Shown here: positions 1 to 64,000 of the stretch, piece by piece
Position numbering within the stretch: position 1 is the stretch's first letter
Layout of the letters: every line of letters starts with the position of its first letter
Program-made: the position numbers and the translations under genes
Notes under the pieces: generated by a model
Database searches by the model: none
Told to the model about the DNA's origin: nothing
Seen by the model: only the letters and a program-made list of their open reading frames with translations
Source: Chitinimonas sp. BJYL2
GTDB taxonomy: Bacteria; Pseudomonadota; Gammaproteobacteria; Burkholderiales; Chitinimonadaceae
Assembly: GCF_027257935.1 (NCBI RefSeq)
Contig: NZ_JANZKW010000004.1
Coordinates: forward strand, 124,001-188,000
Length of the DNA: 64,000 nucleotides
Direction of reading: 5' to 3'

Positions 1-442
1 CTTGCGGCACCGGGTCGGCCTGCTGGCGGCGGCTGGCGGCATCGCCCCCGGCACTGATCTGCCAGGCAATGCGCTGGCCGGTGTAACGCTGCAGGGTGGC
101 GGCGTTTTTGGCTGCATACACGGGCGAGCCCCACGCGGCTTCAAACTCGGTGAGCAGCGTGAGCTTGCGGGTATCGCGCGCCAGATAGCCGGTCACGATC
201 CAGCTCTCTTCCCCGGCGGGATCATGCGGAATCTGGATGCCGTCAAACCCGGCCAGCTCGGCCGCGCGGGCCACCTGGTGCAGGTAATCAAAATGGTTGA
301 ACCGCTCGCCGCGCGGGTCGCTGACGCCTTTACCCAGCGGCGATGGCGCACCGGCATCGCGCTCGCCACGGCGAACAATGGCGCTGGTGCCCGGCCGTAC
401 ATCGCCCGCCGTTGGCACCTGCCAGAAAAATTGCAAAGACAT
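1..442 (-). CDS. SsuD-like LLM flavin monooxygenase (partial, 3' end off window)
   Basis: The 147 visible codons start with MSLQFFWQVPTAGD and continue through FNHFDYLHQVARAAE, AGFDGIQIPHDP and the LTLLTEFEAAWGSPVYAAKNAATLQ segment. This is the N-terminal half of the SsuD alkanesulfonate monooxygenase branch of the bacterial luciferase-like family. Such enzymes use FMNH2 and O2 to cleave a C-S bond and release sulfite in the cytoplasm. The ATG at 442 has a GGGAG-type ribosome binding site. The gene is divergent from the DszA-like gene at 786 and has its own sigma-54 promoter at 488-503. The substrate is not known, and the C-terminal half lies outside the window. Confidence 0.85.
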   Translation of the reverse strand, partial: MSLQFFWQVPTAGDVRPGTSAIVRRGERDAGAPSPLGKGVSDPRGERFNHFDYLHQVARAAELAGFDGIQIPHDPAGEESWIVTGYLARDTRKLTLLTEFEAAWGSPVYAAKNAATLQRYTGQRIAWQISAGGDAASRRQQADPVPQ

Positions 443-487
443 GGTCACTCCCAGCCATCAAGGCTTGCTGTGTGGTGAGCCAGACTT

Positions 488-503
488 TGCAGAATCCGTG
501 CCG
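488..503 (-). promoter_or_regulatory. sigma-54 promoter of the SsuD-like gene
   Basis: On the minus strand this reads CGGCACG-GATT-CTGCA, with the GG and GC elements exactly 10 bases apart. It lies about 46 bases before the ATG at 442, a spacing suited to a sigma-54 start site. Confidence 0.7.
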
Positions 504-635
504 TCCGAGTCGGTGGGCAACAAGAGGCTGCGCAAACCCTTGTGGCAGCAGCGTCGGTGCATGCCAACCGCGCGGCGGCGGTGCGGTTTGATCGCTCAAT
601 CGATGCTGGAAACGCCAACACCTTGCTGCGCGGGC

Positions 636-651
636 TGCTGGGTTTTCAGCA
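636..651. promoter_or_regulatory. candidate SfnR upstream activator site
   Basis: Perfect palindrome TGCTG-GGTTTT-CAGCA between the two divergent sigma-54 promoters. It is 65 bp before the -24 element of the promoter at 717 and about 130 bp from the one at 488-503. A near-identical site is at 5277-5292 and related ones at 22831-22881. Assignment to SfnR is inferred from position. Confidence 0.5.
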
Positions 652-716
652 TCCCGGGCCGGGGCCCGTCCACGCCAAACCCCGTGGCAGCAAGGGTTGA
701 TGGCTGCGGGAGCGCG

Positions 717-732
717 TGGCATGGAATCTGCA
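717..732 (+). promoter_or_regulatory. sigma-54 promoter of DszA-like gene 1
   Basis: TGGCATG-GAAT-CTGCA with GG-N10-GC spacing, 54 bases before the ATG at 786. Confidence 0.75.
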
Positions 733-785
733 AAACACCGGGCCATTGCATCCACTTAGCGATGCCACCAACCGGAACCCGCACC

Positions 786-2150
786 ATGAGCCAACGCCGC
801 CGACAACTCGCCCTCAATGCCTTCTTCATGCGCTTTGGCCACCACCCGGCCGCCTGGCGTCACGCCAGCCAGCGCGATAGCGGCCGCCCCGATGCGGCTT
901 ACTGGATCCGCATGGCGCAGCTGGCCGAACAAGGGAAATTCGATACCTTCTTCCTGGCCGACTTTATCGGCCGCAGCGGCGATGGCCTGGCCGGCAGCAG
1001 CCGCGCCGGCATCAGCTTCCAGTTCGAGCCGTTCACGCTGCTCTCCGCCATTGCTACCCAAACCCGCCACATCGGCCTGGTGGCCACGGTGAACACCAAC
1101 TTCACCCATCCGTACAACGTGGCGCGGCAGTTTGCCTCGCTCGACCATATCAGCGGCGGCCGCGCGGGCTGGAATGTGGTGTCCTCGTTCAACCCCAGCA
1201 CCGGCAAGAACTTTGGCCTGCCCACCCCATCGCGCGAGGAACGCTACGGCCGCGCGGCCGAGTTCCTCACGCTGAGCAAGCAGCTATGGGATAGCTGGGA
1301 CGACGAAGCGTTTGATCACCCCAACCGCCAGACCGGCCAGTTCTTTGATCCGCGCCACGCGCACCCGGTGCAACACCAGGGCGACTACTTCCACGCCGAG
1401 GGCCTGCTGGATGTGGCCCGCCCGATCCAGGGTTACCCGGTGATCGTGCAGGCCGGCAACTCGGAACAAGGCAAGGAGTTCTGCGCCGAACACGCCGAAA
1501 TGACCTATTGCTCGGCACAAAGCATCGACGTGGGCCAGGCCTACTATCGCGATGTGAAAAGCCGCATGGCCAAGTTCGGCCGCGACCCGGATGAACTGTT
1601 CGTCACCCCCGGCCTCTCGGTAGTGGTGCGCGAAAGCGCGCAGGAAGCGCGCGAGATTTTCGAAGAACTGCAAAACGCGGTGGATTTCAGCCGTGGCGTG
1701 CAGCTAATGGGCCTGGACGTGAGCGGCCTGCCGCTCGACGAGCCGCTACCGGCCGACCTGACGCCCTATTTGGGCAAGAGCGACAACGGCGTCGGCCGCA
1801 CCCAGCAACTGATCGAGCTGGCCCGCCGCGAAAACCTCACCATCCGCCAACTGGCACTGCGCTTCAGCGTGGCCAAGGGGCATATCCAGGTCGTGGGCTC
1901 GCCCACCGAGGTGGCCGATACCATCCAGGAATGGTTCGAAGGCCATGCGGCCGATGGCTTCAATGTGGTGCCGCCGTTGCTGCCCAGTGGCTTTGAGGAT
2001 TTTGTGACGCTAGTCGTACCGGAGCTGCAGCGTCGTGGTTTGTTCCGCAAGGAATATACGGGTAAGACTTATCGGGAGAATTTGGGGTTGCGGACGCCGG
2101 GGAATCAGCACGCGAGCGTCCTTGCCAAAGATGAGGCTATTGCCGTCTGA
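786..2150 (+). CDS. DszA/NtaA-family FMN-dependent monooxygenase 1
   Basis: A 454-residue protein of the NtaA/SnaA/DszA branch of luciferase-like monooxygenases. Family hallmarks include FFMRFGHHPAAWR at the N-terminus, a KFDTFFLADF segment, HIGLVATVNTNFTHPYNVARQFASLDH, SGGRAGWNVVSS and GYPVIVQAGNS, ending with a typical VPELQRRGLFRKEYTG tail. Length fits the family (about 440-460). These enzymes use FMNH2 from a separate reductase (SsuE-type, 8062 or 22105) to oxidise sulfones, nitrilotriacetate and similar compounds. The open frame extends far upstream, but the ATG at 786 matches the family start and follows the sigma-54 promoter. It probably feeds the DszB-like enzyme at 4013. The true substrate is unknown. 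Confidence 0.88.
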   Translation: MSQRRRQLALNAFFMRFGHHPAAWRHASQRDSGRPDAAYWIRMAQLAEQGKFDTFFLADFIGRSGDGLAGSSRAGISFQFEPFTLLSAIATQTRHIGLVATVNTNFTHPYNVARQFASLDHISGGRAGWNVVSSFNPSTGKNFGLPTPSREERYGRAAEFLTLSKQLWDSWDDEAFDHPNRQTGQFFDPRHAHPVQHQGDYFHAEGLLDVARPIQGYPVIVQAGNSEQGKEFCAEHAEMTYCSAQSIDVGQAYYRDVKSRMAKFGRDPDELFVTPGLSVVVRESAQEAREIFEELQNAVDFSRGVQLMGLDVSGLPLDEPLPADLTPYLGKSDNGVGRTQQLIELARRENLTIRQLALRFSVAKGHIQVVGSPTEVADTIQEWFEGHAADGFNVVPPLLPSGFEDFVTLVVPELQRRGLFRKEYTGKTYRENLGLRTPGNQHASVLAKDEAIAV

Positions 2151-2154
2151 CAAC

Positions 2155-2203
2155 GCATAATCTGCAAACTCGAGAAAATCAATTCGAGACTTGCAGATTA
2201 TGC
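2155..2203. repeat. long imperfect inverted repeat at cassette insertion point
   Basis: Arms GCATAATCTGCAA and TTGCAGATTATGC (13 bp, perfect) enclose an inner CTCGA/TCGAG pair, with one unpaired base on one side and two on the other. It begins just after the stop of the DszA-like gene and abuts the lone attC. No T-tract follows, so terminator function is uncertain. It may be the folded target next to which the cassette was inserted. Confidence 0.55.
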
Positions 2204-2297
2204 CTAACGTTGGAAGCAACCTGCCGCCGGAATGCCGTAAGCATGGAGGGAACCCAAAGCGCAGCTTTGGGCGGTCAGGTTGACTGAAAATTTAGGC
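2202..2297 (-). repeat. lone attC recombination site
   Basis: Read on the minus strand it starts with GCCTAAA (variant R'') and ends with GTTAGGC (R'). Between them it is almost identical to the attC at 37712-37807, including the CAACCTGACCGCCCAAAGC left arm and the GGCGGCAGGTT right arm. It lies directly after the gene at 2300-3847, as in a normal cassette, but 30 kb from the integrase and in reverse orientation. Confidence 0.92.
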
Positions 2298-3860
2298 ATT
2301 TAGTCCAACCTACTATCGACTTTACATTCGATACCATTATCTAAGAGGACTTTACCAAAAGCTTCAGCGTACGCTTTTTTAGGCTCGATAGATTGTATAT
2401 CCCAATCGTCATCCTTGCTTGGTGTCGGTCGGGCGGGCACAGCCCATCCGGATTTATAATTTTTCCGGCCTATCCCATTGTCCTTCAGCCACTTCGCCAT
2501 ACCATGCCTAGTGTCTGAAACAATAACCCAAGCGAAACCACACATGCCTGCGAATATTGGCGGACTGTCACTTAGAGTCATAGGTATTGGAGTGCATAAA
2601 TGTGCTGCTTTCTCTCCTGCCTCATGCGCTCTACGATATATATCGGCCCACTTGGCATCACCAATTAATTCTGGGGGTGCGATGTTTTGTAGTGGCGCCT
2701 CAAGATCTGCATCAACAGGCTCTGAGTGAGGATACGCTGTCACAAGTCGTGGAGGCTCTCCACTTTTAACCATCCAACCTGTTTGGATTATCGCCGTTCG
2801 ATCATTACGACCCCGGATCTCTATAAGAGCACCATAATTTATTCCGAAATTACTGTTTTTTACGCGAAATATTAAGGCCTTGGACATGGCCCCCGATATT
2901 TGATCAGATAGATACTTCCAGTCATTTCGTGTGATACCCAGAGACTCTGTAAAAAATTTTGCTTTGGGGGCGCCATCGGGGTGCTCTGGATTGAGAAGAT
3001 AATTTCTAACTTTATTTTCATCGCATTGAAAATCCAATTTTTCAGCGTTCTCTCCTGCATAGAATTCTACCCCTTCGACATCTGGATTTTTTTGCAAGTA
3101 ATCTAGAATCGCGACGGCTAGTTGCTGCCGGTGGTCTAGTTTTGACTTGCCTTCTAATCGAGATGCGGATAATAGCCCCCGTTTAGATGGTTGGCTCATT
3201 TTTAGTGATGGAGGTGAGTTCGCATGGAATACTTCTGGATCAACTAGTATCGGCTTGGAGTTGGCACCATATGAGTCTGCAATGGATTTGCCTACCTCGC
3301 GATCATAATCACTCCTGCAATACAAATTGCCGTCTTCAATATATGCGCCATCAATTAATGAAAAAAGCTTTATGTGTATTGGGTTGCCCGTATCTATCCG
3401 GGTGGCGCCAAGATAAGGGCTAAACGATTTTGTTTGGTTGTCGATTGCCTCGGCGGCTTCTTGCGTTATGGAAGGAAGAACAATAGTCCATATAGACTTT
3501 CTTGCTAGTTCAAATGGAAATTCTATGGTGTTAACGGTATGCCAGTCATCGCTCAATGACTCTGCAAAGTCACATAGTATTAGCTTGTACAGTCCCATGT
3601 CCGCAGACATGCTTTGGCTAATAAACCTGGAATTTTTAACAGGAGAAACTTCTGTAGATACTGAGCTGATTTTATAGGCCATCAAGTGCGGCAATAAATC
3701 GCCGCGTAAAACTTGACTCTTTATTCCCAAGTCACGGTGTTGGGCCGACGAAACAATCTTCGACGTGCATGGAGGACCGTAAAAAACACCCAGCTCTGGG
3801 TGATTTGCATTAAAAAAGAATGCATACGCTCTGTGCTTTGCCTGCATCTCGAATGCCTAA
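2208..3860 (-). mobile_element. solitary integron gene cassette
   Basis: The unit runs on the minus strand from a GTTAGGC junction (3861-3855) through one gene to the G of GTTAGGC in the attC (2208), giving 1,653 bp. The gene is clearly AT-richer than its neighbours. Removing the cassette leaves ACACG joined to TTAGGC, so the target itself carried a GTTAGGC core. It interrupts the space between the DszA-like and DszB-like genes. Confidence 0.85.
2300..3847 (-). CDS. cassette-borne DUF6883 fusion protein of unknown function
   Basis: A 515-residue soluble protein with no signal peptide. Residues about 1-215 match nothing I recognise. Residues about 270-375 look like DUF6883 (YLLNPEHPDGAPKAKFF, then an ILIFRVKN-like strand and PPRLVTAYP), a small domain often seen with toxins and phage proteins. 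Residues about 395-515 (AHEAGEKAA, CGFAWVIV, AKWLKDNGIGRKNY, KKAYAEAFGKVL, DSRLD) resemble a domain common in phage and bacterial hypothetical proteins. Start is the ATG at 3847, 13 bases inside the cassette boundary. Composition differs strongly from the flanking sulfur genes, consistent with acquisition. A role in phage-host or toxin biology is only a guess. Confidence 0.75.
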   Translation of the reverse strand: MQAKHRAYAFFFNANHPELGVFYGPPCTSKIVSSAQHRDLGIKSQVLRGDLLPHLMAYKISSVSTEVSPVKNSRFISQSMSADMGLYKLILCDFAESLSDDWHTVNTIEFPFELARKSIWTIVLPSITQEAAEAIDNQTKSFSPYLGATRIDTGNPIHIKLFSLIDGAYIEDGNLYCRSDYDREVGKSIADSYGANSKPILVDPEVFHANSPPSLKMSQPSKRGLLSASRLEGKSKLDHRQQLAVAILDYLQKNPDVEGVEFYAGENAEKLDFQCDENKVRNYLLNPEHPDGAPKAKFFTESLGITRNDWKYLSDQISGAMSKALIFRVKNSNFGINYGALIEIRGRNDRTAIIQTGWMVKSGEPPRLVTAYPHSEPVDADLEAPLQNIAPPELIGDAKWADIYRRAHEAGEKAAHLCTPIPMTLSDSPPIFAGMCGFAWVIVSDTRHGMAKWLKDNGIGRKNYKSGWAVPARPTPSKDDDWDIQSIEPKKAYAEAFGKVLLDNGIECKVDSRLD

Positions 3861-3914
3861 CGTGTCTGTAACCAGATATGCCTCGCAGAGTATCCGCTGC
3901 ACACCAACCGCCGC

Positions 3915-3932
3915 ATCACCCAAATGGGTGAA
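3915..3932. repeat. palindrome shared with the integrase flank
   Basis: ATCACCCAAATGGGTGAA, whose reverse complement differs by one base from TTCACCCATATGGGTGAT at 32527-32544 beside the end of intI. It sits 55 bp outside the lone cassette. It may be a regulator site or a mark of a shared insertion context; no function is shown. Confidence 0.4.
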
Positions 3933-3963
3933 ACACACCCACAAATCTAGCAGCAATAAAAAA

Positions 3964-3987
3964 AGCCCACCCCGCAAAGGGTGGGCT
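3964..3987 (-). terminator. Rho-independent terminator of DszB-like gene 1
   Basis: Stem AGCCCACCC/GGGTGGGCT with a 6-base loop. On the minus strand it is followed by a run of T (plus-strand A run at 3957-3964). It is 26 bases beyond the stop at 4013. Confidence 0.85.
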
Positions 3988-4012
3988 TCTTCACATCCAC
4001 AAGCAACAACCA

Positions 4013-5065
4013 TCAAGCCGCCAACTTCCTCCGCTCCGCCAGCACCTCGGCCAGCGGCTGCGGATCAATCCACGCACGCACATCAAAGTCTGCCGGGATG
4101 TAGCCGTGGGCCAGCAGGAAGTCCTTGTAGTTGCTCAGTGCATCAATCGCCCAGGCATCCAAGGTGGTGCCTTGGTGCAGATGGGCGTCGCGGCCGTAGG
4201 CGGCGCGGACCCATTCGTCGGTGCTGCCTGATTCGCTGGCGATGAAGGCGATGGTTTCGGCCGGGTGGGCGGCGGACCAGTCGGCGATATCGACGATGCG
4301 GTTGAGGAAGCGCTTGACCAGATCGGGGCGCTTTTCCAGCAGGGCGCGGTCGACGGTGATGGGGCGCGGGGCGCCGTTGTTCGCGCGCACGGCCGGATCG
4401 GGGTGCTGGCGGATGTCGTAGACCAGGTGGGTGCCGCTGGTGTGGTGGGTTTCGAGGCCACGGGCGCCTTTAACGAACACGGCATCCACGTCGCCACGTT
4501 GCAGCGCTTCGATCACGGCGTTGTAACCGCCACCGCGACGGCCACCGCCGCCGGTGGAGGCCGGCAGGCCCGGTTGGCCGGCGTCGATGTTCACAAAGGT
4601 GGCATCGGCCTCGGTGAGCCCGCCGACTTGCAGGGTAACGGCAAAGCCGCGTTCGGCACCGGCACGGCCGTGATCGATACTGTTGTGGTGCACGGGCAGG
4701 CCCAGGCGTTTGCCCTTGAGGTCGGCCGGGGTTTTGATGCCCGAATTCGGCAGACTGAGGATGCCCTGGAATTCATCGATCCAGTTCAGGCCGATCACCA
4801 CCGTATCGGCACCGCGCGACTTGGCCCAGATGGCGGGCACGTTGCCGCCCTGGCGGAAGGAGTTTTGCAGGTGGTGGTCGTAGTGCGATTCGCGCAGGGC
4901 CGGGTCGTTGGTTTCTTGCAGAGTCTGGATGGCGATTTGCTCGGGGGCGAACTCTTCGCGGAACCAGCCCAGTTGGGCAGCGAGGCCCAGCGGGGTGGGC
5001 ACGGGGCAGCGGGTGTACCAGATTTCGTTGACGGCCTGTTGGTTGGCGGCTTGCTGGGTAGTCAT
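4013..5065 (-). CDS. DszB-like putative desulfinase 1 (SBP fold, no signal peptide)
   Basis: A 350-residue protein with the periplasmic-binding-protein fold of the SsuA/DszB group but no signal peptide or lipobox, so it should be cytoplasmic. The N-terminal YTRCPVP aligns with SNCPVP of DszB, placing Cys20 at the catalytic cysteine. His61, Arg71 and Gly74 reproduce the His60-Arg70-Gly73 spacing of DszB exactly. Later segments include NVPAIWAKS, GADTVVIGLNW, IKTPADLKGKRLGLP, and RPITVDRALLEKRPDLVKRF. DszB releases sulfite from an aromatic sulfinate, and a DszA-like enzyme is encoded close by. A generic annotation would call it an ABC substrate-binding protein; the catalytic residues argue for an enzyme. 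A sigma-54 promoter lies at 5161-5176. Confidence 0.75.
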   Translation of the reverse strand: MTTQQAANQQAVNEIWYTRCPVPTPLGLAAQLGWFREEFAPEQIAIQTLQETNDPALRESHYDHHLQNSFRQGGNVPAIWAKSRGADTVVIGLNWIDEFQGILSLPNSGIKTPADLKGKRLGLPVHHNSIDHGRAGAERGFAVTLQVGGLTEADATFVNIDAGQPGLPASTGGGGRRGGGYNAVIEALQRGDVDAVFVKGARGLETHHTSGTHLVYDIRQHPDPAVRANNGAPRPITVDRALLEKRPDLVKRFLNRIVDIADWSAAHPAETIAFIASESGSTDEWVRAAYGRDAHLHQGTTLDAWAIDALSNYKDFLLAHGYIPADFDVRAWIDPQPLAEVLAERRKLAA

Positions 5066-5160
5066 GCGTTACTCCATTTAGCTTGGAAACGGCGTTGGCG
5101 GGATTGGCGAAGATCAAGAAGCACGGCCACGGGTGAACCGGCTTCTGCCAAGCCTCTTTC

Positions 5161-5176
5161 AGCATGGGTTGTGCCA
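5161..5176 (-). promoter_or_regulatory. sigma-54 promoter of DszB-like gene 1
   Basis: Minus strand TGGCACA-ACCC-ATGCT with GG-N10-GC spacing, 96 bases before the ATG at 5065. Confidence 0.72.
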
Positions 5177-5276
5177 ATTGGGCGCCGGCTTTGTCTGCGG
5201 CACACAAGGCACTGATTTGATTGAATATATTGAGCAGCCACCCTATGCAGCCCGCTAGCCCGCAGCGCAGGCGGCT

Positions 5277-5292
5277 TGCTGGCTTTTCAGCA
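5277..5292. promoter_or_regulatory. candidate SfnR upstream activator site
   Basis: TGCTG-GCTTTT-CAGCA, a perfect palindrome differing by one spacer base from the site at 636-651. It lies between two divergent sigma-54 promoters, about 100 bp from 5161-5176 and 157 bp from 5449-5464. The rest of the 450-bp gap (5066-5515) shows no gene. Confidence 0.5.
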
Positions 5293-5448
5293 TGCCAGGT
5301 GTTGGGGCTGTGTTTTTCGGGACAGGTGGCGGCGTTGTTCCGGTCCTGCCTCTGGGCACGTTGGCAGCCTGCCAAGGCGCGCTAAGCACTTGTAATCAAA
5401 GTGGAAAACCTGTGCGGCTTTCATACCCAAGCGCTATGAAGCCGGGGC

Positions 5449-5464
5449 TGGCACGCCGGCTGCT
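5449..5464 (+). promoter_or_regulatory. sigma-54 promoter of the TonB-dependent receptor gene
   Basis: TGGCACG-CCGG-CTGCT, a full -24 consensus with GG-N10-GC spacing, 52 bases before the ATG at 5516. Confidence 0.8.
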
Positions 5465-5515
5465 ATAGAACCAAGGAGAATTTTGCGTACCGTTAAAATT
5501 AATCCGGAGTTCTAA

Positions 5516-7873
5516 ATGGCTTTCCCGCTTTCTCCTCTTTCCCGCGCTGTGATCATTGCACTGGGTGCTTTGTCGCTCACGCCTTCGGCCTATGCCGATA
5601 CCCCCGCGGCCGATGCCGCCACCGAAGCCACCACGGCCGAATCCCAAACCGGCGCACAAGCCGAAGTGAGCGATCTGGGCAGCGTGGTGGTGACCGCTCA
5701 ACGTCGCAGCCAAAAGCTGCAGGATGTTCCCGTGCCCATCACCGCCATCAGCGGTGATGCGGTGCGCGACAAACAGATTGTGTCGTCGGCCGATGTAGAA
5801 CGGCTGGCACCGAACCTGTCGGGCCAGGCCACGGGCGGGCGCTCGGCCAAGCCGCGCTGGTTCTTGCGTGGCATTGGTACCAACGACCCGAACAACAACC
5901 AGGAAGGCCCGCTGGGCATTTACGTGGATGAGGTGGTGATCGGCCTGCAAACCAACCAGAACTTCCCCGTGTTTGATCTGGAGCGTGTGGAAGTGCTGCG
6001 CGGCCCGCAAGGCACCTTGTGGGGCAAGAACAATACGGGCGGCGCGATTCACTACATCAGCCGCAAGCCGCAGTTCAACAAGGAAGGCTACTTCCGCGTG
6101 GGTGCGGGCAACTACGGCACGCGTAATCTGGAGGCCGCGGGCAATAGCGAGCTGGTCAGCGAAACCGTGGCCGTGCGCGGCTCGGTGAGCTACGAAAAGC
6201 TCGATGGCTGGGCGCGCAATGTGGTGAATGACGATTACGGCCCCAAGCTCGAAGACTTTGCGGCCCGCGTGCAGTTGCTGGCCAATCTGGGCAATGGCGC
6301 AGATTTGCTGGTGAGCCTGCGCACCCGCCAGCGCGATGGCGGCAACCTGCCCGGTTATCTGGTGGGTGCCACCAGCGTGAACAATGTCACCACGCCTAAT
6401 GCTGACGGTGCCATCAAGCAAGGCGGCGGCAGCTACATTCCGCCTTATGGCGCCAACCCCAGCACCACCAGCGATTTCTGGGCGGGCGAAGGGAACAACG
6501 AACAGCAGAACCACGGCGGCACGATCAAGCTTAACTTCAAGCTGGGCGCCAACACCCTCACCGCGATCAGCGCGCGTGATTATGGCGATAGCGATGCCTA
6601 CAGCAGCGTAGGCGTGCCCGCCAACACGGTGATCGACCGCAACAGCACGCTCACCACCACCAGCTTCAGTCAGACCACACACGAGCTGCGCCTCACCTCG
6701 CCGGCTACCGGCCGCCTGAGCTGGATTCTGGGTGCTTACCGCTTTGACCAGCGTGCCGACAACTACGGCCAGACCGCGCGCTTTGCGGCCGGCACCACGA
6801 CCGAGCAGTACACCAGCAGCTCGTGGCTGCAAAACTCGCAAAGCACGGCGGTATTCGGCAACTTCCGTTTCAATATCGACGCGAAGAACGCCACCACGCT
6901 GGGCCTGCGCCAGACCAATGAGAAGAAGGACATCACCGAAACCACGCTGACGGCCACCGATACCGCCGCCAACAAGGGCATCGTGGATTTCCCCATCGCC
7001 AACGCCTGGTGGCAGGCCGGTGGCACTACGGGTACGGGCATTGTTGCGCCGCTCACGCTGTTCAAGGCCAACAAGGCCAACAAGTTCACCTGGGATCTGA
7101 CGCAGGAACACCGCGTATCGCCTACCTTGCTGGCCTTTGGCCGCGTAGCGACGGGTTTCCGCTCGGGCGGTTTCAATCAGTCCATCGTCAACGGCGCCAT
7201 CATCGAAACCCAGCCCGAAACGCTCACCGATTACGAGCTGGGCATCAAATCGAGCTGGCTCGATGGCAAGGTCACCGCCAACGCCGCGCTGTTCTACTAC
7301 GACATCAAAGACCTGCAACTGAACATCCAGCAGCAGGTGCCCGGCACCACCACAACCAGCGCCGCCGGCAGCTCGGACGGCAATATCAAGGGCTTTGAGC
7401 TGGAGCTGGACACGCAGATTACTGATCGCCTGCGCGTGAGCAATGCGCTGGGCCTGCTGCGCTCGGAATACACCAACTTCATCTACAAGGTAGGCCCGAC
7501 CACGCTGGACGCCAGCGGCAACGAGTTCTACCGCACACCCAAAGTGTCGTACCGGCTGGATGTGGATTACCGCGTACCGCTGGCAGGCGGCTACCAGCTC
7601 ACGCTGGGTAGCGACTGGTCGTACCGCAGCCACATCTTCCACAACGCTACGGTGCAAACCGACCCGAACCAGGAAACCCCGGCTTACTGGAACGGCAATG
7701 CCCGCGTGAGCCTGCAAAGCCCCAACAAGAGCTGGTCGGCCAATCTGTACGTCACCAACATCACTGATCAGAGCCAGAAGGTGCTTTCGCAGATCGTGAA
7801 TCAGCGTGGCGTGTACCCCACCAACTTTGCCCAGCCGCGCCGCTACGGCATCAACTTCACCACTCGCTGGTGA
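5516..7873 (+). CDS. TonB-dependent outer membrane receptor
   Basis: A 785-residue outer membrane receptor. Residues 1-28 form a signal peptide ending in SAYADT. A TonB-box-like stretch (GSVVVTAQRR) follows, then the plug domain (LQDVPVPITAISG, PRWFLRGIG, VFDLERVEVLRGPQGTLWGKNNTGGAIHY), and the remainder is a beta-barrel ending in the expected aromatic residue (FTTRW). It is divergent from DszB-like gene 1 and under a strong sigma-54 promoter, so it probably imports an organosulfur compound under sulfur starvation, powered by the TonB at 23057. The ligand cannot be read from the sequence. Confidence 0.9.
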   Translation: MAFPLSPLSRAVIIALGALSLTPSAYADTPAADAATEATTAESQTGAQAEVSDLGSVVVTAQRRSQKLQDVPVPITAISGDAVRDKQIVSSADVERLAPNLSGQATGGRSAKPRWFLRGIGTNDPNNNQEGPLGIYVDEVVIGLQTNQNFPVFDLERVEVLRGPQGTLWGKNNTGGAIHYISRKPQFNKEGYFRVGAGNYGTRNLEAAGNSELVSETVAVRGSVSYEKLDGWARNVVNDDYGPKLEDFAARVQLLANLGNGADLLVSLRTRQRDGGNLPGYLVGATSVNNVTTPNADGAIKQGGGSYIPPYGANPSTTSDFWAGEGNNEQQNHGGTIKLNFKLGANTLTAISARDYGDSDAYSSVGVPANTVIDRNSTLTTTSFSQTTHELRLTSPATGRLSWILGAYRFDQRADNYGQTARFAAGTTTEQYTSSSWLQNSQSTAVFGNFRFNIDAKNATTLGLRQTNEKKDITETTLTATDTAANKGIVDFPIANAWWQAGGTTGTGIVAPLTLFKANKANKFTWDLTQEHRVSPTLLAFGRVATGFRSGGFNQSIVNGAIIETQPETLTDYELGIKSSWLDGKVTANAALFYYDIKDLQLNIQQQVPGTTTTSAAGSSDGNIKGFELELDTQITDRLRVSNALGLLRSEYTNFIYKVGPTTLDASGNEFYRTPKVSYRLDVDYRVPLAGGYQLTLGSDWSYRSHIFHNATVQTDPNQETPAYWNGNARVSLQSPNKSWSANLYVTNITDQSQKVLSQIVNQRGVYPTNFAQPRRYGINFTTRW

Positions 7874-8061
7874 GTGCCTTGGGTACATAGAACGATGTCC
7901 GTATAGGCAACGGGGCCGCAGCGCCCGGGAAACCCGGGCGTTACAAAGCAGTGGGCAATCAGCAGCGGCACTCTCTGATTGACCCCACTCCCCCCGCCCT
8001 CGCCGCCGCGAGGGAGCCTCGCTGACGCTCGTTCGAAGTACCCGGATACATGGAGACAGTT

Positions 8062-8655
8062 ATGAAAATCACCATTCTGGCCGGCAGCCCCAGCGCGACA
8101 TCCCGCTCTGCTGCCTTGCTGGCCCATACCGCCAAACAGCTGAGCGAACGCGGTTACACCGTGCGCACGCTGGATGTACGCGATTTTCCGCCGGAGGACC
8201 TGGTACTGGCGCGGTTTGACCAACCCAGCATCAAGGCCCTGCAAGCCGCCGTGGCCGAGGCTGACGGGCTGGTGGTGGGCACGCCGGTTTACAAGGCTGC
8301 GTATTCGGGCGCGCTCAAGCTGCTGCTTGATCTGCTGCCCGAGCGCGCACTGGCCGGCAAGGTGGTGTTGCCCATCGCCACCGGCGGTTCACCCGCCCAC
8401 ATGCTGGCGGTGGATTACGCGCTCAAGCCGGTGTTGTCGGCACTGAACGTGAAAGAAACCCTGCAGGGCGTGTACGCCATCGACAAACAGATCCGCTGGC
8501 TAGACGGCGGCGGCGTGGAGCTCGACGCCGAACTCGACGAGCGCATCGAGCGGGCACTGGCGCAGTTCAGCCAGAGCCTGGGCGAGCGCATTCCCCCACT
8601 GCTGGGCGAGCACGTGCTCAGCGAACGCATCCAGGCCCGACAACTGGCCATCTGA
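8062..8655 (+). CDS. ssuE: NAD(P)H-dependent FMN reductase SsuE
   Basis: A 197-residue flavodoxin-fold reductase supplying FMNH2 to the monooxygenases. It closely follows E. coli SsuE: KITILAGSP at the start, PPEDLVLARFDQP, ADGLVVGTPVYKAAYSGALKLLLDLLP, ALAGKVVLPIATGG and HMLAVDYALKPVLSAL. The ATG at 8062 is preferred over an in-frame ATG at 8050 because GGAGA at 8052-8056 then acts as its ribosome binding site. No clear sigma-54 promoter lies just upstream, so it may be read with the receptor gene. ssuF follows after 28 bases. Confidence 0.93.
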   Translation: MKITILAGSPSATSRSAALLAHTAKQLSERGYTVRTLDVRDFPPEDLVLARFDQPSIKALQAAVAEADGLVVGTPVYKAAYSGALKLLLDLLPERALAGKVVLPIATGGSPAHMLAVDYALKPVLSALNVKETLQGVYAIDKQIRWLDGGGVELDAELDERIERALAQFSQSLGERIPPLLGEHVLSERIQARQLAI

Positions 8656-8683
8656 CCCTCACCTACTGACCAAGGAAACCATC

Positions 8684-8902
8684 ATGAGCAAGATCAGCTC
8701 CATCAACCCCCGCAACCAGTTCCGTGGCCGCGTGGCCGAAATCCTCGAAGGCGACATCCTCTCGGAAGTGGATGTACAAACGCCCTCGGGCGTGGTCACC
8801 TCGGTCATCACCACGCGCTCGCTCAAGCAGCTGGAGTTGCAAGTGGGCAGCGAGGTGATTGCCTTTGTGAAAGCGACGGAAGTCTCGATCGCCAAGCTGT
8901 AA
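8684..8902 (+). CDS. ssuF: SsuF, Mop/TOBE-domain molybdopterin-binding-like protein
   Basis: A 72-residue protein consisting of a single Mop (TOBE) domain: SSINPRNQFRGRVAEILEGDILSEVDVQTPSGVVTSVIT, then QLELQVGSEVIAFVKATEVSIAKL. In Pseudomonas putida the ssu operon ends in ssuF, a protein of this size and type needed for use of sulfonates and sulfate esters. Its position right after ssuE supports the same identity. A good AAGGA site precedes the ATG at 8684. What it binds in this role is not established. Confidence 0.85.
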   Translation: MSKISSINPRNQFRGRVAEILEGDILSEVDVQTPSGVVTSVITTRSLKQLELQVGSEVIAFVKATEVSIAKL

Positions 8903-8925
8903 GGCGCATCGTGCTGCACAGAAAA

Positions 8926-8950
8926 AAGGGCCGCTGATTCAGCGGCCCTT
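8926..8950. terminator. bidirectional terminator between ssuF and the chemoreceptor gene
   Basis: Stem AAGGGCCGCT/AGCGGCCCTT with a short loop, with an A-run before and T-rich sequence after. It lies between convergent genes. Confidence 0.85.
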
Positions 8951-8971
8951 CTGTTTTGGCTGAGCGATGAA

Positions 8972-10585
8972 TCAAGCCCGGAACCGCGCAATCTCTTGCC
9001 GCATCGCTCCCGCAATCGTGGCCAGCTCGTTGGCATGCGCACTGGTTTGTGCAGCGGCGGTGCTGTTGCGCTCCACCATATTGGCAATCTGTTCCACCGC
9101 TGCCGCAATCTGGTGACCAGCCTGATCCTGCTCCTTGAGGGCACTGGTGATCGTTTGTACCTGACCTTCCACCAGATGGGCGTCGCTGGTGATGGTGCCC
9201 ACGGTTTGTCCGGCGGCTTGCGCCAGATCAACCCCAATGGCAACACGCTGCACGGCACCGCTCATCGTCACCACCGATTGCTGGGCAGATTGCTGGATAC
9301 CGGCGATCTTGGTGGCGATTTCGCTGGTGGCGGCGGTGGTACGTTCGGCCAGTTTGCGCACTTCGTCGGCCACCACGGCAAAGCCGCGGCCTTGCTCGCC
9401 AGCGCGGGCGGCTTCGATAGCGGCGTTGAGGGCAAGCAGGTTGGTCTGGTCGGCCACTTCGCGGATCACTTGCACAATGCTGCCGATCTCGGCCGAGCGT
9501 TGATCCAGTTGCTGAATGGCCGCAGCAGCGTCTTTGATCACCACGGCAATCGCGGTCATTTCGCGCACGGCGTTTTCGATGACCTTGCCGCCGTCTTCGG
9601 CATGGTGCTCGGCTTCCACCGAGTGCGTCATCGCTTCGCGGGCGCTATCTGCCAGGTGGCTGATACTGGTTGACAGCTGCTCCACGGCGGCAGCCATGCT
9701 GCTCGCGGCATCGCTTTGCTGGCGCGAGCCATCGGATACCTGCTGGGCCGAGGCGGTAAGGTCTTGCACCATGTTGATCAGCTGGCCACTGGTGCGGTCT
9801 GCGCTCTTGAGCACCCCTTGCACGCTTTCGGCCAAACTATTGAAGGCACGCGCGGTTTCGGAGACCTCGTCGTTGCCATCCACCCCCACGCGGCGGGTGA
9901 AATCCAGATCGCGCTGGATTTCGCGGATGGTGCCGGAGAGACGGTACAACTGCCCGGCAATGCCGCGCACGATGAAGAACGACAGCACCACGGCCAGCAG
10001 CGTCACCATCACCACAATGGCGATCAGGCGGCTACGGCCAGCGCTGTAGTCGTCTTCTGCGGCCTTGGAGAGTTTGGCCGCGGACTCGATATTGAATTCG
10101 ACCAGCTTGTCCACGGTGGGCAGGAAGGTACGGAAGGCTTTGCGGCCCTCGTTGCGGAAGAAGGCAATGGCCGCATCGCGATCGCCACCTTCTACTACCT
10201 GCCGGAATGCCTTGTGCGAAGCCTGGTAGTTGGCCAGTTGCGATTGGTACTCGGCGAACAGTGCCTTCTCTTCATCCGAGCTGACTACCTTGGCGTATTC
10301 GTCCTCGAACTTCTTCAGGTTATCGAGGTTCTTGCCCAGCCGGCCGGCTACTTCCTTGATCTCTTCGGCATCTTTGGCGATCAGGAACTGGGTTTCGCGG
10401 TTACGGAAGTCGATGACCTCGGCACGAATGGCACCCGAGTAACGCACACCCGGCAGTGCATCATGCGTGACACCGCCCACCGCACGATCCAGCGCCGACA
10501 ATGAGCCGACGCCCACCACGCCCATGGCGATGACAAATGCGACCAGCGCGGCAAACGCCAGCGCCAACTTGTGTGAAATACGCAT
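8972..10585 (-). CDS. methyl-accepting chemotaxis protein
   Basis: A 537-residue chemoreceptor. TM1 spans about residues 8-30. A periplasmic four-helix-bundle sensor (4HB_MCP type) covers about 31-187, with TM2 at about 188-208 ([20 protein letters not shown]) and a HAMP domain after it. The cytoplasmic signalling domain carries the hairpin tip [21 protein letters not shown] followed by [29 protein letters not shown]. The ATG at 10585 has a GGGAGG site. It lies inside the sulfur island and could sense a sulfur compound, but no sigma-54 promoter was found in front of it and the ligand is unknown. Confidence 0.93.
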
Positions 10586-10644
10586 GGCAGAACCCTCCCC
10601 GATCGTTAGCCCGTGATAAGGGTTCTAGCTGCTCAAAGGACGAG

Positions 10645-10674
10645 GGGCAACCGCAATCCGGCATGCGGTTGCCC
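10645..10674 (-). terminator. hairpin after DszA-like gene 2
   Basis: Stem GGGCAACCGC/GCGGTTGCCC with a 10-base loop, 9 bases past the stop at 10683. No T-run follows, so it may be a terminator or an mRNA-stabilising hairpin. Confidence 0.5.
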
Positions 10675-10682
10675 GACTGCGC

Positions 10683-12023
10683 TCAGGCAGCCCGCAATTG
10701 CGGCAAGCGGTGCTGGCTGTGTGGCCGGCGCAGACCCAGGTGCTCACGCAGCGTCGTGCCCGTGTACTCGGTGCGGAACAGGCCGCGGCGTTGCAACTCG
10801 GGCACCACGTCACGCACAAAGTCTTCGAAACCGGTGGGGATTTGCGGCGGGATCAGGTTGAAGCCGTCGGCGGCTTCGTTGTTGAACCACTCCTCGATCA
10901 CATCCGCCACCTGGCTGGCGGTACCCACGACGAGGTTGTGTCCCCGAAAGACGCTGAACTGCAGCACGGCCTGGCGGATGGTCAGATTGTCGCGGCGGGC
11001 GCGGTCGAGCAGCTGCTGCAGGCGGCCTTTGCCGTTTTCGGTTTCGGGCAGATCAGGCACCGGGCCGTCGAGCGGATAAGCGCTCAGGTCCACGCCACCG
11101 AGCTGCACGCCGTTGGAGAAATCGACGGCGTCTTGCAGGCGTTGGAGTTTCTCGCGCGCTTCTTCTTCGGTGCGGCCGATGATGGGCGAGAGGCCCGGCG
11201 TGATCACGATGTCCTCCGGCGCGCGGCCATATTTGGCAAGGCGGCTCTTCACATCGCGGTAGTACTCCTGCGCCACATCCAGCCGCTGAGCGGAGGCGTA
11301 GGTCATCTCGGCATACTGCGCGGCAAACTCGCGGCCGGTATCGGAATTGCCGGCCTGCACCAGCACCGGGTAGCCCTGCAGCGGGCGGGCGACATCCAGC
11401 AGCGAATCGGAGCGGAAGTACTTGCCTGTGTGGTCCACCGGGTGCGCCGAGGCCGGGTCGAAAAACTGGCCGGTGGCGGGGTTGGCATTGTCGAACGCAC
11501 CATCGTCCCAGCTATCCCAGAGCTTGCGCGTCAGATCGAGGAATTCGCCGGCGCGCTCATAGCGCTCGGCGTGGCTCAGCGTGTCGTCGAGGCCAAAACT
11601 GCGGGCTGCGCTGTCCTGCAAGGACGACACCACATTCCACGCGGCGCGGCCGCCGCTGATGTGATCGAGCGAGGCGAACTTGCGGGCCACGTTGTAGGGC
11701 TCGTTGAAGTTGGTGTTCACCGTGGCGACCAGGCCGATGCGGCTGGTAATGGCCGCCAGTGCCGACATGAAGGTGATGGGTTCGAAGTCATAACGCTTGT
11801 CGCTGCGCGCCTGCTTGTGCAGCGCCTTGGGCGAACGGCCGACGAAATCGGCGATGAACACGGTATCGAACTTGGCCTGTTCTGCCAGCAGCGCCAGCTT
11901 GGCCCAGTAGGCAAAATCCGGGTTGCCGGCATGCGGCGCTTCGGGCTGCCGCCAGGCGGACTGGTGGTGGCCAAAGCGGGTGAAGAAGACGCCGAGTTTG
12001 AGTTGGCGAGGTGGTTGGGACAT
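10683..12023 (-). CDS. DszA/NtaA-family FMN-dependent monooxygenase 2
   Basis: A 446-residue homologue of the protein at 786, with the same blocks: LGVFFTRFGHHQSAWR, KFDTVFIADFVGR, IGLVATVNTNFNEPYNVARKFASLDH, SGGRAAWNVVSS, GYPVLVQAGNS and the VPELQRRGLFRTEYTG tail. The frame stays open upstream, but the ATG at 12023 has a GGAG site and matches the family start. It is the last gene of the minus-strand run from yejB. It pairs with DszB-like gene 2 (20820), so the island has two monooxygenase/desulfinase sets, perhaps for different substrates. Confidence 0.88.
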   Translation of the reverse strand: MSQPPRQLKLGVFFTRFGHHQSAWRQPEAPHAGNPDFAYWAKLALLAEQAKFDTVFIADFVGRSPKALHKQARSDKRYDFEPITFMSALAAITSRIGLVATVNTNFNEPYNVARKFASLDHISGGRAAWNVVSSLQDSAARSFGLDDTLSHAERYERAGEFLDLTRKLWDSWDDGAFDNANPATGQFFDPASAHPVDHTGKYFRSDSLLDVARPLQGYPVLVQAGNSDTGREFAAQYAEMTYASAQRLDVAQEYYRDVKSRLAKYGRAPEDIVITPGLSPIIGRTEEEAREKLQRLQDAVDFSNGVQLGGVDLSAYPLDGPVPDLPETENGKGRLQQLLDRARRDNLTIRQAVLQFSVFRGHNLVVGTASQVADVIEEWFNNEAADGFNLIPPQIPTGFEDFVRDVVPELQRRGLFRTEYTGTTLREHLGLRRPHSQHRLPQLRAA

Positions 12024-12100
12024 GAGGTAGCTCCAATAAAAGAAATGCGAATCTGGCGATACGGCGGGGGATGGCTGTAGGGCTGAGGAGGGGGGTTTAA

Positions 12101-12215
12101 GCCCCTCTCCTTCCGGGAGAGGGGTGGGGGTGAGGGAGCGGCGGTAGAACAAGCGCTGACGCATTGAATGGGCGGCGTCCCCTCACCCCAACCCCTCTCC
12201 CGGTGGGAGAGGGGC
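12101..12215. repeat. pair of inverted REP-like palindromes
   Basis: Two copies of a CCCCTCTCC...GGAGAGGGG palindrome with a GTGGGGGTGAGGG tail, at 12101-12136 and inverted at 12179-12215, flank the start region of the DszA-like gene and the end of the exporter gene. Such elements are common as dispersed intergenic repeats in proteobacteria. Confidence 0.75.
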
Positions 12216-12224
12216 TTTCAGGCT

Positions 12225-13979
12225 TTACGCAGCCAACTTCTCCCCACTCTGCAAAGCAAATAGCCGCGCATACAGCCCCTGCTGCTGGCGCAGTTCGTCA
12301 TGCCGACCGCGCTCCACCACCCTGCCCTGTTGCAGCACCAGGATCAGATCGGCGTGCATTACCGTACTCAGACGGTGGGCGATCACCACAGCGGTGCGGC
12401 CTTCGACCAGTTGTGCGAGGCCTTGCTGGACCAGGTGTTCGGATTCTGAATCGAGCGCACTGGTGGCTTCGTCGAGCACGATCAGTTGGGGGTTCTTGAG
12501 GATGGCACGGGCAATGGCGACGCGTTGCTTCTCGCCGCCCGATAATTTGATCCCGCGCTCGCCGACCAGCGTGTCGTAGCCCGCCTCCATGCGCTGGATG
12601 AACTGGTCGGCATGTGCGGCGCGGGCGGCGGCTTCCACATCGGCACGCTGGGCACCGGGGCGGGCAAAGGCAATGTTTTCGCCGATGCTGTCGTTGAACA
12701 GCGCCACATCCTGCAAGACCACGCCCATCACGGCGCGCACGCTACGCTGCTGGTAATCGCGCAGGTCGCGACCGTTGATCAGGATGCGGCCGGCGGTGGG
12801 GTCGTAAAAGCGCATCAGCAGTTTGACGATGGTGCTCTTGCCGCTGCCGCTGCTACCCACCAGCGCCAGCGTCTGCCCGGCGTTGACCTCGAAGTTGAGT
12901 GGTTGCAGCGCAGGTGAATCCTTGCCGGGGTAGTTGAAGCTCACGTTCTCGAAACGGATGCTTTCGAGCCGCTCCAGCGGCACGGCACCGTGCCGGTCTG
13001 CCACATCGGGGGCGACATCCAGCAGCTCCACCAAACGCTCGGCGCTGCTTTCAATCTCGCCGGCCTGGTTGATCTGGCGGGCAATGGGCTGGATGGAGCT
13101 GATCAGGGTTTGGGTGAGCGTGAGCACCAGCAGGATATCGCCGGTGCTGAACTGGCCGGCTAACGCACCGCGTGCGGTAATGACCACGGCGACAAACACC
13201 CCGAAGGTATTGAGCAGGTTCAAGCCTTGCTCGGACCGCCATTCGGTCTGGTGCAGCTTGCCACGCGTGACCAGCCACTCGGCCTGGGTGTCGTCGTAGC
13301 GCTGCTTCACCGCCGCTTCGCCACCAAAGCTGCGCACAGTGGCGATGTTGCCGACCATCTCGGCCAGCAGGCCGGTCATGCGGCCCGCCAGCATCTGCCA
13401 GCCGCGCCGATACGGGCGCGTCCAGCCCACGGTGCGGTAGGAGACGAAGAAATTGATCAGCAACACGCCCAGCATGATCGCGCCCACGATGGGGGCTTTG
13501 ACCAGCAAGACCACGGTGATGAACACCATCTGCAAGATGCTGGCGAGCACGCTCTCGGTGAGTGAGGAGAGCCACATGGTGATCTGGGTGATGGTGCCGA
13601 AGCGATCCATGATTTCGCCGACACGGGTCTTCTCGAAGTAGTCGATCGACTTCTGCGTCATGTTGTCGAACACGCGCTGGCGGAAGGTGCTGACCGTGTC
13701 GAGCCACAGGTCGTCAGCTTGCTTGTTCTGCAAGGCGCCGAACACCACCACGCCGATGCGCAGCAACAGGAAAGCACCGAGCAACAGGGTGATGCTCCAG
13801 GTGGCCTCGGCATGGCTGACCTTGCCCGAGAGCAGATGAGCAATCACATCGACGATGCCCTTGTAGAGATAGGGTGTGGCGGTGCCGATCAGCGCGACGA
13901 GCGTGCCGACGAGGGCGACGCCGATCACACGGCGGCGGTATTCGGGAATGAACTGGATGGTGCGCCAGAGGTTTTTCAT
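12225..13979 (-). CDS. ABC exporter, fused membrane and ATPase domains
   Basis: A 584-residue half-transporter of the MsbA/multidrug type. About residues 1-310 form a six-helix ABC transmembrane domain. The ATPase domain follows with Walker A GSSGSGKS, signature KLSGGEKQRVAIARAIL and Walker B LIVLDEATSALD, then the H-loop AHRLSTV. The ATG at 13979 is chosen over a TTG at 13988; neither has a strong ribosome binding site. It lies between yejA and the DszA-like gene in the same operon and may export a product or toxic intermediate of organosulfur breakdown. Cargo is unknown. Confidence 0.9.
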   Translation of the reverse strand: MKNLWRTIQFIPEYRRRVIGVALVGTLVALIGTATPYLYKGIVDVIAHLLSGKVSHAEATWSITLLLGAFLLLRIGVVVFGALQNKQADDLWLDTVSTFRQRVFDNMTQKSIDYFEKTRVGEIMDRFGTITQITMWLSSLTESVLASILQMVFITVVLLVKAPIVGAIMLGVLLINFFVSYRTVGWTRPYRRGWQMLAGRMTGLLAEMVGNIATVRSFGGEAAVKQRYDDTQAEWLVTRGKLHQTEWRSEQGLNLLNTFGVFVAVVITARGALAGQFSTGDILLVLTLTQTLISSIQPIARQINQAGEIESSAERLVELLDVAPDVADRHGAVPLERLESIRFENVSFNYPGKDSPALQPLNFEVNAGQTLALVGSSGSGKSTIVKLLMRFYDPTAGRILINGRDLRDYQQRSVRAVMGVVLQDVALFNDSIGENIAFARPGAQRADVEAAARAAHADQFIQRMEAGYDTLVGERGIKLSGGEKQRVAIARAILKNPQLIVLDEATSALDSESEHLVQQGLAQLVEGRTAVVIAHRLSTVMHADLILVLQQGRVVERGRHDELRQQQGLYARLFALQSGEKLAA

Positions 13980-14032
13980 GGTGTGCAATCTATTGAGAAG
14001 GCCGATGCCTGCATCGCAGGCATCGGGCAGGA

Positions 14033-15916
14033 CTAGGTGGGTTGGCGTGGTGTCGCTGGCTGCGGCCGGCCGGCTTGTCGCAGCGGCGTGGCCGGCGTGG
14101 TCGCCGTGCTATCCCACCAGGTGCTGACCGCCCAATCGGTGCCGCCGTAGTAGCGCGGCAGCACGGAGGGGCGCTTGAGCCGCTGGTGGTACATCAGGTA
14201 GTGATGGGTGAGGTAGCGCCAGGGAATGAAGTAGTGGCTGTGAATCAGCACCCGATCGAGTGCGCGTGCGGCGGTTTGCTGCTCGGCCGGGGTGTTGGCG
14301 TCTTGCAGCTTTTGCAGCAGGTCATCCACCGCGGCCGACTTCACCCCGGCGAGGTTTTCCGAACCGTTGCGATCGGCTGCCTTGCTGTTGAACACGCGCC
14401 ATAGTTCGCTGGCGGGCAGCCGCGATTCGCGCAGGTTCACGCTGAGGTAATCAAAATCGAAACGGTTGGTGCGCTCACGCGTGGTGGCGGCGTCGGCGAC
14501 CACCTTGCGCACCTGGATGCCGAGCTTGCTCAGGTTGAGGTAGATCGGCTCCATGAACGGGCTTTGGGTGCGCCCGGCCGAGATGTCGATCACGAACGGT
14601 TCGCCCTTGGCGTTGCGCAGCACGCCATCGCGGTTATGCCAGCCGGCTTTGGCAAACAGTTCCAGCGCGCGCGTAAGGTTTCGGCGCAGATCGCCGGGCT
14701 GACGGTTGCTGGGTTGCTCGAACATGGGGCCGAACACCTCGGGCGGTAGCTCGGCGCGGTGGGGCTCCAGCAGCTTGAGTTCATCGGCACCGGGCAGGCC
14801 GGTGGCGGCCAGCGGTGTGCCGGTGAAATAGCTGGTCACGCGCTTGAATTCGCTGGCGAAGATCTTGTCGTTGATCCACTCAAAATCCAGCGCATGGTTC
14901 AGCGCCAGCCGCACATTCGGGTCGCGGAAGCGCTCGCGGCGCAGGTTGACGACCCAGCCATTCATGGCCGGCGGGTTCTGGTGCGGCAGCACTTCCTTGA
15001 TCAGCGTCTTGTTGTTGAAGTGCTTGCCGATGTACTGGCAGCACCAGTAACGCATCTGCGTTTCGCTCATGAAGTCGTAATCCAGCGCCCGCAAGCCAGC
15101 CACTTGGGTGTCACGGTCCTTGTAGAGCTTGTAGATCACCAGCCCGAAGTTGTTGAAACCGCGCCGCACCGGCAGCTCGCGCGCCCAGTAATCGGGATTC
15201 AACCGGTAGCGGATATCGGCACCGCTCTGGGCTTTGTCGATCAGGTACGGGCCGCTGGCCACCGGGGTTTCGAGGCGCAATGCGTCAAATGCCGTGGTAC
15301 TGCCATCTGCATTACGGCCCCACTTGGGCGAAAACACCGGCAGGCTGCCGGCCACAAACGGCAGATCGCGGCCGGGGCGTTTGAAGGTGAAGTGCACGGT
15401 GCGCACATCGCGCGCCTCCACGCTGGCGATCTCGGCAAAGTAAGACTTGAAGCGCGGGCTGGCGGCCTTGCTGGTGAGGGTGCGGAATGAATACACCACA
15501 TCGGCCGCGGTGACTGGATCGCCATTATTGAAGCGGGCCTGCGGCCGCAAGCGGAAGGTGACAGCACTGAAATCGGGGGCGACGTCGATATCCTCGGCCA
15601 GCAAGCCGTACTGGGTGTTGGGCTCATCGAGGCTCAGTACCGTGAGCGTTTCGAACAGCAACTCGGTCAGCCCCGGTGCCGGCCGGCCCTTGAGCGTGAA
15701 CGGATTGAACTTGTCGAAGCTGCTGTTCTGGCTTACCACCGACAGCGTGAGCTTGCCGCCCTTGGGTGCGGCGGGATTAACGTAGTCAAAGTGGGCAAAA
15801 TCGGCCGGGTACTTGGGCTGGCCGAACTGGGCATAGGCATGGGCCGACCAAGCACTGAGCGGAAGTGTCAGCGCGGCCAGGGCGGCCAGCCAGCGGGAGC
15901 GGGAGGAGTAAGCCAT
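14033..15916 (-). CDS. yejA: periplasmic extracellular solute-binding protein, YejA type
   Basis: A 627-residue SBP_bac_5 family protein with a signal peptide (about residues 1-27, AALTLPLSAWSAHA) and long binding-protein body. Family features include PKYPADFAHFDYVNPAAPKGG, FDKFNPFTLKG, GLLAEDIDVAPD, FRLRPQARFNNG and VYSFRTL. YejA proteins bind oligopeptides or peptide-like compounds such as microcin C for the YejBEF permease. Its ATG overlaps the stop codon of yejF. In this operon the cargo may be a sulfur-containing peptide or conjugate, which is inference from context. Confidence 0.9.
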   Translation of the reverse strand: MAYSSRSRWLAALAALTLPLSAWSAHAYAQFGQPKYPADFAHFDYVNPAAPKGGKLTLSVVSQNSSFDKFNPFTLKGRPAPGLTELLFETLTVLSLDEPNTQYGLLAEDIDVAPDFSAVTFRLRPQARFNNGDPVTAADVVYSFRTLTSKAASPRFKSYFAEIASVEARDVRTVHFTFKRPGRDLPFVAGSLPVFSPKWGRNADGSTTAFDALRLETPVASGPYLIDKAQSGADIRYRLNPDYWARELPVRRGFNNFGLVIYKLYKDRDTQVAGLRALDYDFMSETQMRYWCCQYIGKHFNNKTLIKEVLPHQNPPAMNGWVVNLRRERFRDPNVRLALNHALDFEWINDKIFASEFKRVTSYFTGTPLAATGLPGADELKLLEPHRAELPPEVFGPMFEQPSNRQPGDLRRNLTRALELFAKAGWHNRDGVLRNAKGEPFVIDISAGRTQSPFMEPIYLNLSKLGIQVRKVVADAATTRERTNRFDFDYLSVNLRESRLPASELWRVFNSKAADRNGSENLAGVKSAAVDDLLQKLQDANTPAEQQTAARALDRVLIHSHYFIPWRYLTHHYLMYHQRLKRPSVLPRYYGGTDWAVSTWWDSTATTPATPLRQAGRPQPATPRQPT

Positions 15917-17547
15917 TACAACGATGCCTGTACAAGTTGGCGGGTATAGGGGTGCTGGGGTTCGGTGATCAGCTGTTCGGTATCGCCGTGTTCGACGATA
16001 TGACCGTCCTTGAGCACATAGAGCCGATGCGCCATGGCCCGGACCACGGTAAGGTCGTGCGTGATCAGCACGTAGCTCAGGCCATGTTTCTGCTGTAGCC
16101 GGACGAGGAGTTGCAGCACCTGGTTCTGGATCGACACATCGAGCGCCGAGGTCGGCTCATCCAGCACGATCACGCGGGGCTTGAGCACGATGGCGCGGGC
16201 AATCGCAATGCGCTGGCGCTGGCCACCCGAGAACTGGTGTGGATACGCACCGAGTGCTGAGGCCGGCAAACCGACTTCCGCCAGCACTGCCACCACCGCG
16301 GCGCGGCGCGCGGCGGCATCGAGCTCGGGCCGATGCAGGGCCAGGCCTTCTTCGATGATCTGCAATACGGTCTGGCGCGGTGATAGCGAACCGAACGGGT
16401 CCTGGAACACCACCTGCAGGCGTGCGCGCAGCTGCAGCTGCTGGCGGCGTGACAGGCGGGTGACCGGTGCGCCTTCAAATTCCAGCTCACCGGCATCGGT
16501 GCGGATCAGCCCCAGCACGGCCTGCGCCAGGGTGGATTTACCCGAGCCTGATTCACCGACAATGCCGATGGTCTCGCCAGCGCGCAGGGTCAAATCTGCC
16601 CCGTCGAGCGCCACAAAGCGCTCACGCCGGAACACGCCGCGCCAGCCCGGAGTGGCCTTGGCATAGGTCACGCGCAAGCCTTGGGTATCGAGCACCACCG
16701 GTGCAGCATCGGCCACTGGCGTGATCTGGCGCTGCGGCAGGCTGTTGATGAGCTTTTGCGTATACGGGTGCTGTGGATTCTGGAACAGCGTGGCGGTATC
16801 GGCGGTTTCCACCAGTTTGCCGTGCTCCATCACTGCCACCCGCTGGGCGAAGTGGCGGACCAGATTCAGGTCATGGCTGATCAAGAGGATGGCCATGCCG
16901 CTGCCGCCGGGCTGCGCTTCTTCGGCTTGCAGATCAAGCAGCAGCTTCACGATGCGCGCCCGCACGGTCAGATCCAGCGCCGTGGTCGGCTCATCGGCGA
17001 TCAGCAGGCGTGGGCGGCACGCGAGTGCCATCGCAATCATCGCCCGCTGGCGCTGGCCGCCCGATAGCTGATGCGGATAGGCATCGACCCGCCGCTCGGG
17101 TTCGCGCACGCCGGTACGGGCCAGCAGGGCGATGGCCTTCTGGCGTGCACTGCGGGCGTCGAGCCCTTCATGCAGTTGCAGCGTTTCGATGATCTGGTTG
17201 CCGATGGTGAACAGCGGGTTCAGCGCCGTCATCGGCTCCTGGAAGATCATCGCCACTTCGCTGCCACGCAGGCGACGGATGGCAGCATCGCTCTCGTCCA
17301 GCAGGTTGCGGCCGCCAAAGCGCAGCTCGCCGCTGAGGCTGGCGTGTTCGAGCAGGCGCAGGATCGACAAGGCGGTGACCGTCTTGCCCGAACCAGATTC
17401 GCCCACCAGTGCCAGGCGCTCGCCGGGGTGGATATCGAGGCTGATGCCATCCACCGCCAGCTTGCGGCCAAAGCGGATCGACAAGTCGCGCAGGCTCAGC
17501 AGCGGTTCGCTTTGAGAAAACGGTAAGCGTGATTCTGGCGCGCTCAT
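15916..17547 (-). CDS. yejF: duplicated ABC transporter ATPase, YejF type
   Basis: A 543-residue protein with two full ATPase domains, as in YejF. The first has Walker A GESGSGKT, signature [16 protein letters not shown] and Walker [13 protein letters not shown]. The second has [25 protein letters not shown] and [12 protein letters not shown]. Each ends in an oligopeptide-transporter C-terminal segment ([12 protein letters not shown] and [12 protein letters not shown]). It overlaps yejE by 4 bases and yejA by 3. It powers uptake of the ligand captured by the YejA-like protein. Confidence 0.93.
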
Positions 17548-18701
17548 GCCCTGCCCTCCGCGTCGTCGTGATCAAGCCGGTGATCGAGCGCGTTGCGCAG
17601 CGCTTCGCCCATGAAGGTCAGCAGCAGCAGCGTGATGACCAGCACGCCAAAGCCCGAGACGGCAATCCACCAGGCATCGAGGTTTTCTTTGCCCTGTTGC
17701 AGCAAGTGGCCAAGGCTCGGTGCCGGCGCGGTGACGCCCAAACCCAGAAAGTCCAGGCTCGCCAAAGCCATGATGGCGGCGCTCATGCGGAACGGCAGGA
17801 AGGTGATCACCGGGGTGAGGCTGTTGGGCAGGATGTGCCGCCAGATGATCTGCCAGTGCGACAAGCCCATGGCGCGCGCGGCCTTCACATATTCGAGCTG
17901 GCGGTTGCGCAGGAACTCGGCGCGCACGTAGTCGGAAAGGTGTATCCAGCCGAACAGCGACAGCAGACCGAACAGCAGCAGGAAGCTGTGCTCGAAGATC
18001 GAGGCAAAGATGATCAGCAGGTACAGCTCGGGCATCGCGCCCCAGACTTCGATCAGCCGCTGCGCGAACAGATCGACACGACCGGCGAAGTAGCCCTGCA
18101 CGGCACCGATGGCGATGCCCAACAGGGTGCCGACCAGCGTCAGCCCTAGTGCAAAGGTGACGGAAGTGCGAAAGCCATACAGCAAGCGCGCGGTGATGTC
18201 GTAGCCCGCGATATCGGTACCCAGCCAGTTCTCGGCACTGGGCGGGCCGGGGTAATGGTGGGCAGTCGAGAAGTAGTTGAGCGTGTCGTAGTAGTAGCCA
18301 TTGGGCGGATACAGCGCAAAGTTGCCCGGTTTGGCCAGCTGCTCGCGGATGAACGGATCGTGGTAATCGGCCGCGATCGGCAACTGTCCGCCGAACACGG
18401 ATTCCGGGTAGTCCTGCAAGAGCGGGAAGAACCATTGCTGCTCGTAGCGCACCACCAACGGTTTGTCGTTGCTGAGCAGCTCGCCAGCCAGGCTGGTGAC
18501 ATACAGGGCCACGAACAGGATCAGGCTCCAGTAGCCCAAGCGGCTGCGCTTGAAACGTAGCCAGATGCGCCGGCCCGGCGATATGGCCTTGGCCGGTGCC
18601 GGTTCGGGACGCGCTGCATCGGCGGGCTGCCCCGTTTCCGGACCGGTCTGCGGGGATAGCGGCAATATCGGGGGGACAGGGGGATGGGTAACGGTTGTCA
18701 T
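17544..18701 (-). CDS. yejE: ABC transporter permease, YejE type
   Basis: A 385-residue inner membrane permease. TM1 (about 40-60) precedes a large periplasmic loop typical of YejE (FGGQLPIAADYHDPFIREQL, NGYYYDTLNYFSTAHHYPGPPS, NWLGTDIAGYDITARLLYG), followed by the BPD_transp_1 domain with the EAA loop around YVKAARAMGLSHWQIIWRHILPN. The ATG at 18701 is preferred because GAGGTG just upstream is a good ribosome binding site; an ATG at 18713 is the alternative. It follows yejB directly. Confidence 0.92.
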   Translation of the reverse strand: MTTVTHPPVPPILPLSPQTGPETGQPADAARPEPAPAKAISPGRRIWLRFKRSRLGYWSLILFVALYVTSLAGELLSNDKPLVVRYEQQWFFPLLQDYPESVFGGQLPIAADYHDPFIREQLAKPGNFALYPPNGYYYDTLNYFSTAHHYPGPPSAENWLGTDIAGYDITARLLYGFRTSVTFALGLTLVGTLLGIAIGAVQGYFAGRVDLFAQRLIEVWGAMPELYLLIIFASIFEHSFLLLFGLLSLFGWIHLSDYVRAEFLRNRQLEYVKAARAMGLSHWQIIWRHILPNSLTPVITFLPFRMSAAIMALASLDFLGLGVTAPAPSLGHLLQQGKENLDAWWIAVSGFGVLVITLLLLTFMGEALRNALDHRLDHDDAEGRA

Positions 18702-18702
18702 C

Positions 18703-19764
18703 TCACACCTCATGGGCTTCGTACTTGATGCGGGGGTCCACCAGCACGTAGGCGATATCGCCTACCAGCTTGGTCAGGAGCCCGATCAGGGTGAACAGGT
18801 ACAGCGTGCCGAGCACCACCGGGTAATCACGGGTGTTGATCGACTCGAACGACAGCAAGCCCAGGCCATCGAGCGAGAACAGGGTCTCGATCAGCAGGCT
18901 GCCGGTGAAGAAGGCGGCGATGAAGGTAGCCGGGAAGCCCGTTACCAGCGGCAGCAGCGCATTGCGGAACACGTGCTTCCACAGTACCTGGCGCTCGCTC
19001 AGGCCTTTGGCGCGGGCGGTGAGCACGTACTGGCGGCGGATTTCTTCGAGGAAGGTGTTTTTGGTCAGCAGGGTCTTCATCGCAAAGCTGCTGACCACGG
19101 CGGCGGTGACCGGCAGCGCCACGTGCCACAGGTAATCGCCCACCTTGCCTGCCAGCGAGAGTTCATCCCAATCGCTCGATGTGAGGCCACGCAGCGGGAA
19201 TACATCCCAGAACGAACCGCCACCGAACAGCACGATCAGCAATACGCCCAGCACAAAGCCCGGAATCGCGTAGCCGATGAGGATCAGGATGCTGGTGATC
19301 AGATCGAATGGCGTGCCGGCGCGCACGGCCTTGGCCACGCCCAGCGGAACCGAAATCAGATAGGTGAACAGAAAGGTCCAGACGCCTAGCGAGACCGACA
19401 CGATGAGCTTTTCCTGGATCAGCTCGATGACCTTCTGGTTGCGGAAGTAGCTCTCGCCCAGATCGAACCGCAGGTAGCTGCCCAGCATCTGCACATAGCG
19501 CTCGTGCAAGGGCTTATCAAAGCCGTAGGCCGTGCGTAGCTGCTCGACCTGCTTGTCGTCCACGCCTTCACGACCGGCGTAGCCCCAGCCACCACTGCTG
19601 CCGGCGGCATCGGTGCCGGTGCGGGCGCTTTCGCCATCGATCTGCGCCAGCGCCTGCTCGACTGGACCACCGGGAACGAACTGGGTAATCAGGAAGGTCA
19701 GCGTCAGCACCCCCAGCAAGGTGGGGATCAGGATCAGCAGACGTTTGATGAGGTAAATCCACAT
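18703..19764 (-). CDS. yejB: ABC transporter permease, YejB type
   Basis: A 353-residue permease, first gene of the importer operon. It starts MWIYLIKRLLILIPTLLGVLTLTFLITQFVPGGP, the usual N-terminus of DppB/YejB permeases. A loop containing GGWGYAGREGVDDKQVEQLRTAYGFDKPL follows, as in YejB, then the five-helix permease core with EAA loop VLTARAKGLSERQVLWKHVFRNALLP. A sigma-54 promoter lies at 19826-19841, which should drive the whole run to the DszA-like gene at 10683. Confidence 0.93.
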   Translation of the reverse strand: MWIYLIKRLLILIPTLLGVLTLTFLITQFVPGGPVEQALAQIDGESARTGTDAAGSSGGWGYAGREGVDDKQVEQLRTAYGFDKPLHERYVQMLGSYLRFDLGESYFRNQKVIELIQEKLIVSVSLGVWTFLFTYLISVPLGVAKAVRAGTPFDLITSILILIGYAIPGFVLGVLLIVLFGGGSFWDVFPLRGLTSSDWDELSLAGKVGDYLWHVALPVTAAVVSSFAMKTLLTKNTFLEEIRRQYVLTARAKGLSERQVLWKHVFRNALLPLVTGFPATFIAAFFTGSLLIETLFSLDGLGLLSFESINTRDYPVVLGTLYLFTLIGLLTKLVGDIAYVLVDPRIKYEAHEV

Positions 19765-19825
19765 AAGCAGTCCGAAACTTCAACGTCAGCCCCAGGGATT
19801 GCGGCTGACTGGTTACAGACTGCAT

Positions 19826-19841
19826 TGCGATAAGCGTGCCA
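19826..19841 (-). promoter_or_regulatory. sigma-54 promoter of the yejBEFA operon
   Basis: Minus strand TGGCACG-CTTA-TCGCA, a full -24 consensus with GG-N10-GC spacing, 62 bases before the ATG at 19764. Confidence 0.78.
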
Positions 19842-19943
19842 CCTACAGAAAAACCAGTTTTCTCCTTTATTTTCAATGGCATGTGATCAACACACCGCGC
19901 ACAGCAGCAGCGTGGATTGTTGCAATTCAAACAGCGCGAGCAA

Positions 19944-20027
19944 CGCGTAGGGTGCAATAAGCGCAGCGCATTGCACCGATGGTGCAATGGTGCAATGCGG
20001 CCTTTGGGCCTTATTGCACCCTACGCG
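19944..20027. repeat. 84-bp palindromic repeat element with 18-bp terminal inverted repeats
   Basis: Bounded by CGCGTAGGGTGCAATAAG and its perfect inverse, with internal GCATTGCACC/GGTGCAATGC repeats. It resembles dispersed GGTGCAATAAG-type intergenic elements of proteobacteria. It sits in the 342-bp gap between the aldolase-like gene and yejB, upstream of the sigma-54 promoter. Confidence 0.8.
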
Positions 20028-20042
20028 GCCGCCCCGCCCATG

Positions 20043-20069
20043 AAAAACGCCCGACCAAATGGCCGGGCG
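20043..20069 (-). terminator. Rho-independent terminator of the aldolase-like gene
   Basis: Minus strand stem CGCCCGGCC/GGTCGGGCG with loop ATTT, followed by TTTTTC. It lies 38 bases past the stop at 20107. Confidence 0.85.
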
Positions 20070-20106
20070 TCCGGGAGTAGTTTCTTTTTGTGGCTGGCGC
20101 AGGCAA

Positions 20107-20781
20107 TCAGCCTACGTAACCCTTGGCCTTGACGATATCGAGCAGGCCCGTGCGCTTCCATTGCAGATCGAGCGCACCCTCGGTGTACTCCTTGGCACCA
20201 CCGAGCTGTTCGGCAATGGCCTGGTAACGGGCGGCCTCTTCAATGAACAGGATGTTCTGCGCCGTCTTGAGAATGCCGCGGCCCCAGAAATTGGCACCGC
20301 CATTGCTCTCCAGCAGTGCCGGTGGCGGGGCAAGTTCGGGGTGATTGTCGAGACGCTCGCGGATCACATCGAGCACGCTGCGCTTGCGTTCGAGATGGTT
20401 GGGAATCTCGCGCGCCAGCAGGTGACGCTGGGCGGCTACGTACAAGATGGGAAACGGCTTGTGCGCCAGCGACCAAGCCGACAGAAAGTTGGTGTGGGCG
20501 TGGATCAGCGTATCGGCATCGAGGCGCTCTTCGTGCAGCACGTTCTGTGGCTGGTCTTCAAAACCGGTGATGCGGAAACTCGGCGTGCGGTTGCGCTCCC
20601 AGGGCTGCGGGAATCGGATATGCAGTAGCTTGTCGTGGCCCGGAATCTTGTGGGTGACATGAAAGGTCCAGCTGGCCGACAGGGTCTGCGTTTCGCGCAG
20701 GAAGTCGAAGGCGTGGATGGCGTCCTGCTTGGCTTCGTCCACATAGGAAATCAGGTCAATCTCGGTCAGTGCGTCAGACAT
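20107..20781 (-). CDS. class II aldolase/adducin-like protein
   Basis: A 224-residue soluble protein. The central LIHAHTNFLSAWSLAHKPFPI carries the HxH metal-ligand pair of class II aldolases, preceded by HEE. The later NGGANFWGRGILKTAQNILFIEEAARYQAIAEQLGG corresponds to the family's conserved C-terminal helices, but the usual third histidine is replaced by an Asn/Ala stretch. Class II aldolases cleave sugar phosphates, and some degrade sulfur-containing sugars. It follows DszB-like gene 2 by 38 bases and is probably co-transcribed with it. Reaction and substrate are unknown. Confidence 0.65.
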   Translation of the reverse strand: MSDALTEIDLISYVDEAKQDAIHAFDFLRETQTLSASWTFHVTHKIPGHDKLLHIRFPQPWERNRTPSFRITGFEDQPQNVLHEERLDADTLIHAHTNFLSAWSLAHKPFPILYVAAQRHLLAREIPNHLERKRSVLDVIRERLDNHPELAPPPALLESNGGANFWGRGILKTAQNILFIEEAARYQAIAEQLGGAKEYTEGALDLQWKRTGLLDIVKAKGYVG

Positions 20782-20819
20782 GGTGGTACTCCATCGTTAC
20801 TTGGGTTGAAAAGTTCGGA

Positions 20820-21905
20820 TCAGGCGGCGCGTTGCAAAGCGTTCGAGTTGCCGGGCCAGACATCGCGTTCATTGGCGACCAGTGCACGGGCTTCAGCGAG
20901 TGGCTCGGGGTCGATCCAGTCCTGGATGTCGAAATCACGGGCGAGGTAGCCCCAATCGCGCAGGAAGTTCTTCTGGGTCTCCAGACCCAGCAGGTAATCG
21001 GGTGTGAGCTGCGGCGTGAACGAGAGGTAGACGCCGGGGCCGTGCGAGGCGAACACGTCATCGCGGGTGGCACCGCCGCTTTCGGGAATCAGCAGGTCAG
21101 CAACTTCATTACGGTGCAGCGCGGCCCAGCGCGCGGTGCGCAGCAGAACCGACAGGTAGCGCACGACCACATCGTGATGCGTTTCCAGGAAGGCGCGATC
21201 TACCGTGATGGGGCGCGGGACGCCATTGCCCACACGCTTGAGCGGGTCGCCCAGTTCGTTGAGGTTGATGATCTGGCGGTACTTGGGATCACGCGAGGCG
21301 CGGAAACCGCGGGCAAAGCGGATGAATACGGCGTCGACCTCACCGGCATCGAGTGCAGCCAGCACGTGATCGCGCGCTTGCGGCACACGGGCACGGCGCG
21401 GGCCGTCCTCGTCGTCGTAGGCGGGCGCTTCGATATCAACCAGCGTTACATCGCTGACGCTCAGGCCGGCCTCTGCCAGCGCATGCACATAGCCGTGCTG
21501 GGCAGCACCGCGCTGGAAGTCGATCAAGGAACCGCGGTGCAAGGGCACGGCCAGACGCTTGCCGCGCAGATCTGCCACGGTGTGCAGATCGCTGTCGGCA
21601 CGCACCAGCACGCCTTGGTATTCATCGAGCCAGGTAATGCCCAGCACCACCGTATCGGCACCACCGGCCTTGGCCCAGATTGGCGGAATGTTGCCGCCCT
21701 CACGGAACAAGCCACTGAGGCCGTGGTGGTAATGCGCGTTGCGGATAGCCAGCTCGGGCGAATCGCGCAGCGATTGCAGCTGCGTGTCTGGCGTGCTGAA
21801 TGCGTCTTGCAACCAGCCCTGGCGGATAGCCAGCCCGGATGCCGTGGCGGCGCCACAGCGGGTGTACCAGAGCTTGGTCGGTGTAGCGGTGGATGAGACG
21901 GACAT
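20820..21905 (-). CDS. DszB-like putative desulfinase 2 (SBP fold, no signal peptide)
   Basis: A 361-residue paralogue of the protein at 4013. It lacks a signal peptide and keeps the DszB active-site pattern: Cys17 in YTRCGAAT, His58 in NAHYHHGL, Arg68 and Gly71 in FREGGN, with His-Arg and Arg-Gly spacing equal to DszB. Shared blocks include NIPPIWAKAGGADTVVLGI, RGKRLAVPLHRGS, DAVFIRFARG and RPITVDRAFLE. The ATG at 21905 has an AAGGA site; the frame extends 27 codons further but without support. A sigma-54 promoter lies 55-70 bases upstream. A cytoplasmic C-S lyase working after a flavin monooxygenase is the best inference. Confidence 0.75.
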   Translation of the reverse strand: MSVSSTATPTKLWYTRCGAATASGLAIRQGWLQDAFSTPDTQLQSLRDSPELAIRNAHYHHGLSGLFREGGNIPPIWAKAGGADTVVLGITWLDEYQGVLVRADSDLHTVADLRGKRLAVPLHRGSLIDFQRGAAQHGYVHALAEAGLSVSDVTLVDIEAPAYDDEDGPRRARVPQARDHVLAALDAGEVDAVFIRFARGFRASRDPKYRQIINLNELGDPLKRVGNGVPRPITVDRAFLETHHDVVVRYLSVLLRTARWAALHRNEVADLLIPESGGATRDDVFASHGPGVYLSFTPQLTPDYLLGLETQKNFLRDWGYLARDFDIQDWIDPEPLAEARALVANERDVWPGNSNALQRAA

Positions 21906-21959
21906 GACAATCCTTTCGGTGGGGTGAGCGCCGTCGGTGGCGACGCATACCCCTTGTTC

Positions 21960-21975
21960 AGCAGCCTCTGTGCCA
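21960..21975 (-). promoter_or_regulatory. sigma-54 promoter of DszB-like gene 2
   Basis: Minus strand TGGCACA-GAGG-CTGCT with GG-N10-GC spacing, 55 bases before the ATG at 21905. Confidence 0.75.
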
Positions 21976-22104
21976 CCTCCTCTCAATACAAATAAATGAT
22001 TGAATAAAAAGGATAAATATCGTTTTCAAATGACGCAGCACCGCGTGAGAAGTGCTGATTTCTACACGCCGCCGACTTTCGGCTTGCTGCAAACGGGCCA
22101 GTGT

Positions 22105-22701
22105 TCAAGCAGCTGTAGCAAGGGGCGCACCGGCCAGAACTGCATCACGCAGTTGCAGCAAGCCGGCATGCAGGGCTGCGCGCCGGGTGGGATCGAGCAG
22201 ATTGCCCTCCGCATCCAGCGCAGACTCGGCACGCGGCAAGGTAAACGTATCGGGCAACACCTGGACCTTGAGATTGGTGAGCAGCTGAGCCAGATGGCGC
22301 AGGCCACGCCCGCCACCGGACTCGCCACGGGTGGCGCTGAGCAGATAGGCCGACTTGCCGAGGAAAGCGGCGCGAGGCGGCTCATCGCCCTGACGGCGGG
22401 AGGCCCAGTCGAGCGCGTTCTTGAGCAAGGGCGAAGGGAATCCGTTGTACTCCGGCGAGGCAATCACCAGCGCGTCGTGAGTGAACAACAGACTACGCAG
22501 GGTTTTTACCCCTAGTGGCAAGCCATGCTCGGTTTCCAGATCCCCGTGATAGAGCGGGATATCCAAGCCACCCAGATTGACCCAGGTAGCCTGCGCACCG
22601 GATTGATTTAGCAAGGCGGCCGCTTGGCGACTCAATCCCTGGTTGTAGGAATCGCGGCGGGCACTGCCACTGAAAACGAGAATGCGCGGGGTCTGGCTCA
22701 T
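22105..22701 (-). CDS. NAD(P)H-dependent FMN reductase 2
   Basis: A 198-residue flavodoxin-like reductase of the NADPH_FMN_red family, distinct from SsuE. It begins RILVFSGSARRDSYNQGLSRQAA (FMN phosphate loop) and has DALVIASPEYNGFPSPLLKNALDWASR, the chromate/azo reductase-type signature, and SATRGESGGGRGLRHL. The ATG at 22701 has an AAGGAG site. Its own sigma-54 promoter is at 22741-22756. It probably supplies reduced flavin to the DszA-like or SsuD-like monooxygenases when sulfur is limiting. Confidence 0.88.
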   Translation of the reverse strand: MSQTPRILVFSGSARRDSYNQGLSRQAAALLNQSGAQATWVNLGGLDIPLYHGDLETEHGLPLGVKTLRSLLFTHDALVIASPEYNGFPSPLLKNALDWASRRQGDEPPRAAFLGKSAYLLSATRGESGGGRGLRHLAQLLTNLKVQVLPDTFTLPRAESALDAEGNLLDPTRRAALHAGLLQLRDAVLAGAPLATAA

Positions 22702-22740
22702 GAGGTGCTCCTTGGAGAGAAATACGGGAGCGCTGCCTAC

Positions 22741-22756
22741 AGCACCTTGCATGCCA
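22741..22756 (-). promoter_or_regulatory. sigma-54 promoter of FMN reductase 2
   Basis: Minus strand TGGCATG-CAAG-GTGCT with GG-N10-GC spacing, 40 bases before the ATG at 22701. Confidence 0.68.
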
Positions 22757-22830
22757 CGACGACATGGCATCGCAAGCCCTTGTACTGACAGGGCCTGCAA
22801 GTCCAGAAGGCTTCGCACTTGCCTCCACCC

Positions 22831-22881
22831 TGCTGCGCATGCAGCAACCCCGTCGCGTCGGATGCTGCTTTTGCATCAGCA
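22831..22881. promoter_or_regulatory. two candidate SfnR activator sites
   Basis: TGCTG-CGCATG-CAGCA (22831-22846) and TGCTT-TTGCAT-CAGCA (22866-22881) lie between the divergent sigma-54 promoters at 22741-22756 and 22990-23005, 75-145 bp from each. They match the palindrome at 636-651 and 5277-5292. No gene is seen in the 355-bp gap. Confidence 0.5.
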
Positions 22882-22989
22882 ACCCCCTGAGTTTTCGCGA
22901 TCCTCCAGCGTCGCCATTCGCCAATCGCCCACCGCCATGCCGCGTCAATGCTGGACATCATACGTATCTCCGCGGTGAGTTCTGATCAG

Positions 22990-23005
22990 TGGCACGGTCT
23001 CTGCT
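22990..23005 (+). promoter_or_regulatory. sigma-54 promoter of tonB
   Basis: TGGCACG-GTCT-CTGCT, full -24 consensus and GG-N10-GC spacing, 52 bases before the ATG at 23057. Confidence 0.78.
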
Positions 23006-23056
23006 GATTGGTTGGCAAAGCAACGTGCGTTGCCCGTCATTCTGAAAGGAACCACC

Positions 23057-23827
23057 ATGTCTGCTCTCGCCGCCAGCGCGCTCGATGTATCCCATAGCAG
23101 CCGCCGTGCCTTGCGCCGCGCACCACAAGTTCGCCAACTCACACTAGTGAGCAGCACGCCGCACCCGCTCGCCCCCGCCGAACTGATTCGATTGAGCGTC
23201 TCCCGACCTGCGATCCGCAAACACCACTGGATTGCAATTGGCAGCGTGGTGCTCGCGGTGCACGCGCTGTTTGCCTGGCGGCTGAGCCAATCTCATCCGA
23301 CTGATGCACCGCCCAAGGCACTCAAACCCGTCACCGTGGAGTTTGCCAAACCGGTCATCGAGGAATTGCCACCACCCAAGCCGGCCGAGCCGCCGCCACC
23401 TCGTGCTCAGAAAGCACTGCCCAAAGCCGAGTCAGTGCCGGCCAATACCCCGGTGGTCGCGATCCCGGTTGATGACAAGCTCCCGGTGAGTGATGCCCCT
23501 GCGGCTATCGTGCCGCCCGCTCCCCCACCACCAGCGCCAGTGGAGAAGGTGACAGAACCGTTCGGTAAAGCAGGCTATCTGAACAACCCGGCGCCGGAAT
23601 ATCCCGAGTTCGCCCAATCGCAAGGCTGGGAAGGCAAGGTGGTACTGCGCGTACGCGTGCTGGCCACAGGCAAGGTCGATGCGCTGGAGATTCAGCAATC
23701 AAGCGGTCGCAAACTGCTCGATGACGCCGCGAGCAAGGCGATCAAGGGTTGGACCTTTGCGCCGGCAAAGCGTGGCCAGACGCCGATTGATGGCTGGGCG
23801 ACCGTGCCTATCGTGTTCCGTCTGTAA
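23057..23827 (+). CDS. tonB: TonB energy-transducing protein
   Basis: A 256-residue TonB. A cytoplasmic head precedes one membrane helix (about residues 57-75, WIAIGSVVLAVHALFAWRL). A long proline-rich periplasmic linker (PKPAEPPPP, PAPPPPAPVEK) leads to the C-terminal TonB domain (PAPEYPEFAQSQGWEGKVVLRVRVLATGKVDALEIQQSSGRKLLDDAASKAIKGWTF). The ATG at 23057 follows a GAAAGGA site. No exbB/exbD are adjacent. The sigma-54 promoter suggests a dedicated TonB for the receptor at 5516. Confidence 0.92.
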   Translation: MSALAASALDVSHSSRRALRRAPQVRQLTLVSSTPHPLAPAELIRLSVSRPAIRKHHWIAIGSVVLAVHALFAWRLSQSHPTDAPPKALKPVTVEFAKPVIEELPPPKPAEPPPPRAQKALPKAESVPANTPVVAIPVDDKLPVSDAPAAIVPPAPPPPAPVEKVTEPFGKAGYLNNPAPEYPEFAQSQGWEGKVVLRVRVLATGKVDALEIQQSSGRKLLDDAASKAIKGWTFAPAKRGQTPIDGWATVPIVFRL

Positions 23828-23851
23828 ACCGCTTCGGTCGAATGTGCCGCC

Positions 23852-23876
23852 ATCGCCCGCGTTGATCGCGGGCGAT
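23852..23876 (+). terminator. Rho-independent terminator of tonB
   Basis: Stem ATCGCCCGCG/CGCGGGCGAT with a short loop, followed by CTTGTTTTG, 25 bases past the stop codon. Confidence 0.8.
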
Positions 23877-24010
23877 CTTGTTTTGGGAAGTGGCTATTCT
23901 TTATATTTCTTTTTGTTTGTTTATTCTTATTTGTAATTCTTTTTAGAGATATAAAGTCAGGCGTACATTGCGCTCAACGATCTCTGACCCACCGCTTCCT
24001 GGAGTGCACC

Positions 24011-25105
24011 ATGCTCAGCCAAACCGCCGGAAAGCCCGCCCTGATCTCGCTGGAGGGCTACAACTCGCAACCCACCTCCATCCGCGCCAAAGCGCTGGTG
24101 TTTGCCGATCCGGCATCGCAGCAGTTGCTGAGCCAGATGGAGCAACTCGGGCCCAGCGAAGCACCGATACTCATCATCGGCGAAACCGGCACTGGCAAGG
24201 AACTGGTGGCGCGGCATCTGCACCACCTGAGCGGCCGATCGGGCCCGTTTGTGGCGGTGAATTGCGGCGCCATCAGTGAGCAACTGGCCGAGAGTGAACT
24301 GTTCGGTCATGAGGCCGGCGCCTTCACCGGGGCCACCGCACGCCGTGCGGGCTGGTTTGAAGCCGCAGATGGCGGCACGCTGTTCCTCGACGAAATCGGC
24401 GATCTGCCGCTCAATCTGCAAGTCAAACTGCTGCGTGTACTGCAAGAGCGCGAAGTCGTCCGTGTCGGCGCCCGTCGCCCCATCCCGGTAGATATCCGCC
24501 TGGTAGCCGCCACCAACGTGGACCTGCACGAAGCCGTATCGGCCGGGCATTTCCGGCTCGATCTGTACTACCGCCTCAATATCGCCCAGCTGAATCTGCC
24601 ACCGCTGCGCGACCGCGTGGGCGATATCCTGCCCTTGGCCGAATACTTTCTGGGTCTGTATGCGCAGCGCCTGAAGCGCCCGCTGCCCACGCTGCACGCC
24701 GATACCATCATCGCCCTGCAACGCTACCCCTGGCCCGGCAACATCCGCGAGCTGGAAAACGTGGTGCATTACGCGCTACTGGTGAGTTTTGGCCAGCAGA
24801 TCCTGCCCAAGCATCTGAAGCTCAGCGGCGGCATGCCCACCAGCGGCAGTAGCGCACTCGACAGCCCGATCACGCGCATTCAGGCCGCGTACCAAGAGCT
24901 GTTCCGGGATAAAACCCCTGACCTCTTCCAGCAGCTCGAACAATTGCTGATCGAAGAAGCATTCGCCTACAGCGGCCAGAATCAAGTCCGAGCCGCTGCG
25001 TTGCTGGGTATCACCAGAAACGTAATGAGAACCCAACTGAAGCGCTATGGCCTGCTTGGCGAAAGCGAAGAGATAGGAAGCGAGTCAATAAAAGCTTATG
25101 GCTAG
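24011..25105 (+). CDS. sfnR: sigma-54-dependent activator, SfnR type
   Basis: A 364-residue enhancer-binding protein with a short N-terminus and no receiver or GAF domain. The AAA+ domain has Walker A GETGTGKE (57-64), the sigma-54 contact loop GAFTGA (about 103-108), Walker [11 protein letters not shown] (122-131) and the [17 protein letters not shown] region. A Fis-type helix-turn-helix ends the protein ([26 protein letters not shown]). This architecture is that of SfnR, which activates dimethyl sulfone genes in pseudomonads. The eight sigma-54 promoters in the island make it their likely activator. Its own upstream region is AT-rich with no GG-N10-GC element. GGAG precedes the ATG. Confidence 0.88.
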
Positions 25106-25130
25106 ACCGTGTAAGGTCGAGTGACAGAAG

Positions 25131-25162
25131 AAAAGCCGCTGTGTTTGGACTCGGCGGCTTTT
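25131..25162 (+). terminator. Rho-independent terminator of sfnR
   Basis: Stem AAAAGCCGC/GCGGCTTTT with a 14-base loop, about 25 bases past the stop codon. Confidence 0.8.
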
Positions 25163-25302
25163 CCATTATCACCGTGAGGTATTGGAATCAAAATAGAGTT
25201 GAAGTACCTACCACCACCCAACATTCAGTAACACGTCATCAGGATTGGCGTTCAGAGCGCCTAACCAGTCTTTGAACTCGACCACATCTATCCTCCAGTC
25301 GA

Positions 25303-25626
25303 AGTTTCGATGACGCAGCGCTGCGCGGCGGGCGTTTCTCCACGCAAATTCTGTTTGAACTGCCATCAAGTGTGACGCGTGAGCGGATGACATCAGCCTG
25401 GGTCGCCGCTCAGAAGCTGCCTGTGGCTCAGGACCTGATTGATCAGATTCCTGACGCGATGATGGGTAATAGCCATGCTGACATTGCAAGCTATCTCAGC
25501 GAAACGGTGAACGCGGCCATTTTGCGGATCAGCCAGCAAGGCGAGCCTAGGACGATCCTGGTTGATGACCTGATTCAGGTCTACATGGATCGGGGGGAAG
25601 TTGAAGAGGATTTCGACGAGAGCTGA
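25303..25626 (+). pseudogene. remnant: C-terminal part of an AAA+ ATPase-like protein
   Basis: Reading in one frame gives SFDDAALRGGRFSTQI, then LPSSVTRERMTSAWVAAQKL and an acidic tail to a stop at 25626. DDAALRGGRF is the sensor/arginine-finger segment of FtsH/Cdc48-type AAA+ ATPases, where it normally follows a 200-residue ATPase core. Here a stop codon lies just upstream and no Walker motifs remain. A GTG at 25372 could start an 84-residue peptide, but the homology extends upstream of it. The 750-bp gap between sfnR and acnB looks like an insertion scar; apart from this remnant and two terminators I see no gene in it. Confidence 0.4.
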
Positions 25627-25760
25627 GCCTTACGACCCTTACGTATTCGAGGCATTGACTTTATAAGCTACTCGACCTCGAACTTGAGCACGCTGCCTAC
25701 ACGCACTCGACTTAGGATTCAGAGTCATCGCATCCACAAGCCAGGTGAGATCTACAAAGT

Positions 25761-25785
25761 AAAAGGCCTCGCGAAGTGCGAGGCC
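25761..25785 (-). terminator. Rho-independent terminator of acnB
   Basis: Minus strand stem GGCCTCGC/GCGAGGCC with a 5-base loop followed by TTTTAC. It is about 70 bases past the acnB stop. Two GGGGGTATC repeats lie between. Confidence 0.75.
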
Positions 25786-25855
25786 CAGTAAAAACTATTG
25801 GGGGTATCTTTGGGGGTATCGCTACAGACCATCAAAGATACCGACCTCACAAAAC

Positions 25856-28447
25856 CTAGACTTTTACAGTATCCGCGACGTCCTGGTAGTCCTTGATTTC
25901 ATTGAAGTTCATGTACTTGTAGACCTGCGCTGACTTGGCGGTCAGCACGCCCATATCGGCCATGTACTCTTCCTTGGTCGGAATACGACCGAGCTTGGAG
26001 CAGATGGCAGCCAGTTCGGCCGAACCCAAGTACACGTTGGAGTTCTTGCCCAGACGGTTGGGGAAGTTACGGGTCGAAGTGGACATGACCGTTGCGCCTT
26101 CCTTCACCTGTGCCTGATTACCCATGCACAACGAGCAGCCCGGCATTTCCATGCGGGCACCGGCGGTGCCGAAGGTGCCGTAGTGGCCTTCGTTGGTCAG
26201 TTGCTCGGCGTCCATCTTGGTCGGCGGTGCCACCCACAGCTTGACCGGGATGTCGCGCTTGCCTTCCAGCAGCGTGGATGCGGCACGGAAGTGACCGATA
26301 TTGGTCATGCACGAACCGATGAACACTTCGTCGATCTTGGCGCCAGCCACTTCGGACAGGGTTTTCACATCGTCCGGGTCGTTCGGGCAGGCCACGATAG
26401 GCTCATGGATGTCAGCCAGATCGATCTCGATCACGGCGGCGTACTCGGCATCGGTATCGCCCTTGAGCAGTTCAGGCTTGGCGATCCAGGCCTCCATGGC
26501 CTTGATGCGGCGTTCCAGCGTGCGGGCATCCTGGTAGCCGTTGGCGATCATGTTCTTCATGAGCGTGATGTTCGACGTCATGTATTCAATGATCGGTGCC
26601 TTATCAAGGTGCACCGTGCAACCCGCAGCCGAGCGTTCGGCCGAGGCATCGCTCAGTTCAAATGCCTGCTCCACCTTCAGATCGGGCAGACCTTCAATTT
26701 CCAGAATGCGGCCGGAGAACACGTTCTTCTTGCCAGCCTTGGCTACGGTCAAGAGGCCCGCCTTGATGGCGTACAGCGGAATGGCGTTGACCAGATCGCG
26801 CAGGGTGACGCCGGGCTGCATCTTGCCCTTGAAGCGCACCAGCACCGATTCGGGCATGTCCAGCGGCATCACGCCGGTAGCAGCAGCAAAGGCCACCAGA
26901 CCGGAACCGGCCGGGAAGGAGATACCAATCGGGAAACGGGTGTGGGAGTCACCGCCGGTACCCACGGTATCGGGCAGCAGCAGACGGTTCAGCCAGGAGT
27001 GGATCACGCCATCGCCGGGGCGTAGCGCAACGCCGCCACGGGTGCTGATAAAGGCGGGCAGCTCCTTGTGCATCTTCACGTCCACAGGCTTGGGGTAAGC
27101 AGCGGTGTGGCAGAACGATTGCATGACCATGTCGGCGCTGAAACCCAGACAAGCCAGGTCCTTCAGTTCGTCGCGCGTCATCGGGCCGGTGGTGTCTTGC
27201 GAACCCACGGTGGTCATCTTCGGCTCGCAGTAGGTACCAGGACGTACGCCCTGGCCTTCGGGCAGACCGCAGGCGCGGCCCACCATCTTCTGCGCCAGCG
27301 AGAAACCCTTGCCGCTATCAACCGGCGCCTTGGGCAGACGGAATTCGGTACTGGCGGGCAGACCCAGCGCTTCACGCGCCTTGGCGGTCAGGCCACGGCC
27401 GATGATCAGGTTGATACGGCCACCGGCGCGCACTTCATCCAGGATCACATCGGACTTGAGCTTGAACTCGGCCACCACGGTGCCATTCTTCTCGATCTTG
27501 CCCTCATAGGGATAGACATCGATCACATCGCCCATTTCGAGCTTGGAGACATCGACTTCAATCGGCAGCGAGCCGGAATCTTCCTGCGTGTTGAAGAAGA
27601 TCGGCGCAATCTTGCCGCCCAGCGTTACGCCGCCAAAACGCTTGTTCGGCACGTAAGGAATATCCTGACCCGTGGCCCAGACCACCGAATTGGTGGCGGA
27701 CTTACGGCTGGAACCGGTACCGACCACGTCACCTACATAAGCAACCAAGTGGCCCTTTTTCTTCAGGTCGTCAATGAACTGCATCGGGCCGCGCTTGCCA
27801 TCTTCTTCAGGCTTGAAGGCTGCATCGGGACGCGTGTTTTTGAGCATGGCTAGGTAGTGCAGCGGAATGTCCGGGCGCGACCAGGCATCCGGTGCGGGCG
27901 ACAGGTCATCGGTATTGGTCTCACCGGGCACCTTGAACACGGTGACGGTGATCTTCTTGTCCACTTCAGGACGGCTCTTGAACCACTCGGCATCCGCCCA
28001 GCTTTGCAGTACGGCCTTGGCATTGGCATTGCCCTTGTCGGCCAGGGCCTTCACATCATGGAAGAAGTCGAAGACCAGCAGGGTTTTCTTCAGCCCCTCG
28101 GCAGCAATCCCGCCTACCTCGGCGTCGCCAAGCAGATCAATCATCGGTTTGACGTTGTAACCACCCACCATGGTGCCCAGCAGCTTGGTCGCGAGTGCAC
28201 GGTCAATCAGCGGGCTCTTCACACTGCCCTCGGCCACGGCAGCCAGGAAAGATGCCTTCACCTTGGCAGCATCGTCCACACCCGGCGGAACGCGGTAAGT
28301 AATCAGGTCAACCAGCGTCTGCTCTTCACCCTTGGGCGGATTCTTCAGCAGTTCGACCAGATCGGCGACTTGCTGTGCGTTCAGCGGCAGCGGGGGAATC
28401 CCCAGGGCTGCGCGTTCGGCTACGTGCTGGCGGTAGGCTTCTAACAT
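25856..28447 (-). CDS. acnB: aconitate hydratase B
   Basis: An 863-residue bifunctional aconitase B of the TCA cycle, also able to hydrate 2-methylcitrate intermediates in some bacteria. It starts [38 protein letters not shown], matching E. coli AcnB, and contains [43 protein letters not shown] and the Fe-S region [14 protein letters not shown] with later [10 protein letters not shown]. The frame allows an ATG at 28501, but the family begins at 28447, which has a GG-containing site 8 bases upstream. It is divergent from a LysR gene. Confidence 0.95.
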
Positions 28448-28668
28448 GGCGATGACCTTTGCTTGCGGTTGCGTGTAATCGGGAAGCGCCGGGGCCGTCA
28501 TCCAGCCTGGCGGCTAGTCGGCAAACCCTGCAGAACAGGCCTATTTTAGCTGGCAGATCAGTCACTTGCTGATCCGGCTTGCGGGACCAGTCTGTCGGCA
28601 CTTCTTCTAGGTGCTCGCAGATTACCGCCATGCACAGCAATGCACAAACGAGTAATCGAGACAGTATC

Positions 28669-28685
28669 TGTGAGTTAAACTCACA
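28669..28685. promoter_or_regulatory. dyad operator before the LysR gene
   Basis: TGTGAGTTAAACTCACA, a near-perfect palindrome ending 2 bases before the ATG at 28688, in the 240-bp gap between divergent acnB and the LysR gene. It may be an autoregulatory site. Confidence 0.5.
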
Positions 28686-28687
28686 TA

Positions 28688-29599
28688 ATGACCGCCACCC
28701 TCCCCCCGCTGAATGCCCTGCGTGCTTTTGAGGCTGCAGCAAGGCTTGAGAGCTTTTCCGCTGCTGCCGGTGAGCTGTTTGTCACCCACGGCGCTGTGAG
28801 CAAACAGATTAAGCAACTCGAAGACTGGCTGGGTGTGCCTTTGTTTGAGCGCAGCGGCGGTCGGGTCAAACTGACCGAAGTCGGCTGGCGTTATCTGGTG
28901 CAGGTGCAAGATGGTCTCGACATCATCGCCAACGCCACGGCGCAGCTCAGGCAGCCAGACCGGCAGCGCCGCATCGTCATCAACTCCATCCCCACATTCG
29001 CCATGTTCTGGCTGTTACCACGCCTGGGTGAATTCCAGCGTGAACACCCCGATATCGAACTACGGCTGATGACCAGCGACCGGGATATCTCGCGGCTGGA
29101 TGCGCCTTTCGATCTCGCCATCCGCCGCGGCCCCGGCGATTGGCCCGGTCATGTCAGCAAGCCTTTTCTCGAAGAGCGCGAGCTACCGCTGTGCGCGCCC
29201 AGCCTGCTGGAGCGTTTGCCCATTCACACCCCGCAGGATCTCGCCCAGCACACCCTGCTGCAAGCCGATACCCGCCCCACGGCCTGGCAGCGTTGGCTCA
29301 CGTTGGCCGGCGTGCCAGAACTCAAGCCTGCTGCCACTCAGCAATTCGGCCACTTCTACCTGGCCTTGCGCGCGGCCATGAACGGCCTCGGCGTGGTGCT
29401 TGGTCCGCTGCCGATGATGCAGGCCGAACTGGACGCTGGCACGCTGGTCGCCCCACTGCAGGAACCCAGTGTGGTGGTACGCGGCTATTGCTGGATCACC
29501 CCCCGCGCTGCCACCCATGATCCCACGATCCATGTACTCACCCGCTGGCTGGAGCAACAGGCCAGCCACACCGGGCTTTCCGGCACCGCCACCCCCTGA
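28688..29599 (+). CDS. LysR-family transcriptional regulator (GcvA-like)
   Basis: A 303-residue LysR regulator. The N-terminal winged helix-turn-helix (LNALRAFEAAARLESFSAAAGELFVTHGAVSKQIKQLEDWLGVPLFERS) is of the GcvA/AmpR subgroup, followed by an effector-binding domain (RRIVINSIPTFAMFWLLPRLGEFQREHPDIELRL, DLAIRRGPGDWPG). It lies between acnB (divergent) and acnA (same strand, 159 bp downstream), so it may regulate aconitase expression. The effector is unknown. Confidence 0.9.
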   Translation: MTATLPPLNALRAFEAAARLESFSAAAGELFVTHGAVSKQIKQLEDWLGVPLFERSGGRVKLTEVGWRYLVQVQDGLDIIANATAQLRQPDRQRRIVINSIPTFAMFWLLPRLGEFQREHPDIELRLMTSDRDISRLDAPFDLAIRRGPGDWPGHVSKPFLEERELPLCAPSLLERLPIHTPQDLAQHTLLQADTRPTAWQRWLTLAGVPELKPAATQQFGHFYLALRAAMNGLGVVLGPLPMMQAELDAGTLVAPLQEPSVVVRGYCWITPRAATHDPTIHVLTRWLEQQASHTGLSGTATP

Positions 29600-29758
29600 A
29601 CGGCCACCGTCATCGGGCGACCGCCATGCAGCCACGCAATGACCCAGCCTGCTTGCATCCTGCGCGACTTGGGTAAAGATTAGACACATGGCCGAGCCGG
29701 CATCACCCCGCTCGGCCGCTTCATCCGGATAGCCCTTGTCTCGGGCGGGAGCATTGCC

Positions 29759-32464
29759 ATGCTGCACAATCTGCACGACACCCTGCGTACCCTGCCCCTG
29801 CCAGATGGCCGGCAACTGCATTACTACAGCCTGCCCGCACTGGAGGCAGCCGGCATCGGCCCGGTCAGCCAGCTGCCGGTATCGATCCGGCTCATCCTCG
29901 AATCCGTACTCCGGCATTGTGATGGCAAGAGGGTATCGGCTGAGCAAGTCGAGCAGCTCGCCAATTGGCAAGCCAATGCCACCCGCGTGGATGAAATCCC
30001 GTTCGTGGTTGCCCGGGTCGTGCTTCAGGATTTCACGGGCGTTCCCTTGCTGGCCGATCTGGCAGCGATGCGCGATGTCGCTGCAAAGCTGGGCAAAGAC
30101 CCCAAGATCATCGAACCCTTGGTGCCGGTAGACCTCGTAGTCGACCACTCGGTGATGATCGACTATTTTGGCAACCCCAATGCCTTGCGCATGAACATGG
30201 AGCTCGAATTCCTGCGAAATCACGAACGCTATCAGTTCATGAAATGGGGCATGCAGGCCTTCGATACCTTCAAGGTCGTTCCTCCCGGTATCGGCATCGT
30301 TCATCAGGTCAACCTTGAACACCTGTTCCGCGGCGTCCAGATCCGCGACGGGGTGGCCTTCCCCGATACGCTGGTGGGCACCGACAGCCACACCACCATG
30401 ATCAATGGCGTGGGTGTCGTCGGCTGGGGCGTCGGCGGTATCGAAGCCGAGGCCGCCATGCTGGGCCAGCCGGTGTACCTGCTCACACCCGACGTCGTTG
30501 GCGTTGAGTTGACTGGCACCCTGCGCGAAGGCATCACCGCCACCGATCTGGTGCTCACGGTCACCGAACTGCTCCGGCGCGAAAAAGTGGTAGGGAAGTT
30601 TGTCGAGTTCTTCGGCGAAGGCGCCGCCAGTCTCACGGTGGTAGACCGCGCTACGCTGGGCAACATGGCACCGGAATACGGCGCCACCATGGGCTTTTTT
30701 CCCGTGGACGATCAAACCGTCGCTTATCTGCGGGCAACAGGGCGAGACGAGGCCGAAATCGCTGCCTTTGAAGCGTACTTCAAGGCACAGGGGCTGTTCG
30801 GCATGCCGCGCGCTGGCGAAATCCGCTACTCCAAACCACTGCAACTTGACCTGAGCACCATCGTACCCAGCCTGGCCGGGCCCAAACGCCCTCAAGACCG
30901 CATTGCCTTGCCCGATATGCGCGCTCGCTTTGAACACCTGTTTGCCGCGCCGGGCAGCGATAACGGCTTCAACAAACCCGCCGCAGAGATGGCACAGCGA
31001 CACCCCAGCGGCCTCCCAGGCATCGACCTTGGCCACGGCGACATCCTGATTGCGGCCATCACCAGCTGCACCAATACATCAAACCCCGGCGTGCTGCTGG
31101 CGGCAGGCCTGCTTGCCAAGCACGCTGTCGAAAAAGGCCTGCGCGTACACCCGCGAATCAAAACCAGCTTCGCCCCTGGCTCACGCGTCGTCACCGAGTA
31201 CCTTCAACGAGCGGGACTCCAAAGCTATCTGGATCAGCTCGGATTCAACATCGCGGCTTATGGCTGCACCACCTGCATCGGCAATGCAGGCGATCTACCG
31301 GCGCCAATCAACGAAGCCATCACCCGGCTTGATCTGATTTGCGCGGCTGTACTCAGCGGCAACCGCAATTTCGAAGCTCGTATCCACCCGAACCTGCGCG
31401 CCAACTACCTGGCCAGTCCGCCGCTGGTCGTGGCGTTTGCCTTGGCTGGACGAGTGAATATCGATCTGGACAAGGAGGCGCTCGGTCTCGGCCATGATGG
31501 CCAGCCGGTCTACCTGCGAGATATCTGGCCTCATAGCCAGGAGATTGGCCGGCTGATGCACCATGCCATGAATCCCGCACTATTTCGCGATCGCTACCGC
31601 GATTTCACGCGCGATCATGATCTCTGGAATACCATTCCGGCGCCGTCCGGCCAAGTCTATAACTGGCCCAGCTCCACCTATATCGCCCGCCCGCCCTTCT
31701 TCGACAGCTTCACGCTACAGCCGGACCCTATCGGTGAAATCCACGGCGCACGTGCCCTGATGCTGCTCGGCGACTCGGTCACGACCGACCACATCAGCCC
31801 GGCAGGTTCATTCCGCGACACCACCCCAGCGGGCCAGTATCTGATCAACCATGGCGTAGCCCAAGCCAACTTCAATAGCTACGGCAGCCGACGCGGTAAC
31901 CACGAAATCATGCTCCGCGGCACCTTTGCCAATGTCAGGTTGCGGAATCAGATGCTGCCACCCAATCCCGATGGCAGCCCGATCGAGGGCGGATACACCT
32001 TGATGGACGGAGAGCAGCTCACCATCTACGACGCCGCAATGCGCCATCAGCAACGCAACACCCCCACCCTGATCTTCGCCGGCGAAGAATACGGCACCGG
32101 TTCAAGCCGTGACTGGGCCGCCAAAGGCACGCAACTACTCGGCGTCCGTGCAGTCATCGCACGCAGCTACGAACGCATCCACCGTGCCAACCTCGTCGGC
32201 ATGGGAGTACTACCCTTGCAGTTCAAGGGCGCAGAGAGTCACCAACATCTCGGTCTGCGTGGCGACGAAACCTTCAGCATCCTGGGCATCCACGACAACC
32301 TCCAAGCCCAGCAAAACCTTACGCTCCGAATCACCCGATCCGACGGTCGCAGCCAGGATGTGTCCTTGCTATGCCGCATCGACACCCCCATTGAAGTCGA
32401 GTACTACCGACACGGCGGCATCCTGCCATTCGTGCTTCGCACACTCATCCGTCAAGCCGCCTGA
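29759..32464 (+). CDS. acnA: aconitate hydratase A
   Basis: A 901-residue aconitase of the IRP/AcnA family, catalysing citrate-isocitrate isomerisation with a [4Fe-4S] cluster. Fe-S ligands are in [28 protein letters not shown] and [11 protein letters not shown]. Other hallmarks: [90 protein letters not shown] and [18 protein letters not shown]. Length fits E. coli AcnA (891). It is the last chromosomal gene before the integron. Confidence 0.95.
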
Positions 32465-32526
32465 TTACCTGCGCCACTCGCAACACCCACATCGGATTCG
32501 GGACAGAAGGCAGAAAATCAGCATTG

Positions 32527-32544
32527 TTCACCCATATGGGTGAT
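32527..32544. repeat. palindrome beside the integron
   Basis: TTCACCCATATGGGTGAT, a near-perfect palindrome between acnA and the end of intI. It matches the site at 3915-3932 near the lone cassette in 17 of 18 bases. Confidence 0.4.
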
Positions 32545-32601
32545 GACCTGACCATGCAGTCCGGGTAGCTTGCGCCCCATATGGCCTACCCATATTCCCA
32601 C

Positions 32602-33579
32602 TCACGCAGGCGACAAGGCGTCCAGCGGACTCAATACTCCTCGCCCGCCGCGATTGAGCACATGCGTATAAATCATCGTTGTGCGCACATCGCTGTGGCC
32701 AAGGAGTTCCTGCACCGTGCGAATGTCATACCCATTCTGCAGCAGGTGTGTCGCAAACGAGTGCCGCAAAGTATGCGGAGATACCGGCTTGGCAATACCC
32801 GACCGCCGCGCCGCAGCCCGTACAGCCCGTTGCACCTGCTGATCGCTTACATGGTGACGACGAATCACACCACTTCGCGGATCCTCGGACGGCCTGTCAG
32901 CGGGAAATACATACTGCCACCCCCACTCCCGGCCCGCCTTGGGGTACTTCAACGACAAAGCGTTAGGCAGATACACCGGCGCAAACCCCTTGTTAGCATC
33001 ATCCGCAAACAGCTGCGCCACCCGCTGCAGATGCAACTGCAACAATGGAACAACCTTCTGCGGCAGAACCGTGATGCGATCACGCGCGCCCTTGCCATCC
33101 CTCACCACAATCTGCCCCGCCTCAAAATCCACATCCTTGACCCGCAGCCGGCAAGCCTCAAGCAAGCGCAATCCGGCACCGTAGAGCAGATCCCCAATCA
33201 AAGCATTCGTACCAGTCAGGTTGTTGAGAACCGTCTGCACCTCATACTCGCTCAGCACCGTCGGCAGCCGTTTGGGAATCTTGGCGGACTCCACATCAGA
33301 CAACCAAGGCAACTCCATTCCCAACACAGCGCGATACAGAAACAACAACGCCGACTTGGCCTGATTCTGTGTAGCCGCAGCAACATTCCGGTCCGCCACC
33401 AAATGGTTCAGAAACGCCTCAATCTCGTCCTTGCCCATCTCCTGCGGATGCCGCTTGCCATGAAACAGAATGAACTGCTTGATCCAGCCCAGATAGGCTT
33501 CCTCAGTACGGATACTGAAATGCTTCAGACGAATACGCTGACGAACCAGCTCAAGCAGCCTTGGCGGATTGGTTTCCAT
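32602..33579 (-). CDS. intI: integron integrase
   Basis: A 325-residue tyrosine recombinase that inserts and excises gene cassettes. Catalytic residues are Arg138 (GAGLRLLE), His269 and Arg272 ([10 protein letters not shown]), His295 (LLGHSDV) and Tyr304 (TTMIYTHVL). The IntI-specific insertion is present ([20 protein letters not shown], about 209-227), which separates IntI from XerC/D. The N-terminal SAM-like domain ([26 protein letters not shown]) is standard. It reads away from the cassette array, the usual layout. It looks intact, so the integron could be active. Confidence 0.96.
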
Positions 33580-33714
33580 GACGTATTTTCCCGTAGCTGT
33601 AGGATACCTAACATGCTAGACCACACAGCTAAGCCTCGCCTCACCATAGAGCCGCGTGACGTTAGGCATCACGCCGACGTGATTTATCACGTCAAATAGG
33701 ACTTCTACTTAACG
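33580..33714. other. attI region of the integron
   Basis: Between the intI start and the first cassette junction (GTTAGAG at 33714-33720, cut between 33714 and 33715). A second GTTAGGC-like core lies at 33661-33667. An 18-bp near-perfect palindrome, GACGTGAT-TT-ATCACGTC (33676-33693), could be an integrase or regulator site. No E. coli-type LexA box was recognised. Confidence 0.65.
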
Positions 33715-33728
33715 TTAGAGCTCTCCAC

Positions 33729-34013
33729 ATGGAACGCGTCAAAGGTTTATCTACAGCCCCCACCGAACTCGACGTATTGCAGGAAATTGCGAGGGTCGCC
33801 ACACGGACAGCGCTAGAAGCCTATGAACCAATTCCTAGCGAGTGGGAGAGAAACCTAACACTCGGCACCTTATTTGATGGTGACGACAGGATATTTGAGC
33901 TTTACATAGCAGCAGAGAAACCAGCCGACGCAATAGTCATCAGCTCAGCTCGCGTAAATAGAAAAACAAAAGCAGTTGCCGTTACCATAACTAATTTACG
34001 CCACAAGGATTAG
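33729..34013 (+). CDS. cassette 1: hypothetical protein
   Basis: A 94-residue soluble protein, ATG 14 bases inside the cassette (33715-34112). It is rich in Glu and Ala, with an N-terminal helix (LDVLQEIARVATRTALEAYEPIPSEWERN) followed by alternating strands (DRIFELYIAAEK, AIVISSARVN, AVAVTITN). The pattern recalls small immunity-type proteins but I do not recognise the family. Nearest to attI, it would be the best expressed if a cassette promoter exists there. Confidence 0.7.
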   Translation: MERVKGLSTAPTELDVLQEIARVATRTALEAYEPIPSEWERNLTLGTLFDGDDRIFELYIAAEKPADAIVISSARVNRKTKAVAVTITNLRHKD

Positions 34014-34021
34014 GAACGTGC

Positions 34022-34118
34022 GCTCTAACCTTTCGGTCAACGTGACAGCCCAAAGCTACGCTTTGGGTTCCCTCCGCTGCTTCGCAGCTCTGGCTGCACG
34101 TTACCTCCAACGTTAGCC
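34022..34118 (+). repeat. attC 1
   Basis: R'' GCTCTAAC (complementary to the cassette's own GTTAGAGC start) to R' GTTAGCC. Its arms AACGTGACAGCC and GGCTGCACGTT show compensatory changes relative to the others. Confidence 0.95.
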
Positions 34119-34132
34119 ATCAGGAGTAGTAA

Positions 34133-34828
34133 TTGAGAGCACATGTCATTACATTCTTTTGCTGGTTATTTTCACTGAATCCCAAAGAACGCCCGCCTAA
34201 AGATGCGGCTGAGAAACTGCAAATGAGCATGCGCGTAACTGCAAAGTGCAGATACAACTCAGCCGTAAGGCTCCAAAAACAGTCAAAATTTGCGTTCTTT
34301 GCCACAACAGCACTTTCGCTAGGATTAATATTTATTCCGTTGATGCAAACAGCAAACATTCCTCTGGCATACCCAGCCAATGTTCTTGGTGTTTTACAAA
34401 TATTTCTCGCCGTTGCATCGCTTGTATATTCAGTTGTTATTGGAACCGCCCGCTATGAGGTAAGGGCGGAAAACCTAACGGAATGTGGCGACAAACTTAA
34501 AGAGCTTATTCGCTCAATTGATAATGACAGAGCATCAGAAACCCCTCCTGGAAAGCTGGAAATATCCGACTATCACAAGAGGTACTCTGACATTGTCACC
34601 GATACAGAAAACCATGATCGCTCAGACTATTGGCTGGCGATGCTTGAAATGGATCGTGACTATTTTATCACTGGCATACCACGTTTTATTATGTGGTCAA
34701 AGTCCTTGACATTCCGCCTCATTCCCTATGGCGTCCCATTGTTAATGATGTTGGTTGTAGCCATTTTGATAACAGATATGTTACACATATCAGAAATCTT
34801 TACCGATTATCTCGTTCCAAAAAAATAG
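34133..34828 (+). CDS. cassette 2: SLATT-domain-like two-TM membrane protein
   Basis: A 231-residue protein. After a segment MRVTAKCRYNSAVRLQKQSKF come two closely spaced membrane helices (about 54-72 and 80-102: FFATTALSLGLIFIPLM and LGVLQIFLAVASLVYSVVI) and a cytoplasmic helix YEVRAENLTECGDKLKELIRSID. This arrangement is that of SLATT domains, predicted pore-forming effectors in nucleotide-signalling and retron-linked anti-phage systems. A further TM lies near residues 203-220. The start is TTG at 34133, supported by CAGGAG 7 bases upstream. No partner cyclase is nearby, so an SLATT role is a family-based inference. Confidence 0.7.
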   Translation: MRAHVITFFCWLFSLNPKERPPKDAAEKLQMSMRVTAKCRYNSAVRLQKQSKFAFFATTALSLGLIFIPLMQTANIPLAYPANVLGVLQIFLAVASLVYSVVIGTARYEVRAENLTECGDKLKELIRSIDNDRASETPPGKLEISDYHKRYSDIVTDTENHDRSDYWLAMLEMDRDYFITGIPRFIMWSKSLTFRLIPYGVPLLMMLVVAILITDMLHISEIFTDYLVPKK

Positions 34829-34832
34829 AGAT

Positions 34833-34928
34833 GGCTAACCTTTCGGTCAACGTGACGGCCCAAAGCTACGCTTTGGGTTCCCTCCATGCCTGCGGCATTC
34901 CGGCCGCACGTTACCTCCAACGTTAGAG
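34833..34928 (+). repeat. attC 2
   Basis: R'' GGCTAAC to R' GTTAGAG, 96 bp; closes cassette 2 (34113-34922). Arms AACGTGACGGCC and GGCCGCACGTT. Confidence 0.95.
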
Positions 34929-34943
34929 CGTACTGCCGAACCT

Positions 34944-35315
34944 ATGAGCTATCGTCGCTACCACAGAAAACGCTCCATGGCAGGTGAGCTATTAGCTGAT
35001 ACAGCTTTCATAGCCAACCGTCTTTCCTGGAAAGGTGCTGCCATCTTGGGCACCATTCAATTTGTGATCTTCTATTGGTTGTTACCCACGTGGCTTACTA
35101 ACCAACTAGAGTCTATGCACGGTAATATGTTTCGCCCCATAGTCGAAGCAGTTTTTGCAAAACGAATACATTGGCTTCAATGGTTAGCCATAGCACTTGC
35201 TCTTGTCTGTATGTTCATCGGCATTTGGAACTACTTCGCCTCAGATCGATTTAGCCGCCATGGTGAAAACAATGTTAATTTCCTTAGTCGTATGTTGGCG
35301 CGATGGCTCGACTAA
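34944..35315 (+). CDS. cassette 3: two-TM membrane protein
   Basis: A 123-residue protein with a basic N-terminus (MSYRRYHRKRS) and two hydrophobic helices (about 30-48, WKGAAILGTIQFVIFYWLL, and 78-96, WLQWLAIALALVCMFIGIW). The layout resembles the membrane-anchor half of Mrr/DUF2034-type restriction proteins but no nuclease domain follows, so this is only a resemblance. ATG is 21 bases inside cassette 3. Confidence 0.65.
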   Translation: MSYRRYHRKRSMAGELLADTAFIANRLSWKGAAILGTIQFVIFYWLLPTWLTNQLESMHGNMFRPIVEAVFAKRIHWLQWLAIALALVCMFIGIWNYFASDRFSRHGENNVNFLSRMLARWLD

Positions 35316-35333
35316 TCCATATTCAAACCATAC

Positions 35334-35430
35334 GCTCTAACCTTTCGGTCAACGTGACGGCCCAAAGCTGCGCTTTGGGTTCCCTCCATGCCTGCGGCAT
35401 TCCGGCCGCACGTTACCTCCAACGTTAGCC
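35334..35430 (+). repeat. attC 3
   Basis: R'' GCTCTAAC to R' GTTAGCC; closes cassette 3 (34923-35424). Confidence 0.95.
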
Positions 35431-35433
35431 ACC

Positions 35434-35748
35434 ATGAACGATCCGCAGCTGTGGAAGCAATGGAAAGTCACTGAATCGCTCTTAGTGAGCGCCAAGCGGC
35501 GCTTGCTAGAGGCAGCGCCACATCTAAATCAGGAAGATGCAACCGCGCTTGCTCAATACGAAAACTTCATTCAACACAATGAATTCGGCTTGGCGCTGGA
35601 CACGCTAGCAGAGGTTGGAAGTGAATACCCTTGCAGAGGCAGCTTCTGGCGTGACTTGGAACGAGCTGCAGAGGCCATGCAGCTCACCGAGCGAGCTACT
35701 GAGTTTCGTCAAAACTTCATTTCCACATTGCGGGGTAACGGTGGCTAA
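35434..35748 (+). CDS. cassette 4: small immunity-like helical protein
   Basis: A 104-residue, mostly helical soluble protein. ALAQYENFIQHNEFGLALDTLAEVG followed by FWRDLERAAEAMQL matches a pattern seen in small bacterial proteins, some annotated as MafI-like immunity proteins. I cannot assign it firmly. The stop codon TAA lies inside the R'' box of the following attC, so the gene and its site overlap. Confidence 0.65.
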   Translation: MNDPQLWKQWKVTESLLVSAKRRLLEAAPHLNQEDATALAQYENFIQHNEFGLALDTLAEVGSEYPCRGSFWRDLERAAEAMQLTERATEFRQNFISTLRGNGG

Positions 35749-35838
35749 CCTTTCGGTCAACGTGACGGCCCAAAGCTGGGCTTTGGGTTCCCTCCATGCC
35801 TGCGGCATTCCGGCCGCACGTTACCTCCAACGTTAGGC
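35743..35838 (+). repeat. attC 4
   Basis: R'' GGCTAAC to R' GTTAGGC; closes cassette 4 (35425-35832). Confidence 0.95.
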
Positions 35839-35880
35839 GCTTCTCTAAACACCCACCGACATTCATATAAATTAGAGCGC

Positions 35881-36114
35881 ATGAATAAATCAAAAATTGC
35901 CAAAGAATCTCTTGCCCTTCAGCTATTCTTCATGGCTCTAGGGTTTGGGATTTTTATTGGTTTTCTCGCCGCAGAGGCAAGCATAAAAATTTTTGGCGTA
36001 TCTTTGGCCAACTCATACACATTCATATTCATTCCGATAGTCGCACTTTCGATTTTATTCTTACCAAAGATAGCGCGAAAGGAAATTGCGGATGCCAATT
36101 CAAAATCTCTATAA
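35881..36114 (+). CDS. cassette 5: small two-TM membrane protein
   Basis: A 77-residue protein with two hydrophobic helices (LALQLFFMALGFGIFIGFLAA and YTFIFIPIVALSILFLP) and short basic termini. Function not recognised. ATG is 48 bases inside cassette 5. Confidence 0.6.
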   Translation: MNKSKIAKESLALQLFFMALGFGIFIGFLAAEASIKIFGVSLANSYTFIFIPIVALSILFLPKIARKEIADANSKSL

Positions 36115-36123
36115 ATTGGCCGC

Positions 36124-36219
36124 CCCTAACCTTTCGGTCAACGTGACGGCCCAAAGCTGCGCTTTGGGTTCCCTCCACGCCTGCGGCGTTCCGGCCGCAC
36201 GTTACCTCCAACGTTAGGT
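36124..36219 (+). repeat. attC 5
   Basis: R'' CCCTAAC to R' GTTAGGT; closes cassette 5 (35833-36213). R'' differs by one base from the expected GCCTAAC. Confidence 0.94.
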
Positions 36220-36226
36220 TTCGCCA

Positions 36227-37195
36227 ATGGTCAGTGATTTCAGCGTAACCAAGTTTTTGAAATGGACCATGCTAGGTGTGGGCCTAGCATTCTTAGGTTA
36301 TGCCGCAACAATAATTTATCTAACTTGGCCAATCTCAGAGTTTACGATTGCAAAATCTGGAACTTTTGGTGATAGCTTTGGGGCATTAACATCGTTGTTC
36401 TCTGGCCTTGGCGTCGCTGGTCTTTTGGCAACTATATTTCTGCAACGAGAAGAACTAAAACTAAACCGAAAAGAGCTTGAAGAAACAAGAAAGGAGATTC
36501 AGCTTCAAAACCAAACCTTTCACAGAGCAAGGTTTGAGGATGCCTTCTATCAGATGTTGACTCTATATAAAGAAAACCTTAGGGAACTATCCATCAGGCC
36601 CCATAGTGAACACAGTGAACGGATATACGGGATAGAAGCAATTAGCTATCTACTAACAAAATTTGACAAAGCCTGGGGCAAGCACAATCTTCGCACTCTT
36701 CCTAGCGAAGAGAAAAGCAGAAACGAATATTTATACATATTATGCTCAACAATACAGTCGGTATTCGGTAAGCAAACCAGATATGTTGAAACTCTTTCAA
36801 GCATGCTGGTGCTAATTGAGGATGAGTCCACACCTTACGGAAGCAAGGAAACCTATTGGAGAGTACTTGTTTCTCAGCTAACAGTTTACGAAGTAAAATA
36901 CCTATTCTATCAAGCACTTATTTCACCGGAATTTTCTCCTTTACGTAACATGATGTTACATTCCTCTTCGCTACAAAATAGGTTAGCAACCCTAACCATA
37001 CCAGACCATCATCGAAATAGTTTTGAAATCATTTGGGGCATAGCTTTGCCCAAGCGTCGAAATGCATTCACCTCACCACTCACACCGTCCCAAATAAAAT
37101 CCGCACGAAAATCAATTCAAAATAAGCGGAAAGAGCAAATAGAGGTAGACAAGAAGAAACCCCATGAGGATCTACTTAATGACGCAGAAACCTAA
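36227..37195 (+). CDS. cassette 6: putative AbiC-like phage abortive infection protein
   Basis: A 322-residue protein. Two N-terminal membrane helices (LKWTMLGVGLAFLGYAATIIYL and FGALTSLFSGLGVAGLLATIFL) lead to a coiled coil (REELKLNRKELEETRKEIQLQNQTF) and a soluble helical domain beginning RFEDAFYQMLTLYKENL, with later LVSQLTVYEVKYLFYQALIS. This is the pattern of the putative phage abortive infection family (putAbiC). Family members are proposed to stop infected cells; the trigger is unknown. The stop TAA is within attC 6. The low GC and cassette location fit acquisition by transfer. Confidence 0.75.
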   Translation: MVSDFSVTKFLKWTMLGVGLAFLGYAATIIYLTWPISEFTIAKSGTFGDSFGALTSLFSGLGVAGLLATIFLQREELKLNRKELEETRKEIQLQNQTFHRARFEDAFYQMLTLYKENLRELSIRPHSEHSERIYGIEAISYLLTKFDKAWGKHNLRTLPSEEKSRNEYLYILCSTIQSVFGKQTRYVETLSSMLVLIEDESTPYGSKETYWRVLVSQLTVYEVKYLFYQALISPEFSPLRNMMLHSSSLQNRLATLTIPDHHRNSFEIIWGIALPKRRNAFTSPLTPSQIKSARKSIQNKRKEQIEVDKKKPHEDLLNDAET

Positions 37196-37285
37196 CCTTT
37201 CGGTCAACGTGACGGCCCAAAGCTGCGCTTTGGGTTCCCTCCACGCCTGCGGCGTTCCGGCCGCACGTTACCTCCAACGTTAGGC
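37190..37285 (+). repeat. attC 6
   Basis: R'' ACCTAAC (complementary to the cassette start GTTAGGT) to R' GTTAGGC; closes cassette 6 (36214-37279). Confidence 0.95.
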
Positions 37286-37294
37286 ACTCGCAAA

Positions 37295-37717
37295 ATGGAT
37301 GAGCGTTCGGAAATTGAACCAGCGCCACTCTCTCGCTGGATAACACTGCCTCTTGGATTAGTGCTTACACCATTCACTTTTCTTTGTGCATTCGGAAGCT
37401 CTACACTTTTATATGCGCCAAACGTACCTCCCACGTTCGCGAGCATCACGATTAGCAGCATATTCTTCATCGGCAGCCTGTGGGTCTTTTACCTCTCACT
37501 TCGATTGGTTTTCGTAAATCCCAAGGGCAAGTCTAGCTTTATAAACCCAACCGGTCTTAGAGCGTTTGGCCTTGTTTTTGCTCTAATTCCAATCGTATCG
37601 CTAGTCACAGGCTCCTTCTGGGATCGCCCTTTTGTATATGGCATCATGAGTATTATTTACTTTGGCGTCACAATGAAATTATTTTCGATTGCCAAAATTC
37701 GGGAGAAAAGTGCCTAA
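37295..37717 (+). CDS. cassette 7: four-TM membrane protein
   Basis: A 140-residue integral membrane protein with four hydrophobic helices (about 15-37, 48-68, 87-105, 112-131). It begins MDERSEIEPAPLSRWITLPLGLVLTPFTFLCAFGS. I recall similar small four-TM proteins as frequent integron cassette products, but no function is assigned. The stop TAA lies in attC 7. Confidence 0.65.
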   Translation: MDERSEIEPAPLSRWITLPLGLVLTPFTFLCAFGSSTLLYAPNVPPTFASITISSIFFIGSLWVFYLSLRLVFVNPKGKSSFINPTGLRAFGLVFALIPIVSLVTGSFWDRPFVYGIMSIIYFGVTMKLFSIAKIREKSA

Positions 37718-37807
37718 CCTTTCAGTCAACCTGACCGCCCAAAGCTGCGCTTTGGGTTCCCTCCATGCCTCCGGCATTCCGGCGGCAGGTTACTTCCAAC
37801 GTTAGGG
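37712..37807 (+). repeat. attC 7
   Basis: R'' GCCTAAC to R' GTTAGGG; closes cassette 7 (37280-37801). Arms AACCTGACCGCC and GGCGGCAGGTT differ from the main group by paired changes; this is the closest relative of the lone attC at 2202-2297. Confidence 0.95.
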
Positions 37808-37814
37808 TTTATGC

Positions 37815-38165
37815 GTGACTCGCGCCAAGCTAGCATTGCTAACAGTGATAACTCTTATCATAGGGTTTGTTGCCGGGGTGATCGCTGACAATAAATTCAT
37901 GGTTGCCAAGAATAATGTCGCACTAGAAACCAGGCTTATTAGCGACGTGAAAGTTCGGCTTCATTTAATGAGGCTTCTAAGAAATTCAGAAAGCAAAGCC
38001 GCTTGGGAGTTTATGGCAACGCTAAACGATGGCGACATTGAGGCACTCAGACTCATAGCTGCAACCTCTAGCTCCCCTGAGAAAATAGATCAAACCCTTA
38101 AGCAAGCAATCGCCGAGCAGAGAATATCCATGAAAGAGAGCGGGAATGAAACACGTACACCCTAA
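37815..38165 (+). CDS. cassette 8: single-TM anchored small protein
   Basis: A 116-residue protein with an N-terminal hydrophobic helix (LALLTVITLIIGFVAGVIA) and a helical soluble part (VKVRLHLMRLLRNSESKAAWEFMATLNDGDIEALRLIAA). The start is a GTG; an out-of-frame ATG at 37811 leads nowhere. The stop lies in attC 8. Function unknown. Confidence 0.6.
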   Translation: MTRAKLALLTVITLIIGFVAGVIADNKFMVAKNNVALETRLISDVKVRLHLMRLLRNSESKAAWEFMATLNDGDIEALRLIAATSSSPEKIDQTLKQAIAEQRISMKESGNETRTP

Positions 38166-38255
38166 CCTTTCAGTCAACCGGACCGCCCAAAGCTGCGCTT
38201 TGGGTTCCCTCCGTGCCTCTGGCACTCCGGCGGCCCGTTACTTCCAACGTTAGGC
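38160..38255 (+). repeat. attC 8
   Basis: R'' CCCTAAC (complementary to GTTAGGG) to R' GTTAGGC; closes cassette 8 (37802-38249). Belongs with attC 7 in the second subgroup. Confidence 0.95.
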
Positions 38256-38259
38256 ACTG

Positions 38260-38688
38260 ATGACATTTCATACGCTATCTCCCCATGAAGCAGACTCATT
38301 GCGCACTTCGGTTTGTAAAGCATGGGAGTGGTCGGGCTACTACTTCTTTCCGTTGCATCCAACTACCAGAACAGATGTCTTGGCATTTGATTCAGACTTG
38401 CTTGAACCTCTACTACCAGAAGAGGTTTTCCAAAAGCTCATAGAAAGTCTTGAAAGCAAAAAAGTTAGTGTTTGGCGGGAACATGATCCATCCTTGATTA
38501 CAAAAGCCGCCGACTATGATTTTTGTTACGGGTATTCAGAAAGTTTCGCAGTAGATTCTGAGAATAGCTGGATCGTATATTGGTCACACGAAGGAACGAT
38601 CACTTTCGGCGGGGTAGCTCTAATTGAAAGAATTAAATGTGCAGTCCCAAACTGGCAAACCGCACTCTGTAGTTGGGCAAGTGCCTAA
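38260..38688 (+). CDS. cassette 9: hypothetical soluble protein
   Basis: A 142-residue acidic protein with many aromatic residues (VCKAWEWSGYYFFPLHP, DFCYGYSESFAVDSENSWIVYWSHEGTITFGG). Mixed strand/helix content recalls immunity-type proteins of toxin systems, but no family is recognised. ATG is 10 bases into cassette 9 and the stop lies in attC 9. Confidence 0.65.
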   Translation: MTFHTLSPHEADSLRTSVCKAWEWSGYYFFPLHPTTRTDVLAFDSDLLEPLLPEEVFQKLIESLESKKVSVWREHDPSLITKAADYDFCYGYSESFAVDSENSWIVYWSHEGTITFGGVALIERIKCAVPNWQTALCSWASA

Positions 38689-38778
38689 CCTTTCGGTCAA
38701 CGTGACGGCCCAAAGCTGCGCTTTGGGTTCCCTCCACGCCTGCGGCGTTCCGGCCGCACGTTACCTCCAACGTTAGCC
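38683..38778 (+). repeat. attC 9
   Basis: R'' GCCTAAC to R' GTTAGCC; closes cassette 9 (38250-38772). Confidence 0.95.
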
Positions 38779-38825
38779 CTTGGCAACCTATAGCCCACGC
38801 CCACTAAATCGCGGAGTCAAATTCA

Positions 38826-39386
38826 ATGTCAAACATTACGATCAAACTAGCACGTCCACATGTTGAAGAGTTGTTGGGACGATTCGAAAATCTTATTGGA
38901 AAAGACTTCCCCGGCTACCGCAACCACATCTACCGCACAATTACATACGCAATGCATTTTCTGGAAAATGCTGAAGAGTATGAGCGGATTGTGGAAGCAG
39001 CATTCGTATACCACGACATTGGTCTCTGGACAGATCGCGAGTTGGCCTACCTAGAGCCATCCGAGGCCATGGCAATTGCCGATAACGAAAAATTCGGATG
39101 GGGGCTGGACCCTGAAATACTGCGCGGCGCGATCCACTGGCACCACAAGATTTTCCCCTATAGTGGGCCTCATCAAAGAATCATCGAAGCCTGCCGTAAG
39201 GCGGACTGGATTGATGCATCAAAAGGCATACTCCGCAAGGGCATAAGCAAGGCAGCAATCAAAGAGGTCGAGGCGGCGTTCCCCAACTTGGGTTTCCACG
39301 ACACATTGCTGCGCCTTGCGAAGGACTATGGGGGTTCAACGCTCGTCGGTGGTATCAAGGTGACGCTAGGCATTGTTAAATGGTAA
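38826..39386 (+). CDS. cassette 10: HD-domain phosphohydrolase
   Basis: A 186-residue HD-superfamily protein. Metal ligands fit the H...HD...H...D pattern: His in NHIYRTITYAMHFL, the HD pair in AAFVYHDIGLW, His residues in AIHWHHKIF and Asp in CRKADWIDASKG. Such proteins hydrolyse nucleotides or phosphate esters; the substrate is not evident. It begins 54 bases inside its cassette, further than the others. Its attC is of a different, aadA-like type, pointing to a separate origin. Confidence 0.8.
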   Translation: MSNITIKLARPHVEELLGRFENLIGKDFPGYRNHIYRTITYAMHFLENAEEYERIVEAAFVYHDIGLWTDRELAYLEPSEAMAIADNEKFGWGLDPEILRGAIHWHHKIFPYSGPHQRIIEACRKADWIDASKGILRKGISKAAIKEVEAAFPNLGFHDTLLRLAKDYGGSTLVGGIKVTLGIVKW

Positions 39387-39402
39387 TCTCAGCCAGAGTT
39401 CG

Positions 39403-39462
39403 GGCTAACAATTCATTCAAGTCGACGCCGCTTCGCGGCGCGGCTTAATTCGCACGTTAGAC
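39403..39462 (+). repeat. attC 10, short aadA-type site
   Basis: R'' GGCTAAC to R' GTTAGAC, only 60 bp. The core AACAATTCATTCAAG, GCCGCTTCGCGGC and GCGGCTTAATTC closely match attC sites of aadA cassettes in mobile class 1 integrons and differ from the other nine sites. Confidence 0.9.
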
Positions 39463-39467
39463 CTCTT

Positions 39468-39749
39468 ATGATGGAATCACGGCTCCTAAAGTCAGCTGCC
39501 CTGAGCCTGTTAGGCGCTTGGGCTTTATTCCTGCTCATCCTGGTTTCGGGTCAACTCCGCTGGGGTAACAGGTTGCTATGGTTGCCGCCTGTAATGTTCG
39601 CTGCTGCGTTCGGTCTGGCCGATGCGAGTTGGGAATATGAGGAACGGCGGGCGCCCATTCTGATCGTGATCGTTGCTGCTATCGCCAACCTGATACTGTA
39701 CGCAACGGGCTATGCTTTTCTGTTCTTGTACTCGATTCCCAATCGATGA
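39468..39749 (+). CDS. cassette 11: three-TM membrane protein
   Basis: A 93-residue hydrophobic protein with three predicted helices (about 10-27, 34-50, 63-88) and an ASWEYEERRAP turn between the second and third. Function unknown. It starts 11 bases after the attC 10 junction (39456/39457) and is the last cassette of the array. Confidence 0.65.
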   Translation: MMESRLLKSAALSLLGAWALFLLILVSGQLRWGNRLLWLPPVMFAAAFGLADASWEYEERRAPILIVIVAAIANLILYATGYAFLFLYSIPNR

Positions 39750-39760
39750 GCCGAGCAATT

Positions 39761-39809
39761 GGTCTGGGCGAACGCCGCTTTGCGGTTTGATTTGCAATAC
39801 CTGTTAACC
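39761..39809 (+). repeat. possible degenerate terminal attC
   Basis: Has a GTCTGGG box where GTCTAAC is expected, a GAACGCCGC-TTT-GCGGT hairpin and ends GTTAACC. It could be a decayed site closing cassette 11. The 195 bases from here to 40004 show no gene. Confidence 0.4.
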
Positions 39810-40004
39810 ATGGCGCGAACTGCGGTGACGCATCACGTCGCGAACCGATACTGATCTCGCTTGGCTTTGGACAATAGGCACCATGCGCGAGTCTGTCGCC
39901 TTGGTTGTGGGGCATATTCATGCCCATCCCGCCTGCAGCTCTCGCAATCCCCACTCTCTGAAGATTGTCTTCAAACACCCGCTACTGTGCAGCGACTCAA
40001 GCTG

Positions 40005-40547
40005 CTAGCTTGGTACCGCATGCATTGGGGATTTGCGTGCCCGTTCATACCGCACTTGCACCAGGCCGGTTTCGTAGCTAACGGTTTCAACCAAGCTCAA
40101 CCGCCGGCTTGAATCGGTATTTGGGAACAGTGGGATGCCACTACCCAGTATGAGCGGGTGGATGGAGACGATGAATTCGTCGATCAGATCATGCTCCAGG
40201 CAGGTCTTGATCAGCGCGGCACCCCCTACGAGCCAGAGTTTGCCGCCCTCGCCATGTTTGAGCTGGCTGATGAAGCCGGCAACGGGTTCGGCGACAGCCT
40301 CCACGCCGGGCGCATCCAGCGTGAGTGGGCGACTTGTGAAGACATAGGCGTGCTTGTCGGGATAGGGGTACTCGCCGAAGGTCAGTGTCTGGTCGTAAGT
40401 GCGGCGGCCCAGCAGGATGGCATCGACCGAGTCGTAGAACACTTGATAGCCGTAATCCTGATCGGTAAACAGCCAGTCCACGCCACCATCGGGGCGGGCA
40501 ATGTAGCCATCGAGGCTGGAGGCGATGAACAGCACCAGTTTGCGCAT
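40005..40547 (-). CDS. dihydrofolate reductase / RibD C-terminal family protein
   Basis: A 180-residue member of the RibD C-terminal/DHFR-like fold (YyaP type). RKLVLFIASSLDGYIARPDGGVDWLF, DAILLGRRTYD, YVFTSRPLT, GKLWLVGGAALIKTCLEHDLIDEFIVSIHPLILGSGIPLFP are typical. It probably reduces a small substrate with NADPH, identity unknown. The ATG at 40547 is chosen because GAAGGA lies 8 bases upstream; the frame opens 5 codons earlier. First non-cassette gene after the integron. Confidence 0.88.
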   Translation of the reverse strand: MRKLVLFIASSLDGYIARPDGGVDWLFTDQDYGYQVFYDSVDAILLGRRTYDQTLTFGEYPYPDKHAYVFTSRPLTLDAPGVEAVAEPVAGFISQLKHGEGGKLWLVGGAALIKTCLEHDLIDEFIVSIHPLILGSGIPLFPNTDSSRRLSLVETVSYETGLVQVRYERARKSPMHAVPS

Positions 40548-40675
40548 GATCGGGTCCTTCATGGACGGGTATAGCCCTCAGTCTAGCCGAGTCACCGCAC
40601 GATAACGTCTTGTACCCCGGCAGCACAGCACGGACAATACGCGCCCCGCCATGCCCATCCCGGAGATCTGCAGCC

Positions 40676-41590
40676 ATGCTGCTCGCGCTGAGAATCGAAG
40701 TCGATCACCTTGCTGCCCTGCGCACGCTGCCCGCACTGGCGGCTTTGTTGCAGGAGCATGGCGCCGATGCGAGTTTTTTTGTGAGCCTGGGGCCAGATCG
40801 CAGTGGCTTGCGCAGCCAGCCGGTATTCGGGGTCGGTAGCCATCGTCAGCAGCAGCGGCTCAATCGCCGCCTCGCCGGGCCGCACGGTCTGGCACGCTTC
40901 TATGGTCGCGGCCTGCCTGCGCCCGAACTAGGCAAACGCGGCATCGACGCGATCAAGGTGCTGCAGCAGATCGGCTATGAGCTGGGCATGGGCGCAGGGG
41001 ATGCCGCAGGCTGGATACGCGATCTGCCCACTCAGGCACAGGATTGGGCGGAGCAGGTACTCAAGCGCAGTCACTACAGCTTTGAAGACCTGCTGGGAAC
41101 TGCGCCGACGTCAATGGCCCTGCCCGGCTGGCGTTGCAACCGCGCGGCCTTGCGCACCGCGCAGCGCCTGGGCCTGTGTTACAGCAGCGACACCCGAGGC
41201 TCACATCCTTACCTGCCGGTGGTGGACGGCGAACCAGTACGTGTCGTGCAGCTGCCCACCACCCTGCCCACGCTGGGCGAGCTGGGTGGGCGCGCAGGTG
41301 CGGAAGACCAGGCCGTGATCGCTACGCTGCTGGCGGCGGCCGGCAATGGCGCCAGCAGCCATGTGTTCACCGTCCAGGCTGGTCGCGATACCGGCAAGGC
41401 CTTGCCGCTACTGGGGCAGGTATTTGCCGCCTGGCGCGCCGCCGGCATGGAGTTGGTGTCGTTGCGTCGGCTGTACGAAAGCCTTGATGCCACACAGCTG
41501 CCGCGACATGCCGTGGAACAGCAGCCTTGGGCGGGCTACGCACGCAATCTGGCCGTTCAAGGCGCTGCCTTTCCGGGAAAGATGGCCTGA
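40676..41590 (+). CDS. ArnD-like polysaccharide deacetylase family protein with altered metal site
   Basis: A 304-residue NodB-fold protein resembling ArnD, the deformylase of aminoarabinose lipid A modification. Matching blocks are LPALAALLQEHGADASFFVSLGPDRSG, IGYELGMGAGDAAGW, GWRCNRAALRTAQRLGLCYSSDTRGSHPYLPV. Canonical metal-site residues look changed: KIDVDT-type start is RIEVDH and the usual GxHxxDH is GMGAGDA, lacking histidines. It may have lost deacetylase activity or act otherwise. No other arn genes are near. Confidence 0.7.
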   Translation: MLLALRIEVDHLAALRTLPALAALLQEHGADASFFVSLGPDRSGLRSQPVFGVGSHRQQQRLNRRLAGPHGLARFYGRGLPAPELGKRGIDAIKVLQQIGYELGMGAGDAAGWIRDLPTQAQDWAEQVLKRSHYSFEDLLGTAPTSMALPGWRCNRAALRTAQRLGLCYSSDTRGSHPYLPVVDGEPVRVVQLPTTLPTLGELGGRAGAEDQAVIATLLAAAGNGASSHVFTVQAGRDTGKALPLLGQVFAAWRAAGMELVSLRRLYESLDATQLPRHAVEQQPWAGYARNLAVQGAAFPGKMA

Positions 41591-41629
41591 TGCTTGCTTG
41601 GGGTGGTGTACCACCACCGGAGCATGCCC

Positions 41630-42052
41630 ATGGACGACCTTGCCCACTACACCATCGAACCGGCTGATTTCGGCCAGGGTTGGCACAGCGAGCGCCTGAG
41701 CGCACAACGCATGCCCGACCCGCTGCCTATCGGCTTTCCCGATGCGTTCCGGGCACGGCTGATGCAGCTGGCCGACGCCCCTGGCGTTTCGGACACGGCG
41801 TTTCAGCATGTCTACTTTGATCTGGTGGTATGCCCGCAATTGCAAGCGGCGTTAATGGGCTTTGGCGATGCCGCCGCACAGGTATTTGCCGACCCCGCCT
41901 TCGGCTGGCGCATTCATCTGGATGCCCGCCTCCAGCATCGATGGAATGAATGCCTGGTCAAGCATGGCGAAGGCGCATGGCTGGACGAAACCGTCTCCTT
42001 GCTGGCCGGGTTCCGCATGCTGGCTGAACATCTGGATGACTGGAAACATTGA
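41630..42052 (+). CDS. conserved hypothetical protein
   Basis: A 140-residue soluble protein (MDDLAHYTIEPADFGQGWH...LAEHLDDWKH), no signal or TM. The ATG at 41630 has GGAG 7 bases upstream; another ATG at 41624 is in frame. It follows the ArnD-like gene by 39 bases and is convergent with apaG. I do not recognise a family. Confidence 0.6.
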   Translation: MDDLAHYTIEPADFGQGWHSERLSAQRMPDPLPIGFPDAFRARLMQLADAPGVSDTAFQHVYFDLVVCPQLQAALMGFGDAAAQVFADPAFGWRIHLDARLQHRWNECLVKHGEGAWLDETVSLLAGFRMLAEHLDDWKH

Positions 42053-42077
42053 GGCCGTGTGCAGGCCCCGTTGATAC

Positions 42078-42461
42078 TTAGTGCAATACGCGCGGCACGG
42101 ACAGCACGAACTCGTCGATAGGCGCGTCGAACCGGGTTCCGTCATCCGCAACAAACTGGTAGCTGCCACGCATGGTACCCACCGGTGAGCTGATCGCCAC
42201 CCCGCTGGTGTACTGAAAACCCTCACCCGGCGCCAGCCTTGGCTGCTCGCCCACCACACCCTGCCCACGCACTTCCTGCACCTTGCCGTCGGCCTCGGTA
42301 ATGATCCAGTGCCGCGTCTGCAACTGGGCACGCTCGGTGCCGGTGTTGACGATGGTGACCTCATAAGCGAACACAAAGCGGCTATCGGCTTCGTCGGACT
42401 GATCCGGCACAAATCGGGTTTGTACGGTCACCGTGATGTGATGCTTGCGGGATTCGCCCAT
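42078..42461 (-). CDS. apaG: ApaG
   Basis: A 127-residue fibronectin III-like protein matching ApaG in length and sequence: [91 protein letters not shown]. ApaG is linked to stress and diadenosine tetraphosphate metabolism in E. coli, with an unsettled molecular role. The ATG at 42461 fits the family start. Divergent from rpe. Confidence 0.93.
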
Positions 42462-42578
42462 GACTGGCTTGCGGCTGTGTTGGATGGGGGCGATTACACG
42501 CGAAATCTTGCTCACTCACAAGGCGTGCGGTGCTTTCCGGTAAAATCGCCGCATCCCCACTCTCTCCGAGCCGCGATC

Positions 42579-43268
42579 ATGGCCCAGCCTACCTTCCGCA
42601 TTGCCCCGTCCATCCTGTCGGCCAACTTTGCCAAGCTAGGCGAAGAAGTACAGAACGTGATCGCGGCCGGTGCCGACATCATCCACTTCGACGTGATGGA
42701 CAACCATTACGTGCCCAACCTCACTATCGGCCCCCTGGTGTGCGAAGCCATCCGCCCCTGCACCGATGCGCTGATCGACGTGCACCTGATGGTCAAGCCC
42801 GTGGACCGCATCATTCCGGACTTTGCCAAGGCCGGTGCCAACATCATCACTTTCCACCCCGAAGCCAGCGAACACATCGACCGCAGCCTTGGCCTGATCC
42901 GCGATTCGGGCTGCAAGGCCGGCCTGGTATTCAACCCGGCCACGCCGCTGCATTACCTTGACCATGTGATGGACAAGGTCGACATGATCCTCTTGATGAG
43001 CGTGAACCCCGGCTTTGGCGGGCAGAAGTTCATTCCCGAAACGCTCAACAAGCTGCGTGACGCGCGCCGCCGCATTGATGCGTACACGGCCAAAACCGGC
43101 AAGGAAATCTGGCTCGAAATCGACGGTGGCGTGAAGGTGGACAATATCGCCGAGATTGCCGCCGCCGGGGCCGATACCTTTGTGGCCGGTTCAGCGATCT
43201 ACAACACGCCCGATTACAAGGCCACCATCGATGCCATGCGTGCCGAGCTGGCCAAGGTGAGCCGCTAA
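42579..43268 (+). CDS. rpe: ribulose-phosphate 3-epimerase
   Basis: A 229-residue TIM-barrel enzyme interconverting ribulose-5-P and xylulose-5-P in the pentose phosphate pathway. Signatures: [60 protein letters not shown] and [11 protein letters not shown]. The ATG at 42579 ([11 protein letters not shown]) agrees with the family; the open frame upstream is not supported. First gene of the rpe-SDR-gph-trp block. Confidence 0.96.
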
Positions 43269-43271
43269 GCC

Positions 43272-44024
43272 ATGCGCTGCTATATCGTCACCGGCGCATC
43301 GCGCGGGCTGGGCTTGGCCTTGGCGCGTGATATTGCCGCCCAAGGCCATCAGCTGATTGCGCTGGCGCGGCAGGAATCGCCCGAGCTGGCCACGATAGGT
43401 GCGGCGGCGAGCGGCTACCGCTTTGTGGCCATCGATCTGGCCGATATCGCACAAACCAGCGATACCGCCGAGGAACTGATGGGCTCGCTGGCGGCGGTGG
43501 CCTGGCAAGGCATCTACCTGATCAACAACGCCGGCTTGGTGAAACCCGTGGCACCGGCAGGCCGCTACGATGATGCGGCGCTGATGCAGTGCCTCAACGT
43601 GAACCTGAGTAGCGCCATCGTGCTGGCCAATGCCTTCCTGAGGCACTTCCAGCATCACGCCGGCGACAAGTGCATACTCAATATCAGCTCCGGTGCGGGC
43701 CGCAATGCCTACCAGAGCTGGAGCGCCTACTGCACCGCCAAGGCGGGGCTTGATATGTACAGCCGCTGCGTGGGTGTAGAGCAGCAACGCGAGGCCAAGC
43801 CGGTGCGTATCGCCGCTATTGCCCCGGGCATCATCGATACCGGCATGCAGGCGGATATCCGGGCGGCCGAGGTAGCCGACTTCCCCCAGCTAGCGCAGTT
43901 TGTGGATTACCACCGTAACGGTGATCTCACCCCTGCCGCCCAATGTGCTAGCGAGATACTGGGCCTGCTGCACAGCCAGCATGTGGGCGTGGGCGAGCTG
44001 CTCGACGTGCGCAGTTTCCGATGA
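43272..44024 (+). CDS. short-chain dehydrogenase/reductase (benzil/sepiapterin reductase-like)
   Basis: A 250-residue SDR. Cofactor site VTGASRGLGLALARD, the NNAG motif (LINNAGLVKPV), Ser in NISSGAG and the YxxxK pair in SAYCTAKAGLD. The C-terminal PGIIDTGMQ segment fits the benzil reductase/sepiapterin reductase group. It sits 3 bases after rpe and overlaps gph by 4 bases, so it is co-transcribed, which is unusual for the rpe-gph pair. Substrate unknown. Confidence 0.88.
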   Translation: MRCYIVTGASRGLGLALARDIAAQGHQLIALARQESPELATIGAAASGYRFVAIDLADIAQTSDTAEELMGSLAAVAWQGIYLINNAGLVKPVAPAGRYDDAALMQCLNVNLSSAIVLANAFLRHFQHHAGDKCILNISSGAGRNAYQSWSAYCTAKAGLDMYSRCVGVEQQREAKPVRIAAIAPGIIDTGMQADIRAAEVADFPQLAQFVDYHRNGDLTPAAQCASEILGLLHSQHVGVGELLDVRSFR

Positions 44025-44695
44025 GCCACGCCATCAAAGCCGTTGCCCTCGATCTCGACGGCACCCTGCTCGACACAATTGCCGACCTGGCCGCTGCGGC
44101 CAATGCCATGCGCGCCGAGCTGGGCCTCAACCCGCTGGCACAGCCACGGCTCGAAAGCTTTGTCGGGGGCGGCATGGTGCAGCTGGTACACCGCGCCCTC
44201 ACCGACAGCCACGATGGCCGCGCCCACCCGGAGCTGCTCGAAGCCGGTGTCGATGCGTTCTGCCGCCATTACGACGCCATGCTCGCCAACACCACCCGCC
44301 CGTACCCTGGTGTGGTAGATGGTTTGCAGCAGATGCTGTCACTCGGCCTGAAGCTGGCCGTGGTCACCAACAAGCCCTACCGCTTCTCCGTACCCGTACT
44401 GGAACGCACCGGCCTGCTGCCCTTCTTTGCACTGGTACTGGGCGGCGACAGCCTGCCGGAGAAGAAACCGCATCCGCTGCCCCTGCTGCATGTGTGCGAG
44501 TACTTCGGCATCGCACCGGCCGAACTGCTGATGATTGGCGACTCGCATTTTGACCGCGATGCGGCCTTGAATGCCGGTTCGCCGTGTCTGCTATTGCGAT
44601 ATGGTTATGACGATATTAAGCATTTGGCGTGCAATGGGCATATCGATAGCCTTGTCGAAGCCGCCGATTTTGTGAAGAATGCGGGCTCGGCTTAA
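44021..44695 (+). CDS. gph: phosphoglycolate phosphatase
   Basis: A 224-residue HAD hydrolase that removes phosphoglycolate. Motif I is ALDLDGTLLDT, motif II VVTNKPYRF, motif III KKPHPLPLL and motif IV MIGDSHFDRDAALNAG. A cap domain lies between motifs I and II. The start overlaps the SDR stop (ATGA). Position before trpE matches other betaproteobacteria. Confidence 0.93.
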   Translation: MSHAIKAVALDLDGTLLDTIADLAAAANAMRAELGLNPLAQPRLESFVGGGMVQLVHRALTDSHDGRAHPELLEAGVDAFCRHYDAMLANTTRPYPGVVDGLQQMLSLGLKLAVVTNKPYRFSVPVLERTGLLPFFALVLGGDSLPEKKPHPLPLLHVCEYFGIAPAELLMIGDSHFDRDAALNAGSPCLLLRYGYDDIKHLACNGHIDSLVEAADFVKNAGSA

Positions 44696-44742
44696 ATCCC
44701 GTTGCCGCCCGGCAGCGATTCTTTCGGTTCCCCTACCACATC

Positions 44743-44790
44743 ATGATGACTTTTCGGCGGCACCTCGGGCTGACATGGCGATGGCGCTAA
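44743..44790 (+). CDS. trpL: possible trp leader peptide
   Basis: A 15-codon frame, [15 protein letters not shown], with two Trp codons separated by one, ends 49 bases before trpE. This resembles an attenuator leader. No clear terminator hairpin with a T-run follows and the ribosome binding site is weak, so it may be chance. Confidence 0.3.
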
Positions 44791-44839
44791 TCGCGTCCTC
44801 CCGGTTTATTCATTCACCCCTTTGCCCGGAAAGCTCGCC

Positions 44840-46300
44840 ATGACCGAACTCGAATTCGACGCGCTCGCGCGTCAAGGCTACAACCGCATCCCCGTCGTCC
44901 AGGAAGGCCTGGCCGATCTCTACACGCCCCTCTCCGTTTATCTGCGTCTTGCTGATGCACCGTATTCCTATCTGCTGGAATCGGTAGTCGGTGGCGAGCG
45001 TTTTGGCCGCTATAGCTTCATCGGCCTGCCCGCCCGCACGGTGCTGACCGTACAGGGCCGCGAAACGGTGGTGACCACCGATGGCGAAGTCGTCGAGCGC
45101 CACGAGGGCGACCCGCTCGATTTCATCGAAAGCTACTCGCAGCGCTTCAAGGTGCCGCCCATGGGTGGCCTGCCGCGTTTTGCCGGTGGCCTGGTCGGTT
45201 ACTTTGGTTATGACACGATCCGCCTGATCGAAAGGAAACTGGCCCGCGCCGACAAGCCGGATTCGATTGGCGCGCCCGATATCCAGCTGCTACTCAGCGA
45301 AGAAATCGCGATTTTCGACAACCTCAGCGGCAAGCTCTACCTGGTTGTGTACGCCGACCCGAGCCAGCCACAGGCCTTTGCCAAAGCGCACTCACGCCTG
45401 CACGCCCTGCGCATGCAACTGCGCGATCCGGCCCGCCTGCCGCGCGTGGAACCCACGCCCACCACCACGGCCAAATCCGAAATGGGCGAAGCCAATTTCA
45501 AGGCGGCGGTCGAGAAGGCCAAGCAATACATTCTGGACGGCGACATCATGCAAGTGGTGCTGAGCCAGCGTATGACGATGCGTTTCGAGCAACCGCCGAT
45601 TGCGCTCTACCGCGCCTTGCGCTCGCTTAACCCCTCGCCTTACATGTTCTATTACCAGCTTGGCGACACGCATATCGTCGGCGCCTCGCCAGAGATCCTC
45701 GTCCGCCACGAGGGCGGTACGGTCACGGTACGGCCGATTGCCGGCACCCGCCCGCGCGGCAAGGATCGCGAGCACGATCTGGCACTCGAAGCCGAGCTGC
45801 TGGCCGACCCGAAAGAAATCGCCGAGCACGTGATGCTGATGGACTTGGGCCGCAACGATGTCAGCCGCGTGGCCGAGATCGGCAGCGTCAAGGTCACCGA
45901 TGACCGCGTGGTCGAGCGTTATTCGCATGTGATGCACATTGTTTCCAGTGTCGAGGCCAAGGCCAAGCCGGGCGTCAGCAATATCGACATCCTGCGGGCT
46001 ACCTTCCCGGCTGGCACCGTATCGGGCGCACCCAAGGTGCGGGCAATGGAAATCATCGACGAGCTGGAACCTACCAAGCGCAGTATCTATTCGGGCGCGG
46101 TCGGGTATCTGGGTTTCAATGGCGATATGGACCTGGCGATTGCGCTGCGCACCGCGGTCATCCGCAACAAGACGCTGTTCGTACAGGCCGGCGCCGGTAT
46201 CGTGGCCGATTCGGTGCCGCAATCGGAATGGCAGGAAACGCAGAACAAGGCACGGGCTGTGCTTCGTGCTGCGGAACTGGCCCAGAAGGGGCTGGACTAA
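44840..46300 (+). CDS. trpE: anthranilate synthase component I
   Basis: A 486-residue TrpE converting chorismate to anthranilate with the TrpG subunit. The N-terminal regulatory part has [19 protein letters not shown] (the LLES motif implicated in Trp feedback) and the chorismate-binding domain has [71 protein letters not shown] and [10 protein letters not shown]. The ATG at 44840 with an upstream GGAAAG is preferred to a TTG at 44822. Confidence 0.96.
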
Positions 46301-46333
46301 CACCGTTCATTTGCAGACAGACCCTAGCCCGCC

Positions 46334-46741
46334 ATGAGCCTGCCACCGTCCAATCCTGCCTCACCCCCATCCCGCAAAGGCGGGCTGTTGGGCTGGCTTT
46401 CGCGCCTGTGGCGCGAGCCGGAGTCGGATGCGCCCAATGACTTTGGTCTGGTGCTGTTTGCCGAACGCTGCGCCCCCACCTTCTTTTGCAGCCACGAAGA
46501 CATGCGCCAGTGGATCGCCGCCCGTGCACTGGATTCGGGCTTCCCGATCCGCTGCCTGGATCGGCCCGGCCGCGTGGACAACCTGCTCGACGATACGCAC
46601 CACGAATCGCAGCAGGCACTGGTCGAGCTGGCAGCCAGCGGCAAGCTGAGCCCCGCCTGCCACCGGCTGTTCATCCGCCGCAAGGAAGCGCGTACCTGGC
46701 TGCACCGCAAAGGCTTCGAAATCCCGAACTTCCTGCGCTGA
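46334..46741 (+). CDS. hypothetical protein in the trp cluster
   Basis: A 135-residue protein between trpE and trpG, 33 and 50 bases away. A Pro/Ser-rich N-terminus precedes [49 protein letters not shown] and [32 protein letters not shown]. No TM or signal and no recognised family. Co-directional, so probably co-transcribed with trpE. Confidence 0.65.
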
Positions 46742-46791
46742 GCAGACGCCCGAGCGTCGCCGCGCCCACCCCATACCGTGCAGGTCCCACC

Positions 46792-47361
46792 ATGCTGCTG
46801 ATGATCGACAACTACGACAGCTTCACCTACAACCTGGTCCAGTACTTCGGTGAACTGGGCCAGACCGTGGAAGTGCACCGCAACGACGAGATCACGCTCG
46901 ACGAGATTGCAGCCAAGCAGCCGCAATACCTCGTCGTATCCCCTGGCCCGTGCTCGCCCAGTGAAGCCGGCATCTCGGTCGCGGCCATCCAGCGCTTTGC
47001 CGGGCAGATTCCGATTCTGGGCGTGTGCCTGGGCCATCAGAGTATCGGCCAGGCCTTTGGCGGCAAGATCATCCACGCCAAGCAGCTGATGCATGGCAAG
47101 ACCTCGCCGGTCACGCACACCAGCGTGGGTACCTTCCGTGATCTGCCCTCGCCGTTCACCGCCACGCGCTATCACTCGCTGGTGATCGAGCGCGAAACCT
47201 GCCCCGACTGCCTGGAAATCACCGCCTGGACGGACGATGGCGAGATCATGGGCGTGCGCCACAAAACGCTGCCGATTGAAGGCGTGCAGTTCCATCCCGA
47301 AGCGATCCTGACCGAACACGGTCACCAGATGCTCGACAATTTCCTCAAGACTTACGCCTGA
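46792..47361 (+). CDS. trpG: anthranilate synthase component II (glutamine amidotransferase)
   Basis: A 189-residue class I glutamine amidotransferase giving ammonia to TrpE. Starts [19 protein letters not shown]; nucleophile Cys in [15 protein letters not shown]; catalytic His/Glu in [24 protein letters not shown] is typical. The family member often also serves PabA function. Confidence 0.96.
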
Positions 47362-47423
47362 GCCAGCAGCCCAGCCGTGCCGCCCACATAGCACGGCGCT
47401 GACCCAGGCTGGCGACAGCGCGC

Positions 47424-48719
47424 ATGCACCTGATCAACCCCTCCTGGTACGCTCACCGCCAATCTAGGTCCACTCTTTGCGCCGCGCTTGAAGGCGATAC
47501 GCAAGCCGATGTGGTCATCATTGGTGGCGGCCTCACCGGCCTCTCCGCCGCGCTGACACTCGTAGAGGCTAGCCAGCAGGTCGTGCTGCTCGAAGCCGAC
47601 CGGATTGGCAGCCAGGCCTCGGGCCGCAACGGCGGGCAGGCCTTGCAGGGGCTGGCGGCGAGCATGTCTACCGTGGAAGCGGCCGTGGGCTTGCCGGCAG
47701 CCCAAGCCATCTGGGCCATGAGCCGCGAGGCATTGGCGCTCCTCAAGTCGCGCGTGGTTCAATACCAGATTGAATGCGGTCTCAGCACTTCCGGCTATGT
47801 GTATGCCGCCGCGCACCGCGGTCAGCTTGCCGAGCTGGCGCAGTGGCAAGCCGATGCCGCCAGCCGATACGACTACCCTGATCTGCAACTGCTCGACCAC
47901 CATGCCTTGCAACACCATGTACGCAGCGATGCTTACATGGGCGGCCTGTTCGACCCGCACGAAGCCCATCTCGATCCGCTTGCTTACACGCTGGGCCTGC
48001 GCGATGCCGCACTGGCTGCGGGTGCGCGCTGTCACGAGCAATCGGCTGTTACCGGCTGGGTGCGTGAGGGGTCGGCTTGGCGCGTGCAAACCGACAAGGG
48101 CAGCGTGCTCGCCAAGCAGCTTTTGCTGGCCGTGAACGCTGGCATCGGCAAGCTCGCGCCGTCACTCGCGCGCTACTTTCTGCCGGTGGAAAGTTTCATT
48201 GTTGCCACCGAAGGGCTGGGTGCGGATCGCGCCCGCGCTTTGATGCCCAGCGGCGCCGCCGTGGCCGATTGCCATCGCGTACTCAATTACTTCCGCATCA
48301 GTGACGACCAACGCTTGCTGTTCGGCGGCCGCGCCAGCGGCACCGCCACGGACCGCGCTGCCGATACGCGTGCGCGCATGCTGGCGGTGTTTCCGACTTT
48401 GGCTGATGTCGCGATTGAACACGCCTGGGGTGGCGAGGTGGATGTCACGCCGCACAAGCTGCCGCACTTTGGTCGTCTGGACGAGGGCATCTACTTTGCT
48501 CAGGGCTTTTCGGGCCATGGTCTGGCGCTGACCGGCTTGGCTGGCAAACTGGTGGCCGAAGCCATGCAGGGCCGGCCTGAACGGTTCGATCAGTTTGCCG
48601 CGCTGCCACAGCACCGCCTGCCCACGCACCTGCCCGGCTTCACGCGCACGGCGATCACGCTGGGCATGGCCTGGTTCCAGCTACGCGACTGGATCGATGC
48701 GCACTGGTATCGCGACTAG
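47424..48719 (+). CDS. FAD-dependent oxidoreductase (PuuB/OrdL-like)
   Basis: A 431-residue DAO-family amine oxidase. The FAD-binding motif is DVVIIGGGLTGLSAALTLVEASQQVVLLEAD, followed by SGRNGGQ, and the C-terminus has FAQGFSGHGLALTGLAGKLVAEAM. This is the gamma-glutamylputrescine oxidase/OrdL branch, oxidising an amine or amino acid. It is interleaved between trpG and trpD, where such a gene is not normally found. Confidence 0.88.
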   Translation: MHLINPSWYAHRQSRSTLCAALEGDTQADVVIIGGGLTGLSAALTLVEASQQVVLLEADRIGSQASGRNGGQALQGLAASMSTVEAAVGLPAAQAIWAMSREALALLKSRVVQYQIECGLSTSGYVYAAAHRGQLAELAQWQADAASRYDYPDLQLLDHHALQHHVRSDAYMGGLFDPHEAHLDPLAYTLGLRDAALAAGARCHEQSAVTGWVREGSAWRVQTDKGSVLAKQLLLAVNAGIGKLAPSLARYFLPVESFIVATEGLGADRARALMPSGAAVADCHRVLNYFRISDDQRLLFGGRASGTATDRAADTRARMLAVFPTLADVAIEHAWGGEVDVTPHKLPHFGRLDEGIYFAQGFSGHGLALTGLAGKLVAEAMQGRPERFDQFAALPQHRLPTHLPGFTRTAITLGMAWFQLRDWIDAHWYRD

Positions 48720-48806
48720 GGCATAACGGCATGCCCTTCCCTTCCTTGGTCGGCCCAGCCTGCAGCCGCTAGAATCCTCGCCAACCCTTCATCCGAGCAC
48801 GCCCCC

Positions 48807-49835
48807 ATGATCACGCCCCAGGCCGCACTTAACCGTCTGATCGACGGCAACGAACTGTTCTACGACGAGATGCTGTCGGTCATGCGCCAGATCATGACGG
48901 GCGAGATGACACCGGTGCAGACTGCCGCCATCCTGATCGGCCTGCGCGTCAAAGTGGAAACCGTGTCCGAAATCGCCGCTGCAGCCACCGTGATGCGCGA
49001 GCTGGCCAGCCATGTGGTGGTGCAGGATCGTCGTCACCTGGTCGATACCTGCGGCACCGGCGGCGATGGTGCCCATACCTTCAATATCAGTACGACCTCG
49101 GCCTTTGTCGCGGCCGCGGCCGGGGCGCGCGTGGCCAAGCATGGCAACCGCGGGGTGTCGTCGAGCAGTGGCTCGGCCGATGTGCTTGAGGCACTGGGTG
49201 TGAACCTGGCACTCACACCGGAGCAGGTCGGTGAATGCATTGATGAAGTCGGCGTGGGCTTCATGTTTGCGCCCAATCACCACGGGGCCATGAAGAATGT
49301 GGCGCCGATCCGTCGTGAACTGGGTGTACGCACCATATTCAATATCCTCGGTCCGCTGACCAACCCGGCACATGCCGATAACCAGGTCATGGGCGTATTC
49401 CACCCGGATCTGGTGGGCATCCAGGCCCGCGTGCTAAACCAGCTGGGCAGCCGCCATGTGCTGGTCGTCCACGGCCGCGACGGGCTCGATGAAATCAGCC
49501 TGCTGAGCAAGACGCTGATCGCCGAGCTGCGCGATGGCGAGATTCATGAGTTTGAATTTGATCCGCGTGATCATGGCTTCGAGCTCTGCGAACCCGCCGC
49601 CTTGCGCGCCAGCAACCCGCAGGAATCCGCCACCAAGGTGCGTAGTGTGCTCGCCAATGAGCCCGGCCCCTGCCGCGATATTGTCGTGCTCAATGCCGGT
49701 GCGGCAATCTATGCTGCGGGCGTGACTGTCAGTCTGGCCGAGGGCTTCAAAGCCGCTGATGCCGCGATTGCCACAGGCGGCGCCCGCGCCAGGCTCGATG
49801 CCCTGATTGCCAAGACCCACACTTTCAAAGCCTGA
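48807..49835 (+). CDS. trpD: anthranilate phosphoribosyltransferase
   Basis: A 342-residue TrpD joining anthranilate and PRPP. Signatures: [91 protein letters not shown] and [12 protein letters not shown]. trpC follows after 3 bases. Confidence 0.96.
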
Positions 49836-49838
49836 GCC

Positions 49839-50627
49839 ATGTCCGACATCCTCAAGAAAATCCTCGCCACCAAGGCCGACGAAGTCGCCGCCGCCCGCCA
49901 AGCGCGGCCACTGGAAGCCGTGCGTGCCGAGGCGGAAGCCAACCGCGATCTGCGCGATTTTGTGGGTGCACTACGCAGCAAGTACGCCGACGGTGAAGCC
50001 GCGGTGATTGCCGAAATCAAGAAGGCCAGCCCCAGCAAGGGTGTGATCCGTGCCGATTTCAAACCCGCCGAGATCGCTGCCGACTACGCCGCCCACGGCG
50101 CGGCCTGCCTGTCAGTGCTGACTGACGAGCAATACTTCCAGGGCCATACCGATTACCTCAAGGCCGCCCGCGCTGCCTGTGCGCTCCCTGTGCTGCGCAA
50201 GGACTTCATCGTCGATGCGTACCAGATCTACGAAGCACGGGCGATGGGCGCCGATTGCATCCTGCTGATCGTGGGCGCGCTCGAAACACCGCACATGCAG
50301 GAGCTGGAAGCGCTGGCGATGGAACTGGGAATGGCCGTGCTGGTGGAATCGCACGATGCCAAGGAACTACAACAGGCACTGACCCTCAAGACCCCGCTGA
50401 TCGGCATCAATAACCGCGATCTGCGCAGCTTTGAAGTGAGTCTCAAGACCACCCTGAACCTGTTGGACGAGATTCCCGCCAACCGCATCGTCATCACCGA
50501 ATCGGGCATTCTCAAGCCCGCCGATGTGGCGCTGATGCTGGAGCATGAGGTGTATGCGTTCCTGGTGGGCGAAGCGTTCATGCGCGAACCTTCGCCGGGC
50601 AAGGCCCTAGCCTCGCTGTTTGCCTGA
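49839..50627 (+). CDS. trpC: indole-3-glycerol phosphate synthase
   Basis: A 262-residue monofunctional Trp[95 protein letters not shown] and VITESGI are diagnostic. It ends the trp block and a terminator follows. Confidence 0.96.
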
Positions 50628-50651
50628 TCCCTATCCGCCGCGCAGACCAGA

Positions 50652-50675
50652 CGGGCAGCCCATAGTGGCTGCCCG
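50652..50675 (+). terminator. Rho-independent terminator of the trp block
   Basis: Stem CGGGCAGCC/GGCTGCCCG with a 6-base loop, followed by TTTCATTTT, 25 bases past trpC. Confidence 0.88.
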
Positions 50676-50823
50676 TTTCATTTTGATGACAGCAAACCCG
50701 CACCGTTGCTGGCTTGCAACGCCGGCGATGTGTAACAAACCTGTCATCCAGACTCCGTATAAAGCGGTCCGTCGCCCAAGCATTTCGGGCCACGAACACC
50801 CTTCACACAAAACGGAGTCATCC

Positions 50824-51870
50824 ATGAACAAGCAACTGATCGCCCTGGCCGTGCTGGGCGCCATTTCTGCTCCCGCCTTTGCCAACGACAGCAGCGTCAC
50901 CCTGTACGGTCGCATCGAAATGGGCCTGGAGTTCTACAACAACGGCGACGCAACCGACGGCAGCAAGGGTATCAGCGCACAGCGCGTTGAAGGCTACGCC
51001 TCGCGCATCGGATTCAAGGGCGAAGAAAAGTTGGGCGATGGCCTGAGCGCCCTGTGGCAGGTTGAGCAGAAGGTCAATGTGGATTCCGGTTCGGGTACCA
51101 CCTTTGCCGATCGCAACAGCTTTGTGGGTCTGAAGGGTGAGTTCGGTACGCTGCTGCTTGGCCGTCACGACACGCCGTTCAAGGCACTCAACAAGTACGT
51201 TGACATCATGTGGGGCAACGCCGAGCAGCACGAAATCATCAACAACGGCAAGGCCGCCGGCATGAGCCTGCATACCCGCCGCAACAACGCCATCCACTAC
51301 GTCTCGCCGAAGTTCAGCAATATGGTGATCCGCGCCCAGTTCAGCCCGGACGAAGAAAAGACGTCGACCACCAACAAGAACCTGTTCTCGTTTTCGGGTG
51401 AATACGACGATGGCACCTACTTCCTGGGTGCGGCCTACGAAGGCCAGCGCGATGCCGTGGCAACTGGTCAGGATCGCAAGGGCTACAAGCTCAATGGCGG
51501 CGTGAAGCTGGGCGATACCACCCTGGGTGCCAACTACTCGACCATCGAGAATGAAAACACCAAGGAATCGGACAACTGGTCGTTTGCTGTGTCACACAAG
51601 ATGGGCAACACCACCCTGAAGGGCATCTACGGCATCAGCAAGGTGGACGACCTGAAGGCGCCGACCAAGCAGCTGGATGTGAGCATGTACGGTCTCGAAG
51701 TGGATTACAGCCTGAGCAAGCGCACCGCTGTTTACGGCCTGTTCACGCAGATCCGCAACGATCGCGACGCTGCAGCCAAGTTCGAGAATTCGACCTCGCC
51801 GAACACCCCTGTGGTGAAGGCCGGTGGCGATCCGCGCATCATCAGCTTCGGCGTACGCCACAGCTTCTGA
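50824..51870 (+). CDS. outer membrane porin 1 (Neisserial type)
   Basis: A 348-residue trimeric porin of the Gram-negative porin family. The signal peptide is MNKQLIALAVLGAISAPAFA, followed by the family start SSVTLYGRIEMGLEF, then GFKGEEKLGDGLSALWQVEQKV, ADRNSFVGLKGEFGTLLLGRHDTPF (constriction loop 3 region) and a C-terminal strand ending in Phe (ISFGVRHSF), the BAM signal. It follows the trp terminator with its own promoter region and is separated from a paralogue by 244 bp. Confidence 0.94.
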   Translation: MNKQLIALAVLGAISAPAFANDSSVTLYGRIEMGLEFYNNGDATDGSKGISAQRVEGYASRIGFKGEEKLGDGLSALWQVEQKVNVDSGSGTTFADRNSFVGLKGEFGTLLLGRHDTPFKALNKYVDIMWGNAEQHEIINNGKAAGMSLHTRRNNAIHYVSPKFSNMVIRAQFSPDEEKTSTTNKNLFSFSGEYDDGTYFLGAAYEGQRDAVATGQDRKGYKLNGGVKLGDTTLGANYSTIENENTKESDNWSFAVSHKMGNTTLKGIYGISKVDDLKAPTKQLDVSMYGLEVDYSLSKRTAVYGLFTQIRNDRDAAAKFENSTSPNTPVVKAGGDPRIISFGVRHSF

Positions 51871-51900
51871 TCGCCTCAAACTGTCTTGAACAGTCTGCAA

Positions 51901-51927
51901 ACGGGCACCTTCGGGTGCCCGTTTTTC
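51901..51927 (+). terminator. Rho-independent terminator of porin 1
   Basis: Stem ACGGGCACC-TTC-GGGTGCCCGT followed by TTTTTC. Confidence 0.92.
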
Positions 51928-52114
51928 ATGGCAAACGTCGCAAGCGGGCAACGTGAACATGACAGCATTGTTGCAAAATCAGCAGTAAATACCGGTTATA
52001 TCGGCCCAATACGGGTTTACCCGATTGCGAAGCCAAAACCCTCGCGCGCACACTCCTCGTCAGCCTGAGTCCCGGACAGGTCACCCCCCAAGACCTCAAC
52101 AAGGAGAATCAAGA

Positions 52115-53161
52115 ATGCGCAAGACCCTGCTCGCAGCATTACTGACGGGTGCCGCCGCTGTTCCGGCGATGGCAGAAGGTACGGTGACGCTTTACGGTCA
52201 GCTGAATATTCCTCTGGAGTTCGTGACGACCTCTTCAGGCCACCAGATTGTCATCGGTAATGTGGACAACTCCTCCAAGGCCCCCGGTGGTGTGAACTCG
52301 CCCAGCCGTATCGGCTTCAAGGGTGACGAGAATCTTGGCGACGGCATGAAGGCTTGGTGGCAGGTGGAAACCGCCATCGGCCCTGACGATGCCTCCTCAA
52401 GCAACTTTGCCAACCGTGAAGGTTGGGTAGGCCTGCAAGGCGGTTTCGGCAAGTTTGGTCTGGGCCGAGGCAAGACCCCGTTCACCAATGTGGCTGACCT
52501 GTTCGACAGCAGCGTGGATGCCGGTTCCAACCTTGCCACCTACAAGCACGCGATGCTGGGCAACACGGTGTCCAACCGTTTTGACAACGCGGTTCGCTAC
52601 GATTCGCCCACTATGGATGGCGTCACTTTCGCCGCCATGTATGGCGCAGGCGAGAACAAGACCAGCACGGTGAACGCCGGCCAACACTGGGCCACCAGCG
52701 TGCGCTATGCCAGCGGTCCGCTGACCCTTGCGGGTGCCTACAGCAATCAGCGCAATACGGGTGCTGTAGCCGTTAACGGTGCACGACTCGAATCGCTGCT
52801 GCTGGGCGGTACTTACCAGATCGATGCCGTCAAGCTGGGTCTGGGTTACCAGATGGCCGAGGTACGAAATGGCATCGCGGCACAAGACAAGAAGGGCAAC
52901 AGCGTTGTTACCACCATCGCCTACGCGATGGGCAGTACCACGCTCAAGGCCGGAGCCATTTTCAATGGCAAGGCCAAGGTCGGCGGCGTCACGGCTGCCG
53001 GATCGGATTACATCCGTTACAACCTGGGCCTCAAGCACGCCATGAGCAAGCGAACTGCGCTGTACACCGAGTACACGGCAGACAGCTATGACAAGGGTCT
53101 GGACAACAAGAACAAGACCGACGTTAATGTCTTCAGTGTCGGTATTTTCCATACCTTCTGA
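52115..53161 (+). CDS. outer membrane porin 2 (Neisserial type)
   Basis: A 348-residue porin paralogue. The signal peptide is MRKTLLAALLTGAAAVPAMA, followed by GTVTLYGQLNIPLEF, RIGFKGDENLGDGMKAWWQVETAI, NREGWVGLQGGFGKFGLGRGKTPF and a terminal VFSVGIFHTF strand. AAGGAG precedes the ATG at 52115. It differs from porin 1 in the loops, so it may form a channel with other selectivity. Confidence 0.94.
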   Translation: MRKTLLAALLTGAAAVPAMAEGTVTLYGQLNIPLEFVTTSSGHQIVIGNVDNSSKAPGGVNSPSRIGFKGDENLGDGMKAWWQVETAIGPDDASSSNFANREGWVGLQGGFGKFGLGRGKTPFTNVADLFDSSVDAGSNLATYKHAMLGNTVSNRFDNAVRYDSPTMDGVTFAAMYGAGENKTSTVNAGQHWATSVRYASGPLTLAGAYSNQRNTGAVAVNGARLESLLLGGTYQIDAVKLGLGYQMAEVRNGIAAQDKKGNSVVTTIAYAMGSTTLKAGAIFNGKAKVGGVTAAGSDYIRYNLGLKHAMSKRTALYTEYTADSYDKGLDNKNKTDVNVFSVGIFHTF

Positions 53162-53200
53162 TCCCCGCTGCCCGGCCAACGGGTTGCAGTGTTAGGTTGA

Positions 53201-53225
53201 CAAAGGCACCTTCGGGTGCCTTTGT
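53201..53225. terminator. bidirectional terminator between porin 2 and the photoreceptor gene
   Basis: Stem CAAAGGCACC-TTCG-GGTGCCTTTG between convergent genes. Confidence 0.88.
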
Positions 53226-53236
53226 CGTTTACCGGT

Positions 53237-54142
53237 CTAGTGTGCGCTGGCCACGCGCTGGGCCCGCCAGCGCGTGACGGCCTCGGCCAGTTCGCCCAGT
53301 TCACGGATCATCAGTAACTGCGGGTCGCGCAAGCGCAGGTTGGCGCTCCCCTGGCCGCCGACCCAGAGCTGGGTCCCCTTGGGCAGTGCGGCCAGCAAGG
53401 CACTGACCCCCTGCTGGGCCTGCGCCTCGCCATAGGCGGCGCTGATGGACAGCCCCACAATATCCACGCCGTGTACCGTGGCGGCCTCCAGCGTATCTGC
53501 CAAGGGCATGCCTGGCCCGAAAGACAGCACCTCGCACTGGTTCATGCGGAGCATGACTTCCACCATCAGCAGCCCCAAGCCATGCTGCTCCTCCGGGAGC
53601 GTGGTCAGCAGGATCTTGGGCGGATTACCGCCAAGATAGAAAGGCTGCATGGCGAGTCTCAACAGCTGTTGCACCTGCTCGGTGTAAAGATGCTCCTCGT
53701 GGATGGCCAGCGTGCCCCTGCGCCAAGCCTCCCCGACACAGCGGTTTGCCTCCGGCATGGACACGGTAATGAAATGCTTGAGCCCGTGATTGCTCAGTTC
53801 GCGGGCGAACCAGCTATGTATCCGTTTCACATCACCTTGCTGCAACAGCTGTAGCAGCTCATGGCCGGGATCTTCTGCAGTCTGTCCCGGTTGCTTGCCC
53901 AGCCCCCCCTGAAGCTGCCGCAAGGCCTGGATGTCCATACCCACCAATCGGCCCGGCCGGAAGCCGCGATCGATGAGGACGCGCACCAGTTTGAGCTTTT
54001 CGATCTCGTCGGCGCTGTAGACGCGATCGCCATGTTCATCGCGCTGGGGCGAGGGAAAACCGTAGCGGCGCTCCCACATGCGCAACAGCTCCTTGGAGAC
54101 TCGTGTTTCCCGCTCGGTTGCGGCAATCGGTAGTCCATTCAT
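53237..54142 (-). CDS. CarH/LitR-type B12-dependent photoreceptor repressor
   Basis: A 301-residue MerR-family regulator. The winged-helix domain (about 1-75) has VSKELLRMWERRYGFPSP and RVYSADEIEKL. The B12-binding region has the light-sensing motif W-x9-E-H (Trp140, Glu150, His151) and ExHxxG (Glu185, His187, Gly190), with His187 the expected lower cobalt ligand. The spacing matches Thermus CarH (Trp131, Glu141, His142, His177). A Rossmann-like domain follows (VDIVGLSISAAYG, LWVGGQGS). In the dark, AdoCbl-bound CarH represses; light releases it. It is the last gene of the operon it probably controls, with a 4-base overlap to the previous gene. Confidence 0.88.
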   Translation of the reverse strand: MNGLPIAATERETRVSKELLRMWERRYGFPSPQRDEHGDRVYSADEIEKLKLVRVLIDRGFRPGRLVGMDIQALRQLQGGLGKQPGQTAEDPGHELLQLLQQGDVKRIHSWFARELSNHGLKHFITVSMPEANRCVGEAWRRGTLAIHEEHLYTEQVQQLLRLAMQPFYLGGNPPKILLTTLPEEQHGLGLLMVEVMLRMNQCEVLSFGPGMPLADTLEAATVHGVDIVGLSISAAYGEAQAQQGVSALLAALPKGTQLWVGGQGSANLRLRDPQLLMIRELGELAEAVTRWRAQRVASAH

Positions 54143-54573
54143 GATGCGAGCCTCCGTTTGATCCAGCGCAGCAGGCTGCCCAGCACGGGAACGTGCTCAT
54201 AGACCTGTGCGGCTGCGTCCCAGTAATCGACATGACTGCTGATCAGTCCCTGCTCGTCCAGCGTCAGGTGCGTACCCCCCTGAATGCTGCGAGGCTTGCC
54301 GTTCAATCCAAACTCAAAGCGCCAAACAAGGAAGGCCGTGCGACCCCGTACCACCCGCTCATCCACAATGAATCGGGGCCCCGTGAGGGTGGCAAACATA
54401 TGGGCATAGACCTGCGCCACCCGATCAATGCCGATGAGCTGGTTGAACGGGTCCACAAAGCGCGCCTGGCTGGCGTAGACCTGATCGATGCTGGCCAGCG
54501 AGGCGGGGGTGAGTTGCTCGAACCAGGCAACGATCTCGTTGAACCGGGTATCCAGTTGGGCTTGTTCGCTCAT
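54139..54573 (-). CDS. NTF2-like (SnoaL-type) protein
   Basis: A 144-residue cone-shaped NTF2-fold protein: FNEIVAWFEQLTPASLASIDQVYASQARFVDPFNQLIGIDRVAQVYAHMFATL, then FLVWRFEFGLNG and GGTHLTLDEQGLISSHVDYWDAAAQVYEHVPVLGSLLRWIKRRL. Proteins of this kind recur in light- or singlet-oxygen-induced clusters. The function is unknown. It overlaps both neighbours by 4 bases (ATGA). Confidence 0.82.
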   Translation of the reverse strand: MSEQAQLDTRFNEIVAWFEQLTPASLASIDQVYASQARFVDPFNQLIGIDRVAQVYAHMFATLTGPRFIVDERVVRGRTAFLVWRFEFGLNGKPRSIQGGTHLTLDEQGLISSHVDYWDAAAQVYEHVPVLGSLLRWIKRRLAS

Positions 54574-55346
54574 AGTCCTGTGACCTTGTGCAGCAAGGGG
54601 AAGCGCCAGCGATATGGCAGACGGCTCAGCCAGCGCAGACCGCGGGTGAAGCGGCGGGGAAAGCGGATTTCGAATTCGCCTCGGGCAAACCCGGCCAGCA
54701 TGGCCGTGGCGGCCTGCTCGGGGGTAATCAGCTCGGGCATGGTGAAGGGATTTCCGGCCGTCATCGGCGTGGCGACGAAGCCGGGATTGACGAGGTAAAC
54801 CGAGACGCCCTTGGGCGCGAGGTCGAAGTACAGGCTCTCGGCAAGATTGATCAGCGCCGCCTTGGTGGCGCCATAGATCGTTGCCTGGGGCAGACCCGTG
54901 TAACCGGATACGCTGGCAACCAGTGCGATACCGCCCTGCCCTGACTGCAACATGCCGGGCAGGATCTCGGCCACCCCCCGGTAGATCGAAAGCACATTGG
55001 TCTGGAAGGCTTGATCCGCCACTGCTGGATCGGCCTCCCAGGCCCGGCACGGGTCGTAGCGTGCGGCGAGGAACACCACCAGATCCAATCCGCCCAAGGT
55101 GGTATGTGCCGCAGTCGCCGCTGCGGGCCATGCCGATGCCTGTGCTGCGTCAAACGCCAGGCAGTGCGCATGGGGAAGCCCGGCTGCCACGGTGGCGAGC
55201 CGGTCGCCATCGCGTGCCGACAAGACCACGCGTGCCCCCCGCGCCAGCAGCTGGCTGGCGAGCGCGGCGCCGATGCCGCTGGAAGCACCGATCAGCCAGA
55301 CGCGCTTGCCTTGCCAGTCAGTGATCGGTGGATTGAGTCGAGCCAT
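54570..55346 (-). CDS. short-chain dehydrogenase/reductase
   Basis: A 258-residue classical SDR with VWLIGASSGIGAALASQLLARGARVVLSARD, the Ser in VASVSGYTG, and YGATKAALINLAESLYFDL (YxxxK). The C-terminal part has PGFVATPMT. The photo-oxidative operon context suggests a lipid or carbonyl substrate, which cannot be read from the sequence. Confidence 0.9.
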   Translation of the reverse strand: MARLNPPITDWQGKRVWLIGASSGIGAALASQLLARGARVVLSARDGDRLATVAAGLPHAHCLAFDAAQASAWPAAATAAHTTLGGLDLVVFLAARYDPCRAWEADPAVADQAFQTNVLSIYRGVAEILPGMLQSGQGGIALVASVSGYTGLPQATIYGATKAALINLAESLYFDLAPKGVSVYLVNPGFVATPMTAGNPFTMPELITPEQAATAMLAGFARGEFEIRFPRRFTRGLRWLSRLPYRWRFPLLHKVTGL

Positions 55347-55354
55347 GATCTCGC

Positions 55355-55876
55355 CTATTGCTTGCGGAAGAACAAGGTGACCTGACCCAGCTCCACCCCG
55401 AACTTGCGCATGCTGCTGCGGTTGACCATCGTCTTCTCATCCATCAGCCACATCCAGTCGTCGAACTGGACCTCGTAGACCGATCCATCGACCGGCAGAC
55501 GCAATGTGTATTCCCAACGCAGCGCATTGCCAGCGATGCGACCTACCGCCTCCCCGACCACGTCATCGGCCGTGCCGCGCCAAGTCCCGTCTGCCTGCTT
55601 GCGCAAGGTCCAGACACGGCGCTGTTTCTCGCCATCGGCGTAGACAAAGCGCTCATCCAGAGTGCCAGTGTCCCCTTGCCAGCTTGGTGTGATCTGCACG
55701 TGGAAACGGCGCGCGACCTCACCATTGCGCTTCTGGAAAATGCCCCAGGCTTCTACCGGACCGGAAAAATAGGCGGGTAGGTCAAGCTTGGGCTGCTCGC
55801 GCGCGTAGTGATCAACATCAACGCCCGCGCAGGCGGTGAGCAGGGTCAGGCACAAGGCCAGGAATAAGGATTTCAT
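55355..55876 (-). CDS. DUF3833 lipoprotein
   Basis: A 173-residue lipoprotein with a lipobox LTAC (MKSLFLALCLTLLTACAGV). The mature part has YFSGPVEAWGIFQKRNGEVARRFHV and VYEVQFDDWMWLMDEKTMVNRSSMRKFGVELGQVTLFFRK, diagnostic of DUF3833. Such proteins co-occur with DUF1365, Cfa-like and flavin oxidase genes in photo-oxidative stress clusters. It overlaps the carrier gene by 4 bases. Confidence 0.88.
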   Translation of the reverse strand: MKSLFLALCLTLLTACAGVDVDHYAREQPKLDLPAYFSGPVEAWGIFQKRNGEVARRFHVQITPSWQGDTGTLDERFVYADGEKQRRVWTLRKQADGTWRGTADDVVGEAVGRIAGNALRWEYTLRLPVDGSVYEVQFDDWMWLMDEKTMVNRSSMRKFGVELGQVTLFFRKQ

Positions 55877-57138
55877 GACGAGGACTCCGCGGAGATCGGG
55901 CGCAGATCTGCAGCCCAGGCATACAGCATCAAACCCGCCGCGAGCTTGAGCGCGCAGGGCAGGCCGGCATAGACGAGCGCGAGTACACCGGCGGCGCTGG
56001 CATCGCCCGCGCGGTAACCCAATGCATCCAGCAGCGGCAAGGCAATGCCTGCCGCCAAGGCTAGCCCCAGCTTGCCGAGCATGGCCCAGATGCCGAAATA
56101 GAGGCCCGTATCCTGACGGTGCTCAGGCGGGATGAGATCAGCCAGCAAGGCCGGTGGCAGGGCCAGATCCGCGCCCAGCGCCATCCCGGACAAAGCGCAC
56201 ACGAGGCCAAATTGCCAAAGGTCGCCACTGCCCAAGCCGGCTGCCCAGAAAAAACCGCCGTAGGCCATCACCATACCCACGAGCCAGGCATAGGGCTTGC
56301 CGATCAGGTCGGCGAGCATGACCCAGCCGGGAAGTGTCAGCGCACCCGCCAGAAAATAGGTAAGCAGCAGGTAACCCGCTGCGTCCGGTGCCTGAATGAC
56401 ATCGGCGACATAAAACAGAACGAGCGTGGCCGGGATGGCCACCGCAAGTGAATTGACCAGATAGATGATGATCAACTTGCGGATGGCAGGTGGACGCAAT
56501 GCACTGCGCCAGTCAGGCCCGGCAGCGGCGCGAGCCAGATGCGGCGCAGGTGCGCCACGCAAGGTCCAGAACAGGCACAAGGCCAGAATCGGGATGAAGA
56601 TCAGACCGAACAATCCATAGGCATCACGGTTGCCATAGCGCTGGGCCAGCCAGACGGGCAGCGCCGAGGCAAGCAACACCCCGATCAAACCGGCGGCCTC
56701 GCGCCAGGCAGTGACGCGTGCACGGGTTTCAGTATGGTCGCTAAGGCGGGCTCCCCAGGCGAGATAGCAAATATTCACCGCGCTGTGGGCGGTGTAGACA
56801 AGGACGAGACAGAATCCGAGCCAGACATACAAACCCGCGGCACCCAGCGCCGGTGGGCTGAACAGGGCATACAGGGCAACAGCCATCAGGCTGGCACCCA
56901 CGCCCATCAGCATCTGCCAGCCTCGGGGGCGGGCTTGCAGATGGTCCACCCAGCGGCCAATGAACGGGTCCTGTGCAGTGTCGATCAGGCGGGCAAAAAG
57001 CAGCACTGCGCCCAGTACAGCCAGATCCAGCCCCAGCGTTGCCCCATAGAACTGGGGCGCGGCCACGTACACGGGCAAGGCCGCCATGGCGAGCGGCAGA
57101 CCCAATGCACCGTAGGCGAGCAGGCCGGATGTTTTCAT
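55873..57138 (-). CDS. MFS transporter (GPH sugar:cation symporter-like)
   Basis: A 421-residue protein with about 12 membrane helices, starting LLAYGALGLPLAMAALPVYVAAPQFY and carrying the RLIDTAQDPFIGRWVDH signature (GPH-type RxxDxxxDPxxG). The ATG at 57138 overlaps the previous stop (ATGA). Cargo unknown; in this operon it may move a lipid precursor or an export product. Confidence 0.87.
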   Translation of the reverse strand: MKTSGLLAYGALGLPLAMAALPVYVAAPQFYGATLGLDLAVLGAVLLFARLIDTAQDPFIGRWVDHLQARPRGWQMLMGVGASLMAVALYALFSPPALGAAGLYVWLGFCLVLVYTAHSAVNICYLAWGARLSDHTETRARVTAWREAAGLIGVLLASALPVWLAQRYGNRDAYGLFGLIFIPILALCLFWTLRGAPAPHLARAAAGPDWRSALRPPAIRKLIIIYLVNSLAVAIPATLVLFYVADVIQAPDAAGYLLLTYFLAGALTLPGWVMLADLIGKPYAWLVGMVMAYGGFFWAAGLGSGDLWQFGLVCALSGMALGADLALPPALLADLIPPEHRQDTGLYFGIWAMLGKLGLALAAGIALPLLDALGYRAGDASAAGVLALVYAGLPCALKLAAGLMLYAWAADLRPISAESSS

Positions 57139-57644
57139 CGCGCTTCGCCGATCAGTTGACGACGCAGGCCCGGTTCGCTGGTGGCCGGATCGAGCCAGAT
57201 GGCAAAGAACCAGCGTGCGAACTCGGGGTCGTCGATGCTGGCCGTGAGCTGTTCGCCGGCATAAAAACGGACACCTTTGCCGGGCAGATGTACGCCTGTC
57301 AGCGTGTCGCCCTGATCCACATCGATAAACGCACGGCGCATCTGCTTTGCCCAAGTGGGGAACGACTGCGCAGGCGCACCAAGACGCTGCATCTGGTCAA
57401 GACTGGCCTCGACAATCCGCTCCGCCTTGAGGCTGCGCGCATAGCGTAAACGCAGTGCGTGGGGGGCACGCTGATCGAAGCGCCCTGTCGGGGTGTAGAG
57501 TTCCGCGTCGTACAGTTTCAGGCCGAACCAGCGCATGGCACCCTGCCCCACTGGCTGCACATCGGGGAGATCATGGCGCCAGCTGGCCTCGGCCTGAACC
57601 AGCAGGCACATGCTGCACAGCCATGCGAGGTAGAGGCGGGGCAT
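57135..57644 (-). CDS. chalcone isomerase-like periplasmic protein
   Basis: A 169-residue exported protein, signal peptide MPRLYLAWLCSMCLLVQAEA. It has GQGAMRWFGLKLYDAELYTP, ALRLRYARSLKAERIVEASLDQM and LPGKGVRFYAGEQLTASIDDPEFARWFFAIWLDPATSEPGLRRQLIG, the bacterial chalcone isomerase-like family. An in-frame ATG at 57668 is possible, but 57644 gives the better signal peptide. Enzyme activity is not shown for this family. Confidence 0.85.
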   Translation of the reverse strand: MPRLYLAWLCSMCLLVQAEASWRHDLPDVQPVGQGAMRWFGLKLYDAELYTPTGRFDQRAPHALRLRYARSLKAERIVEASLDQMQRLGAPAQSFPTWAKQMRRAFIDVDQGDTLTGVHLPGKGVRFYAGEQLTASIDDPEFARWFFAIWLDPATSEPGLRRQLIGEAR

Positions 57645-57646
57645 GA

Positions 57647-58861
57647 TCAGGCGGCCTCGAGTGTCCATTGTTTGACCCCCGTACGGCCCGCGCGGAAACC
57701 GGCTTCGCAGTAAACAAAGTACATGCGCCAGATGCGGATGAAGGCATCATCAAAGCCCAGCGCACGCACGTCATCGAGCACGGCCTCGAAACGCTGACGC
57801 CAGCGCAGCAAGGTTTCGGCGTAATCAAGCGCAAAGTCGATCTCGGCACGGACCAGCAGCCCCACCTGCCGGGTTTCTTGCACGAAGCGGGTCGGGCTGG
57901 GCAGCATGCCGCCCGGAAAGATGTATTGCTGGATGAAATCGGTTCCGGCCCGGTAGGACTCGAACTGGCTATCGTGGATATCAATCGCCTGAATCACGAT
58001 ACGGCCACCCGGCTTGAGGCAGCGGCGCAGCATGGCGAAGTAGGTCGGCCACCAGCGCTCGCCCACGGCCTCGATCATCTCGATGGACACGATATGGTCG
58101 TAGGACTGCTGGACATCGCGGTAATCCGTTAGCGAGAGCTGGACCAGCTCATCCAGGCCCAGTCTTGCCATGCGCGCCTGCGCAAAGGCGAGCTGCTCGG
58201 TAGACAGTGTGATGCCATGCACCCGGATGCCGCGCTGGGCTGCACGCTCGGCGAAGCCACCCCAGCCACAACCCACCTCCAGAATCGTCTGCCCGGCTTG
58301 GGCGCCGAGCTGATCCAGGATGCGGTCGTATTTGGCATGCTGGGCGGAGACCATGTCCTGCTCCGGCGATGAAAACAGTGCCGAGGAGTACGACATCGTG
58401 GGGTCGAGCCAGAGCGCGTAGAAGTCATTGCCCAGATCATAGTGGGCAGAAATGTTGCGCCGGCTGCCGCGCCGATTGTTGTCGCGCAGCAGCAAGTGGG
58501 CCAAGCGCTTGAGCAGCAAGGCCCACCAGCTGCCATTGACGGCTTGGGTCATCACGGCTTCATTCGCCAGGGCCAGATTGAACAGGGCGAGCAGATCGGG
58601 CGTATCCACCCAGTGTTGGCGATAGCTTTCGGCAAACCCGATATCGCCCTGCCGCAGGATCGCACCGGCGGCGCGCCAGTCATGCACATGCAGCTCGGCA
58701 CGTGGCTCCGCCCCCATCTGTCCGAAATGACCAACCTGCCCCTGCGGGTCCACCAAGGTCAGCGAACCACTTTGCAATCGGGACAGCATCGCCACAAAGG
58801 CACGGGCCGGGAGAGGCAGCTTGGTCGTCGGATAGGGCAGGACAAGGTCGGTCCGGTTCAT
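57647..58861 (-). CDS. cyclopropane-fatty-acid synthase-like methyltransferase
   Basis: A 404-residue SAM-dependent enzyme. The methyltransferase domain has ILEVGCGWGGFAERAAQRGIRVHGITLS, YDHIVSIEMIEAVGERWWPTYF and GGRIVIQAID; the C-terminal YFVYCEAGFRAGR includes the conserved Cys. It modifies unsaturated acyl chains, either to cyclopropanes or, as in the UfaM branch, to methylated precursors of furan fatty acids. Preceded by FDLGNDFYALWLDPTMSYSSALF, the substrate-binding part. It overlaps DUF1365 by 4 bases. Confidence 0.93.
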   Translation of the reverse strand: MNRTDLVLPYPTTKLPLPARAFVAMLSRLQSGSLTLVDPQGQVGHFGQMGAEPRAELHVHDWRAAGAILRQGDIGFAESYRQHWVDTPDLLALFNLALANEAVMTQAVNGSWWALLLKRLAHLLLRDNNRRGSRRNISAHYDLGNDFYALWLDPTMSYSSALFSSPEQDMVSAQHAKYDRILDQLGAQAGQTILEVGCGWGGFAERAAQRGIRVHGITLSTEQLAFAQARMARLGLDELVQLSLTDYRDVQQSYDHIVSIEMIEAVGERWWPTYFAMLRRCLKPGGRIVIQAIDIHDSQFESYRAGTDFIQQYIFPGGMLPSPTRFVQETRQVGLLVRAEIDFALDYAETLLRWRQRFEAVLDDVRALGFDDAFIRIWRMYFVYCEAGFRAGRTGVKQWTLEAA

Positions 58862-59688
58862 GGCGACACCTCGTTGTTATGAGTGAGTTCAAAAGCCGGC
58901 GGTTGCGGCTTGCGGAAGAAGGGCACGCCACCGAGCCAGAGTCGAAGCGCCTGCCAATGAATGCGTGCCACCACACCAAAGGTCAGCAATGGCATGCGAA
59001 GCAAAGTCGCCAGCACGAGCGGCCGGCTGATGGCCTGCGCCGAGCCCCACATGGCGGTCTTGAGCAAAGGCAGCGGGTCGCTGGCATCGTCGTGATAATC
59101 AATCACCATCACGTGGCGCTCGCTGCCGGACAAGAGGCGGAAGCGATAATTGCCACGCACCTCACAGAACGGCGAGACGTGAAACACTTTGCGGCAACGC
59201 AGGATGGTGGTGGCAGTAATCGGACCCTGATCGGGGGCAGTCAACACGTACTGATGGCGCTCGCCAAACGTGTTGTTGACCTCGGCAATCACGATGCGCA
59301 GCTGCGCGTCGTGATCATGGCAGTACCAGAAGCTGACCGGCTTGAAGGCATAGCCCAGCACACGCGGAAAGGCATGCAGCCACACGGCACCACCGGGCCG
59401 CTGCAAGCCGGCCGCCGCGAGGCGGGTATCGAGCCAGGCAAGCAGATCGCTACCGTCTCGCGCACCATGATCCGCCGCCTGGAAACTCACCGCGGCAAGC
59501 CGGTTGATGCCGAACCACCAGCTTCCGCTGCGGACTTGGGTATCGAGCTGGTCCAGACGCAAGCGCAGGAAAAAAACCGGATAGCTGAAGCGGTTGAGCC
59601 GTGGCCGGCTGCGCGCATGCATGACCGTGCCGACGCAGAGCTGGGCAGGTGGCACGTTGCGCGACGCGTTCTGGGTGATGTCAGTCAT
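58858..59688 (-). CDS. DUF1365 protein
   Basis: A 276-residue DUF1365 protein: VMHARSRPRLNRFSYPVFFLRLRLDQL, WFGINRLAAVSF, LHAFPRVLGYAFKPVSFWYCHD, LRIVIAEVNNTFGERHQYVL, KVFHVSPFCEVRGNYRFR. DUF1365 is almost always next to a flavin amine oxidase-like protein and a Cfa-like enzyme, as here, and is implicated in lipid modification. Its stop and start overlap both neighbours. Confidence 0.9.
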   Translation of the reverse strand: MTDITQNASRNVPPAQLCVGTVMHARSRPRLNRFSYPVFFLRLRLDQLDTQVRSGSWWFGINRLAAVSFQAADHGARDGSDLLAWLDTRLAAAGLQRPGGAVWLHAFPRVLGYAFKPVSFWYCHDHDAQLRIVIAEVNNTFGERHQYVLTAPDQGPITATTILRCRKVFHVSPFCEVRGNYRFRLLSGSERHVMVIDYHDDASDPLPLLKTAMWGSAQAISRPLVLATLLRMPLLTFGVVARIHWQALRLWLGGVPFFRKPQPPAFELTHNNEVSP

Positions 59689-60979
59689 AGACAGCTTCCC
59701 AGGGCGGGGTGACGCCCAGATGACGCGCCACCCTCAGGGCAGCCTTGAGGCCGTCTTCATGAAAACCGTACCCAGCCCAGGCACCGCAGAACCAGGCGCG
59801 ATCCAGGCCTTGTATGGATGGCAGGCGCTTTTGTGCGGCAATGGCTGGGGCATCCATGACCGGGTGTTCATAATCAAAACGTGCCAGCTGGTGCGCCGCT
59901 GCAGGCGGCTGATGGGGATTGAGCGTCACCACCACAGGCGTGGTGAAGGGCAAGGGCTGCAGCTGGTTGATGAGGTAACTGACCGCGACCGGACGCTCGC
60001 CGCTGTCTCCAGCTTGGGAAAGATAGTTCCAGGCCGCCCACACGGATGATCGACGTGGCAGAAGCGCAGGGTCGGTATGCAGCCAAGCCTCGTTGGACTG
60101 GTAGCGGAACTGGCCAAGCACCGCGCGTTCCTGTGGCTGGGCATCCAGCAGGGCCAGCGTGGTCGGCGCGTGGCAGGCAAACACCACCCCGTCAAACTCG
60201 CGCGTGTCCTGTACGGACTCGATCGTCACGCCTGCCACGTGGCGACGAACCGAACGAACCGGGCAGGCCACCCGCGACTCGGTAATACCTGCCAGCAACT
60301 TGCTCACGTACTCGCGGCCGCCACCCAGCACGGTTTTCCACTTGGGCCGCCCCTCCACCTGCAAGAGCCGATGGTTCAGACAGAAGTTGAGGAAGGTTTC
60401 AGCGGGAAAACCCAGAATATCCTGTACCGACGACGACCAGATGGCAGCGGCCATGGGTAGCAGATACCAGTCACGCATCGTGCTGCCATAGCCGTGATGC
60501 GCCAGTAACTCACCAAGCGTCCAGCCATGCTCACGCGCCTGCAAGAGATAAGCCGGGGCATGGCGGTTGAAGCGCAGGATCTCTACCAGCATGCACCAGA
60601 ACGCCGGCCGCAACAGATTGCGCTTCTGCGCGAACACCGTGCCCAGATTGGTGCCGGCCCACTCGACATCGGGACGATCGAGCGAGACAGCAAAGGTCAT
60701 GTCGCTGGGGTGGGTTGCGACCTCAAGATGCGCAAAAAGCTGGATCAGATTGGGGTACGTCAGGTCGTTATGGACCAGAAATCCGGTATCCACCGGCGCG
60801 GTCTTGCCCTCAAGCGTGACCTCGACCGTATTGGTATGACCGCCAAAATAGGCATTGGCCTCGTACAGACACACTCGGTATCGCTTGCTCAGCAGCCAGG
60901 CTGCAGCAAGACCGCTGATGCCGGCACCAATCACGGCGATACGGGCACCTTCTGGCAATGGGGGCGTTAGCGTGTTCAT
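59681..60979 (-). CDS. FAD-dependent amine oxidase-like protein
   Basis: A 432-residue flavoprotein with the N-terminal dinucleotide motif IAVIGAGISGLAAAWLLSKRYRVCLYEANAYFGGHTNTVEV, then VDTGFLVHNDLTYPNLIQLF and C-terminal LDRAWFCGAWAGYGFHEDGLKAALRVARHLG. First gene of the light-responsive operon, 3'-overlapping DUF1365 by 8 bases. It probably acts with the Cfa-like enzyme on acyl chains, as in furan fatty acid synthesis, though that is inferred from gene company. Confidence 0.9.
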   Translation of the reverse strand: MNTLTPPLPEGARIAVIGAGISGLAAAWLLSKRYRVCLYEANAYFGGHTNTVEVTLEGKTAPVDTGFLVHNDLTYPNLIQLFAHLEVATHPSDMTFAVSLDRPDVEWAGTNLGTVFAQKRNLLRPAFWCMLVEILRFNRHAPAYLLQAREHGWTLGELLAHHGYGSTMRDWYLLPMAAAIWSSSVQDILGFPAETFLNFCLNHRLLQVEGRPKWKTVLGGGREYVSKLLAGITESRVACPVRSVRRHVAGVTIESVQDTREFDGVVFACHAPTTLALLDAQPQERAVLGQFRYQSNEAWLHTDPALLPRRSSVWAAWNYLSQAGDSGERPVAVSYLINQLQPLPFTTPVVVTLNPHQPPAAAHQLARFDYEHPVMDAPAIAAQKRLPSIQGLDRAWFCGAWAGYGFHEDGLKAALRVARHLGVTPPWEAVYD

Positions 60980-60985
60980 GCCCAG

Positions 60986-61026
60986 ACTGTAGAGTCACCC
61001 TGTACATTAGTCAATGTTTTGTACAG
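60986..61026 (-). promoter_or_regulatory. promoter and operator of the photoreceptor operon
   Basis: Minus strand -35 TTGACT (61014-61009), 17-bp spacer, -10 TACAGT (60991-60986). A palindrome CTGTACA-N13-TGTACAG (61000-61026) covers the -35 and part of the spacer. Such overlap suits repression by the CarH/LitR-like protein encoded at the end of the operon. Confidence 0.72.
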
Positions 61027-61082
61027 TACTAAATGGATACCACCCCATTTGGTGTTCAGCACAGACCGGGCGAGCGTGTAAC

Positions 61083-62207
61083 ATGCCGGCCATGAGAGCC
61101 GACTGGGACATCTTTTGCAACGTCATTGATAACTATGGCGATATCGGCGTGGCGTGGCGCCTGGCCCGGCAAATCGCCAGCGAACGAGGCGAAACCGTGC
61201 GTCTCTGGGTGGATGATCTGGCCGTTTGCCAGCAGCTGGTGCCCGAGCTGGATACATCCCTCGCTGTTCAACGTTGTAGAGGGGTTGATATCCGCGCCTG
61301 GCCCAGCGAATTTCCGGCAGAGACACCGGCACATCGTGTCATCGAAGCCTTTGCATGCCGACTGCCCGATACTTACCTGAACGCAATGGCAACCCAGACG
61401 CCGCCGCCCGTCTGGATCAATCTGGACTATCTGAGCGCCGAGATCTGGGCCGAGGATTGCCATGGCCTCCCCTCCCGTCACCCACGCTTGCCGCTGACAC
61501 AGCAATTTTTCTTCCCCGGCTTCAGCGCACGAAGTGGTGGGCTACTCAGGGAGGCCGGGCTGATCGAGCGGCGACAGCGCTTTGCGCGCGATCCCGCCTT
61601 GCAAGCCGAATGGCTGGATCAGCTTGGCATCGAACACGCACTACCAAGGGTGTCCCTCTTCTGTTACGCCAATGCCGCCCTCCCCGCGCTGCTGGAAACC
61701 TGGGCGACAGGCCCGGCCATGCAACTCTTCGTCACCGACGGCAAAGCCCGCACACAGGTCGCAGACTGGCTGGGCAAACCCTTGCACAGTGGCGACAACC
61801 TGACTATCGGCGCCTTGCAACTGCATGCGCTGCCTTTTCTGAGTCAGGACGACTATGACCATCTGCTCTGGTCGTGCGACCTGAACTTCGTTCGCGGCGA
61901 GGATTCTTTCGTGCGCGCACAATGGGCAGCTAGACCCATGGTCTGGCACATCTACCCGCAGCAGGATGCCGCCCATCTGATCAAGCTGCAGGCATTCCTG
62001 GAACGCTATCTGCAGGATTGGCCAGCGGATGCGGCCAACGCCGTCAGCGCCTTCTGGTCGGCCTGGGTGAATGAAGATGCAGTGGCTTGTCGGCAACACT
62101 GGCCAGCCATTCAGGACAGCCTGATACAACAGCGCACCCTGGCAAAAGCCTGGGCAGATCAGCTTGCCTCCCAGCCCGATCTGCTGACCCGCCTGGCCCG
62201 CGTTTGA
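61083..62207 (+). CDS. earP: EarP, protein-arginine rhamnosyltransferase for EF-P
   Basis: A 374-residue GT-B inverting glycosyltransferase that attaches rhamnose to Arg32 of EF-P. Diagnostic segments: WDIFCNVIDNYGDIGVAWRLARQIASERG with the catalytic Asp, VWINLDYLSAEIWAEDCHGLPS, FFFPGFSARSGGLLRE and LNFVRGEDSFVRAQWAARPMVWHIYPQQDAAH. Start at 61083 or 61092, both ATG. It is followed by efp, its substrate, as in Neisseria and Pseudomonas. Confidence 0.95.
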   Translation: MPAMRADWDIFCNVIDNYGDIGVAWRLARQIASERGETVRLWVDDLAVCQQLVPELDTSLAVQRCRGVDIRAWPSEFPAETPAHRVIEAFACRLPDTYLNAMATQTPPPVWINLDYLSAEIWAEDCHGLPSRHPRLPLTQQFFFPGFSARSGGLLREAGLIERRQRFARDPALQAEWLDQLGIEHALPRVSLFCYANAALPALLETWATGPAMQLFVTDGKARTQVADWLGKPLHSGDNLTIGALQLHALPFLSQDDYDHLLWSCDLNFVRGEDSFVRAQWAARPMVWHIYPQQDAAHLIKLQAFLERYLQDWPADAANAVSAFWSAWVNEDAVACRQHWPAIQDSLIQQRTLAKAWADQLASQPDLLTRLARV

Positions 62208-62360
62208 GTGAGATACGACTGATCAGTGGGCCGAGCGGGCCGTGACAGGTCCACACTACCCTGCAAGCAACAACGCGCCGCAGCAAGCCCGGACAAACCC
62301 GATGGCAAACAGCCGCGACCGACGCGCGCTACAAAGTGGCACGCGCACAAGCGGGCCGGG

Positions 62361-62366
62361 TATAAT
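62361..62366 (+). promoter_or_regulatory. -10 element of the efp promoter
   Basis: Perfect TATAAT, 45 bases before the efp ATG; the -35 (TGGCAC at 62337-62342) is weak. Confidence 0.6.
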
Positions 62367-62410
62367 GCTGCGTTTTTTCAACCGCTTATCCTCGCAGCAA
62401 GGCAAACAGC

Positions 62411-62974
62411 ATGAAAACCGCAATGGAACTCCGCGCCGGCAACGTCGCGATGGTCGACGGCAACCCGATGGTCGTCCAGAAGGCCGAATACAACAAGTCC
62501 GGCCGCAACGCCGCCGTCGTCAAGATGAAGTTCAAGAACCTGCTGACCGGCCAGGGCATGGAATCGGTCTACAAGGCCGACGAAAAGTTTGACGTCGTCG
62601 TTCTCGACAAGAAGGAGTGCACCTACTCCTACTTCGCCGACCCGATGTATGTGTTCATGGATACCGAGTTCAACCAGTACGAAGTTGAAGCCGAGAACAT
62701 GGGCGACGCCGTGAACTACATCGTCGACGGCATGGAAGATGTCTGCGAAGTGGTGTTCTACGAAGGTCGCGCGCTGTCGGTTGAACTGCCGACCACCATC
62801 GTTCGTGAAGTCGAGTACACCGAACCCGCCGTTCGTGGCGACACCTCGGGCAAGGTCATGAAGCCGGCCAAGCTGGTAGGCACCCCCTACGAGCTGCAAG
62901 TGGCTGCCTTCATCGAAATCGGTGACAAGATCGAAATCGATACCCGCACCAACGAGTTCAAGAAGCGCGCCTGA
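62411..62974 (+). CDS. efp: elongation factor P (Arg32 type)
   Basis: A 187-residue EF-P that relieves ribosome stalling at polyproline. [19 protein letters not shown] places Arg at position 32, the residue rhamnosylated by EarP, in place of the Lys34 used by EpmA. The three beta-barrel domains and C-terminal [17 protein letters not shown] are typical. The adjacent earP confirms the modification route. Confidence 0.97.
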
Positions 62975-62995
62975 TCATCGCGTTGCGGCTTGGGT

Positions 62996-63023
62996 AAAAA
63001 GCAGCCTGCGGGCTGCTTTTTTC
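62996..63023 (+). terminator. Rho-independent terminator of efp
   Basis: Stem AAAAAGCAGCC/GGCTGCTTTTTT, a tight hairpin with T-run 22 bases past the stop. Confidence 0.93.
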
Positions 63024-63041
63024 TTGTCTGCATGCGATGGA

Positions 63042-63069
63042 TGGACACGCGGGCGACTTGTGCTATAGT
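63042..63069 (+). promoter_or_regulatory. recA promoter
   Basis: -35 TGGACA (63042-63047), 16-bp spacer, -10 TATAGT (63064-63069), 54 bases before the recA ATG. Confidence 0.6.
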
Positions 63070-63089
63070 CCGGCCAATCGCAATTTGGT

Positions 63090-63101
63090 GAACGATTGTT
63101 C
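63090..63101. promoter_or_regulatory. possible SOS-type palindrome before recA
   Basis: GAAC-GATT-GTTC, 20 bases after the -10 element and 21 before the ATG. It resembles the GAAC-N4-GTTC LexA box of Gram-positives rather than CTGT-N8-ACAG. It could be chance. Confidence 0.3.
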
Positions 63102-63122
63102 TACGAACCACAGGAAAACATC

Positions 63123-64000
63123 ATGGACGACAACAAGAGCAAGGCCCTCGCCGCCGCCCTGGCGCAGATCGAAAAGCAGTTCGGCAAAGGCTCGATCATG
63201 AAGATGGGCGAAGCGCAGATCGAGAATGATCTGCAAGTCGTCTCCACCGGCTCGCTGGGACTCGATCTGGCCCTTGGCGTCGGTGGCCTGCCGCGCGGCC
63301 GGGTTGTTGAAATCTATGGTCCGGAATCCTCGGGTAAAACCACCCTGTGCCTGCACGCCGTGGCCGAAATCCAGAAGCTCGGCGGTGTGGCTGCCTACAT
63401 CGATGCAGAAAATGCGCTGGATCCGGTATATGCCGGCAAGCTGGGCGTGAACGTCAGCGACATGCTGATCTCGCAACCGGATACCGGCGAACAGGCACTC
63501 GAAATCGCCGACATGCTGGTCCGCTCGGGTGGCGTGGATGTCATCGTGATCGACTCGGTTGCGGCCCTGGTACCCAAGGCTGAAATCGAAGGCGAGATGG
63601 GCGACCAGCTGCCCGGCCTGCAGGCACGCCTGATGTCGCAAGCGCTGCGCAAGCTCACCGGCAATATCAAGCGTACCAATACGCTGGTGATCTTCATCAA
63701 CCAGATCCGCATGAAGATCGGCGTGATGTTCGGCAATCCCGAAACCACCACGGGCGGCAATGCACTCAAGTTCTACGCTTCCGTCCGGCTCGACATCCGC
63801 CGCACCGGTGCCATCAAGAAGGGCGATGAGGTGGTGGGTAACGAGACCCGGGTCAAGGTCGTCAAGAACAAGGTCGCCCCGCCCTTCCGCGAGGCCAACT
63901 TCGACATCCTGTATGGCCAGGGCATCAGCCGCGAAGGGGAAGTCGTCGAACTTGGCGTGATCCACAAAATTGTCGAGAAGTCTGGCGCTTGGTACGCCTA
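63123..64000 (+). CDS. recA: RecA recombinase (partial, 3' end off window)
   Basis: The first 292 codons of RecA, which forms the strand-exchange filament and triggers LexA cleavage. Walker A GPESSGKT, Walker [15 protein letters not shown], loop L1 [24 protein letters not shown], loop L2 [37 protein letters not shown] are all present. AGGA precedes the ATG at 63123. The remaining roughly 50 codons are beyond the window. Confidence 0.97.

Follow-up and report, generated by a model that had tools for sequence, protein, structure and literature searches.

A putative SfnR-type sigma-54 regulon for organosulfur scavenging, marked by promoters paired with an enhancer palindrome

An island of genes within the 64-kb window (the whole stretch of DNA that was analysed) very probably forms one SfnR-type sigma-54 regulon for organosulfur scavenging, with predicted regulation by RpoN and an activator encoded in the same block. 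Paired control sites stand before nearly every gene, and therefore this one regulator probably switches all of them on at low sulfate; of the two kinds of site, the upstream palindrome is stronger evidence than the promoters. The initial annotation had described a single sulfur unit, a description that is supported by the enhancer, by rpoN and by the family of the activator, but that does not extend comfortably to dszB2, which lacks an enhancer, or to a chemotaxis receptor gene and a DUF6883 gene, which lack such promoters. Sulfur-starvation control and operon structure are likewise predictions from sequence. The features are listed in Table 1.

Table 1. Predicted promoters, enhancer palindromes and genes of the island (positions in the window; promoter distances are to the start codon)
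Feature	Position	Strand	Sequence, score or match
sigma-54 promoter, ssuD-like operon	489..503	-	CGGCACGGATTCTGC; score 13.1; 47 bases
sigma-54 promoter, dszA1	717..731	+	TGGCATGGAATCTGC; score 16.0; 56 bases
sigma-54 promoter, dszB1	5162..5176	-	TGGCACAACCCATGC; score 14.0; 97 bases
sigma-54 promoter, receptor	5449..5463	+	TGGCACGCCGGCTGC; score 14.4; 53 bases
sigma-54 promoter, yej operon (yejB)	19827..19841	-	TGGCACGCTTATCGC; score 13.8; 63 bases
sigma-54 promoter, dszB2	21961..21975	-	TGGCACAGAGGCTGC; score 14.0; 56 bases
sigma-54 promoter, fmn2 (FMN reductase 2)	22742..22756	-	TGGCATGCAAGGTGC; score 11.8; 41 bases
sigma-54 promoter, tonB	22990..23004	+	TGGCACGGTCTCTGC; score 16.6; 53 bases
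enhancer palindrome TGCTG-N6-CAGCA, ssuD-like and dszA1	636..651	.	
enhancer palindrome, dszB1 and receptor	5277..5292	.	
enhancer, yejB	19918..19933	.	TGTTGCAATTCAAACA; one core mismatch; score 17.2, third in 64 kb
enhancer palindrome 1, fmn2 and tonB	22831..22846	.	
enhancer 2	22863..22878	.	32 bases from enhancer 1; one core mismatch; score 16.8
ssuD-like FMNH2-dependent monooxygenase 1	1..442	-	TIGR03565, E 8e-49, 166.5 bits, below curated cut-off 518
dszA-like/NtaA-family FMN monooxygenase 1	786..2150	+	TIGR03860, 508 bits, above cut-off 279.7
dszB-like desulfinase 1	4013..5065	-	DszB 2de2, E 8e-9
TonB-dependent outer-membrane receptor	5516..7873	+	Plug domain, E 7.6e-16
SsuE FMN reductase	8062..8655	+	TIGR03567, 238 bits, above cut-off 164
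Mop/TOBE small protein	8684..8902	+	domain scan
dszA-like/NtaA-family monooxygenase 2	10683..12023	-	TIGR03860, 529 bits
MsbA-like ABC exporter	12225..13979	-	below MsbA cut-off
family 5 solute-binding protein, Yej-type importer	14033..15916	-	SBP_bac_5
YejF-like ATPase	15916..17547	-	631 bits, below YejF cut-off 834
YejE-like permease	17544..18713	-	366 bits, below cut-off 439
YejB permease	18703..19764	-	NF011712, 468 bits, above cut-off 445
class II aldolase-like protein	20107..20781	-	domain scan
dszB-like desulfinase 2	20820..21905	-	DszB 2de2; 40% identical to copy 1
FMN reductase 2	22105..22701	-	FMN_red, E 6e-36
TonB	23057..23827	+	domain scan
SfnR-type sigma-54 activator	24011..25105	+	AAA+ domain and Fis-type HTH

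All eight GG-N10-GC sites previously proposed at named genes were recovered in a scan with a sigma-54 matrix based on the published consensus, 41–97 bases ahead of start codons that were read by hand (the dszA1 distance was taken to 787; the actual ATG is at 786). The GG-N10-GC bases hold in 8/8, the ssuD site reading CGGCAC and the yejB site ending in CGC. In number the sites do not exceed the background rate, as the window contains 61 matches to TGGCACRN4TTGC with up to two mismatches versus 62.4 expected from shuffled sequence. This equality is what would be seen if the -24/-12 matches were chance in GC-rich DNA and the genes were under sigma-70 and CysB/Cbl-type regulators, an explanation that is nonetheless extremely improbable given the position and orientation of the sites, the enhancer association in other genomes and the pairing in the whole genome. 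Because the raw count is at chance, site position and the enhancer were used as tests instead. Of 22 matrix matches scoring at least 11.8 in the window, eight stand on the correct strand no more than 100 bases ahead of an island gene, while among 30 control genes (ATG-ORFs of at least 150 aa picked automatically from 25.2–64 kb) none has such a site within 125 bases upstream, the best scoring 7.9. Other unit heads in the stretch lack a good site as well (DUF6883 gene, 0.8; chemotaxis receptor, 0.8; activator gene, 2.2). With automatic picking only 4 of 17 island ORFs exceed 11.8, because the picker mis-set the dszA1 and fmn2 starts and, at the receptor, chose an ORF on the opposite strand.

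The palindrome TGYTG-N6-CARCA is centred 73–164 bases upstream of seven of the eight promoters, in exact form at six and as a one-mismatch copy at yejB. A first expression that included flanking bases was rejected, as it matched only 2/8 upstream regions and the core TGCTG-N6-CAGCA did better. When the window was scanned with an enhancer matrix built from 37 sites at 24 loci, all from other genomes, five of the seven top matches preceded island promoters; no promoter accompanies the strong palindrome at 51963. The same matrix finds no recognisable enhancer at the dszB2 promoter (best score 2.1), as expected if the regulon were partial, with the activator serving ssuD, dszA1, dszB1, receptor, yej, fmn2, tonB and the exbB-like genes, and the dszB2–aldolase unit answering to another activator or a distant enhancer. 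Such a division is unlikely, since dszB2 has a good -24/-12 site and lies ~0.9 kb from the fmn2/tonB enhancers, a distance over which sigma-54 activators can act.

Across the whole genome the core TGCTG-N6-CAGCA occurs at 39 places (reversed control, 3) and the relaxed palindrome at 48 (control, 8), so that the core is too common to be specific alone and only its pairing with a promoter is specific. Combining the 48 palindromes with 61 TGGCAYRN5TGC sites gives five pairings, all in the island, where 0.23 would be expected. Both patterns were suggested by the island itself, and the telling part is therefore that a strict promoter is found at 0/42 palindromes elsewhere in this genome.

The motif, first noticed in the window, was then tested in other genomes. 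Among 74 strict sigma-54 sites (TGGCAYN6TGC) in 47 locus pieces holding relatives of the activator (numbered L below), 30 are preceded by the palindrome and one is followed by it; 12 other spacers between 0 and 12 give 0–7 upstream matches at the same sites, and at control loci of other activators the palindrome occurs at 0/14 strict sites. Chance probably accounts for some of the 44 strict sites that have no palindrome. Allowing two mismatches narrows the contrast (171/490 loose sites in family loci versus 15/89 in control loci). The strict test omitted L014, a duplicate of L083/L084 that the two-mismatch test kept; L085 and L087 were unused. Tandem palindromes 31–33 bases apart occur at L019, L023, L048, L067 and L068. 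Pseudomonas msuE (L079) also carries the palindrome. The published SfnR target sfnFG offered a further test; SfnG gave no match at the bar set in six relatives' genomes, and the test was therefore moved to the genus of the L028 genome, Pseudomonas, where with a slightly looser promoter pattern the palindrome stands ahead of 12 of 14 sfnG genes and is missing at two, in genomes that, being all of one genus, are not independent. That the island promoters are driven by another enhancer-binding protein (e.g. NtrC-type), the adjacent activator serving other genes, is thus quite improbable: a search of the genome with the sigma-54 activator domain does list 11 matches (seven with E < 1e-49, the window activator among them), but the palindrome goes with loci of this activator family and is missing from the strict sites of control loci, it precedes Pseudomonas sfnG and msuE, and in this genome palindrome–promoter pairs are confined to the island and its left flank.

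The 38 promoter-plus-palindrome places elsewhere led to 36 automatically picked ORFs, all compared by BLAST with the island and msu proteins and 20 of them scanned with Pfam. Their products include DszB-, SsuD-, MsuC-, MsuD- and MsuE-like proteins, TauD, ATP-sulfurylase, NMT1 and SBP_bac_11 binding proteins, TonB receptors, TonB, ExbD and rhodanese, together with some not plainly related to sulfur (a GntR regulator, a BadF-type ATPase, PSCyt2/PSD1, a nitroreductase and a porin); 3 of the 20 have no Pfam family. In place of promoter look-alikes there is now a signature of two parts, the promoter and an enhancer specific to the activator family, with which any genome can be scanned for organic-sulfur genes, including many whose annotation goes no further than transporter or hypothetical protein. 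The results also suggest that this sulfur response can include Yej-type importers, TonB receptors and those DszB-like proteins that are similar to sulfonate-binding proteins.

The activator has 364 aa, with AAA+ and lid at 31–270 and HTH_8 at 308–346, and domain scans find no receiver or sensor domain. It is 54% identical to the msuEDC-linked Pseudomonas SfnR of L079; the 25 listed of its 30 NCBIfam matches include no SfnR model. In a midpoint-rooted tree of sequences gathered by likeness to it, 46 of 48 rows, the msuEDC-linked SfnR included, form one branch (100/97) apart from L001 and L002, activators of its own genome. The tree omitted 15 loci of more distant activators (L050–L052, L054–L065), the own activators L003, L005 and L006, and the duplicates L004, L072, L075–L078 and L084. 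Within the branch the window activator belongs to a seven-row clade (99/94) with L080, L013, L043, L016, L082 and L014, and L079 to a separate 13-row clade (95/89). The assignment as SfnR-type thus stands for a sensor-less member of an SfnR-like family; orthology with Pseudomonas SfnR is ruled out by its place outside the msuEDC-linked clade. In the HTH motif NQV(R/H/Q), Arg goes with C at the third enhancer base and His/Gln more with T, a post hoc association among related sequences in which only rows with at least one site were counted. A broader proposal, held at slightly less than even confidence, is that SfnR-like activators maintain an ancient organic-sulfur code across Pseudomonadota and Myxococcota, in which an HTH of the conserved NQV(R/H/Q) type, with this residue–base preference, would recognise TGYTG-N6-CARCA and steer lineage-specific gene sets, here a self-contained island that may include a TonB energiser of its own to import a large organosulfur compound.

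One rpoN is present in the genome. The activator would bind as a dimer to the palindrome, centred ~70–165 bases upstream of the -24/-12 promoters, and its AAA+ ring would then open RpoN-RNA polymerase there. Three palindromes in divergent intergenic regions would each serve two promoters, and a fourth the yej operon. Since it lacks a sensor, control of the activator probably acts on its expression, just as CysB controls SfnR in Pseudomonas. Uptake would proceed through the outer-membrane receptor and TonB, perhaps with their own energiser, and the Yej-type importer, whose substrates are presumed organosulfur compounds; flavin monooxygenases with FMN reductases, followed by DszB-type desulfinases, would free sulfite. 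DszA-like 1, whose profile score comes from a longer ORF (297–2147), matches YtnJ 1tvl and DszA/BdsA 5tlc. DszB-like 1 aligns with DszB 2de2 at Cys, His and Arg, the active-site residues of DszB; in copy 2 His and Arg align with 2de2 and Cys aligns with the Cys of copy 1. The ssuD-like gene 1 runs past the window edge, and a second ssuD-like gene follows outside it.

The nearest known system is the SfnR regulon of Pseudomonas (sfnFG, sfnA, msuEDC-sfnR), reportedly the subject of work by Endoh (2003 and 2005), Habe (2007) and Lundgren (2019), and the present scheme resembles it with a different gene set. The two have in common a receiver-less sigma-54 activator, an enhancer palindrome of the same class and spacing, and targets that include flavin monooxygenases and FMN reductase. 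Unlike the Pseudomonas regulon, the island has DszA/DszB-type and Yej/TonB genes, enhancers shared by divergent promoters, an activator of another clade, and half-sites that are mostly TGCTG rather than TGTTG. MsuC of L079 as query gave no match in the window or L012, and no scanned protein reached the SfnG cut-off. No SfnR binding sequence is given in the titles or abstracts found; full texts may hold one. With the dsz dibenzothiophene desulfurisation genes the island shares DszA- and DszB-like proteins with the DszB Cys/His/Arg kept, but it has two copies of each, plus sigma-54 promoters, and a search with the related MsuC found no DszC-like gene. The ssu/tau sulfonate regulons are under CysB/Cbl, that is, sigma-70/LysR-type, control; SsuD- and SsuE-like proteins for sulfonate sulfur occur in the island as in those regulons, whereas its promoters are of the sigma-54 type, and no SsuB/SsuC transporter is among the proteins scanned.

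To the left of the window the regulon probably continues, taking in ExbB/TolQ-, ExbD/TolR-, MFS, rhodanese and YedE-like genes and the second SsuD-like gene. A ninth promoter, with a palindrome centred 114 bases upstream, probably lies ahead of the ExbB/TolQ- and ExbD/TolR-like genes and would drive them as an operon; its score of 10.6 falls short of the 11.5 bar, a level that chance alone lets 2 of 42 other palindromes exceed. The encoded proteins belong to the MotA_ExbB and ExbD families, where the TolQ/TolR models outscore those for ExbB/ExbD, all below their cut-offs.

The initial annotation had described eight sigma-54-type promoters ahead of the organosulfur genes, and eight promoter-like sites are indeed confirmed at those places, 41-97 bases before the gene starts. 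The hit-rate comparison it proposed came out negative: sigma-54 look-alikes are no more numerous in the window than in shuffled sequence, and thus a plain count of matches proves nothing. It is the placement of the sites, unlike their number, that is telling. All first genes of the sulfur-related units (8/8) have a site scoring ≥11.8 within 100 bases upstream on the correct strand, and none of 30 automatically picked control genes from the rest of the window does. Such sites are also absent upstream of the activator gene and of the two non-sulfur units inside the block, a chemotaxis receptor and a DUF6883 gene; the latter is AT-richer by eye and appears inserted.

All three divergent intergenic regions upstream of the window promoters share TGCTG-N6-CAGCA, a candidate activator site (enhancer). 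In other genomes TGYTG-N6-CARCA lies 30-260 bases upstream of 30 of 74 strict sigma-54 sites (TGGCAYN6TGC) and downstream of one of the 74; in the same test other spacers from 0 to 12 gave 0 to 7 upstream occurrences, and at control loci with other activators the palindrome accompanies none of 14 strict sites. A looser earlier count gave 53/490 sites in family loci versus 0/89 in control loci with at most one mismatch, and a smaller contrast with at most two (171/490 versus 15/89). When a matrix prepared from 37 such palindromes (24 loci of other genomes) was run over the 64-kb window, five of the top seven matches were island sites, and the yejB enhancer was found with a score of 17.2, versus 15.5 for the 99th percentile of blocks taken from window positions 26-64 kb. 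The intergenic repeats upstream of yejB resemble, by eye, an interspersed palindromic repeat. Enhancers are present for seven of the eight promoters, the matrix scan finding none for dszB2. Two enhancers lie 32 bases from each other in the fmn2/tonB region, resembling tandem pairs at five fetched loci (L019, L023, L048, L067, L068), a spacing that would suit two dimers on the same DNA face. The top matrix match in the window (22.9) lies before a porin gene and is without a strict sigma-54 site.

The host genome (3.45 Mb), in which the window is C4:124001-188000, contains 48 relaxed palindromes, against 8 hits for the reversed control, and 61 TGGCAYRN5TGC sites, against 46 for their control pattern; the two occur within 30-300 bases of each other in five pairings, all in the island, against 0.23 expected. 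Because the island itself suggested both patterns, palindromes elsewhere are more telling: not one of the 42 located beyond the window and its left flank is accompanied by TGGCAYN6TGC oriented away from it within 260 bases, and two have any site scoring ≥11.5, which is at chance level (7% of blocks). The remaining window palindromes (43966 and 51969) likewise lack such a TGGCAYN6TGC site. In the left flank (L012), a palindrome is followed 114 bases further on by TGGCACTCTTCGTGC, and this GG-N10-GC site precedes ExbB/TolQ-, ExbD/TolR-, MFS, rhodanese and YedE-like genes that likely form one operon; the first reads as ExbB-like or TolQ-like, and the genome has six MotA_ExbB genes. Since it scores only 10.6, below 11.5, this ninth promoter is graded probable, not certain, and the regulon probably extends past the window on the left.

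Pfam finds a sigma-54 AAA+ domain and a Fis-type HTH in the activator, and no sensor domain. The gene is patchy, as matches at E 1e-100 or better occur in only 4/10 genomes of the family (host included) and 2/7 of the genus. The comparison drew on 56 relatives retrieved from named genomes; the reference SfnR was the activator adjoining the msuE-msuD-msuC operon of a Pseudomonas delhiensis genome (L079), where msuE is above the model cut-off. A tree of 48 rows, rooted at the midpoint and with some long branches, separates 46 SfnR-like proteins from two other host activators; the window activator groups with those of L080, L013, L043, L016, L082 and L014, and the reference, 54% identical to it, falls in a different clade. 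The earlier assignment therefore holds as to SfnR type, but the protein is not the Pseudomonas orthologue.

SfnR reportedly controls sfnFG (Endoh 2005). Among 25 genomes of one genus (that of L028's genome), 14 have sfnG, and at 12 of these loci (all except L137 and L146) a sigma-54-like site is preceded by TGYTG-N6-CARCA, whose start lies 99-103 bases ahead of that site, in a count using a slightly looser promoter pattern, a single genus and no separate control. The palindrome is present at Pseudomonas msuE (L079) too. Its occurrence at both genes associates it, at the level of sequence, with SfnR and not with other activators.

Of 38 promoter-plus-palindrome places in other genomes, 36 gave an ORF; all 36 were compared by BLAST with island and msu proteins, and 20 were scanned with Pfam. 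BLAST identified genes for DszB-like proteins (L013 twice, L025, L047), an SsuD-like protein (L047), MsuC and MsuD (L033), MsuE (L079), TonB receptors (L068, L081) and TonB (L081). Pfam identified TauD (L037), NMT1 and SBP_bac_11 binding proteins (L030, L023, L038, L066), ExbD (L042), rhodanese (L081), a nitroreductase, a GntR regulator, a BadF-type ATPase, a porin and, behind a two-enhancer promoter, an ATP-sulfurylase protein with pyruvate kinase barrel and PUA_2 domains; three of the 20 had no Pfam family. PSCyt2/PSD1 (DUF1549/DUF1553) proteins stand behind such sites near an SfnR-like activator in Betaproteobacteria (L022, L024, L026); in L022 and L026 the gene is divergent from one for a small protein, secreted by its looks.

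The two DszB-like proteins, 40% identical to one another, match the SsuA-family model only below cut-off, and both match DszB of known structure. Copy 1 aligns Cys, His and Arg, which we take to be the active-site residues, with those of DszB (Ser replaces Cys in the 2de3 chain); His and Arg are also conserved in copy 2, whose Cys lines up with the Cys of copy 1. Because family scans found no SsuB/SsuC alongside, the pair is better read as putative desulfinases than as transport proteins.

Features of the island, its flanks and a comparison locus
Feature	Location	Position	Basis
Two NtaA/DszA-family monooxygenases	island		family scans
Two SsuD-like monooxygenases	one outside window		family scans
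SsuE FMN reductase	island		family scan, above model cut-off
Second FMN reductase	island		family scan
TonB-dependent receptor	island		family scan
TonB	island		family scan
Yej-type importer, family 5 binding protein	island		family scans
MsbA-like exporter	island		family scan
Mop protein	island		family scan
Class II aldolase-like protein	island		family scan
DUF6883-domain gene	between dszA1 and dszB1	2300-3847	
GTGCAATAAGCGCAGCGCATTGCACC-type intergenic repeats	upstream of yejB	19947-20030	by eye
Activator gene	last of island	24011-25105 (+)	Pfam
Aconitase B	after activator		family scan
Top matrix match	~125 bases before porin gene starting near 52115	51963-51990	enhancer matrix
Ninth-promoter palindrome	left flank	L012:8838-8853	
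Palindrome, promoter and ExbB/TolQ- to YedE-like genes	left flank	L012:8838-13721	
ATP-sulfurylase protein	other genome	L048:11400-13589	Pfam

Given the genes, the promoter and enhancer anatomy and the association across genomes shown here, the activator would bind the palindrome and bring about RpoN-dependent promoter opening, with starvation control acting through activator amount; in Pseudomonas, CysB is reported to control SfnR (Endoh 2003). The receptor and Yej system would import the substrate, two-component flavin monooxygenases would oxidise it and the desulfinases would release sulfite. The kind of system is already known; this is a variant by its gene set, its shared divergent enhancers and its reach to TonB and Yej genes. 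The HTH of the activator family is strongly conserved (NQV-x-TA-x-LLGISRNVLRT). In a post hoc comparison of related sequences, the third half-site base is C in 22 cases and T in 4 for seven activators with Arg after NQV, and C in 22 and T in 34 for 19 with His, Gln or Ala. We propose only that Arg may go with C, and His, Gln or Ala more with T; in the window activator this residue is Arg327.
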